Assembly (NCBI GenBank): GCA_963965975.1
Contig: OZ014425.1
Span: 805,001-869,000 of the forward strand
Direction: 5' to 3'
Source of the DNA: Xestospongia bergquistia
Lineage: Eukaryota > Porifera > Demospongiae > Haplosclerida > Petrosiidae
DNA length: 64,000 nucleotides
Positions within the stretch are counted from its first letter, which is position 1. Each line of letters opens with the position of its first letter. The notes under the pieces are model-generated. The model saw only the letters and a program-made list of their open reading frames with translations. It did no database searches and was not told where the DNA came from. Shown here piece by piece: positions 1 through 64,000 of the stretch. A program made the position numbers and the translations under genes.

Positions 1-3000
1 AGAAATATTTTGAAAGCACATTATTGGCCTCTGATGAAAACAAAGAAATTTTAGTACAGTTACAGTTACTGTACTCTCAACTCTATGAAGTGAGGTTTAC
101 TGTTTCATTTTTGTTTTAATAGTTCTTTTTTCTCCTTTTTAGAATTCTTTGCATGATTCTGTAAATGTCTCACAACTTACACAATTAATGAATGAAAGCA
201 AAAGACATTTATTATCTGACATTGGCCCTGTAACAACTCTAGAATACCTAGAGTCTGTTGGTGGAATACGTTTTGTATTGCTATATGTTGTTGAACAATT
301 GGTAACAAGATTTCATCAACAAGGAGATAGTCATAGTGATTTTGAACAATTGCTGTGTTCAGTTGAAGATTTGTGTAGAAATAAGGTCGTAAACACTTTG
401 TCTTATGGACCTCAGACTTTTTTGTTAAAGAGTCTTTTCCGCAGATGTGGAGAAATTGACTTTCATAAGATTACTAGTAAGCGTGACATGAATTGGATTT
501 TACCTATTGGAACTACTAGCAATACTGATGTAAGACAGCTGTTAGCAATATCTTATTTTATTTACTAATAATTTCCAGTCTATTCGACTAGTAGATTATT
601 TTGCAATACATGGAGCAAAGTATATCCAAATGAAACAAAGTGTTTTAACAAAGATTAAATCCCTGCAAGTAACTGATCTTAAAGTAAGAATTAAATTTAT
701 TTTTTTCATAAAAAAATATTATTCTCTTAAGATGCAAGAGGAAGTAGCCTCTGTTATGTTGGCAATATCATTTTTCATGGAAATCACACAGACATATTCT
801 AAGCCCACAGGTGACAAAGATAGGATACCAAACTTTGTAAGAAATTTCACTCTTTATAAATACTACTTCATAGTGATCACAGATTATTCAAGCATTTGTG
901 AGAATTACTAGAGAAACGAAGAAAATAAGACCTCAGGTACAACTGATACATAGGATAGAGTTTAACTGTTATTTAGATGAGACAACTGATAATTGCTGTA
1001 CTTGATAATAATTATCATGGTAATGGAGTTGTTGAGCAATTAAAGGTTCAACCTCAGCAGAGTTTGGAAGATAAATTGTATTCTTCAATTGTGGTTCATG
1101 TAGCAGCAGTATTCACTGGAAAGGAAGATAACAGTCTCACACAATTGTTCCATATAATTATGACTAATCCTGGAATTTTGAAGGTAATAGTTATAAACAA
1201 CATCTGTACGTACCAGTTCTTGTTAGGATGCTCATTTACCGATGATGCCAGAAAATATTGGTGAAAATGCTTGCCAAATACTAGGGGGGCAACTTTATCG
1301 TAAGTATTAACACAATCATATTGCACAATTAAATAAATTATAACTATTATATAGAGTGCCCCAAAGGTCATCCATACTTAGTGACTGAAGTTAGTGCCTT
1401 CCTTTCTTGTAATATATTATATTATATACTATTTTATATACTATTTTAATTAGTGTGGACTTCCAATGGAAGTTAAAAATTGTCCAGAATGTGGTAAAGC
1501 AGGTTCATCAGTAAAAATTGGAGGAACTGATCATAAACTAAGAAGTGATAACAAGCAATTAGAAAGGTCTGTTTTGAGCATTAAAATATTATTCATGTAA
1601 TCTTTGTTAGGGGAACTCGACCTCAAAAAGGATACACCTTGGGTTACCCAGTTGATGCACCTGCAATTCCAGAAAGATCATTAAGTCCAGCTGCTGGTAC
1701 TATAATAAAAGTTCTTATGCATTCTGTGTTACTTTGGACATGTTGTACTAAACAGGTGAAGTATAATGTGATTTTGATCTTTTAAAGATATTAAAAATAA
1801 TTAGGAATTAGTGAAAGATATCTGTAGCATTGTGAAAACTGGAGTGGAGGCTCCAGAGTTGCCAATATTTTTCTGGAAGCATCTTGTAATGGACTTGAAG
1901 TGTTTACAAACAGTTTTGTCAATGGGATTAGATGATGTAGCTCTTCTCATCCATATTGTAATGGCAGATATTGTTAAAACACCATCAACTGGGCAGGCTG
2001 CAGGTAAATGACTTGTAATTAGTGACTGTCTAATTTTTTCTCTAAAATAGCTTTAAATCCAGCATTTAGAACTTTGGCTACATCTCAGATTAGATATGAA
2101 TGGGAGGAGAAATTCAATGAAACTTATATACAACCTATTTTAAAGGTAATGACAATTTAATGAGCAACAAAGCATCTTTGTGTTAGAATGTGCACAAAAG
2201 ATTAGAAGAATCAAGACAACTAATACTACAAGATGAGCAACAAAGTAAGAAGAGAATGAATATGAAGACTAGCAATTTTTGTTGATTAGATCATCCTCCT
2301 TTACTGGATGTTGTATACGAAAGAAACATTGACAATCCTAACTTCCATCATCATCTATGGAAATACAGACCAACAATTACTCTGGAACATCTTTGTCAAC
2401 AAATTGAAGTAGGAGGTTACAGTCTAAAATATCCAGCACTATCATATTTTCTTCGGGAGGTTTGTAACATGTTTCCAAATTGTAATGAATTCATTTTTGT
2501 TTGTATAGGAGGCAAGTCTTCGAGCAACAAAGTTTTTGCCAGCAATATATCAGATTCAATGTCATTTCCATGATATTCATCATTATCGTTCAAGTCAAGA
2601 TGAAGTTAAAGGGAAAACTATTGGACAATTTTTAGACAGCATAACAAATGGTACAATAATTTAGACAATTACATACTTCATTCAAAAGTAATAATTATTA
2701 ATTTTTATATTTTGGTACTTTATTACAGACGAAGAAAAACAGCTGTATGAATCAATGATAGACAAAGTTAGACAAGCATGGCTACTTGTTCGAGGAAAAT
2801 TACAAACACATGGTCAGTTTACATTGCATATTAGTCAATGTATTTAAATGTCTATTACCTAAGGTCGATTACCTGTCCTCCAAGAATATATCAAAACTGA
2901 GTTCTCAAGGGACACTCCTCTTGTTTACCTTATTCCGAAGACCAGTGGACCTGGTGTTTGTACAACATCACTTGTTGATCATTTGGTGATGATACACAAT

Positions 3001-4278
3001 GAATTTATTGACATTTGTTTGAGAATAGTTCGAGAGATGCATGCCACTGGAAAGACTTGGTCAGTGTATAAATTAATTACTTTTAATTCTACACAATTTA
3101 TACAATGACAGGAAATCAGTTTGGAAAGACCCATCAGTAAGATTGAAGGACATCCATGAATCACAGTTACTCAACTATGAGGGCAAGCTAATGGCAGTGA
3201 TATTAGTTCATTGTCATTACTCTCTTACTGTGGGCCAAGACCAACCTGAACTACAGTATGACTTTGCTGGTCTTGAGAAGCACTTACTCAATGACTTTGT
3301 GTATGGGAAGCCACATATTCAACTGGAGATACCTCATGTAGTATACAGAAAAGATGTCTACACTGGAGAAAAATTTGAAATGATAGCTGTTAAAATTAAA
3401 CCACAAGTAACGTTCTACAATGTTGATTTAATAATATGAGTTGTTTGCACAAACTTAGATACCTCTTTCTGCTGAAGCTAGAAGAGATATCCTTAAAAGG
3501 CTAAACCAGATTCACAAACTAAGACAAGCCCTCGACCACATTGATATTGTCATGGGATTTTTGTCAGCAGGTGGAAATGAAGATGGACACATGTCTTTAA
3601 TGCAGTATGCTACTAAAGTCTTGAAAATATCTGATTTCAATGAAGTGGTGAGTCAGTCTATTCAGCACTAACAATTAAATTGATCATTGTACTGATAACA
3701 GGTGGGACAAGGTCATTGTCTTGGACATGTTCATGCACTATGGGATGTTGTCTCGTTGGAATTAGCCAAGAAAATAACAATCACAGGACAGGTAATTTAC
3801 CAATCTAATTTAGTACTTTATTGAAAACATTAATAGCTACCATTCAAAGTACATGAATGCTTTTGTAAGCGACTACAACTAAGTGAACAGCAAAGCAAAA
3901 AGATGGATCGTGATTTGGAACATGTTAATTTGGATATTGTTCTTAGTGCTCTCAATGAATTTATTGAAATTCATGTCAGAAATGGAAACACTAATGAAGA
4001 AAAGTGGACGTAAGTGCTCACTTGTAAATTGGTACATAATCAGCTACTCAGTTTAAAATGTCATCAAGTTTAAATAACTACTCTCTTGTTACAATGTTGA
4101 TGTCTTGGTTTACAGGATAAAAGAATGTTTGGATGGACATTATGGAGTTTTGCCAGATGAGTTGGAAAATGAAGTCAACTTTCTTGGACACATCCCAATG
4201 AGCTGTGTGATTGAGGTATGGAAGAAAATAGTGTTCTATCAAAATGAATATGAAAGAAAGGCTGGCGCTAATAAGTAA
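1..4278 (+). CDS. RNF213: RNF213 (mysterin)-like E3 ubiquitin ligase, C-terminal part (5' end outside window)
   Basis: The window opens inside this gene. Exons read so far include 143-529, 579-683, about 732-810, about 893-935, about 975-1180, about 1228-1310, about 1355-1390 and about 1455-1566, followed by a long series of small exons to the stop at 4276-4278. An RZ-type zinc finger is split over introns near 1355-1530: CPKGHPYLVTE joins CGLPMEVKNCPECG, followed by GGTDH. This is the C-x-x-GHP...C...C..C...H pattern of RNF213/ZNFX1. The downstream part matches the RNF213 C-terminal helical region, for example GPGVCTTSLVDHLV at about 2950-2990 and EIPHVVYRKDV at about 3328-3360. RNF213 is a giant AAA+ E3 ligase acting on lipid droplets and microbial surfaces. 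The AAA+ and RING parts would lie upstream. Exon borders are by eye, and orthology versus paralogy within the family is not settled. Confidence 0.85.
1355..1535 (+). other. RZ-type zinc finger region of the RNF213-like protein
   Basis: Two exons interrupted by an intron at about 1390-1453 together encode the RZ finger. The residues seen are CPKGHPYLVTE, then CGLPMEVKNCPEC, then GGTDHK. Three or four Cys and the conserved His of the RNF213/ZNFX1 finger are kept. In vertebrate RNF213 this finger is needed for ubiquitylation of bacterial lipopolysaccharide (established knowledge). Its presence here suggests the biochemical module is old. Confidence 0.8.
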
Positions 4279-4865
4279 ATTTGCTGCTTAATAATATAAT
4301 CTGCTACTTCTTACATAATTTTGTTACTTGAATATTGATTTATTTTGTATTGCTTTATAATTTAATTTTGCTGCTTAATTTTAATTTTGTTATTTCTTGC
4401 TACTTACTTTATAGATGGTTAGTATAGATGTGTTGCCATAGTCTACATATTTTTCAGACTGTTAATAAAATTTTAATAGCTATATTGACTTTAAAGTAAC
4501 TTAATAAATATTGTGTATCCATTGCTACTTGTTGTACTATAGTTATTGTCATTAATAAATAAAGTACGCAGCATATAATGTGAATGAGAAAAGTTGACTA
4601 CAAAAATTCTCAAAAAAGAGATGAAACAAAAAATGTTCAAAAAAAGTCAACACAACATGTTGTTGGGTAACATAAGTTTAATAAACTATAATAATATTAA
4701 TAAAATCACTACTATCCAGCACCATTTAATACATATCAGTACACGTAATAATAATATAGCATTAGCACTAATAAAGATACTGTGTGTTCTAGTTACAAAC
4801 AAAAGTACAATGGCCTAATAATAAAACAACAAAAAGAGAGAAATGTGTAATAATAGTTTGAAAAC
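4279..4865. other. Intergenic space between convergent RNF213-like and AP2A genes
   Basis: This is AT-rich sequence carrying the 3' UTRs of both genes. AATAAA-like signals occur on both strands (for example near 4463 and 4553). A 74-codon open frame at 4594-4818 is low-complexity Lys/Asn/Ile sequence and is not supported as a gene. Confidence 0.6.
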
Positions 4866-7800
4866 TAAAGCTGCTCTGACAAGAGTTCAGTGAACCTTTT
4901 AGATACTGCCTCATGACTTGTTCTGAGTGTCAGTCGATATTGCTATACATACACATAATAGAATATTATATACAAGTATATGACATAAATATTATATATA
5001 GTGTATAATACATCCTCTTAAACCCCACCCCTAATTAACAGACCTAATGAATATAGTTTATGTAGTCTATTAATGGTCTACCTTAGTTTGATAATTAGGT
5101 TCTAGTCGGAGAAGACATCCTACTAACACATTACTAGTCTTCACAATACTAGCGGCAACAAAGTTATCATGATTAGGATCAATATCAGGCAATACTGTAA
5201 ATCCAAAATTAGTCAACTAGAGTAATAACAATACATTATTAACAGCTGGTAATATCATTTAAAAATACTTTATTTTGAGCATTCTCTTTGTCCATTGCTT
5301 GAGAACTTGAAAATATTTTTTGACTTTCTTGAACAGGACTATAAAGGAAAAGATTTAAATCAATGCTCTATATCCTTCTGAAATGATTCTTCTCTCTCTC
5401 TTTCTCTCTCTTACCTAGCTAGTTGTTTCCATCGACTAAAGAATGTAGCACTGTCCATAGTAACTGACTCTGAAAATTTGTGCAACATAATTGGAATCTT
5501 GATGAGAATTTGTTGTGGAGCTCCACCCATACTAGTTAGTACAATAATCTCAATTATATTATTATTACATAACTCACTTAAATTTAATTGACAACGTGGG
5601 AGGTTCCATAAAAACATTAATACATTCTACATTAATGATCTGTTGGACTTGAGCTCCCGCATCAATTATATTGGAGATTGGTTTAGACGTCACTTTAAGA
5701 TGTAATTAGTAGGGTCAAGGAAAAAATAACCTCTTAAATGAATAATAAAGCACACACACACACACACAATCATGGATATCATTTTGAGATTCAGGAGGTA
5801 CTGTAATTTCAGTTGTAAAATTCATAAAAGTAGTCTTTGACTTGTTGCCATAGAACACACCATATCGAGCTAAGATAACAACATGTAAGTAAGTCATATT
5901 TCCTCTAAATAATAACTAACATACCAAGATTATTATTAAATTCTGACTTAATACCAATCTGTAATACAGAGTTCTCATACAATACACCACTGTTCTTAAA
6001 TATAAACCTATTACAAACGAACACAGGGTCATAATTATGAAGTCAATGATGACATTATGTACCTCTTAAAGCCTTCCTCAACTTCAGGTGTGATAGTGGG
6101 TGTGGCTTCTTGAGCTGGTGTACTACTCACATCAATGAGGAATTCATCAATTCCTCCAATAAGTCCTCCAGTGGGTGGGCTGGTAGTTATGGTAGTCACA
6201 GCAACAGGAGGAGCAGTAGAAACAGCAGCTGAAGGCTTCTTTATAACTTGAGCTATGTAATGTGTTATCATAAATGATCATGACCATGGCTACTTACAAT
6301 ATATGGGATCTGAAGGGTCTCCACCTGATCCAGCTGGTACCGCTCCAGTTGTTTGAGACTCTTCTGGTGGCTCTGTCGTTTCAGATTCTTGTCCACCAGT
6401 GCCTGGACCGTCATGGAGTTTGGCCATCCAAGGAGCTGTTTTGTAAAGTTTAGAGAGAAGGAGAGAATCCTTCTCGGGGAAAGCAGGCATCACCTCAAAA
6501 ATGGTGGCCTAAAAGACAAAGATACATTGATACATTGAGCTAATACACACAATGTACAATAAAAGATCATTCCTCAATATATAATGATATATATGCGTAT
6601 ATCTGTACTTGATAAAATCCACTTAATAATCAAGATCATATCTCTTTCACTTACCATCACATCTTGCGTTGCTTGGTGAGATAATTTGAGGTACTCAATG
6701 GCTCTCTGTTGTAATTCAAGGTCAGCATTCCTGCTCTGTCCATCCTGTTCAAAGATACTTTGAATACTTTGCTTAATCTCTGGATACAAGTTGATAAATT
6801 TAACATAAGTTGAGAGAAGTAAAGCTCGTGTATTCAGAGAACAGAATGGAAATTTGGAATGGAGAAGTTGAAATTGAATCATTGGTCCTGATCTAGGATC
6901 ACCAGCGATAAGATTACCAAACTCTCCCAAAATGTACCCGCCCACTTTAATCATGTTCTCATGACAGGCAGGAGCTTGCAGTGCCTACAAAGGAACGTAG
7001 GACATTCTATTTTAACGCTATATCATTACCTCAAAACAAGTCTTAGCAGCATAGCCCTGTACTTCTTGTTTGTTGATAACAATCTGTATAATACGATACC
7101 ACACCTCCTCACTGATATAATCTCCAGCAAGACGAATTAAGTTGAGAATAGTGTCGACATACCATGTATAGTCACGAGCATATTTCTCTGACAAAATAGC
7201 TATCTTCAATACCTGTTAGAAAATACAAATACATCATTGTGAAATATTGGAAAGAAATATGACAACAATGTTAAGCAATTGTTTGTAAGACATGGTCAGT
7301 TTGTTCCAGGCCATCCATACATCAATATGACCCTGATATAGAGCTGACATTTCTTCTGATCAAGTTTAATCTACTGGGTCTTTACTTACCAGAGCTTCTC
7401 TAATAGAGTAGTCTGCTTTTTCTAAATATTGAAGTAATTCTCCAACAATCATTTCAGCATTAGAATGGTCACACATTGCATACAACAAATCAATAGCCTT
7501 TTGTCGTACACTAATATCACGTTCAGTCTACAGGAGAAAGAAGGATATTAATTCTCCTCTATTTCTCTCTAATAGTTTACTTTAAGAGCATTCAGAACAG
7601 TTTCTTGATGCTTACGAACAGCCTCACGTGAAAATTCTGAAAGTGACAAATTACAGAGTCCCTCAAGAGACAGATATCGCATGTTGGTCTCTTTATGTGT
7701 CAGATATCCTCCAAGTAGATTAGTAGCACGAACTTGAAGATTAGGATCACTGTAGAGAAAGAGGCAGCATGACAAGATTCAAATGATCATATTCAATCCA

Positions 7801-9527
7801 TCTGTCTACCAGTTAGCTTTGAATGATTAAATATGTATGACCATTACTCAATGCACTCCTAAGCAATGTGAATATAGTCATTGCTTAATGTGTGTATAAC
7901 CTCTTAATCAATGTAGGTGTTGTCATTGCTCAATGTGCATAAAACCTCATAATCACTGTGAATATAGCTATTACTTAATGTACATATAGCCTCTTAATCA
8001 ATGTGGATATAATCATTACTTATATATTATTATTATATACCTGTCCATATGTACAATGAGATTAATGGACTCAAATAGGACAGCATTTTTAGCATTTGAA
8101 TGTTGTACTTTCTTTGATTTACTAGGTTCCTAACAAGTATAAGTAATAATTATAATAATATAATATAATGATAATACTAACTGAAGCTCTGTTTAAAATG
8201 ACTTCCATTGCTTCACTGAGTCTGGCTCGTAAGATAGGATCAGCTGAGAGAGAAAGACAGAGTGTGTTTTGACTAATTATCAGGAGGGGTGGGGCTTACT
8301 AGGTATAGAATAACATTGTAGGAGTTTCATAAGCTTCACACTAAGCCATGGTGCTGGTACAAAATAATAACTATAATCATGAAGATCAGAATGAGACTTG
8401 GAAACAATCTAATAATAACAATATCAGTAGTAAGTTTATAAAGATGGATTAATTACCCCAGCAAGTTTTTGAATAGCTTCTGATACACATTGATCAAAGA
8501 CTTTAGGATGTGTGTGTGATAGCTCTTCTAACAAACTACAGGAGGCAGTAACCAGACCCTAAGAGAGAGAGAGAGAGAGAGAGAGAGGAAGGAAGGAGTA
8601 AATTATCAAGTAGTTTAACAATTTACTCATACCAAGTGTTTATCGTTGAGGAATTTAACAATCTTACTAGCATGTTGCTCCAAAGGGATCATTTTAGGAT
8701 CCACACGTAAGAGACGTAACAAACACAAGCAAGCAGTTTGTTTAACAGCAGCATTTGTATCACTATAAAACAAGCATCATCATGAATATCATTATGTTAT
8801 TACTATATAGTAACATTAGTACTACAAATTATGAGGCATGTCTAACATCACTGGGTCATATAAACTTACGATGTTACTAGCAGGTTAGGAATGGCATCTT
8901 TCCCAAGTTGTTCAACCATTTCTCTACTAGCAATGTTAGCTATACACTGCATAGCTAAGGTGTTGAAGATAGGGTTACGAGATTCTAAATCATGTCTAAT
9001 TGCTTGAATAACCAGGGGCATTAGTTCATGTCCCTCGCTCATTAATACGGTAACAAACAAGTACCCCTAGAAGATAAGGGAAATTCATAAGAGTTATTCT
9101 CTTTCTTTTGTTTTAAAATTTACAATCTGTTTCTCGGAGAATCTGATACTAGAGAGTAGATTGACTGCTTCTTGATACCCAAAGTTGACATCATTACCAA
9201 GTAAGAAAATAAATAAAAGTTTGCAAACGTACTTCTTTTTTTGATAGCCATCAGATTTATCACCTAATAGAGAGAGAAAGAGAGAGAGAGAGAATTATAT
9301 TATAGTCAAATTCAATATCATCATTATTGACTTATTTTAATTACATACTTTTAAATTTTGATCTTATATTTGCTAGTTCTTTGTTAATTCTCTTGCGTTC
9401 AGCCTCTTTTGATTTGCCTGTAGGAAGTATGACTAATGAGGGGGTGTGGTCACTTTAAGATCTTACAGTTTCTAATGTCAGAGATGAAGACAGTCAGTCC
9501 TCTCATAGCATCACCAAATTTTGCCAT
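4866..9527 (-). CDS. AP2A: AP-2 complex subunit alpha (alpha-adaptin)
   Basis: A complete gene of about twenty short exons. It starts at 9527 in a strong CCACCATGG context, with first exon 9527-9467 ([20 protein letters not shown]) and second exon 9417-9349. It ends with the exon 4942-4866, coding the typical terminus [15 protein letters not shown]...SEQL-stop. The trunk is recognisable throughout, for example [18 protein letters not shown] (9066-8870), [15 protein letters not shown] (about 7690), [19 protein letters not shown] (about 7190-7130) and [19 protein letters not shown] (about 6950-6890). A Pro/Thr-rich hinge lies at about 6490-6040. The appendage includes [17 protein letters not shown] and FSRWKQL. 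The protein links PIP2-rich membrane and cargo to clathrin and appendage-binding endocytic partners. Length and domain order match animal AP2A. No frame break was seen. Confidence 0.95.
7876..8025. repeat. 45-bp tandem repeat in an AP2A intron
   Basis: Units begin at 7876, 7921, 7966 and 8011, an exact 45-bp spacing. Each contains a degenerate 'cattgcttaatgtg...ctcttaatcaatgtg' core. A degenerate further copy lies just upstream at about 7845. It lies in an intron between trunk exons and has no coding effect. Confidence 0.8.
8561..8587. repeat. (AG)n microsatellite in an AP2A intron
   Basis: About 12 AG units on the plus strand, so a (CT)n polypyrimidine run on the coding strand near a splice acceptor. 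A similar run is at about 9264-9292. Confidence 0.9.
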
Positions 9528-10616
9528 GGTGGACAAATTTGAAAATAACTGGAGAGAGAGATATATAGTAAGTAGTCATGGTGACTATTTATTCAACAAG
9601 AATGAGCTGGTGGTTACCACAACACTAATATTTTAACTTTAATGTGGTCAACTACATGACTACATGCCCAAAATAATTTATAGTAGAACATCAAGTACAT
9701 TTGGTATTACATCACTTGTTCTAACAACTCTCTAGTCCCATGTTAATACCTCAATGTATTATTTAAACCCATATATTAAGGACAATTACATATTATAATT
9801 AGTTTCAAAGATCTTCACATGTCAACTATGAAAAGTTGAATCTCTTACATCAATCATCATCATTAATCATCAACCATCATGTAAACTATTAAAGTTACTA
9901 ACTATTCCATTATATATTATATTGCATATTAACTAACATCTTCTCTTTGCTATAATGTGAGGTGTTTTATGGTAACACTAACAAGATTCAGTTTAATAAC
10001 TATTAATATAATATTATATTGTTTTAATGACAAATGACATCAAAATTAATAACATTAGAATTAACTTAAAACTAACACAAACTATTAATTTGTTACCACA
10101 AATACACAAAACTAACTTGAAACAATAACATTTAACACGTCATGTCATTTTACACCTTCTCCTTTGCAATCAATACATATTACAATCTACAATTAATATG
10201 ACCAATACATACACTGCTAATATTTGTTGATTATATTTAGCTCATTGTCTTTATAACAACAAAAATACAATGGCCCTGCCCTAGTTTATGCCAAATAGAT
10301 TTCACTTGATATATTTCACTAATATATCATTTATAACTCGTATTGTATACCTTCTAGTTTTATATTGTTGTTATTAGAGACAACGCAGCCTCTTACAAGA
10401 TGACAGCGCCTCAAATCTCGACAAACACACTTCCTTTTTTGAAGACTTAGCCTCGCCCGTAGAGATCACTTGTAGTCTTCTCCACCTACTTCAAATCACG
10501 TGATCTAAATGACCTCACTAACAATGAATAATAATAAAGATTAAGTGTAAGTATGATACTGTAATTATAATTATAGTTAATTTTTGTTCAGATGGTATCA
10601 TAATGTGTTGGTAGCC
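9528..10616. promoter_or_regulatory. Divergent (bidirectional) promoter region of AP2A and USB1
   Basis: About 1.1 kb between two head-to-head start codons. Most of it is AT-rich. The stretch 10380-10510 is clearly more GC-rich than its surroundings. It contains a perfect palindromic E-box, atcacgtgat, at 10495-10504. I infer that the core promoter(s) lie here, with a long or spliced 5' UTR for AP2A. No TATA box was assigned. Confidence 0.55.
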
Positions 10617-11418
10617 ATGGTGACCCCTGTCAAACTGGTCGGATATTCTGGTTCATCCAGTGATTCCAGTGAAGAAGATGACAATGAGCATTCTCAAAAA
10701 AGGAGAAAGATAATAAAGCAAAAGTAATTACATAATTAATTACCAATATATATTATTTACTACCACTATAAGTTAATTACTAAACTATTTAACTATTTAA
10801 CTCTGCAAAAGTAGCTACAATTTAATAATATGATTTACTATTAACTAATTAGTACTAATACTAATAATTATTGATGTTTGTACAATTATTATAAATTTTA
10901 TTACTTCTGTAGTGACACACTCCCTCTACCAGACTCTATTAAAGTTATGTTTAAAGAAGGTAATAATACTTGTAGCAATATCTCTGTATTATAATGTATT
11001 ATAAATATTGCATATAAATCCATACTACATTGTACATTATGAAGCCTATCTGTTATAGAGGAAGATGGTAGTGCTAATGACAGATTTAAACATGAGGGAA
11101 GAGTGCGTCATTTTCCTCATGTCAGAGGGCAATGGCCAACATTTATTTACATAACAGGTTAGTAATAGAACTATCAGTCACATGACTTAAGTCTCCTCCC
11201 TACCACTTAGTCACTCTTCCAGATGAGGTTCAAACATGTCTTACTTCATTTTATAAAAAGCTAACTACCCTACTCCCTCTGTCAGACCTCTGGCCGGAGG
11301 TGCATCTATTGTCATCATGTGACCTACATTTGAGTCTCTCTCGTACTGTACCAATACTATACCATTGGATTGACCCACTAACAACAGCTCTTAGAAAGGA
11401 AATTGAAGGAAAACAAAG
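10617..11418 (+). CDS. USB1: USB1 (U6 snRNA 3' phosphodiesterase), exons 1-4
   Basis: Four exons in consistent phase: 10617-10723, 10913-10959, 11059-11157 and 11223-11418, giving 149 residues plus two bases. The start has a Ser/Asp/Glu-rich, then Lys/Arg-rich N-terminus (VGYSGSSSDSSEEDD), as in animal USB1. Family landmarks follow: GRVRHFPHVRGQWPTFIYI, then the first catalytic HxS motif HLSLS at about residue 120, then YHWIDPLTTALRKEI. USB1 is a 2H phosphoesterase that trims and caps the 3' end of U6 snRNA in the nucleus. The exon ends with AG|GTTAGA in phase 2. Reading on into the intron gives an unrelated tail and a stop at 11516-11518, which would lack the second HxS motif. A phase-matched continuation exists only at 59931, beyond the tandem array. 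Confidence 0.9.
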
Positions 11419-12439
11419 GTTAGAAAGAAATAGTAGTCTATTAGTATTCTATAATGTTGTTTATAAATTGCTTAGCACATTATATGAATTCACAAAATGT
11501 ACAACAAACTATAAATAGCTGCCCATTGTATCAATGCTGAAACATGAACAGTGTTATTAAGGTTTTTGTTTTAGAGTTAGGTTTTATGGTTAGTGGCTAA
11601 GATTAATAAGGTTTAGAAATATTCTAATTCTTAAACCCAAAAAACTCTTAGAGACAAAGTGACATACTTCAGTTATTGTGTTAGTACTAGTTGACAAAGT
11701 TAGAATGGTGTGTCCCATCCCCTCCTTCATGTAACCACTGAAGTTCTCCCAGAATTCATGATAACATTGGTCCATCCAGGGCCAATTCTGTGATTTCATA
11801 GATTCTATGATCCCATGAGTTCCATCAAGTGTTCCATGGGTTCCACGAGGGTACCATGTTCTATGGGCTCAATGGGTTCCCCCCTTTCATACCCCTACAT
11901 TTAGTACTATTTTATATACCAGCTGGTAAAGATTATTAGCAAACAAATCAACCTTCTATTAATAAATGCTAGTAAAAAATACACTAACAATTTATAGTAT
12001 CAATCAATAATATTGTTGCTATAAAATATTACTTCTAAATACATACTGTGTTTCCAGAAGAGCTTAGAACATAGTTGAATTGTTGTATCAGTGTCATTGA
12101 AACAGCCATATCATTAAATGGATGGAATACTTTGGTTTTTATCTTTCCCATTTTTTTCTTGTAATGAATATTGTTAAATATGTCACTTTATTGGTCAAAA
12201 AATTACAAAAGTTTCAGAGAATACATTATAATAAAAACATTGGTTTCAGCTAATTTCTGTGAGTCGTATGACAATAAAATTAATTATTGATATTAAAACA
12301 AATAACTATAAGATAATATATAATACATACATTATAAATGCAGCGTTGCAGCTTATTATTACTAAGACTCTTTCTAAATAATATTATTTTTCACTTTCCT
12401 TACATTAAATGTTATACTCATTATCATACTACAACTTAG
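11419..12439. other. Start of the large USB1 intron and 3' flank of array gene G1
   Basis: No gene is seen. From about 11575 the sequence is closely similar to 33180-34045, the 3' flank of G6. Shared features include the run 'agtggctaagattaataaggtttag' and a run of 'ccatgggttccacgagggtacc'-like words. The left edge of the duplicated array material is therefore at about 11520-11575, only 100-160 bp after the USB1 donor. Confidence 0.7.
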
Positions 12440-14375
12440 CTAAAGTGAAATGGATAAAACAACACTTACTAACACACCCAACAAACCAATACAGATAGAT
12501 ATATATGCTATATTAACACTGAAAGGTATATTAGCACATAGAATGTTTAGACGAAAACAAAACTGTTGTGCTCTCAGATATTTAACATACTGGTTCTTCA
12601 CGTTGTCAGGAATATTTTTGTAGTAGGTCGAAGAGATATCATCTATCAGCTTTTCACGTGATTTAGTAATTGATCCTGCTCGTAAACATGGATACAGGAA
12701 CAATAATGAATTTGATGACGTAAATAGCACGAGAAAGATAATTTCAAGAGGTTTGAAATGAACTCCAGGTTGGGTATGAGGCAGTGTTCCTTTGATAGTT
12801 AAGAGAATAACTTCAAGAACAAGAGATACAGATAGGAAAGATGATAGGATATAGAAGACCCAGTGAACAAAATACCAAAATTGAAAAATTTTTAATGTTT
12901 TCACAGCAACTGAAATGAAATGTTTATCACGTTGTTTCAAATAAAGTAAAATGTTTGTCTCTCTTGAATATTGGCCTATTTTATGTCTTGTTACTGTGAT
13001 TGTTTTAGTTGACAAAGCAGTTGCAAGGTATTTCCAAATATATTCTTTATTTGCCTCAAAGTTATTGACATGATCAAGGTATTTTATTAGATTACTGCAT
13101 TTACTCTGTATTCCATACATTATCTTGGAAAATATAAAGCAACTGCTTAAAGTGCAGAAATGTGAATACAGATATACAACCACTGTAATTATTTCCCATT
13201 TCATAATTGTATCAGTTTTATATCTATCATCATCAAAAGGTTTAAGTTGTTTATGTAGGAATTGTCCAAAGAAGAAAACAAGTGCCAAAGCAATAAAAAT
13301 GACAATGTTTACTGCTAAATATATAATGAAGAAAAGGGCTTGGTTTGCTTTTAGTTCAGTTGTTGTATCTTTATCTTGATTTGCTATGCTTTTCTTTATC
13401 AATTTACAATTACGACAGTTTCTTTGTCTACATTGTTTGTGGTCATGATTTTTACAAAATTTTTCTGAGTCATCATTATCATCAAATGGATGGAGTGGTT
13501 TGATTTCTTTATTGTTCTTGCCTACTTCTGATAGAACATCATCAATGGGTTTTATTTTCTTAATGTGTGGTATAATATATAACCACCATAGGGCAATAAC
13601 AAAGATAAGATAGGAGAATGAACTAGAAGCTGATGAGAACACTAACACTATCTTTGCAAAATCTTCAAACTCTTGTAGTTTGTGAATTGTTACAGTGTCA
13701 TTTAAAAAGGCATCTGTATATTAATTAATGATAATGATATAGGTAATATGTAGTCAATTTGTAATACTTCATTTTTAACATTTAAATAATAACAATATAC
13801 TCACCTGGGTTATATGCTGTCACATCATTATCATTATCTTTCAAAACTATATCTGGTATAAGAGGACTATTAGGATCCTTTGAGTGGAGCTGAAGTGAGT
13901 AACAGATGCCATAATAACGTATGGGACATTTAATCCAATCAGTTATAAAGACAGCAGTTGGCCAAAGGTTAAGCAATATACCAAAAATTAATGTAAAACA
14001 TATAGCATATGAAAGCCAAAAACACCATGTTTTTCTACTGTCTTTTGATGTCAGTGGTGGGATATACTGGCAAGTTATGAAGGGAAATACTCTTGAGAGA
14101 ACACTCTGGATAAATGTTAAGCATGTACAATTATCCAAACATTTTTCTGTAATAAATAATTAGCATAATTTGAGTCAAGCATTTAGTACTATCATATACC
14201 TTCTGGGTCAGGTTTGTCATCTAGTGAATGAACATAATATCATAATACATTGATACAGCTATCTTATTACTTTACCTATTGGGTCCAGTTGATGGTGTTC
14301 TTGAGCTATTAATCTAGCAAGTTCAAACAATTGATTATGAGACAAAGCAATCTGCCTAGAAGATGGCTCTGCCAT
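12440..14375 (-). CDS. Array gene G1: unrecognised 7-TM protein, clade A
   Basis: Four exons join in phase: 14375-14276, a 21-nt microexon 14220-14200, 14146-13805 and 13713-12440, giving 578 residues. I do not recognise the family. The N-terminus (MAEPSSRQIALSHNQLFELA) is polar. Exon 3 carries TM1 after a basic CQYIPPLT segment. The last exon carries TM2-TM7. The TM2-TM3 loop has PLHPFDD, a Cys-rich HDHKQCRQRNCRNC stretch and NQDKDTTT. The TM4-TM5 loop ends RDKHFISVAVKTLKIFQFW. C-terminal sequence NIAYISICIGLLGVL is nearly identical to G6. Flanking DNA is also shared with G6, so the two are a duplicated pair. The long N-terminal part differs from G6. Exon borders were chosen by GT-AG sites and phase. 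Confidence 0.85.
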
Positions 14376-14710
14376 TAGAATCAGTGTCAGTGAATCTGCT
14401 GTATTAAAGTGTTTGAAAGTTCACTAGATATGCAATTTAAATAATCCACTTAGTTATGAATATAGTTTAACAATCCCATGATTTATGAATACATTTTAAA
14501 AGTTTTTAAGTTGAAGTGTTATACTTATCAACATTAATAAATAGCATAGTCATTTTGATAAGCATCTGACAACAAGGTAACAAATTTGTATAGTAACATT
14601 AAGATATTAAAATTTTGTACTACTAAACATTGAACAGTGATGTTTCAATGAGCACTAACAAATACCCACAGTGTTCACTGGTATCCAAAGTGAATGTCAC
14701 TATCATATAC

Positions 14711-14902
14711 CTTCTTGGTCAGGTGTGTCTTCAACATATTCATCATCTAGTAAATGAACACAATGATCATAATACATTGATACAGTTTTATTATTACTTT
14801 ACCTATTGGATCTAATTGATAATGTTCTTGAGCTATTAATCTAGCAAGTTCAGACAATTGATTATGACACAAAGCAATCTGGCTACGAGGTGGCTCTACC
14901 AT
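14711..14902 (-). pseudogene. Orphan first exon plus microexon (G1-type)
   Basis: Exon 14902-14803 (100 nt, MVEPPRSQIALCHNQLSELA...) and a 36-nt microexon 14746-14711 mirror G1 exon 1 and its microexon. Splice sites and phase are intact. No own TM exons follow; the next downstream exons on this strand belong to G1. It could be a leftover of a deleted gene or a working alternative first exon of G1. The repeated upstream word 'tgaatctgctgtattaaagtg' at both sites shows a local duplication of about 530 bp. Confidence 0.65.
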
Positions 14903-15426
14903 TAAAATCAGTGTCAGTGAATCTGCTGTATTAAAGTGTTTGAAAGTTGGAAGTGTTATAGTAGAAGTGTTATACTTATCAACATTAATAAATAGTATAG
15001 TCATTTTGATAACCATCTCATAAACTAACAACAAGGTAACAAATTTGTATAGTACCATTAAGATATTAAAATTTTGTACTACAAACAATTGAACGATGAT
15101 GTTCCAGTGAACATCCACTGACGGATACCACAGTGTTCATTGATATATAAAGTGAATGTTTTTTTTGATATGTGTGGATATCAACCAAGTCATTTGTAAA
15201 ATATTGCTAATAGTTTAAATTAGTTTCTACATGTTATTAGTTTAGGGATTTGTTAAGATTTAAGGGATGAAATTAACATGTAATTTATAGGACAACGCTA
15301 TTGTGGTGATTCATTTGTTGATTAATTCATGTAATTTATGAATCCAATTTCATTTTTGTGTGGACACACAAGCTACTATCATCAAAAAATGAATAATTTA
15401 AAAGTGATAATATCCCATTGAACAAT

Positions 15427-15829
15427 TTATATGATTACAAAACATGAACAGCACATTCCATATCTTCTCCTTTCTGGTGACGTTAACTGGTGGAATATAC
15501 TGACATGTTGATAGGAAGATTAAAACTCTTAGGAGGAGGCGTTCAAATTTAAACAATCTTTCCTCTGTAAAAATTATAATTTATTTAACTTAAATCTAGT
15601 ATTGTCAGATTGAACTATACTTGTTTTTTTTATGAAGAGAGATCATCTTTATGATCATCATAATTATCTAGTGGATAATTATGAAGACTGCATTATTATT
15701 AATAATTATTTACTACTTTACCTGTTGGGTAAGGGGTCACCTTTTGATGGACTTGTTCATCTTCTGATGTAGTATTTTCAGGAGATGAAGTATAAACCAG
15801 CTCATTTTTGCTGTCTATTGTTGCCATTA
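15427..15829 (-). pseudogene. Truncated array gene (G3-type): exon 1, microexon and 5' half of the TM1 exon
   Basis: A first exon starts at about 15829 (MATIDSKNELVYTSSPEN...KVTPYPTG), followed by a microexon-like segment near 15625-15675. The 5' part of a TM1 exon follows and breaks off at about 15427. The same order is found in G3 (23611-23240), and the 'tatatgattacaaaacatgaacagcac' junction sequence is shared. Everything after the first third of the TM1 exon is missing, replaced by unrelated AT-rich DNA. It is a relic, not a gene. Confidence 0.8.
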
Positions 15830-16581
15830 GAATCAGTGTTGGTGAGAATAATGTAGTTTCAAAACTATAGCCCAGCTTCTACAATAATGTTGATCTGTCT
15901 AACATTAACAATGCTAGTATAATATACCCAAAGGCATCACTTACATTTTGGATGCATGTACCTATTTCATTGGTTGTCAAGATAATCTGGTTCTTGTCAG
16001 ATAAACTGATCAATCAGCTTTTATATTAGTAGTATTGTTATAATATAACTCAGCTGTTCATGATATCTTTATTGGTACACGTGAACAGTAGAGGGGTGTA
16101 TCAACTATCCATGTTTGATGGTACACTCAACAATATAATAGAGTGTTCCTACATGTAATAGTTATAGTATATGAACAGCTGTATTTTTTGTGTGCGGTAG
16201 TCCAGTCAATGGTCAATCATATTCTCTACTGATAATCAATTAATGAATTTTTTTTTTCAGTACACATCTATTGTAGTTCTGTCAACTGTCCATTGTTATA
16301 CTGTATTTTCAATGTTTTTATAGTAACATAATCAATGTTGACCAATAACATTTTCTGTTACTATTTTTAGAATGGTCTAATAATTAATAAGAAAAAAATT
16401 ATTATAATTATATTATATATGAATAATTACACATTATAAACTAATAGCCTCTACATTTTGAAACTGAAAATTTTCAAACCAAACAAACTAAATAATCCTA
16501 CACACTTGCACACTATTACTAAATGTTATGACAAACATACAGTGTTTAAATATTAATGTTTCAGTGTCTCTTATGTATTAT
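15830..16581. other. Spacer between the truncated copy and G2
   Basis: No gene is seen. The sequence at about 15960-16450 is similar to 23830-24340, the spacer downstream of G3's start, so G2 and G4 share their 3' flanks. It contains 'gtgaacagtagaggggtgtatcaac' and poly-T runs. Confidence 0.6.
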
Positions 16582-18482
16582 TTAAATGGTGCTACTCAGA
16601 CGTAGTAGTATACCCAATAGACTAATAAAGATAGAGATATAAGCAATATTAAGACTAAAAAAGATGTGAGCACATAGGATATACAAGCGAAAACCAAACT
16701 TTTGACCTTTCAAAAAACTAATAAACAACTTTTTCAAATTTGTTGGTATGTTAGGAAAATCAACTGAACAAGACCTGTTGATTCTTTGAATAAGTTTCTT
16801 CCTTGCTTCTGTGACAGCTGCTGCTCGTAGACATGGATATAGAAAGAAGATACAGTTAGAAGTTGCAAAGAGTGTAAGGAATATCATTTCAAGAGGGTTG
16901 AATTGTACACCAGGTCCAGGGTGAGGTAGAGTAGCCTGAATGGTTAGTTGTATGGCATCTAGTAGTAGTGACACTGATAGAAAGGAGGAGACAATGTACA
17001 ATATCCAATGTATGAAGAACCACAACTCAAACATTTTCAATGTTTTAACAGCAACATTTACAAAGTTATTATCACGTTGCTGGAGATAGATAATCTTCTT
17101 TTCTTCTTCCATTTGCAGCAGCCTTTGATCAGTAAAGAAGTTTTTAAGGTAATCATCAGGTCCATTTTCATTAAAGTTATTAACATGATTGAGATAGTTA
17201 TAGAGGTTACTGCACTTTCTCTGTATTCCATACATTATCTTGGAAAATATAAAACAACTTGACAATGTACAGAAGAGTGAATAAAAGTAAGCAGACGCTG
17301 AAAATATTTCCAAATTCTTAAAAATGGTTGTCTTCTTTTTATCACCTTCAATTGTATTTGGTGGATTATGGTGGTATTGACCACAGATAAAGATCACCAT
17401 CAAAGACATGTTGACAATAATGTTGACTAATAAGAAAATAGTGAACCACACAACTTCTTCTTTGGTCAGTTGAGTTGTTGTATCATCATCTTGATTTCGT
17501 ATGATTTTACATGCAGGACAATTATCTTGACAATGGTTGCTGTTATTATGAACTACACCAGGATATTTGGGTGGATCATCATCAAATGGATGGAGTGGTT
17601 TGGGTTTCTTTGTTTCTTGTTGTTGTATCATGGGCCTCCTCTCTCCAGTCTCCTTCTGCTCTTTTGTTACAAGATTCTTATAATGTGGTTTGACATACAG
17701 CCACCATAATGCAATAACAAAGATGATATAGGACAATGAACTAGAAGCTGCTGAAAACTGGAGCACTACTTTAGCGAAATCTGTAAACACTTGTAACTTG
17801 TCACGTGTATCATTAACACTTAAAAGATCACCTGTATGTTAGGGAGAATATATGTATTATATAATTACTTAATCCTAGTAGCTTAAATCATAAACTTTGT
17901 TTACTTTCAAAAACTTCTGATATACTAGACAATCACTCACCTGGGCGGTATTTAGGATGGTCATTATTGACATCTTTCAGAACTATATCTGGTATATGAG
18001 AATTGTTAGGATCTTCTGAGTGGAGCTCAAGTGAGAAACAAATACCATAATATTGTATTGGACACTTTATCCAATTACCTAGGAGTACACCAGTAGACCA
18101 CAAGTTAATGAATATACCAAAGATTGTTGTACAAACTATAGCATATATGATAACAGCACAGGAACAACACTTTCCATGTTTTGCTTGTGGAATATACTGA
18201 CATGTTAAACAGAAGAAAATTCTTAATAAGAAACGTCCTATTGCTCCTATAATTAAGACCAGCAATACTAATATTCGCAAATCAAACTATTATTTAAAAC
18301 TTACTCATAGTTTTGTATCTAGGACTATCATGTTCTGGATCAGAATGTTCAGTTTGAGCTGTTTGTTTTTTGCTTTTTGGAGTGACTTCTCTACTTTCTT
18401 GATTAGGATTTTGGTTTGGTGGAGTACCATACGTTTTACCAGGGTCGTCTTTTTCAATAAGACCAGTACTGGGAGTAGCCAT
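16582..18482 (-). CDS. Array gene G2: unrecognised 7-TM protein, clade B
   Basis: Three exons: 18482-18305, 18246-17941 and 17831-16582, giving 577 residues. Phase-1 joins are ATGA|GA (exon 1/2) and CCCAG|GT (exon 2/3), the arrangement of most clade B genes. The N-terminal 59 residues are polar (Gln/Asn/Pro/Lys). TM1 is CAVIIYAIVCTTIFGIFI. The following outer loop has KCPIQYYGICFSLELHSEDP. TM2 follows LQFSAASSSLSY. The cytosolic loop has a short insert, PLHPFDDD, CQDNCPAC and NQDDDTTTQL. TM4 has YSLFCTLSSCFIFSKIMYG. The protein ends FISLLGILLRLSSTI. No recognised enzymatic motif was seen. The family label rests on the array alone. Confidence 0.87.
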
Positions 18483-18640
18483 TATGTTTAGATATCTTCA
18501 ACTAGCTATTTGTAAGATTGTATTAAGATAATAATATATCATAATATATAACAGTGTTATAGAAATTATCACTAAAATGCTGAATTATGTGTGTGTTGTT
18601 TATTAGTTACATCAGTCATTGGTATTTGACTACTTCAAAT
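18483..18640 (-). promoter_or_regulatory. Conserved upstream block of G2
   Basis: The start codon sits in AACATAATGGC. Upstream come 'gttgaagatatctaaacat' and a run resembling 'tataacactgttatatattatg', shared nearly base for base with G4, G8, G9, G10, G11 and G12. Retention across paralogs suggests a common promoter and 5' UTR; recent duplication alone could also explain it. Confidence 0.55.
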
Positions 18641-20480
18641 TATCCGCATATCAAAATATGCTCTTCACTATTATCATTTTCTTTAAATGTAGCTATTATT
18701 TTTTATACCTTCCACCAGCTAGCTATAAACATTGTATTATACCATGTTCTCTATAAAATATGATTGGTTGATTCAACTAATATATGGTTATGCAAAAAGT
18801 AAACATAACACTATTTTAATTACTAATGTACTATGAAATGACTGTTTATATAGCTATTAATACTGTAGTTATACTGTAGTAATCAAAACAGTATTATGCT
18901 TACTTTTTTAATAAAAATGACTTTGCTACACACAACCTCTATAACCATATACTGGTTAAATCAACCACTTAGTCTTAGCTGTGAATCAATTTGTAGAATT
19001 AAGAATATAGCATGTTTGAAGTTGAAGGGAAGGTATGTGCTTTGACTTAAATAATAGTTTTATTATATGCTCCTCCCATTATTTTCATTTGTACTACATT
19101 GTCATATCATAACAAATCTGTACGTATATTTATAACTTACAACAATATAATCGCAACTTTTAAATCAATATTATAGAGAAGTATTCAATTCTTTATTGAT
19201 CCTAGGACAACTATCACTATCGTCTCTGCCAGATTACCAATACCGTAGCGATGAACTAGCTCACATGACTAATAAATCAAATTACTACTGTATCGTAGAA
19301 GTCCAAGAAGTGTTTTCCGCTGTTAATACTATAACAAAATGTATAGCATAACTCTATCAAGGATGTAGTGGGATAATAGGTGTGTACTTTAGTTGACTTT
19401 CAACGTTTGTTTAGTGACATACCTATACTAATGGTTGTGGTTGTATCATTGCCATAGCAACACATAATACTGTAGCTTTTTTAGATTGAGTATCAGTTGA
19501 CTTTCAATATTTGTTCGATAATATACCAATGCTTGATGTGTGTCAGCTGAATTCAGTATTTGTTTAGTGACACATCAATATTAGTGGGTGTGGTTACATT
19601 GTTGCCATATGTTTGGACTTCCTCATTTTAATTCTGTGTAGTTGTTCAAATGATCAGTCAATTTGCAGTATTTGTTTAATTTGCTGAGTGACATATCAAT
19701 ATGTCCAGTTAGGTATGACTATATCCTTAATCTTGTCATTGTAACATATGTTTAATTTGTTCAAATAATGATTAATTCTTTGGATCAGGGGCAAAGATTA
19801 GTTTTCTTTATGTCATAATAATTACAATATAGTACAGCTTTCATAAGATTTTTGTCAGTGATCAGCAGAGAGATGTGTCAGCTCTCCACATTAAAATAAT
19901 ACCCTAGTTACTAAGTTACTATGATGGTATTACTCAGTAATATAACAGAATGCTCCTACAACATGTGACAGTTATGGTATATGAACAGCTGTGTTTTTGT
20001 GTACAGTACTTTAGTCAATAGTCAATTACATTATGCTGTATTTTCAATGTTATCATAGTAATGTAATCAATGCTGACCAATGACATTCTCTGATGCTATT
20101 TTTAGAATGGCTTGTAAAGTAATGAATCATTGAGTATCGGAGTGTGGGTGTGGTTTTGCACTGTATCAGTACAAACTAGTGTATATTATATATCTTCCAC
20201 TTTCAAGCAGGACAATGGTGTTGATAACTGTTATGGCATTACCTAATTTTATGTTATCTATGGGTAATGAATATTGTTAAATATATCACCATAATAGCTT
20301 ATAAAAATAATGAAAGTCCTACAGAATATGGAAACACTATAGTTAATATAACCAGGACTTTGGCTTCAGCTTACTGCTACCAGACCTTTATAAATGATGC
20401 TAAAATCTACAGTAGGTAACAGTACATACAATGTCCACACATTATTAATTCAGGAAACTGAGCAACTTACATCACATACT
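18641..20480. other. Repeat-rich spacer upstream of G2
   Basis: No gene is seen. It holds a fold-back MITE-like element (18755-18972) and a segment at about 19380-20490 that is similar to 56200-57200, the 3' flank of G12. Confidence 0.6.
18755..18972. mobile_element. Fold-back MITE-like element
   Basis: Inverted arms 'gattggttgattcaactaat' at the left and the reverse complement of 'ataaccatatactggttaaa' at the right flank a second inner inverted pair ('agtaaacataac...' versus '...gtattatgcttactttt'). The same layout recurs at 49554-49774, and internal portions recur near 49133-49270, 55858-55990 and 59505-59600. No ORF is present. Confidence 0.5.
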
Positions 20481-20592
20481 ATAACTTAGAGTGAAATGGA
20501 TGCTACCACACTTATAGTATACCCAACAAACCAATACAAATAGATATATAGGCTATATTAACACTAAAGGGTATTTTAGTACACAAAATGTT
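20480..20592 (-). pseudogene. 3'-terminal remnant of an array gene (G12-like)
   Basis: About 100 bp match the last codons and stop region of G12 (57195-57310): 'gagtgaaatggatgctac', then 'aatagatatataggctatatt'. The match stops abruptly at about 20592, where the sequence switches to a different duplicated block (similar to 36850-37440). All TM1-TM6 coding sequence is absent, consistent with an unequal-crossover deletion. Confidence 0.7.
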
Positions 20593-21610
20593 GATGTTAG
20601 TTGGATATGGTAAGTTGTTTGGTCTGTTTTAGTCCATTGTTACCATAGTAGTATATCTTTTGACTTGTGTATTGTTCTTGATCAAAGCATAGATCAAAAG
20701 GATCAATGAATCTATTCTTTGACTTCATGGGAGGTGTGTAAGCTCAAGCACACTATATATAATAATGAATGTCATTTGCTATGATGTTCATCTATTCCAT
20801 TATATTCCATTTAGAATGAAATAGTGCAAGTATAGTAGATCCTATAGACTTGTGTTAGTTACACTCCCTAGTGAATTGAGTAATAGAAATATCATTTTAG
20901 TAAAATATGTACTTCCAGCAATCTTATTAGCCCAGATACTATATAAGTATCCTTGACTTTCTTTCCAATGAACTACATTTTCTATTGTTTTAATGGTAAC
21001 ATCCATTATCACATTACTATAGATATAGTATAATTATAGAATAAACTTTAAAGATTGGCTATTAGTATTTGGTATTTCTTTTCCCTCTATCAGAAGAGTT
21101 TTCAGGTTGTTGGCATGACAATATAGTGTAGATTGAGTCCCTTTACTCTCAGTTAATTATGAAGTTTGGCTAATACAATATGTGTCTTAGATAGAGGGAA
21201 ATCAATACTAATATTCATACGTCATACAATGGACATTTAGTAAGTGGGTGTAGTTTATTATTTATTAATTAACCTCTGAAAGAGGGCAGTGGTGTTATGA
21301 TGTCATCTTAGATAATAAATATTGTTAAATTTGTGTACTTTAATTGAAAAATGTCTTTAAAAAGTGACAAAATCTCTAAAACATAACAATATTATAACGT
21401 ATGCAAATATAAAATTAACCATACCTATTAACATGACACCTTGTATAAGTAATTAACTATGACCATATACAAAATAACAAAAAGTATAACTGTAATAATT
21501 ATTATGTCATTGACTCATTGTTAACATTACATAGCAATTAGTTTACTACAATAATACTTCTGACACGTTATTTTCATTTACATTATACTCATTATCACAC
21601 AATATATAAG
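20593..21610. other. Spacer downstream of G3
   Basis: No gene is seen. Positions 20593-21330 resemble 36840-37450. Part of it (about 21040-21290) also occurs in inverted orientation at about 32580-32880. Confidence 0.55.
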
Positions 21611-23611
21611 TTAGTTAGAGAGTGTAATGGATGCTACTAGGCTCACTAACACACCCAACAAACCAATACAGATAGAGATATAAGCTATATTAACACTGAA
21701 GGTTATATTAGTACATAGAATGTTTAGACGAAAACAAAATTTTTGTGCTTTCAGATATTTAACATACTGATTTTTCAAATGGTCAGAAATACTTGTATTA
21801 GCACAAACTATATCACTTATTAATTTTTTACGTGCTTTGGTGATTGATGCTGCTCTAAAGCAAGGATACAGGAACATAAATGAATTTGATATTGCAAATA
21901 ATGCAAGGAATATATTTTCAAGGGAACTGAAGTGAACACCAGGTTGAGTGTGAGGAATTGTACCTTTAATAGTTAATAGGACAGCTTCAGGAACAAGTGC
22001 TATAGATAAGAGTGAAGATATTATGTAGAATCCCCAGTGAAGACAAAACCAAAATTGAAGACATTGTAATGTTTTTGTGGCAACTGAAATAAAATGTTTA
22101 TCACGTTGCTTTAAGTAAAGCAAAATCTTTGTCTCTTTTGGACATTGTAGTATTGTTTCTTCCTCCATTGTGATGTTAGTAGTTGACAAAATAGTTGCAA
22201 GGTATCCCTCAATAGCATCTTTATTTGGATCAAAGTTATCAACATGACCAAGGTATTTTATTAAATTACTGCATTTACTCTGTACTCCATACATTATCTT
22301 GGAAAATATAAAGCAACTGCTTATCGTGCAGAAATGTGAATACAGATATACAACCACTGTAATTATTTCCCATATCATAATTGTATCAGTTTGATATGTT
22401 TTGTCATCAAAAGGTTTAAGCTGTTTATGTAGGAGTTGTCCAAAGAAGAAAACAGATGCTGTACTGACCAATATTAAAATATTTAATGCCAGAAACAGAA
22501 TGAAGAATATAAATTCCTTTTTTTTTAGTTGAGTTGTTGTATCATCATCTTGATTTCGTGTAAGTTCACATACAGGACAATTATCAGGACATTTAGTTTT
22601 GTTTTTGTGAACTTGACAAGGATATTTGGGGGTATTATCATCAAATGGATGGAGTGGTTTAGGTTTCTTTTTCTTTCGTTGTTGTACCAAGGACATTTTC
22701 TCTGTGCTATCTCCAGTCTCCACCTGCTCTTTTGTTATGAGATACTTAAAATGTGGTATGACATATAACCACCATAGTGCAATAACAAAGATGATATAAG
22801 AGAATGAACTAGAAGCACATGAAAACAGTAACACTGTTTTTGCAAAATCTTCAAACTCTTGTAGTTTGTGAATTGTTCTGGTTACATTTAAGAAGTCATC
22901 TAGATATTGGATTAATGATTTGATATTGATTATTAAGAAATATATTATCCACATATAGTAACAAATACTCAATAATCCATCCATTTCATCAAACATTATT
23001 TTTGGTAAGAAATGGTGTTATGGTAAACAGCTCACCTGGGTTATATTCTGTGATATCATTATCAATATCTTTCAAAACTATGTCTGGTATAAGAGGACTA
23101 TTGGGATCCTTTGAGTGGAGTTGAAGTGAGTAACAGATCCCATAATAACGTATGGGACATATCCACCAATCAGTTATAAAGATAACAGTTGGCCAGAGGT
23201 TAAGCAATATACCAAGAATAAATGTACAAATTATGGCATATATGATTACAAAACATGAACAGCACATTCCATATCGTCTCCTTTCTGGTGACCTTACTGG
23301 TGGAATGTACTGACATGTTGATAGGAAGATTAAAACTCTTAGGAGGAGACGTCCAAATTTGAACAACCTTTCCTCTGTAATAATTATAAATTATATAATT
23401 TGAATCTAGTATTGTCACTTTTAAATATACTTGTTTTGCTTTCTGAAGAAAGATCCTCTTCATAATCATAATTATCTAATGGATAATTATGAAGACTACA
23501 TTATTATTAACAATTATTCATTACTTTACCTGTTGGGTAAGGGGTCACCTTTTGATCGACTGGTTCATCTTCTGATGTAATATCTTCATTTCTACTGTCT
23601 ATTGTTGCCAT
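21611..23611 (-). CDS. Array gene G3: unrecognised 7-TM protein, clade A with a clade-B-like loop
   Basis: Four exons: 23611-23530, a 45-nt microexon 23475-23431, 23374-23036 and 22899-21611, giving 584 residues. The microexon uses a plain ACAA|GTATAT donor so that phase is kept. It codes an acidic DNYDYEEDLSSES stretch. The TM1 exon has VRSPERRRYGMCCSC before TM1. TM2-TM7 follow clade A (FFFGQLLHKQLKPFDD outside, QFWFCLHWGFYIISS in TM5). The TM2-TM3 cytosolic loop (ITKEQVETGD...CPDNCPVC, NQDDDTTTQL) instead resembles clade B, suggesting gene conversion. An uninterrupted upstream reading beyond the TAG acceptor at 22900 is intron. Confidence 0.87.
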
Positions 23612-24469
23612 TATAATCAGTGTTGGTGAGAATAATATAGTTTCAAAACTAGGACAACTTCTATAATAGATCATTTCAATGTTAGCATAATTAGTTGCTA
23701 CAGGTTAATTGAGGCCTTACAAATTGGACTGTTATAATTATTGGTCTCAAATAAATTATAATGTTGACTTGTCTAACATTAACAATACTATCCAAAGGCA
23801 TTACTTACATTTTGCATGCATGTATTGGTAATAACAATAATCTCTTTATAATCTCTTACCTGGTTCTTATTATATAAACTGATCAACCAGCCTTTATATC
23901 AATATTAGTTGTATTGTTATAAAATAGCACAGCTGTTCACGAGATCTTTATCAGTGAACAGTGGAGGGGTGTATCAACTATCCACGTTAAATAATACCTT
24001 AGTTATTATGATGGTACCATTCAACAATATAATAGAGTGTTCCGACATGTGACAGTTATGGTATATGAACAGCTGTGTTTTTTGTGTGCAGTAGTACAGT
24101 CAATGGTATTCTCTGCTGATAATTAATTAATGAATATAATTTTTCATTACACATCTATTGTAGTTGTGTCAACTGTCCATTGTTATACTATATTTTCAAT
24201 GTTTTTATAATAATATAATCAATGTTGACCAATAACATTCTCTGTTACTATTTTTAGAATGGTCTATAAAATAATTAATAAGAAAAAATATTATATTAAA
24301 TTATATGTGAACATTTAAAATATAAACTAATAGCCTCTACATTTTGAGACTACAAGTTTTCAAAAACAAACAAACTAAATAATCCTACACATTTGCACGT
24401 TATTGCTTAATGTTATGACAAACATACAGTGTTTAAATATTAATGTTTCAGTATCTATTGTGTATTATT
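23612..24469. other. Spacer between G4 and G3
   Basis: No gene is seen. It is AT-rich with 'aggggtgtatcaactatcc' and 'gtgacagttatggtatatgaacagctgtg' words that recur at other array spacers (about 16080, 19970 and 43030). Confidence 0.55.
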
Positions 24470-26458
24470 TTAAATGGTACTACTCAGTCGTATTAGTATA
24501 CCCAATAGACTAATAAAGATAGAGATATAAGCAATATTAAGACTAAAAAAGATGTGAGCACATAGGATATACAAGCGAAAACCAAACTTTTGACCTTTAA
24601 GAAAACTTATAAACTCCTTTTTCAAATTTGTTGGTATGTTAGGATAATCAACTGAACAAGACCTGTTGATTCTTTGAATAAGTTTCTTCCTTGCTTCTGT
24701 GACAGCTGCTGCTCGTAGACATGGATACAAGAATAAGATACAGTTAGAAGTTGCAAAGAGTGTAAGGAATATCATTTCAAGAGGTTTGAAATGTACACCA
24801 GGTTGAGGGTGAGGTAGAGTAGCTTGAATGGTTAGTTGTATGGCATCTAGTAGCAGTGACAATGATAGAAAGGAGGAGACAATGTACAATATCCAATGTA
24901 TGAAGAACCACAACTCAAACATTTTCAATGTTTTAACAGCAACATCCACAAAATCGTTATCACATTGTTGGAGATAGAGTGAAGACCTTTGCTCAGTTGA
25001 CAGGTTGATTTTTTGGGTTTCCTTTGATATAGTTCGAGAGTTCTTATCCTTTGCTTTAAGAGCTTCATTATTATTATTCTCATTACCAAGACACTGATTG
25101 ACATGATCAAGGTAGTTGTAGAGATTAATGCACTTTCTCTGTATTCCATACATTATTTTGGAAAATATAAAACAACTTGACAAAGTACAGAAGAGTGAAT
25201 AAAAGTAACCAGACACTGAAAATATTTCCAAATTCTTAAAAAGGATTGTCTTATTTTTATTACCTTCAATTGTATTTGGTGGATTATGGTGGTATTGACC
25301 ATAGATAAAGATCACCATCAAAACAATGTTAATAATAATATTGACTAATAAGAAAATAGTGAACCACACAACTTCTTCTTTGGTCAGTTGAGTTGTTGTA
25401 TCATCATCTTGTTTTTTTGTGATATTACTACACACAGGACAATTGTCTTGACAATGGTTACCGTTACTGTGAACTTTACAAGGATGTTTGGGAGGATCAT
25501 CATCAAATGGATGGAGTGGTTTGAGTGTCTCTACTTCTTGTTTTTGTATCATGGACCTCTTCTCATCCTCGTCATCTCCATTCTCCACCTCCTCCATGTC
25601 GTTTTCATTCTCCACCTGCTCCTTTGTGATAAGATTCTTACAATGTGGTATAACATATAGCCGCCATAGTGCAATAACAATGATGATATAGGACAATGAA
25701 CTAGAAGTTGATGAGAACTGGAGCACTACTTTAGCAAAATCTGTAAACTCTTGTAACTTGTCACGTGTATCATTAACATTTAAATGATCTCCTGTATGTT
25801 AGGGAGAACACATATATTATATAATTATTCAATCCTGGTAGTTTAAACAAAAGCTTTGTTTACTTTCAAAGCTTATAATATACTGAACAATCACTCACCT
25901 GGGTGGTATTTAGGATGGTCATTATTAACATCTTTCAGAACTATATCTGGTATAAGAGAATTGTTAGGATCCTCTGAATGGAGCTCAAGTGAGAAACAAA
26001 TACCATAATATTGTATTGGACACTTCGTCCAATTACCTAGGAGTACACCAGTAGACCACCAGTTAATAAGTATACCAAAGATTGTTGTGCAAAATATAGC
26101 ATATATGATAACAGCATAGGAACAACACTTTCCATGTCTTCTTCTTTCTGGTGACCTTACTGGCGGAATATACTGACATGTTAAGAAGAAGAAAACTCTT
26201 AATAAGAAACGTCCTATTGCTCCTATAATTAAGACCAGCAATATGAATATTCACAAACTAAAGTATTATATAAAACTTACTCATAGTTTTGTTCCTAGTG
26301 CTATCATGTTCTGGATGGGAATCTCCAGTTTGATCTGTTTGTTTTTTACTTTTTGGAGGTACTTCACTTTCTTGATCATCTTGTTTGGGTGAAATAGTAC
26401 CATAAGGTCCACTAGTATGTTGTTGTTCTTCAATAAGACCAAAGTCTTCACTAGTCAT
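24470..26458 (-). CDS. Array gene G4: unrecognised 7-TM protein, clade B
   Basis: Three exons: 26458-26281, 26222-25899 and 25791-24470, giving 607 residues. The TM1 exon is 18 nt longer than in G2. It carries PPVRSPERRRHGKCCS, a stretch otherwise seen in G3, so a conversion patch between clades is likely. The TM2-TM3 loop holds an acidic insert (ENDMEEVENGDDEDEK), then PLHPFDDD, HPCKVHSNGNHCQDNCPVC and KQDDDTTTQL. The TM4-TM5 loop is longer and Asn/Lys-rich than in G2 and resembles G8. TM5 (FELWFFIHWILYIVSSFLS) through the C-terminus is nearly identical to G2. Intact reading frame, typical GT-AG borders. Confidence 0.87.
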
Positions 26459-26600
26459 TATGTTTAGATATCTTCAACTAGCTAAAGATTGTTTTAAGAT
26501 AATAATATATCATAATATATAACAGTGGTATAAAAATTATCACTAAAATGTGGAATTATGTGTACTGTTTATTAGTTATATCACCCCTCCCATTATTTTT
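26459..26600 (-). promoter_or_regulatory. Conserved upstream block of G4
   Basis: Same 'gatatctaaacataatg' start context and upstream AT-rich block as the other clade B genes. The downstream half is replaced by PLE-derived sequence after about 26630. Confidence 0.5.
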
Positions 26601-26639
26601 ATAAAACATTACATATTGTAACATTATAAATTTCACCCA

Positions 26640-27165
26640 AACAAGATGATCAAGAAAGTTTACAACAACGCATTAGAGAACACAAAAGAGCAGTACAACA
26701 ACAGAATATATCCACCAATGCTCTAGCAGAACATGCTTGGCATAAGGGCCACAAGATCAACTGGGATAAACCCACCATCCTAGCCCGCCACCCATACCTT
26801 ATGCAGAGATGCATCCTGGAATCTTGGCATATTCACTATCATAAGGGTACCGTCAATAGAGAGCAGGGTCCCATACCTCAAGCTTACCTAACACTCCAGA
26901 ACAAAGTGCACGAGCCACACCCAACCCACGCAACGCGTGCATCCATTCCTGGTACGTCAATATGTACTACATCAACTCCTGGGATGACTACCAACAACGA
27001 AAAAGACGATAACCTTTGAACCTAGTTTTGAGTATAAATAGGACTGTTTTCATTCATGCATTTATTATTATGTAGCCACTGATGATGGCAGTTGATCTAA
27101 CTGTTGAAACGTTTGGCAAAGAAAATTGTTTTTGTTTGGTGAAAGATCAAAAAAATGAACATTAT
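26640..27165 (+). mobile_element. Penelope-like retroelement 3' fragment (GIY-YIG endonuclease end)
   Basis: A plus-strand frame reads ...RIREHKRAVQQQ, then ALAEHAWHKGHKINW, then RCILESWHIHYHKG and NREQGPIPQAY, ending at a stop at 27019. EH...H.I.W and LESW.I....NRE.G..P are typical of the C-terminal GIY-YIG region of Penelope-like elements. The 3' tail has 'gccactgatgatggcagttgatc' with 'gttgaaacgtttggcaaag', a usual tail motif of such elements. Base composition is visibly more GC-rich than the surroundings. No reverse transcriptase is present, so it is a 5'-truncated dead copy. Confidence 0.7.
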
Positions 27166-28243
27166 TATAAATTAGTAACAAACTGCACATATTAATAACT
27201 TACAACAATATAATCACAACTCTGATCTTAAAGCAATATCACAGAGGTATCTAATTCTCTATTGATCCAAAACAACCTATGTCTCTATCATCTCTGCTAG
27301 ATTAGCGATACCGTAGCAATGAACTAGCTCACATGACTAATGAATCAAATTATTATTGTATCCCAAAGGTGTGGGAGATGTTTTCTGCTGTTAATACCAA
27401 GACAAAATGTATAACATATAATTTTATGAAGGTAGTATGATGTAAGTAAAGATAATGGTATGTAGCTTGTATAGATTGAGTGTCAGTTGACTTTCAATAT
27501 TTGTTTAGTGACATACCAATACAAGTGGGTGTGGTTGTATTGTTGCCATAGCAGTATATGTTTTGATTTCATACTGACTAACTGTTTAATTAAATGATGA
27601 TTGGTTTAATTGATTTTCAGTATGACACATCAATTGCCTAGTTGGATGTGACTACATCATTACCATAGTAGTATATTTTGACTTATTCCTTTTTATAATA
27701 ACTGCTTAACTAACCAGTACCAATCTAGGAAAATGTATTAGTTATACACATCAATATACTATGATCATTATGATGTCAGTATCTCACTCTAATCAGTAGA
27801 AATACTACAGGCTATCTTAGTATTGTGTGTGTATTATGTAACAAAAGTAAAAGAATGTTTACATACTCTAGTGTTATTAGTAGAGTAATGGAAGAGAGTA
27901 TAGATTAATTTTAGATGATTTATTAATAGTCTACATTATTAAAGGACTGGATAATTTCAATAATAAGGTGTGGTTAAATAACTCATACTGATCAAACAGC
28001 AATGAATATCATAAATGTGGAAAAAATTACTGACAAATGACATCACAAAACAAAAACTATACTATCAAACTAATCAGCAATACAAATAGTTTATAGTGAA
28101 ACAACACATTCTGTCACTACTAGTAATACACTAATAAACTATAATATAAAATTTATAAATTAATCAAGTATCTTTATAATAAGGTGTTTTACTAAATATC
28201 ATTTAAATATACTGTTTACAATACACACATGACTTTATGTACA
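27166..28243. other. Spacer downstream of G5
   Basis: No gene is seen. From about 27440 the sequence is closely similar to 37450-38287, the 3' flank of G7. Confidence 0.6.
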
Positions 28244-30687
28244 TTACAATGCAGCTGCTATACTTGATGCAAAACCAAACAAACCCAAAACAATAGAGAC
28301 ATAGGCAATAGTAATACTGAAGGGTATTGTGATACATATAATATGTAGACGAAAACCAAATTTTTTAGCTTTCAGGTATGCAATAAAATTATTCTTCACA
28401 TTATCGGAAACATTCTCAAAATTGCCACAAGTAATTGTGCGTATCAGTTTTTCACGGTATTTAGTGACTTTTGCTGCTCGTATTGATGGATATGTGAACA
28501 GAAATAAGCTTAGTGCTCCAAAAGGAATGAGAACTATAGTTTCACGAGATCCAAAATTATCAAATTGTTTGTCAAAGTTATTAGTGCTAGTCAAATGGAT
28601 TACTTGAAAAAACAGATTGACAGAGAGGAATGAAATAAGAATAAAAGCAATCCAATGAAAAAGAAACCAGAATTGTAAAGGTTGTAATGTTTTAACAGCA
28701 ACATCTGTAAAATGTTTATCACGTTGCTTCAAGTAAAGTAGAATCTTTTTCTCCTTAGCATCTTGCACTGATGTTTGATTAACTTGGTGCTTGTGAAGCT
28801 TAAGGTACTCATTAATAGCACCTTCATTTTCATGAAACTTTTTAACATGATCAAGATACTTGTAGAGATCACTGCACTTTGTTTGTATTCCATACATTAT
28901 CTTGGAAAATATAAAACAACTAACTATTGTACAGAGATATGAATAAATAAATGCCACCATGGCTGATTTTTCTAATTTCATGTAAAGGGCAGTTTTGGTT
29001 CCATTGGTGTTATTATCAATTATTGCAGTAGGGTGTTGGAAAAATTTAACAGTGGCAACAGTCTCCATAACTACAATAATTAATACATATACTACTAGAG
29101 CTATAATATAGAGGAAAAATGTTTGTGTATCTTGTCGAGTTGTTGTATCATTATCTTGATTTCTTGTGAGTTTACATACAACAGCTGGACAATTATCACT
29201 ATTACCTTGACAAAGGTTACTGTTACTGTGAACTTCATTAGGATATTTGGGGAGATCATCATCAAATGGATGAAGTGGTTTGATGTCTTCCTCCTTTTTT
29301 CTTTTCTTACAGTGTAATATAACATATAGACATGATGTGAAACATGACAATGCATGTTTAATATATATGTATTGCTTGCAGTGTTGTATAATATACAGCC
29401 ACCATAGCGCAATGATAAAAACGAAATAGGATATTGAATTGAAAGCTGATGAAAACAGGAACAACAATCTAGTATAATGTTTTAATTTCTTAAATGTACT
29501 GCTTGTATCGTCATCTGTAAGTATAAAAAGTATGATATTTCTTTACTGGTCAAACAAGAGAGCTAACCTGTCTCATTTCCATTTGAATGAAATGTTAATA
29601 TGTCCCAAAAACCAGAATAACGTATAGGACAAAACGAGCAATCAAGAACAAAGATTATTGTAGGATAAAGATTAACTGCTATGCCAAAGATTGTTGTACA
29701 AACTATGGCATACATAATCACAATACTAGACCAACACTTTCCATTTATTCTACACCTTTTTGATCTCACTGGTGGAATATACTGGCAGGTTAAGCAAATG
29801 AAAACCCTTAGTAGGATGTGGAAAAACCATACACCTAAATACTAGTAAGTTTATAGCCCATATATTATGATACTTACAAGGTTTTACAATTTTGGTTTCA
29901 CAAAGCTCTAACATTGATAATGTCAATTTGATCAATATGACAATTTTATCTACCTTCTTCATGAGAATCTCCTCCTTCTTTGTATTTCTTTTTTGAGTTA
30001 ATTAATGGGTCTGTCTCATAATCTAATAGTAATAGATAATAGTAAAGACTGCATCATCATATGCTGTGTTGCATACATCGTGATATATTCATAAAATGAT
30101 CACTTAAAAGATTATTATAGAATAAAATGTTTCAGCATAAAATCTTCATCAACTGTATAACATGAAATTAAGATAAAAATAGCTATTTATAAAAGTACAA
30201 TGCATGATAGTGTGTACATTGGTGCTGTAGATGCATGTTGAGACACAATCTCGTCCTATTAAATAAGCGTCACCAGTACCATTTATACTATCATATATTG
30301 TACTTTTATATAAATAGCCATTATTTTCTTATTAATTTCATATAACACAGCTGATGAAGGGGTTTAGGCCAAAACATTCTGTTTATAATAGAACTTTTAA
30401 ACCATTATTTGACAGAAATATCACATTTATAAAAGCTCAACTATCTCCTTATCTATAAATACAAACAACATGGTAAAAACCTTTATATCTATATATTATA
30501 CATATTATTTCACAATCATTTGTAATGATAAGTAGTTATGCAATGTCCTGTGATAGTCAAAAGATGTACCTCCCCATTATTTTAATATGATAGTTATCAT
30601 GTTAATATACATTTAGTTATTACAAACACTTAATAGCCATTGTAATATCAGTTTTTATAAACACTTACCACTATCTCCACTAGCCAT
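28244..30687 (-). CDS. Array gene G5: unrecognised 7-TM protein, clade C
   Basis: Five exons chosen by phase and comparison with G7: 30687-30669 (MASGDS), 30022-29954 (acidic/Lys-rich YETDPLINSKKKYKEGGDS), a 30-nt microexon 29907-29878 (LCETKIVKP), 29834-29568 (TM1) and 29514-28244 (TM2-TM7), giving 551 residues. The TM1 exon ends NETG with a GTTAGC donor. Clade C differs by a longer TM2-TM3 loop that includes a second hydrophobic run (LSCFTSCLYVILHC) followed by KKRKKEEDIKPLHPFDDD. The TM3 region has FFLYIIALVVYVLIIVV. The TM5-TM6 loop has NNFDKQFDNFGSRE. Reading through the introns hits stops, which supports the splicing model. The function is unknown. Confidence 0.8.
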
Positions 30688-31175
30688 TGTAATATCAATC
30701 ATATAATGCTCTAAATGGGTAATATAAAGTATCAAGTTATCAATCAACCTCTCCCAGATTAGCGTCTACAAGACTATTAATACTGTTACCATAGCAATGA
30801 AACTAGCTCACATGACTAATGAATCAAATTAGTATTGTTGTACTCCTAAAGTAAGAGTTATTTACCACTGTCAATGCTAAGATGAATGAGTGCAGTATAA
30901 ATTGTTGAGGAAGATCTGTAGATAAATAAGTACAAGTAATAATAATTGTTAGTATTAATGTAATAATTCAGTATATTCGTATTCAGTAGTAACATTTTCC
31001 TCAGTATATTACCTATACTGTGTATATTAACATGTGCATCAGATAATAGTATTATTTGATAACAGTGGAAGTGTAGCTGGTATATATAGAGACGTCATCA
31101 AGTGACATAGGTTGCATCTTGCTTCAACTGGAAATTAATGTTATTTATTAAGTCAGTTATTAATATACCATGTCT

Positions 31176-31178
<3 letters not shown>

Positions 31179-31215
<37 letters not shown>
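31179..31215. repeat. (TC)n microsatellite
   Basis: About 18 TC units. The corresponding place in the paralogous block (about 41180) has a much shorter run, so the length changed after duplication. Confidence 0.9.
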
Positions 31216-31217
<2 letters not shown>

Positions 31218-31744
31218 GTTATGGTATATTAACAGCTTTTTTGTGTGTACAGTAAATAGTGTAGTCAATCTGCCTAAGGGTGGCTTTGCCATTAAAATCG
31301 GTGTCATTGAATCTGTTGTATTAAAGTGTTCGAATACTCACTATAATCCACTTAATTATGAATATGGTTTAACAATCTCATGATTTATCAATACTTTTTA
31401 AACGTTTTTCTATTCAAATTACTATATTACATATTTATTTCTATTAGTTTCATATAGTAAGTCAATAATAATACTTGTTTTCTTTTAATTTCTCTTTTGA
31501 CTATTTAAGTGTATGTATTATAGCTATTGAAAATATAATATATACATTAGGTTTTTACTATGTCACTCTATATGACCATACAGAACAGTGTACACTATAC
31601 ATGTATATATTATATAGTTTAGATAGCTATTGTTTTAATTAATTTTCAATGTTTATATAGTTCATTACTGTCTGATGATATTACTTAAGTGTGTGAGTGG
31701 GTCTTGGTTCTTAATATAAAGATTAGTCATTATTTAGTCTACTA

Positions 31745-32072
31745 ATACTTACTATACTCAAATATATATAGTAAGTGGTATTATAGCCTACATCTCTATG
31801 CTAATACTATATACTAAGAATGTTCATACTGTTGACTGAAACAATTTTATCAATTTTTTAAATTGTTGTTGTTATATATATTTTCTAGTCAGGCATGGGG
31901 CCAAGTACATTAGTACTTGTACTTAAGTACTATAAGTACAACTATGAAAGTACTTGTACTTTACTTAAGTCCTTACAAATGTACTTGGCCCCATGCCTGT
32001 TTCTAGTATAATATTAACATAGAGATGTAGGCTATAATACCACCTACTATATGTAGTTGAGTATAATAAGTT
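31745..32072. mobile_element. Palindromic MITE-like element containing a nested MITE
   Basis: Inverted arms of about 50-60 bp share 'ggtggtattatagcctacat' plus 'ctctatg', read left-to-right near 31778 and as reverse complement near 32020-32050. The paralogous copy at about 41725-41925 lacks the nested insertion. Exact ends and the target duplication were not resolved. Confidence 0.5.
31890..31999. mobile_element. 110-bp hAT-like MITE with 8-bp target-site duplication
   Basis: It starts 'caggcatggggccaagtaca' and ends with its exact reverse complement 'tgtacttggccccatgcctg'. Internal sequence is also self-complementary (agtacttgtacttaagtac). It is flanked by tttctagt on both sides (31882-31889 and 32000-32007). 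The paralogous block near 41863 reads straight through tttctagt with no insert, giving an empty site. An 8-bp duplication and CAGG ends fit hAT-type transposition. Confidence 0.85.
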
Positions 32073-34045
32073 GTTTGGTCTGTTTTAGTCCATGATATAT
32101 TTTTTGACTTCAATATTATTTTTGATCAAAGCATAGATCAAAAGGATCAATAAATCTAGTTTATTCTTTGACTTCACGGGAGATGTATGAGCTCAGCACA
32201 CTATATATGATAATGAATACCATTTGCTACAACATTAATCCATCCCATTTTTTCCATCCTATATAGAAATAACACAAGTATTAGTAAGTCTGTAAACCAG
32301 TGTTATAGTACATGTATTATAAGATGCAGTATTTAATAAAAACTATTTACATTCATGCATTGAGAAATTTTAGAGTGCTACGATTTCTTTCAAATTGTCA
32401 GAGATCATAAACAATTGTACTAATATTTATGCAATATATTATCAATCTTTAGTAAGTATATGGGGTTTATTATTTATTATATAACTTTGTTTCTGTTTCA
32501 GAGTTTTTGTTACTTTTTAAGTCATTTTTTAATTAAGTACACAAATTTAACAACGTTCATCATCTACTGTATCCTTAACATAACACAACTGTCCTCTTTC
32601 AGAATAAACCACACCCACTTACTAGATAATATTAATATAGTACACAATATTAGTACAACTGTTTATAATCTCCTTCAATCTAAGACACATATCATATTTG
32701 TCAAATTTCTCAATTAACTGAGAGGAAAGGGAATCAATCTAGTTCCAATAATGTGATATATTATTTATGCATATTACTGACAACCTGAAAACTCTCCTGA
32801 TAGAGGGAAAAGAAATTCCACATACTAATACCCAATCTTTAAAAATCAAACATTCATTCTATAATTCATCACTTATAAAATTATTCATTTTTTGATAATA
32901 ACTGGTATGTCCACACAAAAATGAAACTATATTCATCAATAATCTCAAATTTGAATTCATAAATCATGTGAATCAATCAACAATGAATTACTACTGGTAT
33001 AACAAAGTAACAATATGCTAGCTCACCTCTATTCGTGAGACAAATCTACTTTTTATCAGTGACAAGTGGAAGGATGTATTAGCTATCTACATTAAAATAA
33101 TATTTAAGTTAGTCTGTTGGTATCACTTAGCAATAGAATGTTCCAATATGTGATGTTTTAGTGTAGTATAAACACCTTAGTTAGGGTTTATACTTAGTGG
33201 CTAAGATTAATAAGGTTTAGAAATATTCCAACTCTTAAAACCCCCAAAAAACTCTCAGAGACAAAGCAACATACTTCAGTTATTGTGGTTGACAAAGTTA
33301 AAAGGGTGTATCTCCTCCTTCATGTTCCCCAGAATTCATGATAACATAGTTTCCATCCAGGGCCAATTCTATGATTTCATGATCCCATTGGTTCCATTAA
33401 GTGTTCCTGCAGGGTTCCACTAGGGTACCATGTTCTATGGGCTCAATGAATTCCCTCTTTTTACCCATTTTATATACAAGCTGGTAAAGATTATTAGCAA
33501 ACAAATCAATCTTCTATTGTCAAATAGTAGTAAGAAATATGCTGACAATTTATAATGTCAATCAACAATATTGTTGCTATGAAATATTACTTCTAAATAC
33601 ATACTGTGTTTCCAGATTGAGCTTAGAACATAGTTGAATTGTTGTATAATTGTTGTTGGAACAGTTATGTTATTAAATGGATGAAGTACTTTGGTTTTTA
33701 TCTTTCCCATTATTTTCTTGTAGTGGATATAATGAATATTGTTAATTATGTCACTTTATTAGTCAAACATTACAAAGGTTTCACAGAAACATTATAACAA
33801 AAAGAAAACTATAAATAAAACATTGGTTCCAGCTAACTGCTGTCTGTCTACTAATATTAAGTATGGCAATAAAATTAATTACTGATATAAAACAAATAAC
33901 TAAAAGATAATATATAATATTTATATTATAAATGCAGCATTGCAGCTTATTATTACTAAGACTCTTTCTAAATAAAATGAGGAGGAATATTATTTTTCAC
34001 TTTCCTTACATTAAATGTTATACTCATTATCAAACTACAACTTAG

Positions 34046-35967
34046 CTAGAGTGAAATGGATAAAACAACACTTACTAATACACCCAACAAACCAATACAG
34101 ATAGAGATATATGCTATATTAACACTGAAAGGTATATTAGCACATAGAATGTTTAGACGAAAACAAAACTGTTGTGCTTTCAGATATTTAACATACTGGT
34201 TCTTCACATTGTCAGGAATATTTGTATCAGCACAGGTGATATCACTTATTAACTTTTCACGTGCTTTGGTGATCGATGATGCTCGCAGACATGGATACAG
34301 GAACAAGAATGAATTTGATGATGTAAATAGCACAAGAAGGATAATTTCAAGTGGTTTGAAATGAACTCCTGGTTGGGTATGAGGTAGTGTTCCTTTGATA
34401 GTTAAGAGAATAACCTCAAGAACTAGAGATACAGATAGGAAAGATGATAGGAGGTAGAAGACCCAGTGAACAAAAAACCAAAATTGAAAAATTTTCAATG
34501 TTTTCACAGCAACTGAAATGAAATGTTTATCACGTTCTTTTAAGTAAAGTAAAGTCTCTTGGTCTACACCTGAATTAATGTTACATCCAAGATAGTGAAA
34601 ATACCGTCTAATAGCAATTTTATTTTCATCAAAGTTATTGACATGAAGGAGATACTTATAGAGATTGCTGCACTTATTTTGTATTCCATACATTATCTTG
34701 GAAAATATAAAGCAGCTGCTTAACGTGCAAAAGTGTGAATACAGATATACAGCCACTGTAATTATTTCCCATATCATAATTGTATCAGTTTGATATGTAT
34801 CATCATCAAAAGGTTTAAGTTGTTTATGTAGGAATTGTCCAAAGAAGAAAACAAGTGCCAAAGCAATAAAGATGAGAATATTTACTATTAAATATATAAT
34901 AAAGAATTTGGGTTGGTTTGCATTTAATTTAGTTGTTGTATCAGTGTCTTGACCGTATATGTGACGACAAATGGGACAATCTTGACCAAGTTCGATTTCG
35001 TTGGCATCAGGTCTGTTGTCATCATCAGGTCTGTTGTCATCATCAAGGCTGTTGTCATCATCAGGTCTGTTGTCATCATCAGGTCTGTTGTTAGCATCAG
35101 GTCTGTTATCATCATCAGGTCTGTTGTTAGCATCAGGTCTGTTATCATCATCAGGTCTGTTATCAAATGGATGGAGTGGCTTTACTTCTGTTTCTGGGTC
35201 TGCTAGTAAATATGGTATGATATACAGCTTCCATAAAGCAATCGCAAAAATGATGTAGGATATTGAACTAGAAGCTGATGAGAACAATAACACTATCTTA
35301 GCAAAATCTTCAAACTCTTGTAGCCGGTAGCGTGTTTCAGTATCATTTAAAAAGTCATCTGTATATCAAGTAATCATATGATATAGTTATAGTTAATAAA
35401 GTAATACTCCATTTTTTACATAAAATATACTCACTCACCTGGATTATATGCTGTCATATCATTATCAACATTTTTCAAAACAATATCTGGTATAAGAGGA
35501 CTGTTAGGATCCTTTGAGTGGAACTGAAGTGAGTAACAGATGCCATAATAGCGCATGGGACATTTTATCCAATCAATTATAAAGATAATAGTCGGCCAGA
35601 GGTTAAATAATATGCCGAGGATTAATGTACAACATATAGCATATCCAAGCCAAAAACACCGCTTTTTTTTACTGTCTTGTAATGTCAGTGATGGGATATA
35701 CTGGCAAGTTATAAAGGGAAATACCCTTAAGAGAACAGTTTGGATACATGCCAAACATGCATGATCTTCCAAAGGTTGTTCTGTAATGTATAATTAGTGT
35801 AATATGAATCAAATGTTTAGTATCATCATATTCTAGTTACCTTCTGGGTGAGGATTATCTCCAATACGGTATCCTTGATGATGGTGTTCTTGAGCTATAG
35901 GTTGCAAACCAATATCATTACCATTGCCATGAGGGAGTTGTTGAAGCTCTCTATTGTCTTCAGCCAT
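34046..35967 (-). CDS. Array gene G6: unrecognised 7-TM protein, clade A
   Basis: Three exons: 35967-35841, 35780-35439 and 35358-34046, giving 593 residues. The first exon (MAEDNRELQQLPHGNG...) fuses what is exon 1 plus microexon in G1. The TM1 exon has ACIQTVLLRVFPFITCQYIP before a basic stretch, then TM1. The TM2-TM3 loop is unusual: after PLHPFD it carries about nine 6-residue units based on DDDNRP/DANNRP, coded by an 18-bp minisatellite, before GQDCPICRHIYGQDTDTTT. TM3-TM7 are close to G1. The TM4-TM5 loop has LLYLKERDKHFISVAVKTLK. The C-terminus is LGVLVSVVLSISL. No frame break was seen. Confidence 0.88.
35004..35163 (-). repeat. In-frame 18-bp minisatellite inside G6
   Basis: About nine units with the plus-strand consensus 'ggtctgttgtcatcatca', with variants 'ttgttagcatca' and one 'aaggctgttg'. 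Each unit encodes six residues (DDDNRP, DANNRP or DDDNSL). It sits in the predicted cytosolic TM2-TM3 loop and keeps the frame. Confidence 0.9.
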
Positions 35968-38287
35968 TAGAAGCAGTGTCAGAGAGAATTATTTTGCTGC
36001 ATTAAAATGTTAAATTTTTCACTGTATGTTTATAAAATACAGTTTAAATATCAGCTTGATTAGTGAATTAACATCCCATAATTTGTCGTAAACATAGCTA
36101 TGAATTCTTTGCCTTGAGTCTTTGTTATTAACATTTATGAATGGTGTATTCATTATTATAATTATCTCATAAATAGTAGCAAGGTATAATAGTATATTAT
36201 AGTAAATTAATTGATATTAAAACTCTGTGCTGCAAAAAATGACCATTAATGTTCATTTTGTAACAGTGAACACTGGCAGATGCTATAGTAACTGCCACAG
36301 TATTTACTGGTATTCAAAGTGAATGTTGTTTTTTTATATTAAATATGTTTATTTGTTTTTTTCTCTGTGAATGAAATGTTTTATACTATAATATGGTGTA
36401 TTCATTACAATTCTATTGTTAATGCTTGTAATAGCTTTCACATAACCAACACAAGTTGATTTTGCAATTGATCAAAAAAATGCCTTTTCCTTTAACAAAT
36501 ATATTACATAATTATTTTCTATTTGTTTCATATATAGGTAGAAACATTAGGTTTTTACTATATCACTCCACATGACCATGCAGAAGAGTATATAACATAT
36601 TTAAGTATAATATAGATAGCTATTGTTTAATTAATTTTCAATGTTTACATAGTTACTTACTGGTTGGTTGATGATCCTACTAAGAGTGTGAGTGTGTCTT
36701 GTTAAAGAATATTATTATTAATAGTTATTATTGAGCCTGCTAGTTTACAATAATAATAATACTGTTAATTCAAATATTTTTATATAAAGAATCTTTTATT
36801 GTTGTTTTATATATATTATGTTTATATGGAAATACAGGCTATAATACACTTACCATATATAGTTGGATGTGGTAAGTTGTTTGGTTTGTTTTAGTCCATT
36901 GTTACCATAGTAATATATCTTTCGACTTGTGTATTGTTCTTGATCAAAGCATAGATCAAAAGGATCAATGAAACTAGTTTATTCTTTGACTTCATGGGAG
37001 ATGTATGAGCTCAGCACACTATATATAATAATGAATGTCATTTGCTATGATGTTAATCTATTCCATTATATTCCATTTAGAATGAAATAGTGCAAGTATA
37101 GTAGATCCTATAGACTTGTATTAGTTACATTCCCTAGTGAATTGAGTAATAGAAATATCATTTTAGTAAAATATGCACTTCCAGCAATCTTAATATTAGC
37201 ACAGGTACTATATACGTATCCTTTCTCTCCAATGAACCAGTTTCTATTGTTTTAATGGTAACATCGATTATCACATTGCTATAGATATAGTATAATTATA
37301 TAATGTACTTTAAAGATTGACTATTAGTATTTGGGATTTCTTTTCCCTCTATTTCGTTGCTGGCATTACAATATATATAAAATGTGTGTCACATTATCAG
37401 AGGTAGATTGATTCCTTTTACTCTCAATTTTTTATGAAGTTTGGCTAACACAATATGTATCTCTATGAAGGTATTATGATGTAAGTAAGATAATGGGTGT
37501 GTAACTTATATAGATTGAGTGTTATTTGACTTTCAATATTTGTTTAGGGACATACCAATACAAGTGGGTGTGGTTATATTGTTGCCACAGCAGTATATGT
37601 TTTGATTTCATAATGACTAACTGTTTAATTAAATGATGATTGGTTTAGTTGATTTTCAGTATGACATAGCAATTGCCTAGTTGGATGTGACTATATCACT
37701 ACCATAGTAGTATGTTTTGACTTATTCCTTTTATAATAACTGCTTAACTAATCCAGTACTAATCTAGATAAATGTATTAGTTATACACATCAATATACTA
37801 TGATCATTATGATGTCATTATGATGTCATTATGTCACTCCAATCAGTAGAAATACTACAGGCTATATTAGTATTATGTGTGTATTATGTTATAAAAGTGA
37901 AAGAATGTTTACGTACTCTAGTGTTATTAGTAGAGTAATGAAAGAGAAGATAGAACAACTTTAGTTACTAACAGTCTGCATTATTGAAAAACTGCATGAT
38001 TTCAATAATAAGTTATAGTTAAATAATACATACTAATCAAACAGCAATGAATATCATAAATGTGGAAAAATTACTGACAAATGACATCACAAACAAAAAC
38101 TATATTATTAAACTATAATCAGCAATACAAATAATATATAGTTTATAATGAGACAACACATTCTGTCATTACTATAGTGATACACTAATAACTTTAATAT
38201 AAATTATAAATTAGTCATTACAATGAGGTGTTTTACTAAATATTATTTAAACGTACTCTTTACAACACACACATGACTTTATGTACG
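35968..38287. other. Spacer between G7 and G6
   Basis: No gene is seen. Positions 36840-37440 resemble 20593-21330. From about 37450 it matches the G5 3' flank (27440-28243). It includes the recurring 'gatcaaagcatagatcaaaa' word. Confidence 0.6.
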
Positions 38288-40666
38288 TTACAATGCAGCT
38301 GCTATACTTGATGCAAAACCAAATAAACCCAAAACAATAGAGACATAGGCAATAGTAATACTGAAGGGTATTGTGATACATATAATATGTAGACGAAAAC
38401 CAAATTTTTTAGCTTTCAGGTATGCAATAAAATTATTCTTCACATTATCGGAAACATTCTCAAAATTGTCACAAGTAATTGTGCGTATCAGTTTTTCACG
38501 GTACTTAGTGACTTTTGCTGCTCGTATTGATGGATATATGAACAAAAATAAGCTTAGTGCTCCAAAAGGAATGAGAACTATAGTTTCACGAAATCCAAAA
38601 TTATCAAATTGTTTGTCAAAGTTATTAGTGCTAGTCAAATGGATTACTTGAAAAAACAGATCAACAGAGAGGAATGAAATAAGGATAAAAGCAATCCAAT
38701 GAAAAAGAAACCAGAATTGTAAAGGTTGTAATGTTTTAACAGCGACATCTGTAAAATCTTTATCACGTTTCTTCAAGTAAAGTAAAATCTTTTTCTCCCT
38801 TAAAGTTTGATCAAGTTGGGACTCGCCAAGGTACTCATTAATAGCAGCTTCATTTTCACAAAAATTTTTAACATGATCAAGATACTTGTAAAGATCCATG
38901 CACTTTGTTTGTATTCCATACATTATCTTCGAAAATATAAAACAGCTGACTATTGTACAGAGATATGAATAAATAAATGCCACCATGGCTGATTTTTCCA
39001 ATTTCATGTAAAGCACAGGTTTGGTTCCATTGGTGTTATCATCAATTATTGCAGGAGGGTGTTGGAAAAATTTACCAGTGGCAACAGACTCCATTACTCC
39101 AATAATTAAAGTATACACTACTAGAGCTATAATATAGAGGATAAATGTTTTTGGATCTTGTCGAGTTGTTGTATCATTATCTTGATTTCTTGTGAGTTTA
39201 CATACAGCACAATCATTACCTTGACAAAGGTTATTGTTACTGTGAACTTCATTAGGATATTTGGGGAGTTCATTGTCAAATGGATGAAGTGGTTTGATGT
39301 CTTCTTCCTCCTCTTCTCTTTTCTTACAGTGTACTATAACATAAAGATATGATGAGAAACATGACAATACATGTTTAATATATTTGTATTGTTTACAGTG
39401 TTGTATAATATACAGCCACCATAGTGCAACGACAAAAATGAGATAGGATATTGAGTTGAAAGCTGATGAAAACAGGAACAACAATCTAGTATAATGTTTT
39501 AATTTCTTAAATGTACTGCTTGTATCGGCATCTATAAGTATAAAAAGTGTGATATTTCTTTACTGATCAAACAAGAGAGCTAACCTGTCTCATTTCCATT
39601 TGAATGATATGTTAACATGTCCCAAAAACCAGAATAACGTATAGGACAAATTGAGCAATCAAGAGCAAAGGTAATGGTAGGATAAAGATTAACTGCTATG
39701 CCAAAGATTGTTGTACAAACTATGGCATACATAATCACAATACTAGACCAACACTTTCCATTTATTCCACACCTTTTTGATCTCACTGGTGGAATATACT
39801 GGCAGGTTAAGCAAAAGAAAAGCCTTAGTAGGATGTGGAAAAATTTTATACCTAAAATACTAATGAATTTTATACCCCATATATAATGATACTTACAAGG
39901 TTTTACAATTTTGGTTTCACAAAGGTCTAACATTGATAATGTCAATTTGATCAATATGACAATTTTATCTACCTTCTTCATGAGAATCTCCTCCTTCTTT
40001 GTATTTCTTTTTTGAGTTAATTAATGGGTCTGTCTCATAATCTAATAGTAATAGATAATAGTAAAGACTGCATCATCATATGCTGTGTTGCATACATTGT
40101 AATATATTCATAAAATGATCACTTAAAAGACTATTATAGAATAAAATGTTTCAGCATAAAATTTTCATCAACTGTATAACATGAAATTAAGAAGAAAATG
40201 GCTATTTATAAAAGTACAATGCATGATAGTGTGTACATTGGTGCTGTAGATGCTTGTTGAGACACAATCTTGTCCCATTAATCAAGCATCTCCAGTACTA
40301 TTTACACCATCATGTATTGTACTTTAATATAAATAGTCATCATTTTCTTATTAATTTTATATTATACAGTTGATGAAGGTCTTTAGGCTGAAACATTCTG
40401 TTTTATAATAGATCTTTTAAACCATCATTTTATAAAAATATCATATTTATAAAAGCTCAACTATCTCCTTATTTATAAATGTGACGTACATAGTAAAAAA
40501 CTTTCATATTTTATATATTATACTTATTCTTTCACAATTATTTGTAATGATAAGTAGTTACTCAATGCCCAGTGATAATCAAAAGATATCCCTCCCATTT
40601 CCATTATTTGGTATCATATTATCATGTTAATATAATTAGTTATTACAAACACTTACCATTAGCCAT
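38288..40666 (-). CDS. Array gene G7: unrecognised 7-TM protein, clade C
   Basis: Five exons: 40666-40657 (only MAN plus one base), 40041-39973, a 30-nt microexon 39926-39897, 39851-39585 and 39531-38288, giving 539 residues. It is the sister copy of G5 in a block of about 5.7 kb. Differences from G5 include a shorter first exon, a shorter Cys-rich loop (NLCQGNDCAVCKLTRNQ) and a shorter TM4-TM5 loop (ESQLDQTLREKKILLYL). The last 70 codons are virtually unchanged. The last-exon acceptor is TATAG rather than ACAG, still in phase. Maintained frames in both copies suggest selection on each, or a recent duplication. Confidence 0.8.
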
Positions 40667-43427
40667 TGTAATGTCAGTTATATAATACTCCAAATGGATA
40701 ATATAAAAAGTATGAAATTATCAATCAACCTCTCCTAGAATAGTGTCTACAAGACTAACATTACTGTTAATATAGCAATGAAACTAGCTCATGTGACTAA
40801 TGAATCAAATTGGTATTGTTATATTTCTGATATTTACCACTATCAATGCTGAAACAAATGAGTGACAGTATAAGTTGTTCAGGAAGATGTGTAGATAAAT
40901 AAGTACAAGTGTTAATAATTGTTAATAATAATGTAATAATTCAGTATATTCATATTCAGTAGTAACATTTTCCTCAGTATATTACCTATACTGTATACAT
41001 TAGGATGTACATCAGGTAGTAGTAGTATTATTTGATAACAGTGGATTTGTAGATGGTATAGATAGAGACATCATCAAGTGACATAGGTTGCATCTTGTAC
41101 GTTTCAACTAGAAATTAATGTTATTCTTTCATAAGTCAGTTAATAATCTACCATGTCTTATTATCACACATGCACATACTCTTACTCTCTCTCTCCTAGT
41201 TATGGTATATTAACAGTTTTTTGTGTGTACAGTAAGTAGTGTAATCAATCTTCCTAAGGGGGGTGGCTTTGCCATTAAAATTAGTGTTGGTGAGTCTGTT
41301 GTATTAAAGTGTTTGAATACTCATTACATATGGAGTTTAAATAATCCATTTAATTATGAATATGGTTTAATAGAATCTAATGATTTATCAATACTTTTTT
41401 AAAGTTTTCTATTCAAATTACTATATTACATATTTATTTCTATTTATTTCTTATAGTAAGTCAATAATAATACTTGTTTTCTTTTAATTTCTTTTTTGAC
41501 TATTTAAGTGTATGTATTATAGCTATTGAAAATATAATATATACATTAGATTTTTACTATGTCACTCTATATGACCATACAGAACAGTGTACACTATACA
41601 TGTATATATTATATAGTTTAGATAGCTATTGTTTTAATTAATTTTCAATGTTTACATAGTCCATTACTAAGAGTGTGAGTTGGTCTTGATTCTTAAAGAT
41701 TAGTCATTATTTAGTCTACTAATACTTACTATACTCAACTATATATAGTAGGTGGTATTATAGCCTACATCTCTATGCTAATACTATATACTAAGAATAT
41801 CCATACTGTTGACTGAAATAATTTTATCAATATTTTTAAGTTGTTGTTGTTATATATATTTTCTAGTATACATAGAGATGTAGGCTATAATGCCACCTAC
41901 TGTATATAGTTGAGTATAGTAAGTTGTTTGGTTCTGTTTTGTTCCATTGTTACCATGGTAATATATCTTTCAACTTGTTTATTGTTCTCGATCAAAGCAT
42001 AAATCAAAAGGATCAATGAACCTAGTTTATTCTTTGACTTCATGGGAGATGTATGAGCTCAGCACACTATATATGATAATGAATACCATTTGCTACAACA
42101 TTAATCCATCCCATTTTTTCCATCCTATATAGAAATAACACAAGTATTAGTAAGTCTGTAAACCAATGTTATAGTACATGTTATTATAAGATGCAGTATT
42201 TAATAAAAACTATTTACATTCATGCATTGAGAAATTTTAGAGTGCTATGTTTTCTTTCAAATTGTCAGAGATCATAAACAATTGTACTAATATTTATGCA
42301 TTATATTATCAATATTTAGTAAGTATATGGGTTTTTTTATTTATTATATAACTTTGTTTCTGTTTCAGCGTTTTTGTTACTTTCTAAGTCATTTTTTAAT
42401 AAAGTACACAAATTTAACTATGTTCATTATCTACTGTATCCTTAACAAAACACAACTGTCCTCTTTCAGAATAAACCACACCCACTTACTAGATAATGTC
42501 AATATAGTACACAATATTAGTACAACTGTTTATAATTTCCCTCAAACTAATACACATATCATATTTGTCAAACTTCTCAATTAACTGAGAGGAAAGGGAA
42601 TCAATCTAGCTCCAATAATGTGACATATTATTTATGCATATTACTGACAACCTGAAAACTCTCCTGATAGAGGGAAAAGAAATTCCACATACTAATACCC
42701 AATCTTTAAAAATCAAACATTCATTATAATTCATCACTTATAAAATTATTCATTTTTTGATAATAACTGATATGTCCACACAAAAATGAAACTGTATTCA
42801 TCAATAATCTCAAATTGAATTCATAAATCATATGAATCAATCTACAATGAATTACTACTGGTATAACAAATTAAGAATATGATAGCTCACCTCTATTTGT
42901 GAGACAAACCTATTTCTTATCAGTGATAAGTGGAGGAATGTGTTAGCTATCTACATTAAAATAATGCTTTAGTTAGTCTGTTGGTATTGCTTAGCAATAG
43001 AGTGCTCCAACGTAAGATGTTTTAGTGTAGTATGAACAGCTGTGTTATTGTGTACAGTAGTATAGTTGGTGGTCAATCAACATTCTTTGCTGACAATTAA
43101 TCAATGAAACACATCCTTTGCATGAAGTTATGTCAACTGTCATTGTTTTACTGTATTTTCAACTGTTTTCATAATTTTATAATCAATATTGACCAATCAC
43201 ATTTTTAGAATAGTCTGTAAAATAGCAATTTAATAAGTAAATTATTATTATATATTATATATCAATAATTATGCATTAAACATAAATTAACAACTTCTAC
43301 ATTTAAATACTACAACTTTTCAAGAACAGATAAATTAACTTATGTTGTACACTTGTACATTAACAACTAATAACATGACAAAACAAACTCTTTTTTAAAT
43401 AATGTTTCAGTATCTCTTGTGTATTAT
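40667..43427. other. Spacer between G8 and G7
   Basis: No supported gene. Positions 40667 to about 43020 are the paralog of 30688-33170 but lack the 110-bp MITE. After about 43020 it changes to clade B spacer words (gaacagctgtgttattgtgtac). Confidence 0.6.
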
Positions 43428-45427
43428 TTAAATGTTGCTACTCAGACGTATTAGTATAGCCAATAGACTAATAAAGATAGAGATATAAGCAATATTAAGG
43501 CTAAAAAAGATGTGTGCACATAGGATGTACAAGCGAAAACCAAACTTTTGACCTTTCAAAAAACTAATAAACAACTTTTTCAAATTTGTCGATATCTTAG
43601 GATAATCAACTAAACAAGATTTGTTGATTCTTTGAATAAGTTTCTTCCTTGCTTCTGTGACAGCTGCTGCTCGTAGACATGGATACAGGAAGAAGATACA
43701 GTTAGAGGTCGCAAAGAGCATAAGGAATATCATTTCAAGAGGGTTGAAATGTACACCAGGTCTAGGGTGAGGTAGAGTAGCTTGAATGGTTAGTTGTATG
43801 GCATCTAGTAGTAGTGACACTGATAGAAAGGAGGAGACAATGTATAGTATCCAATGTATGAAGAACCACAACTCAAACATTTTCAATGTTTTAACAGCAA
43901 CATCCACAAAATCGTTATCACATTGCTGGAGATAGAGTAAAGGGCTTTGCTCTTTTGACAGGTTGATTTTTGAAGGTTCTTTTGATATAGTTTGAGAGTT
44001 CTGATCGTCTATTTCAGCTTTAGTATCTTTGTTATTACTATTCTCATTACCAAGACATTGATTGACATGACCAAGATAGTTGTAGAGGTTACTGCACTTT
44101 CTCTGTATTCCATACATTATTTTGGAAAATATAAAACAACTTGACAATGTACAGAAGAGTGAATAAAAGTAACCAGATACTGAAAATATTTCCAAATTCT
44201 TAAAAAGGGTTGTCTTCTTTTTATTACCTTCAATTGTATTTGGTGGATTATGGTGGTATTGACCATAGATAAAGATCACCATCAAAGCAATGTTGACAAT
44301 AATATTGACCACTAAGAAAATAGTGAACCACACAACTTCTTCTTTGCCCAGTTGAGTTGTTGTATCATCATCTTGATTTCTTATGATTTTACACACAGGA
44401 CAATTGTCTTGGCAACGGTTACTGTTACTGTGAACTTTACAAGGATGTTTAGGTGGATCATCATCAAATGGATGGAGTGGTTTGGGTTTCTCTGTTTTTT
44501 GTTGATGTATCATAGACCTCCTTTCGTCATTTCCAGTCTCCACCTCCTCCATGTTGTCTTCATTCTCCACCTGTTCTTTTGTTACAAGATTCTTACAATG
44601 TGGTTTAATATAAAGCCACCACAGTGCAATAACAAAGATGATATAGGACAATGAACTAGAAGCTGATGAGAACTGGAGCACTACTTTAGCAAAATCTGTA
44701 AACTCTTGTAACTTGTCACGTGTATCATTAACATTTAAAAGATCACCTGTGTGTTAGGGAGAATATATATATTATATAATTACTTAATTCTAGTAGCTTA
44801 AACCATAAACTTTATTTACTTTCAAAAACTTCTGATATACTAAACAATCACTCACCTGGGAGGTATTTAGGATGATCATTATTGACATCTTTCAGAACTA
44901 TATCTGGTACATGAGAATTGTTAGGATCTTCTGAGTGAAGCTCAAGTGAGAAACAAATACCATAATATCGTATTGGACACTTCGTCCAATTACCTAGGAG
45001 TACACCAGTAGACCACAAGTTAATGAGTACACCAAAGATTGTTGTGCAAAATATAGCATATATAATAACAGCACAGGAACAACGCTTTCCATATTTTGCT
45101 CGTGGAATATACTGACATGTTAAACAGAAGAAAACTCTTAAGAAGAATCGTCCTGTTTCTCCTATAATTAAGACCAGCAATATGAATATTCACAAACTAG
45201 AGTATTGTATAAAACTTACTCATAGTTTCGTATCTAGTGCTATCAAGTTCTAGATTAGAATTTTCAGTTTGAGCTGTTTTTTTTTTACTTTTTGGAGTTG
45301 CTTGACTTTCTTGATCATCATTTTGGTTTGGTGGAGTAGTACCATATGGTCCATTAGTATGTTGTTCACCTGTAACAAGAAGAGTTTCTTCATTAGTACC
45401 AACACCACCATTATCACGAGTAGCCAT
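43428..45427 (-). CDS. Array gene G8: unrecognised 7-TM protein, clade B (reference copy)
   Basis: Three exons: 45427-45220, 45161-44856 and 44746-43428, giving 610 residues. Approximate layout: polar N-terminus 1-69; basic amphipathic GRFFLRVFFCLTCQYIP 73-89; TM1 about 100-126; outer loop with KCPIRYYGICFSLELHSEDP; TM2 200-220; cytosolic loop 220-305 with PLHPFDDD, CKVHSNSNRCQDNCPVC and NQDDDTTTQL; TM3 305-330; TM4 343-368; cytosolic loop ending RKINLSKEQ-type and QCDNDFVDVAVKTLKMF; TM5 449-478; TM6 490-513; cytosolic RAAAVTEARKKLIQRIN; TM7 573-600. Lys/Arg cluster after TM2, TM4 and TM6, giving N-in/C-out. The function is unknown. Confidence 0.88.
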
Positions 45428-45620
45428 TATGTTTAGATATCTTCAACTAGCTAACTGTAAAGGCTGTATTAAGATAATAATATATCATAATATATAACAG
45501 TGTTATAGAAATTATCACTAAAATGTGGAATTATGTGTATTGTTTATTAGTTAGATCAGTCGTTGTGGTTTGACTGCTTAAAATACCCCTCCCATAATTT
45601 TTATAAAATATAGTTTACAT
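45428..45620 (-). promoter_or_regulatory. Conserved upstream block of G8
   Basis: Contains the shared 'gttgaagatatctaaacat' adjacent to the start codon, the 'ccacattttagtgataattt' segment and the distal 'gggaggggtattttaagc'-like motif seen before G9-G12. Confidence 0.55.
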
Positions 45621-46663
45621 ATTGTAATATTATAAATTAATATCAAACTGTACATATTAATAACTTACAACAATATAATGACAACTCTTAAATCAATATT
45701 AAAGAGGTATCCAATTTTTTATTGGTCCAAGGACAACATATATCTATATTTTTTCTTCCAGATTACTGTTACCATAGTAATGAACTAACTCACATGACTA
45801 ATGAATCAAATTACTATTGTATTCCAGAAGTACGGGAGGTGTTTTCTGCTGTTAATACTAAAACAAAATGCATAAAAATTATCAAAGTGGCATGATGTGT
45901 GTAAGGATAATGGGTGTGTAGTTTATATAGATTGAGTGTTAGTTGAGTTTCAATATTTGTTTAGTGACATACCAATACTAGTGGGTGTGGTTATATTGTT
46001 GCCATAGTAGCATATGATAATCAATGGGTTCCTTGTATAGATTGAGTGTCAATTAACTTTCAATATTTGTAACCAATATTAATGGATGTTGTTACATTAT
46101 TGCTATAGTAACATATATTTTGACTTCTTTATTTTTATGCTGAGTAGCTGTTCAAATGATGTCAATTGATTTCCATCATTTGTTTAGTAACATATTGATA
46201 CACATAGTTGGGTATGACTACATCCTTATCCATTGTAACCATAGTGACATAGTTTAATCTAATTGTTCCTTTTATTGTAGCTGTTTAAATAATAATTAAT
46301 GACTACAGTTAATTCTTTGACATCACTGATGAACATTGATTATATTTATGTCGCTCTTAATCTCAACTATGACCCACTCAGAGTGACCATGTATTTTATC
46401 CCATCTATAGAATTAAAACATCACTAGTACTAGTGTATATAGCAGACTGCACATGATGACCTGTGTTGTGTATAGTCATACAATTATAATATTCACATTT
46501 TCCATTGATTGGATAGGAGAAGTATCAATTGATTTACTAACATTATTGAGGGATTATAACTATGATAGTTAATAAACTGATCAAATTATTATTACACCTG
46601 AGACTTGTAATGCCTCAGACTTGATGAAATAACAAAATAACAATAAATCACTCTGTTATTGTA
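45621..46663. other. Spacer between G9 and G8
   Basis: No gene is seen. It is closely similar to 51920-52963 (spacer G11/G10). Both share 'agtgggtgtggttatattgt' and end in 'gttattgtattatatagtac' just before the stop codons. Confidence 0.65.
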
Positions 46664-48770
46664 TTATATAGTACTAGCCAGACGTAATAGTATACCTAAT
46701 AAACTAATAAACATAGAGATGTATGCAATACTGTGACTAAAAGGGATGTAAGCACACAGGATGTACAAGCGAAAACCAAACTTTTGACCTTTAAGAAAAC
46801 TAATAAACTTCTTTTTCAAATTTGTTGGTATGTTAGGATAATCAACTGAACAAGATTTGTTGATTTTTTTAATAAGTTTCTTCCTTGCTTCTGTGACAGC
46901 TGCTGCTCGTAGACATGGATATAGAAAGAAGATACAGTTGGAGGTCGCAAAGAGCATAAGGAATATCATTTCAAGAGGGTTGAAATGTACACCAGGTCTA
47001 GGGTGAGGTAGAGTAGCCTGAATGTTTAGTTGTATTGCATCTAGTAGTAGTGACACTGATAAAAAGGAGGAGACAATGTACAATATCCAATGTATGAAGA
47101 ACCACAACTCAAACATTTTCAATGTTTTAACAGCAACATTTACAAAATCATTATCACGTTGCTGGAGGTAAAGCAAAGCTTTTTCTTCATCCTCTTGCCA
47201 TGGTAAAAGATTGAGCAATGTACCTATTCTCTCCTGCAGTGTTTCATTTGTCCAGAAGTTTTTAAGGTAGTCATTAATAGCAGCTCTATTTTCATCAAAG
47301 TTATTAACATGACCAAGATAGTTATAGAGGTTACTGCACTTTCTCTGTATTCCATACATTATTTTGGAAAATATAAAACAACTTGACAAAGTACAGAAGA
47401 GTGAATAAAAGTAGCCAGACATTGAAAATATTTCCAAATTCTTAAAAATGGTTGTCTTATTTTTATCACCTTCAATTGTATTTGGTGGATTATGGTGGTA
47501 TTGACCATAGATAAAGATCACCATCAAAGACACATTGACAATAATATTGACTAGTAAGAATATAGTGAACCACACAACTTCTTCTTTGGTCAGTTGAGTT
47601 GTTGTATCATCATCTTGATTTCTTGTAATATTACACACAGGACAATTATCTTGACAATGGTTGCTGTTATTATGAACTACACCAGGATATTTGGGTGGAT
47701 CATCATCAAATGGATGGAGTGGTTTGGGTTTCTCTACTTGTTGTTGTATAATAAGCCTCCTTTCGTCCTCGTCATCTCCATTCTCCACCTCCTCCATGTT
47801 ATTTTCATTCTCCACCTGCTCCTTTGTTACAAGATTCTTACAATGTTTGTGGTCGTCATCATCAAATGGATGGAGTGGTTTGAGTGTCTCTACTTCTTGT
47901 TGTATCATGGACCTCTCCTCGTCCTTGTCATTTTCATTCTCCTCCACCTCCATGTTGTTTTCATTGTCTACCTGCTCCTTTGTTACAAGATTCTTACAAT
48001 GTGGTATAACATACAGCCGCCATAGTGCAATAACAATGACGATATAGGAGAATGAACTAGAAGCTGATGAGAACTGGAGTACTACTTTAGCAAAATTTGT
48101 AAACTCTTGTAACTTATCGCGTGTATTATTAACATTTTTATTAACATTTAAAAGATCTCCTGTATGTTAGGGAGAACATATATATTATATAATTATTCAA
48201 TCCTGGTAGTTTAAACAAAAACTTTGTTTACTAAACAATCACTCACCTGGGAGGTATTTAGGATGGTCATTATTGACATCTCTCAGAACTATATCTGGTA
48301 TATGAGAACTGTTAGGATCCTCTGAGTGAAGCTCAAGTGAGAAACAAATACCATAATATCGTATTGGACACTTCGTCCAATTACCTAGGAGTACACCAGT
48401 AGACCACAATTTAATGAGTATACCAAAGATTGTTGTACAAAATATAGCATATATAATAACAGCACAGGAACAACACTTTCCATGTTTCACTGGTGGAATA
48501 TACTGACATGTTAAACAGAAGAAAACTCTTAAGAAGAATCGTCCTATTTTTCGTATAAATAACACCATCAATATAAATATTCACAAATTAGAATATTATA
48601 TAAAACTTACCCATAGTTTTGTATATAATACTATCATGTTCTGGATTAGAATGTTCAGTTTGAGCTGGGGTTTCACCTGTTTGAGTTACTTGATCATCAT
48701 TTATTGTGGCATTATATCTACTAGGTTGTGAGTCACTAATAAGAGCAGTGAATTCATTAGAAGTAGCCAT
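46664..48770 (-). CDS. Array gene G9: unrecognised 7-TM protein, clade B, with duplicated cytosolic loop
   Basis: Three exons: 48770-48611, 48543-48247 and 48159-46664, giving 650 residues, the longest member. The TM2-TM3 loop contains the KNLVTKEQV...PLHPFDDD module twice (PLHPFDDDDHKHCKN then PLHPFDDDPPKYPG), an in-frame internal duplication. The exon 2 acceptor is shifted: the usual TTATAG site is mutated and the next AATAG, 9 nt further in, restores phase (KTM|GRFFLRVFF). The TM4-TM5 loop has TNETLQERIGTLLN. The third exon begins with an extra NVNK copy (LLNVNKNVNNTRDK). C-terminal residues CAYIPFSHSIAYISMFI differ from G8 and match G11. Confidence 0.86.
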
Positions 48771-48950
48771 TATGTTTAGATATCTTCAACTAGCTAACTG
48801 TAAAGGATGTATTAAGACAATGATATATCATAATATATAACAGTGTTATAGAAATTATCACTAAAATGTGGAATAATGTGTATTGTTTATTAGTTATATC
48901 AGTTATTGTGGTTTGACTGCTTAAAATACCCCTCCCGTTATTTTTATAAA
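48771..48950 (-). promoter_or_regulatory. Conserved upstream block of G9
   Basis: Same block as before G8 and G10-G12, starting 'cattatgtttagatatcttc' on the plus strand. Confidence 0.55.
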
Positions 48951-49837
48951 ATTTATATTACATATTGTAATATTATAAATTAGTAACAAACTGTACAATT
49001 ATCAGTATAATCACAACTCTTAAAGCAATATCATAGAGGTATCTAATTCTCTATTGATCCAAGGACAACCTATATCACTATCGTCTCTGCCAGATTAGTG
49101 ATACTGTAGCTCACATGACTATTGATCCAAGGATAGCTCAGTAAACATAACACTATTTTAATTACTAATGTACCGTAAAATTGATGATGTTGTAGCTACA
49201 TTAGCAGTAATGCATTAATAATGACAACAGTAATTATGCTTACTTTATTGAACAAAAATAAGTTTTTAGTTATCTTGGCAATTAATATCAACTAACACGA
49301 CTCATAGTTATCTGAAATGAAGGCTTTATCTGTTAGACAGGCATTATATTATTAATTATCAGTTATTATCAGTGTTGACCAATCACATTCTCAGATACTA
49401 TTTGTAAAATAACAATTTAATAAGTAAAGTATTATTTTTATATTATATAAAAATAATTATATTCATTAAAAAACAAAACTAATAGCCACTACATTTTGAG
49501 ACAAAAACTTTTTCAAAAATATACAAATTAACTTGTACACTTGTACATTATAATTCACTGTAAGAATTGATTGGTTAATTTAACTAATAGTTGTATATGT
49601 AAAATTATAAAACAATACTACTTAGTTACTAATGTACTGTTATGTAGTTACATAATCAGTAGTACATTAGTAATGAAAACAGTATTATGATTACTTTTTT
49701 GACAAAATAAGTTTGCAATTGCAACCTATATAACCAAATAATGGTTAAATCAATCAATCAATTTTTACAGTGAACTAATACCATGACAAAAACACTCTTT
49801 TAAAAATAGTAATGTTTCAGTATCTCTTATATGTTAT
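48951..49837. other. Spacer between G10 and G9
   Basis: No gene is seen. It holds MITE-derived sequence at 49133-49270 and a fuller fold-back copy at 49554-49774. Confidence 0.6.
49554..49774. mobile_element. Fold-back MITE-like element, second copy
   Basis: Ends are 'ttcactgtaagaattgattg' and the complement-matching 'aatcaatttttacagtgaa', with an inner inverted pair around 'ttactaatgtactgt' and 'cagtagtacattagtaatg'. Same design as 18755-18972. No coding capacity. Confidence 0.6.
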
Positions 49838-51710
49838 TTAAATGTTGCTACTAAGACGTATTAGTATACCCAATAGACTAATAAAAATAGAGATATAAGC
49901 AATATTAAGGCTAAAAAAGATATGAGCACATAGGATATACAAGCGAAAACCAAACTTTTGACCTTTAAGAAAACTAATAAACTCCTTTTTCAAATTTGTT
50001 GGTATGTTCGGATAATCAACTGAACAAAATTTGTTGATTCTTTGAATAAGTTTCTTCCTTGCTTCAGTGACAGCTGCTGCTCGTAGACATGGATACAGGA
50101 ATAAGATACAGTTAGAGGTCACAAACAGTGTAAGGAATATCATTTCAAGAGGTTTGAAATGTACACCAGGTCTAGGGTGAGGTAGGGTAGCCTGAATGGT
50201 TAGTTGTATGGCATCTAATAGTAGTGACACTGATAGAAAGGAGGAGACAATGTACAATATCCAATGTATGAAGAACCACAACTCAAACATTTTCAATGTT
50301 TTAACAGCAACATTTACAAAGTCATTATCACGTTGCTGGAGATAGATAATCTTCTTTTCTTCTTCCATTTGCTCTAGCCTTTGATCAGTAAAGAAGTTTT
50401 TAAGGTAGTTATTAATAGCAGCTCTATTTTCATTAAAGTTATTAACATGATCAAGATAGTTGTAGAGGTTACTGCACTTTCTCTGTATTCCATACATTAA
50501 CTTGGAAAATATAAAACAACTTGACAATGTACAGAAGAGTGAATAAAAGTAAGCAGACACTGAAAATATTTCCAAATTCTTAAAAAGGATTGTCTTATTT
50601 TTATCATCTTCAATTGTATTTGGTGGATTATGGTGGTATTGACCACAGATAAAGATCACCATCAAAGACACGTTGACAATGATATTGACTAGTAAGAAAA
50701 TAGTGAACCACACAACTTCTTCTTTGGTCAGTTGAGTTGTTGTATCATCATCTTGATTTCCTGTAATATTACACACAGGACAATTATCTTGACAATGGTT
50801 ACTGTTATTATGAACTACACCGGGATATTTGGGGGGATCATCATCAAATGGATGAAGTGGTTTGGGTTTCTCTACTTCTTGTTGTTGTTTCATGAGCCTT
50901 CTCTTGTCATCCACCTGCTCTTTTGCTGCAAGATTCTTGCAATGTGGTGTGACATATAGCCACCATAATGCAATAACAATGATGATATAGGACAATGAAC
51001 TAGAAGTTGATGAGAACTGGAGCACTATTTTAGCAAAATCAGTAAACTCTTGTAATTTATCACGTGTATCATCAACACTTAAAAGATCACCTGTATGTTA
51101 GGGAGAACACATATATTATATAATTATTCAATCCTGGTAGTTTAGACCATAAACTTTGTTTACTTTCAAAAACTTCTGATATACTAAAAAATCACTCACC
51201 TGGGAGGTATTTAGGATGGTCATTATTGACATCTTTCAGAACTATATCTGGTATATGAGAACTGTTATGATCCTCTGAGTGGAGCTCAAGTGAGAAACAA
51301 ATGCCATAATATTGTATTGGACACTTTATCCAATTACCTAGGAGTACACCAGTAGACCACAAGTTAATGAGTATACCAAAGATTGTTGTACAAAATATAG
51401 TATATATGATAACAGCACAGGAACAACGCTTTCCATATTTTGCTCGTGGAATATACTGACATGTTAAACAGAAGAAAACTCTTAATATGAAACGTCCTAT
51501 TGCTCCTATAATTAAGACCAGCAAAATATTAATATTAACATACTAGACTGATACATAAAGCTTACTTGCATTGGAATCTTCAGTTTGATCTGTTTGATTA
51601 TTATTTCGGTTTTGTGGAATAGTATCATACTGTCCATTGGTGTTTTGTTGATCTGTAGCAAGAGGAGTTTCTTCATCAGGACCAACAGCAACATTATCAT
51701 GATCAGCCAT
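49838..51710 (-). CDS. Array gene G10: unrecognised 7-TM protein, clade B
   Basis: Three exons: 51710-51566, 51505-51200 and 51090-49838, giving 567 residues. Exon 1 (MADHDNVAVGPDEETPLA...) is nearly the same as that of G12 and ends TEDSNA with an A|GTAAGC donor. The TM1 exon has CQYIPRAKYGKRCSC. The TM2-TM3 loop lacks the acidic minisatellite-like insert of G8, G9 and G11, having only KEQVDDKRRLMKQQQ before KPKPLHPFDDD. The TM4-TM5 loop (FFTDQRLEQMEEEKKIIYL) matches G2. So the loops are shuffled among clade B members while TM5-TM7 hardly vary. The frame is intact and splice sites are canonical. Confidence 0.87.
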
Positions 51711-51890
51711 TATGTTTAGATATCTTCAACTACCTAACTGTAAAGATTGTATTAAGATAATAACATATCATAATATATAACAGTGTTATAGAAATTATCA
51801 CTAAAATGTGGAATTATGTGTATTGTTTATTAGTTATATCAGTCATTGTGGTTTGACTGCTTTAAAATACCCCTCCCATTATTTTTATAA
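51711..51890 (-). promoter_or_regulatory. Conserved upstream block of G10
   Basis: Shared start-proximal and distal motifs as for the other clade B genes. Confidence 0.55.
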
Positions 51891-52963
51891 AATTTATATT
51901 ACATATTGTAATATTATAAATTAATATCAAACTGTACATATTAATAACTTACAACAATATAACCACAACTCTTAAATCAATATTAAAGAGGTATCCAATT
52001 CTTTATTGATCCAAGGACAACATATATCTATATTGTTTCTGCCAGATTACTGTTACCATAGTAATGAACTAGCTCACATGACTAATGAATCAAATTACTA
52101 TTGTATTCCAGAAGTACGGGAGGGGAGGTGTTTTCTGCTGTTAATACTAAAACAAAATGCATAAAAAAATTATCAAAGTGGCATGATGTGTGTAAGGATA
52201 ATGGGTGTGTAGTTTATATAGATTGAGTGTTAGTTGAGTTTCAATATTTGTTTAGTGACATACCAATACTAGTGGGTGTGGTTATATTGTTGCCATAGTA
52301 GCATATGATAATCAATGTGTTCCTTGTATAGATTGAGTGTCAGTTGACTTTCAATATTTGTAACCAATATTAATGGATGTTGTTACATTATTGCTATAGT
52401 AACATATATTTTGACTTCTTTATTTTTATGCTGAGTAGCTGTTCAAATGATGTCAATTGATTTCTACCATTTGTTTAGTAACATATTGATACACATAGTT
52501 GGGTATGACTACATCCTTATCCATTGTTGCCATAGTGACATAGTTTAATCTAATTGTTCCTTTTATTGTAGCTGTTTAAATAATAATTAATGACTACAGT
52601 TAATTCTTTGACATCACTGATGAACATTGATTATGTTTATGTCTCTCTTAATCTCAACTATGACCCACCCAGAGCGACCATGTATTTTATCCCATCTATA
52701 GAATTAAAACACAACTAGTACTAGTGTATATAGCAGACTGCACATGATGACCTGTGTTGTGTATAGTCATACAATTAAAACATTATAACATTCACATTTT
52801 CCATTGAATTGGATAGGAGAAGTATCAATTGATTTACTAACATTATTGAGGGGTTATAACTATGATAGTTAATAAACTGATCAAATTATTATTACACCTG
52901 AGACTTGTAATGCCTCAGACTTGATGAAATAACAAAATAACAATAAATCACTCTGTTATTGTA
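51891..52963. other. Spacer between G11 and G10
   Basis: No gene is seen. It is near-identical to 45621-46663, part of the duplication that produced the G9/G11 pair. Confidence 0.65.
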
Positions 52964-54992
52964 TTATATAGTACTAGCCAGACGTATTAGTATACCCAAT
53001 AAACTAATAAACATAGAGATGTATGCAATACTGTGACTAAAAGGGATGTAAGCACACAGGATGTACAAGCGAAAACCAAACTTTTGACCTTTAAGAAAAC
53101 TAATAAACTCCTTTTTCAAATTTGTTGATATCTTAGGATAATCGACTGAACAAGATTTGTTGATTTTTTGAATAAGTTTCATCTTTGCTTCTGTGACAGC
53201 TGCTGCTCGTAGACATGGATATAGGAATAAGATACAGTTAGAGGTCACAAACAGTGTAAGGAATACCATTTCAAAAGGATGAAAATGCACACCAGGTCGA
53301 GTGTGAGGTAGAGTAGCTTGAATGTTTAGTTGTATGGCATCTAGTAGTAGTGACACTGATAGAAAGGAGGAGACAATGTACAATATCCAATGTATGAAGA
53401 ACCACAACTCAAACATTTTCAATGTTTTAACAGCAACATTTACAAAATCATTATCACGTTGCTGGAGGTAAAGCAAAGCTTTTTCTTCATCCTCTTGCAG
53501 TGATAAAGGATTGAGCAATGTACCTAATCTCTCCTGCAGTGTTTCATTTGTCCAGAAGTTTTTAAGGTAGTCATTAATAGCATCTCTATTTTCATTAAAG
53601 TTATTAACATGATCAAGATAGTTGTAAAGGTTACTGCACTTTCTCTGTATTCCATACATTATTTTGGAAAATATAAAACAACTTGACAATGTACAGAAGA
53701 GTGAATAAAAGTAAGCAGACACTGAAAATATTTCCAAATTCTTAAAAAGGATTGTCTTCTTTTTATTACCTTCAATTGTATTTGGTGGATTATGGTGGTA
53801 TTGACCATAGATAAAGATCACCATCAAAGACACATTGACAATAATATTGACTAGTAAGAATATAGTGAACCACACAACTTCTTCTTTGGTCAGTTGAGTT
53901 GTTGTATCATCATCTTGATTTCTTGTAATATTACACACATCACAATCATAACTATTGCCTTGACAACAGTTACTGCTACTGTGAGCTTTACCAGGATATT
54001 TGTGGTCGTCATCATCAAATGGATGGAGTGGTTTGGGTTTCTCTACTTCTTATTGTATAATAAGCCTCCTTTCGTGCTCGTCATCTCCATTCTCCTCCTC
54101 CTCCATGTCGTTTTCATTCTCCACCTCCTCCATGTCGTTTTCATTCTCCTCCTCCTCCATGTTGTCTTCATTCTCCTCCTCCTCCATGTTGTCTTCATTC
54201 TCCACCTGCTCCTTTGTTACAAGATTCTTACAATGTGGTATTACATACAACCACCATAGTGCAATAACAATGACGATATAGGACAATGAACTAGAAGCTG
54301 ATGAGAACTGGAGTACTACTTTAGCAAAATCTGTAAACTCTTGTAACTTATCGCGTGTATTATTAACACTTAAAAGATCTCCTGTATGTTAGGGAGAACA
54401 TATATATTATATAATTATTCAATCCTGGTAGTTTAAACAAAAACTTTGTTTACTAAACAATCACTCACCTGGGAGGTATTTAGGATGGTCATTATTGACA
54501 TCTCTCAGAACTATATCTGGTATATGAGAACTGTTAGGATCCTCTGAGTGAAGCTCAAGTGAGAAACAAATACCATAATATCGTATTGGACACTTCGTCC
54601 AATTACCTAGGAGTACACCAGTAGACCACAAGTTAATGAGTATACCAAAGATTGTTGTGCAAAATATAGCATATATAATAACAGCACAGGAACAACACTT
54701 TCCATATTTTGCTCGTGGAATATACTGACATGTTAAACAGAAGAAAACTCTTAAGAAGAATCGTCCTATTTTTCGTATAAATAACACTATCAATATAAAT
54801 ATTCACAAATTAGAATATTATATAAAACTTACCCATAGTTTTGTATATAATACTATCATGTTCTGGATTAGAATGTTCAGTTTGAGCTGGGCTTTCACCT
54901 GTTTGAGTTACTTGATCATTATTTATTGTGGCATTATATCTACTAGGTTGTGAGTCACTAATAAGAGCAGTGAATTCATTAGAAGTAGCCAT
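52964..54992 (-). pseudogene. Array gene G11: clade B 7-TM gene with one in-frame stop
   Basis: Three exons with intact splice sites: 54992-54833, 54765-54469 and 54381-52964. The frame is open over the whole length except for a TAA at 54052-54050, in the cytosolic TM2-TM3 loop, where paralogs read CAA in LIIQQ-type sequence. Without that base change the product would be about 624 residues. With it, only about 261 residues with TM1-TM2 are made. No other lesion was seen, so the event is recent, a sequencing error, or a polymorphism. The loop carries a 27-bp acidic minisatellite. The exon 2 acceptor is shifted by 9 nt as in G9. It is the sister of G9. Confidence 0.8.
54089..54212 (-). repeat. 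In-frame 27-bp acidic minisatellite inside G11
   Basis: Units start at 54089, 54116, 54143 and 54170 (plus-strand 'attctcctcctcctccatgt' then 'tgtcttc'), plus a partial fifth at 54197. Each encodes nine residues of the EDNMEEEEN type. G4, G8 and G9 have one or two degenerate units at the same place. Confidence 0.85.
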
Positions 54993-55130
54993 TATGTTTA
55001 GATATCTTCAACTAGCTAACTGTAAAGGCTGTATTAAGATAATAATATATCATATATAAAATGTGGAATTATGTGTACTGTTTATTAGTCATGTTAGTCA
55101 TTGTGCTTAAAATAGCCCTCCCATTATTTT
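54993..55130 (-). promoter_or_regulatory. Conserved upstream block of G11, shortened
   Basis: Starts like the other blocks but lacks about 30 bp of the middle part (the 'acagtgttatagaaattatc' segment), the only clade B copy seen with this deletion. Confidence 0.5.
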
Positions 55131-57199
55131 TATAAAATATATATTACATTTTGTAATATTATAAATTAATAACAAACTGTACATATTAACAATATAATCA
55201 CAACTCTGATTTTAAAACAATATCATAGAGGTATCCACTGGTGTATCCATGGATGGGCCAGGGTGGAGCTGGGCCCGACCAATCAGCTCAGAATTTTTTA
55301 AGATTATTTTAGATACTGAATAATTTTTTAAAACTTACTATTAGTGATTTCTTCAAATTGAACATCAAATTAGTATTGAAATTTGGCAAGTTGGCACTTG
55401 GAAGTGGAACTTGGCAGCCCGGCTTAACTCGCCTTAAAACAGGGCGTGGCACTAATAGTTACGTTATCTCATTAACACATGGTGAAGCATGGGTGACACT
55501 TTTCGATTCTTGAGATATTCCAAGTCATCGCCAAGCATGACAAAATTGTTGAAGAGCAACTAAAAACAAATAAGAGCGCATCTTACACTTCTCCAGGAAT
55601 CCAGAATTTAATAATATTCTAGCTCTGTTCTTTCCTTAACAGGTTTAATTTTACCACGCCCCTCATGAAATAATTAACGCAGAAAATTTTTCGCGCCGCG
55701 CTTGGCTCGCCCAGTTGTGCCCATTTAATAGTGTAACTCTAGATACACCCCTGGAGGTATCTAATTCCCTATTGATCCAAGGACAACCTATATCTATATC
55801 GTTTTTCCCAGATTAGTGATACTGTACCAATAACTAGCTCACATGACTAATGATCCAAGTATAGCTCAGTAAACATAACATTATTTTAATTACTAATGTA
55901 CTGTAAAATTGATGATGTTGTAGCTACATAAGCAGTAATGCATTAACAATGACAAAAGTAATTATGCTTACTTTATTGAACAAAAATAAGTTTTTAGTTA
56001 TCTTGGCAATTAATATCAACTGACATGACTCATAGTTATCTGAAATGAAGGCTTTATCTGTTAGACAGGCATTATATTATTAAGGTGACTGGACACCTGA
56101 TGTATTGTTAACAGTGGGAAATCAATGGGAAATCAGATGTTATAGACTATATAACATTAATTGACTGACCTTCAAATATTACTATGTGATTGCATCTTAG
56201 TTTATTGTTGTCATAGTCTCTCTCTCTCTATTTTCTGCTGTTAATACTATGTTAATGTCATGTGTAGTCACACAATTAAAAATTATAACAATTACATTTT
56301 TCAATGATAGTATTACTAACTTATACTAAGTATAATAGTTAATATATAATATGTGATAGCATCGTTACCATAGCAGCATGTGATACTGTAGCTTGTATAG
56401 ATTGAGTATCAGCTGACTTTCAATATTTGTTTAATAATATAATAATACTTGATGTGTGTCAGTTAAGTTCAGTATCTCTTAGTGACACATCAATTCTAGT
56501 GGGTGTGGTTGCATTTTGCCATCATAGCACTTGTTTGTTTTAATTCTGTATAGTTGTTCAAATAATGTCAGTTGATTTGCAGTATTTGTTTGTTGAGTGA
56601 CATATCAATGTGTCTAGTTGAGTATAACTACATCCGTAATCCATTAATTATCGTCGTAGTAACATATGTTTAATTTGCTCATATAGTGATTAATTCATTG
56701 GAATAGGGGCAAAGACTAGTTTTGTTTATGTTATAATAATTATGATATAGTACAGCTTTTCATAAGATTTTTTTTATTAGTGATCAGCAGAAAGATGTGT
56801 CAGCTCTCCACATTAAAATAATACCTTAGTTAATGTTACTATGATGGTATTACTCAGTAATGAATATCACTATAAGCTGGTGTATATATCTTCCACTTTC
56901 AGTCAGGACAATGGTGTTGAGAACTGTTATAGCTATTATCTAATTTGATATTAATGGTAATGAATATTGTTAAATATATTATTATAATTATTAGAAAAAC
57001 AATAACTTATAAATATTAATAAAAGCCCCACAGAATATAACATGAACACATTATAGTTAACATAATCAGAATTTTAGCTTATACTGCTACAAAACCTTTA
57101 ATAAAGATGATGTTAAAACCTATAGTAGGTTAATATTACATACAATGTCCACACATTATATATTCAAGATATTGAGCAACTTACATCACATAATATAAC
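55131..57199. other. Spacer between G12 and G11
   Basis: No gene is seen. It contains the hAT-like insert at 55236-55753. The segment 55755-56220 is repeated at about 59385-59835. Positions 56350-57199 resemble 19400-20490. Confidence 0.6.
55236..55753. mobile_element. 518-bp hAT-like non-autonomous transposon
   Basis: Flanked by gaggtatc on both sides (55228-55235 and 55754-55761), an 8-bp target duplication. Ends are 'cactggtgtatccatgg' and the reverse complement of 'caggggtgtatctagag', short imperfect inverted repeats with CA..GGTGTATC. Uninterrupted paralogous sequence exists at about 49035 ('catagaggtatctaattc'). The insert is distinctly more GC-rich (for example 'cgcgccgcgcttggctcg' near 55692). 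No transposase ORF. Confidence 0.8.
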
Positions 57200-59102
57200 T
57201 TAGAGTGAAATGGATGCTACTACACTTACCACTGTAGTCAACAAACCTACACAAATAGAGATATAGGCTATATTAACACTGAAGGGTATTTTAGCACATA
57301 AAATGTTTAGACGAAAACAAAACTTTTGAGTTTCCAGATAATTAACAAAATCACTCTTCACCCTATCATCTATATTTGGGTAGTCTTGAGAAGTGATGGT
57401 GCTTATCAATTTTTTGCGTGATGTAGTAATTGATGCTGCTCGTAGGCAAGGAAATAGGAACAAGAATGAGTTTGATGCTGCAAATAATGTAAGGAATACC
57501 ATTTCTAAAGCTTGGAAGTTAACACCAGATTTAATATGAGATTGTCTGCCTTTGATGGTTAATAGAGTTGCTTCAAGAACAAGAGATATAGATAGAAAAG
57601 AAGAAATAATGTAGAAGATCCAGTGAACAAAAAACCAGAATTGAAAAATTTTTAGTGTTTTAGCAGCAACCAAAATGAAATGTTTATCACGTTGCTTCAG
57701 GTAGTATAGCATATTGTCTTTTTGTGAAAGTCTTTCTAATATTTGTAATCTTTCTTCATTTTTATTTTGCCAGGTGTTCTTAAGGTAAATCTTAAAAGCA
57801 TTTTTATTTTGATCAATTCCAAATTTATTAACATGATCAAGATATTTATTGAGGTTACTGCATTTTTTCTGTATTCCATACATTATCTTGGAAAATATAT
57901 AGCAACTGCTTAATGAACAGAGATGTGAGTAAAGATATGCTGACACAGCAGACTTTTCAAAATTTGCATAGAATTCAGTCCTTCTTTGATTTGTGTCATC
58001 ATCTATTATCATAGGTTTGTAGCGATATTGTCCAACAAGGAAAACAATTGCCATGGCAACAAAAAGGCCTATATTCACTACTACATACAGAATAAAGAAT
58101 TTGAGTTCCTTTTTATCCAGTCGAGTTGTTGTATCATTATCTTGATTTATTGTGAGTTTACATACAGCAGGACAATCATCACTATTACCTTGACAAATGT
58201 TATTGTTACTGTGAACTTCATTAGGATATTTAGGGAGATCATCATCAAATGGATGAAGTGGTTCGATGTCTTCTTCCTCCTCTTCTCTTTTCTCACAATG
58301 TACTATAAAGTAAAGACATGATGAAAGACCTGACAATAAGCGAACAATACACTTGATTTCCTTACAGTGTTGTTTTATATATAGCTTCCATAGGGCATAA
58401 ACAAAGATGAGATAGGAGAGTGAGCTAGAAGTTGACGAAAACAGGAGTGTTATCTTGCCAAAATCTACAAACGCCTCTAGTTTTGAGCGTGTATCACTAT
58501 TAGTTAACAGATCACCTGTGTATTAAATGTATATTACACATCTCCATACATCATGTCTTATTTTACAAATTTACATGTACTCACTTTGGCCATATATGGG
58601 ATTATTTGTTCCATTCTTATCAATATCTTTCAAAACAATATTTGGTATAAGAGGACTATTAGGATCCTTTGAGTGGAACTCAAGTGAGTAGCAGATGTTA
58701 TAATAACGTATGGGACACTTAATCCAATCAGCTAGGAAAATACCAGTAGGATAAATGTTAATGAGTATACCAAAGATTGTTGTACAAAATATAGCATATA
58801 TGATAATACCATAGGAACAACACTTTCCATGTTTCACTGGTGGAATATACTGACATGTTAAACCGGAGAAAACTCTAAATAACCAACGTCCTATTGTTCC
58901 TATAATTAAGACCAGCAATATGAATATTCATATACTAGACTGTTATATAAAACTTACTTGCATTGGAATCTTCAGTTTGATCTGTTTGATTATTATTTTG
59001 GTTTTGTGGAATAGTATCATACTGTCCATTAGTGCGTTGTTGATCTGTAACAAGAGGAGTTTCTTCATCAGGACTAACGGCAACAGTATCAAGAGCAGCC
59101 AT
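57200..59102 (-). CDS. Array gene G12: unrecognised 7-TM protein, mosaic of clades A, B and C
   Basis: Three exons: 59102-58958, 58899-58585 and 58515-57200, giving 591 residues. Exon 1 (MAALDTVAVSPDEETPLV...) is the G10 type. The TM1 exon starts clade-B-like (CQYIPPVKHGKCCS) and ends clade-A-like (HSKDPNSPLIPNIVLKDID). It uses a CAAA|GTGAGT donor, where others have CCAG|GTGAGT, changing one residue (GQS). The TM2-TM3 loop with SGLSSCLYFIVHCEKREEEE and PKYPNEVHSNNNICQGN is the clade C type. TM5-TM7 (KIFQFWFFVHWIFYIISS) are the clade A type. It is the first array member next to the right boundary. Confidence 0.87.
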
Positions 59103-59290
59103 TATGTTTAGATATCTTCAACTACCTAACTGTAAAGATTGTATTAAGATAATAATATATCATAATATATAACTATGTTATAGAAATTATCACTAAAATG
59201 TGGAATTTGTGTGTAATGTTTATTAGTTATATCAGTCATTGTGGTTTGACTGCTTAAAAATACCCCTCCCATTATTTTCATAAAATATAG
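59103..59290 (-). promoter_or_regulatory. Conserved upstream block of G12
   Basis: The clade B type upstream block, although TM3-TM7 of G12 are clade A-like. It supports a recombinant origin of the gene. Confidence 0.55.
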
Positions 59291-59828
59291 TTTAGATATT
59301 GTAATATTATAAATTAGTAACAAATCTTCACATATTAACAACTTACAACAATATAATCACAACTCTTAAAGCAATATTATAGAGGTATTCAATTCTCTAT
59401 TGATCCAAGGACAACCTATATCACTCTCATCTCTGCCAGATTAGCAATACCAAAGCAATGAACTAACTCACGTGGCTCATGTCCCAAGGATAACTCAGTA
59501 AACATAATAATATTTTAATTACTAGTGTACTGTAAAATTGATGATTTTGTAGCTACAATAGCAGGAATGCATTAGTATTTGCTTACTTTATTGAACAAGA
59601 ATAACTTTTAGTTATCTTGGCAATTAATATCAACTGACACGACTTGTAGTTGTCTGAAGTGAAGGCTTTATCTGTTAGACAAGCATTATATAATTAAGGT
59701 GACTGAACACGTGATGTATTGTTAACAGTGGGAAATCAATGGGAAATCAGATGTTATAGACTATTTAACATTAATTGACTGACTTTAAAATACTACAATG
59801 TGATTGCATCTTAGTTTATTGTTGTCAT

Positions 59829-59830
<2 letters not shown>
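59291..59830. other. Right edge of the array
   Basis: No gene is seen. Positions 59385-59830 repeat 55755-56220. The match ends at the (TC)n tract, about 100 bp before the USB1 exon 5 acceptor. Confidence 0.65.
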
Positions 59831-59925
<95 letters not shown>

Positions 59926-59928
59926 ACT
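59831..59928. repeat. (TC)n microsatellite serving as polypyrimidine tract
   Basis: More than 40 TC units run into 'ctctcactag', the acceptor of USB1 exon 5. The homologous place at about 56217-56228 has only about five units. Confidence 0.9.
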
Positions 59929-59930
59929 AG

Positions 59931-60164
59931 ATTTACTATATCATTTACTGATTTAGTGTTTTATTCAAATGATGATAAAACAAGGTGAGTAATAACTTTA
60001 TTTAACATAGAAAGAACAAATACTGTTACATATAACAATGACAAATGAAGTTATGTTCATCCAATTATATCCACTGGATGAATGGGTTAATAATATTATG
60101 ACGTTTGTTTTTTTCTATCTTAAGGTCATTCATTGGTCTACATCTCCAACAAGGTCATGAGAAG
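59931..60164 (+). CDS. USB1: USB1 exons 5-6 (continuation beyond the array)
   Basis: Two plus-strand exons with canonical borders: 59931-59984 (cactag|A...AAG|gtgagt) and 60125-60164 (cttaag|G...AAG|gtaaga). Exon 5 needs one base to finish a codon, which exactly fits the phase-2 end of the exon at 11418. Joined, they read ...VFYSNDDKTRSFIGLHLQQGHEK. This matches the USB1 segment usually read as YTN-(E/D)-KTR-(T/S)-FIGLEV..GH, which directly follows the WIDP..ALR region in animal USB1. With exons 1-4 the total is 181 residues. About 70-80 residues with the second HxS motif are still missing, and no convincing exon for them was found up to 64000. Confidence 0.75.
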
Positions 60165-63100
60165 GTAAGAGTAATGAACACCTGGCACATAACAATGTAA
60201 TACATCTGTAGTATCATTGTCTGTGTGCTCTTCCTTGATCATTTGACCTCTTCCTTGATCATGTGACAATAGATCATAACGTCTTTCCTTTAATTTGCCT
60301 ATTTCCTTGTGTCACATTTAACAATGAGCTGTCCCTAACTTACCAGTATATTACCTTATACAGTATTAACAATATATTAGTATTAATATACATTGTGTCA
60401 TATGATATCACTACAACACAAACACTACATGTTGTTTAATTACTTGATGAGACAAATTCAATAAGATTGTCTTGTAATGCACTCTTAATTAAATTAATAC
60501 TCTCACTATAATACTTAATACATTAATACTCTCAGTAGTAGACATAATACTATTAAGTAGTAAAGTTATTATTGATGATCTATTTGTTTATGTCTGTTCT
60601 GATATTGGCTAATATGAAGCCACTAGTAAATTGCTGTAGCAGACTATGACAGGAAATGTATTGTACTGTATGCTAATAATCCCAAACCAATTGAGTTTCC
60701 TCTATCCTGTTAACAATTTCCTAATATACTATTGTGTTGTACTAGTCAAAGGAATGTATCAATGAGCCTTGATTGAATATGATTGTAGTCTGATTGAGTT
60801 TAGAGTTAGTTCATATACTATCAGGGTTGTCCAGCTAGTTGTCTCCTTGTTGTGGTCGGATGACATAGTAAATAGTTCCAATTGTTAGTTATATTGTTTA
60901 CAGAGTGTTCCTTAATTCTATTAATAATATTAAACTTTTCTTGTAAGGATTATTAATTGCTATTAGGATAAGGATCAAAGAGAACTGTGTCAGATCAACA
61001 CATTGCTAAATACCCTAATAATATAAAACTATGAACTCAAATTGAATAATTGTGACTTATCAATTTAATAATTTTACATATATGCACAACAATATTTATT
61101 TTTCATATAAACAATTTAGAATTACTATATATAGCTTTTTGATGTTTGCCTTATTCTGCTACATCATAGCATTTCTGTATACAGCTGTTATCATTTGTGC
61201 CAACTGCTTTTATAGGATTAACTTTATGGGCAATCACTATACCATAGTGATACCATATTTCTCACCTGCATAGCTATCTAGGTATCTAAGCTACCATTTG
61301 CTAAAACAATCAATTTAAAAGTTATTCATTTCAATTTGGACGCTCTATTCCACAACACAGTTGCTCTAATTAATTCCCAAACAATTATTATAAACAGCTG
61401 CCAATTTTAAGTTATTCACAAGTCTTTTTATCACTTTAATTTTGTTCACAAGTTGTTCCAACAAACCAGCTGCCAAACATCAGTTCCTGTTTAACTACCA
61501 CTCATAGTTTTGTTGAATAATCCTCACCATAAGAGGAGTGGTGGGGGGGAGGATAACCTCAACATTATTCCCATATATGCAACATTATATTGAGATTTCA
61601 AAGCAAATGCACACAGTATTAGTGAACACAAGAATGGAATAAAAGAATCAAACATTGGTGTATTTTTTGGCCTAGTTCATTCAGAATGGTATTACATTTG
61701 ACCGTGTCAATGACTTAATAGTTTGTGCTAAGGTGTGTAGTGACAATAGAAGTATCTGTGGTGATCACCAAAATTGGTATAATTATGTTAATATAATTAT
61801 TATAGAACTAACGCTCTCTATAACTGAATAATAACTTTCTCTTTATTACGTACTTCAAGTTTTAATGTAAACTACTCCATGATTACATTCTTTTGTTGTC
61901 AACAAGACAAAAATCTAACAACAAGCATATATTATGAATTGTTCGTTAGTATACAGACAAAATAGAGGTCATAAAGTTAGTATTGAAACTTACTGACATA
62001 AGGACTGTTAATTTTATATACTTTGTGATTTCAAGCTATTTGTATGAAGCCAAGTACAATATATGTATGAGATAACTCATCATTTAAAAGGTGTCTACCA
62101 TTTCTTTATGAAACAATTAACTAATTCCTTTATGTAACTGACTAAATGTATATCTGAGACTCTGAGTTTAATTCCATATCAAAGATAACTTTATAACATA
62201 CTCTGTCTAAACTCCCAACTAGTAGTATAATCAATTACATAGCAAGTTGGAGGAGAGAACTAAATTGTTTGCTATCAAGGAGTTGAATCAGTTCAAATTG
62301 AACTTGATATTCCCCTGACTAACAATTAACGCATACATACTTTTACAGATCTCCCTTAGATAATGTTTGTTATGATAACAACTGTCAATAAGAAATATTA
62401 TGCATCATTAACAGCTGTATACAGTATAGCATTCCTCAGTCAATTCGAATCACTCCAACTGCCATTGTCTAGTCAAATCTGTGTACAATTGTCAGCCAAA
62501 ATCACTACATTATTTCTCATTAAAATCTTGAGATGCCACAGGTTATGTAATACATTTAACTTGTCAGGCAGGGACAGCACAATGTCTTGAAATATGACTT
62601 TATAAGGTGATTTGAGAGCCCTTGATATCAACACATAATAACACTATTAAATAATTATTAATGTTTATAGTGCATGATATGATTTAGTTGGCTGCAACAA
62701 AGTTGCTTTGACATTCTTAAGGTCAAAAACAAGAACCAGTTTTATAATGAGCATGTCTGTAGAGAGCCTTCATTGGCTCTGCTTAGTATTCTTGTAACCA
62801 TTTATAACAATGACTTATAAACTAAGGATTTAATCACATAACAATAAAGGATTAAATGAGTTCATTTGGCATTACCACGTCACACTATAATCACAAGTTT
62901 GGTTTTGTTAGTCCACTTTTGTAAGCAATATCTATCGTGACAGTCGTGTCCGTCTGAAGCACTTTGTAATCATGATGCCATGTTTGGCAGGTGTTCCTTT
63001 TCCAGCTGGACTATTAACCTTGTTAATTCACCAGATAAAGTAATTGATACCATTTTGAGAGACTGTGTCTATTAGTTGACGATCATTAACAATGTTATTT

Positions 63101-64000
63101 CCTATTTGGTATAATGAATATTTAATAAAATTAGTCTCTTTACCTTTCAAGGTCTGTGTGTATAAAATGTCATTTCTATGTTTGGTTCATTAAATATTAT
63201 AAATGTAGGAAGTTAACTTGATTGAAGCTGTGATAAATGAATGTTTTATTGACAAAGTCTTCTATAGAGAACCACATATTGCATTAAGCAGGATAGATAG
63301 ATAGATGACGGATTGAGTAATTCAGATATGAAACATCCTATCAAACAAGCTACAAATTTACAATAGATATTATTATTATCTTTACATCAACTAATACCCA
63401 ATAACGATCTTTATTGGATATTGTGGGACGCATTCCTTTTGCAAATTATGTTTATTTATATTTCCTTCTCCCTCTTACAGCTGACATTATACATCTTGTA
63501 TTGTCTTGTTATTGTGACATTGATTGCATTACATATAAACTCAAGTGTAATGTCTACTCTTTATACATTACAATTAATACATGTGTATTAAATGTACTAT
63601 ACTATATGCTGCTAGCACTTTAGTATATGGAGTGTATAGTATAGTATTAGTATGATATTATTATAGTATCATTAGTGTATTGTGTATAATGGGATATCTA
63701 AAGTTGTGAAGATATTATCAAATTAACAGTCATGAAGATCTGAACTGGTCTCCTAGTGACACAATGTATATGGAGTATAGTATTAAAAGCATAAAGTAAC
63801 AGATGTATATAGTAGGCGTGGCTGATATTACGCTGTGATTATTGAAAGCCCCATATAATCAATGGTAACTCCTTATTAATAAACCATTCATCCATTTATC
63901 TATCTATCTATCCATTTATGCACACCCACATAAGACTCACAGGTTCCTTATTTAGAAAGACTCCACCCACATCACCTTCTCCGTACACTCTCACCTGACC
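60165..64000. other. Right flank, no supported gene
   Basis: AT-rich DNA with many short open frames (for example 61052-61273, 62363-62590 and 63414-63623) of low complexity and no family resemblance. Short tandem words occur at 63296-63306 (gata) and 63897-63912 (tatc). A remaining USB1 exon was looked for (pattern FH-x-S-x-x-W) without success. None of the array-specific spacer words recur here. Confidence 0.5.

Follow-up and report, generated by a model that had tools for sequence, protein, structure and literature searches.

A twelve-gene antisense array of receptor-like genes within one intron of USB1 in the sponge Xestospongia bergquistia

Nested genes are a known phenomenon. An opposite-strand example given for C. 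elegans is ceh-10 within polq-1 (PMC12274878). For Amphimedon introns, the reported lengths are 256 on average with a median of 71 (PMC5429095), or 327 on average in another annotation (PMC4432959). Gustatory receptor homologues were placed in protostomes, cnidarians and placozoans by a 2024 review (PMC11526382), and the animal GRL genes are characterised by 3' introns (Benton et al. 2020, PMC7746228) and by the TM7 motif (T/S)Yhhhhh(Q/K/E)(F/L/M) (PMC7746228). The window analysed here, a whole stretch of 64,000 nucleotides (C15:805001-869000) in a genome of 146.46 Mb in 21 contigs, differs from the opposite-strand nested genes of C. elegans in that an entire twelve-member tandem family lies in one intron, that of USB1, in a genome with very short introns. 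Such a twelve-gene family within a single intron, in a genome with introns of 73 bases, is a striking variant of nesting, and no report of a nested array in USB1 was found in the literature search.

The USB1 gene consisted of nine exons over 57,436 bases. The remaining exons were sought in the 30 kb downstream of the window (L003). The last three lay there, correctly ordered, in frame and on the strand of the others. The spliced frame was open throughout and produced a protein of 269 aa which matched Pfam PF09749 HVSL with an E value of 2.7e-54 over profile positions 1-241 of 242, and solved U6 snRNA phosphodiesterases with a best E value of 9.1e-33. Alignment with 4h7w showed the two HxS catalytic motifs, HLS in exon 4 and HIS in exon 8. 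The conserved C-terminus was kept in exons 5-9, along with the frame, the splice sites and the second HxS motif. All eight introns were GT-AG, with lengths of 189, 99, 65, 48,512, 140, 5,373, 2,092 and 156 bases. Introns 6 and 7 (5,373 and 2,092 bases) were likewise long here. The features of USB1 were:

USB1 exon 1, 10617..10723, + strand, start codon at 10617, from the spliced frame
USB1 exon 2, 10913..10959, + strand, from the spliced frame
USB1 exon 3, 11059..11157, + strand, from the spliced frame and genome search
USB1 exon 4, 11223..11418, + strand, first HxS motif (HLSLS), phase-2 end
USB1 intron 4, 11419..59930, + strand, 48,512 bases, GT-AG
TC dinucleotide run, the polypyrimidine tract of intron 4, 59831..59925, + strand, from the repeat scan and splice-border analysis
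USB1 exon 5, 59931..59984, + strand, from the spliced frame and genome search, AG/GT borders
USB1 exon 6, 60125..60164, + strand, from the spliced frame and genome search, AG/GT borders
USB1 exon 7, L003:1538-1603, + strand, beyond the window
USB1 exon 8, L003:3696-3779, + strand, second HxS motif, 3.7 kb past the window end
USB1 exon 9, L003:3936-4052, + strand, carries the stop codon

An earlier note on this DNA, made from the letters of the window, had ended exon 4 at 11418 in phase 2, and this was seen at the border AAG|GTTAGA, a donor which resembles the neighbouring USB1 donors. The exons that it proposed at 59931-59984 and 60125-60164 as restoring the phase were indeed in phase with AG/GT borders, and its estimate of about 48.5 kb of opposite-strand array between the exons agreed with the 48,512 bases and twelve antisense main exons found. 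It had suggested looking past 64000 for the second HxS motif and its exon, which proved to be exon 8. The whole-genome search with the spliced protein gave 10 rows, of which 8 were exons of USB1 on C15 and the remaining two had E values of 0.1 and 0.3. The E values were 2.6e-6 for exon 5 (a stretch over the exon), 8.3e-8 for exon 7, 7.2e-11 for exon 8 and 1.0e-18 for exon 9, all on C15. An intact second USB1 locus, which the note had named as grounds against its reading, was not found anywhere in the genome with this query. Overall, the gene is like known USB1 (U6 snRNA phosphodiesterase, PF09749 HVSL) in its full-length match, both HxS motifs and single copy, and differs from it in having a 48,512-base intron that holds twelve genes.

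A sample of 47 kinesin introns in this genome had a median of approximately 73 bases, a mean of 232 and a maximum of 1,717, with exon pairs allowed up to 60 kb apart and lengths approximate. 28 of the 47 were below 100 bases, in line with the earlier statement that introns here are usually under 100 bp. The sample came from one family search in which 91 of 103 rows were used and twelve were dropped (single-exon, isolated or nested hits), and genes with a giant intron may be absent from it wherever an exon went undetected. USB1 intron 4 was about 660× the sampled median. In this genome of very short introns, the locus illustrates the length that an intron can reach once it houses a gene family. 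It also makes a natural test of splicing over 48.5 kb, set against introns of about 73 bases.

The array was first described with two alternatives for its host, a USB1 still spliced across the intron or a USB1 split in two. At the level of sequence, the nine exons in one frame with both HxS motifs, the single copy of USB1 and the lack of a usable start in exons 5-9 favour the former, and a split gene is not supported. No ATG was present upstream of exon 5 before the in-frame stop at 59812, and the first Met in exons 5-9 was residue 99 of 119, downstream of the second HxS motif. Since exons 5-9 had no usable start codon, they would be useful only if joined to exon 4, and the most economical reading is splicing across the 48,512 bases; removal of the intron thus appears favoured over a split gene. 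In the 60 bases that immediately precede exon 5, pyrimidines made up 95%, compared to 53-70% in the other seven USB1 introns, because the TC run sits there.

Among database proteins, P0093 from another source was a 178-aa uninterrupted ORF that spanned the exon 4-9 regions with 54% identity to USB1 and, being intron-free, is probably RNA-derived. P0092 shared the exon-4 part of P0093 and then showed K and a stop exactly at the exon 4 border, which is what the AA of exon 4 plus the G and T of the intron would give. P0092 would fit an intron 4 of identical position and phase in the other organism, apparently retained in that molecule, and this fit to retention was counted against the best explanation given below. 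P0091 was 86% identical to exon 4 in the search table, with differing letters beyond the same border.

The twelve antisense genes all lay within 12440-59102, wholly inside the intron at 11419-59930 and opposite to the strand of USB1. Three exons were predicted for each, of which exon 1 was a computed choice, and the small exon upstream of the main exon carried the first helix. Second introns were 53-136 bases long. Mean column identity of the twelve main exons was 54%, with g11 taken from after its stop and g3 trimmed. The frame was open in eleven genes, and g11 was broken by one in-frame TAG. Only two further family members were found in the genome, both on C12 and 33% identical. The array genes were:

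g1, 12440..14375, - strand, receptor-like, three predicted exons, 571 aa
g2, 16582..18482, - strand, 577 aa
g3, 21611..23674, - strand, 590 aa, start codon uncertain
g4, 24470..26458, - strand, 607 aa
g5, 28244..29962, - strand, 540 aa, exon 1 uncertain
g6, 34046..35967, - strand, 593 aa, with an 18-base repeat in the loop that follows the second helix
g7, 38288..39981, - strand, 531 aa, exon 1 uncertain
g8, 43428..45427, - strand, 610 aa
g9, 46664..48770, - strand, 650 aa, 156-base internal duplication
g10, 49838..51710, - strand, 567 aa
g11, 52964..54992, - strand, single in-frame TAG (premature stop) in the main exon
g12, 57200..59102, - strand, 591 aa, main exon used for structure prediction

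The earlier note had not named the product of the array. Predicted structures matched insect odorant and gustatory receptors (OR/GR) far better than any other match listed, and the array proteins are predicted to have this fold. Sequence identity to the insect receptors was 6-12% in the listed alignments. The model of P0029 had seven long helices. By a simple hydropathy plot, seven genes had 7 segments, g9, g11 and g12 had 6, g7 had 9 and g5 had 10, with the last helix split in several genes. In g1, g3 and P0029, the loops expected inside were longer and mostly more basic. The array shares the predicted fold with the insect OR/GR, GRL and 7TMIC superfamily as described in PMC7746228 and PMC9998090, and would also resemble it in long cytoplasmic loops and a short C-terminus after the last helix, whereas its predicted proteins measure 531-650 aa compared to about 350-500 in that superfamily. 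TM7 of the array was typically AYISIFIGL, which with the register set by eye keeps two of the four places of the GRL motif (Y and L, and not the first and eighth); the TM7 search pattern, also in a by-eye register, was fitted by 59 of the 63 rows of alignment A2.

Unlike GRL genes, the array genes had no 3' introns, the second to seventh helix being in one exon in 12 of 12, and no match to Pfam 7tm_7 (PF08395), for which the sole match in the genome was on C13 with an E value of 0.116. 7tm_7 was also absent among the 25 listed of 55 Pfam families matched by the 63 A2 rows, and the search for a Pfam or PDB sequence profile linking the array proteins to insect receptors found none. This lack of a profile tie, the absent 3' introns and the computed choice of exon 1 were counted against the best explanation given below. 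Weak Pfam matches were rejected, among them DUF2207_C (8 of 63 A2 rows, best E value 2.5e-4) and 7TM_GPCR_Srd (2 of 63, best E value 4.7e-4), which were below the curated cut-offs where given. The Amphimedon queenslandica protein A0A1X7SGX0 (P0060, UniRef 'Gustatory receptor') was of the same family, with 45% identity to g2 over 266 columns, but is only a 247-aa piece compared to the longer array proteins. No description of a sponge cluster of these receptors was found in the literature search, which covered passages of PMC9998090, PMC4432959, PMC5429095, PMC7746228, PMC10176882, PMC11526382, PMC4302439 and PMC12274878. A sponge tandem family of this fold, if true, would bear on the expansion of chemoreceptor-type channels before or without neurons, and clustered genes of the predicted fold in a sponge would add interest to the nested layout.

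Ten database proteins, from a source with a longest contig of 377,596 bases, corresponded to g1-g5, g7, g8 and g10-g12 at 99.5-100% identity. Another six, from a source with a longest contig of 316,652 bases, were relatives at 70-83% identity. A tree of the twelve array genes and 20 database proteins showed that array genes interleave with relatives (g1-P0023, g3-P0024, g4-P0006 and g12-P0017), so that much of the duplication would predate the split from those relatives. Neither the three database proteins matched by the USB1 exon 4 query nor the 14 database matches of the neighbouring homeobox gene came from a contig of the lengths that bear the array proteins. The spacers at both ends of intron 4 were also found in copies:

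5' intron spacer, 11575..12439, no strand given, 80% identical to 33179-34045 (before g6)
3' intron spacer, 59110..59843, no strand given, 74-89% identical in parts to spacers within the array

Parts of the 3' spacer recurred with 84-89% identity at 45.4, 48.8, 51.7 and 55.8 kb, and with weaker similarity at other places. Genome-wide, the intron spacers were confined to this locus, apart from one stretch, about 80-120 bases long, that matched 13 times beyond the window. On the donor side of intron 4 the copied spacer stopped about 156 bases short of the splice site, and on the acceptor side about 87 bases short. No USB1 exon copies in the array and no duplicated pieces of introns 5-6 were found (blastn, E 1e-4, low-complexity filter on); with this filter on, the simple-repeat edge at 59831-59925 was only roughly placed. 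As the spacers were copied with the genes and no USB1 exon was copied, the receptor cluster grew by local duplication within the intron, with its host unbroken.

Overall, the best explanation, with a probability of roughly 85%, is an intact nine-exon USB1 from which intron 4 is removed whole and inside which an antisense founder of the receptor fold was tandem-duplicated to twelve. Read from the DNA, the complete USB1 frame with its splice signals, the single copy, the twelve antisense paralogues, the copied spacers and the absence of a copied exon were shown. The founder would have encoded a seven-helix receptor of insect OR/GR fold on the opposite strand of intron 4, where it was tandem-duplicated. 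Unequal crossing-over between spacers would be the simplest account of array growth within the intron, and copies that took in a splice site or an exon would have been lost because USB1 is needed. In living cells intron 4 would be removed by cis-splicing, its long 3' pyrimidine tract may aid recognition of the distant acceptor, and the array receptors may act as ligand-gated channels.

That the array has instead split USB1, leaving a truncated product from exons 1-4 and relic exons 5-9, is very improbable. An intron about 660× the sampled median and P0092, an ORF ending at exon 4 in another organism, would suit such a split, but exons 5-9 retain their frame, splice sites, second HxS motif and conserved C-terminus where a relic should have decayed, the main lineages of the array being older in the tree than the split from its relatives. 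An assembly error has a slightly smaller chance still. Misjoins are classically caused by tandem repeats; however, the window and the following 30 kb contained no N, the flanking USB1 exons were single-copy and followed one another in order along one strand, and the ten database proteins matched ten genes at 99.5-100%, from a source possibly not independent of the present assembly. Two separate USB1 transcripts joined by trans-splicing would not need a 48.5-kb transcript, yet the phase-2 junction and the normal GT and AG signs fit cis-splicing, and this origin of the message is as remote as an assembly error.

Antisense transcription shared by host and nested genes, as named in the earlier note, would be a consequence of the arrangement, and the nesting may have a regulatory role. 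In its general form, USB1 transcription would repress or select receptor genes, or receptor transcription would set the amount of full-length USB1. The array is antisense throughout its twelve genes and has remained within the intron, and in C. elegans the 567 opposite nested pairs reported in PMC12274878 were less co-expressed than non-nested neighbours; tandem duplication by itself, however, also preserves the position and orientation of copies, and such a role is unlikely. A more specific form, to be given somewhat less weight again, is that a nerveless animal diversifies channels of the insect taste-receptor type here, with USB1 transcription limiting or selecting the receptors per cell and receptor transcription tuning full-length against exon-4-terminated USB1.

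Over 94,000 bases, made up of the window plus three flanking stretches, no U6 or other Rfam RNA exceeded the gathering score. A 31-aa fragment of another family copy was located inside the intron near 20521-20613. Finally, the window had 13 ORFs of at least 150 aa (stop to stop, none off an end), 12 of which were the main exons of the array. The thirteenth, at 47558-48025 on the + strand, was opposite gene 9.

Three of the antisense receptor-like genes in USB1 intron 4 carry tandem repeats in their coding sequence, in the loop that follows the second helix:

window 47700-48002, tandem repeat in the loop of g9
window 54080-54228, tandem repeat in the loop of g11
window 35005-35165, tandem repeat in the loop of g6

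The presence of these repeats in g9, g11 and g6 showed that the length of the loop behind the second helix changes rapidly.

Members of the receptor family were also found outside the array, as two genes arranged in tandem:

C12:1265558-1272786, two receptor-family genes

These two genes, on another contig of the same genome, had approximately 33% identity to the array members, and each gene was enclosed in a single open frame of about 560 aa. The database relative P0059 (725 aa), with a precomputed Pfam assignment of PF21300, had a long NTINGG-like repeat run in its middle loop.

For the host gene, the USB1-like ORF P0092 (four member sequences) ended exactly on the exon 4 border; in the other organism from which it comes, this may represent either a short isoform or retention of intron 4. 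To its left, USB1 is flanked by an AP-2 complex alpha subunit gene, and a further gene was present in the window:

window 6577-6984, minus strand, AP-2 complex alpha subunit exon (PDB match, E 9.9e-51; Pfam Adaptin_N)
window 143-3671, plus strand, series of open frames of one gene

A Pfam search with three pieces of the latter gene and a PDB search with one piece produced no matches. Beyond the window end (L003), a gene starts approximately 550 bases after the USB1 stop codon:

L003:4607-5566, homeodomain gene (Pfam Homeodomain match)

Speculatively, its control elements might sit in the long USB1 introns 6 and 7. Finally, one repeat was located near the 3' end of intron 4:

window 59497-59577, short dispersed repeat

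It had 13 matches outside the window, on contigs C1-C4, C6, C7 and C15.
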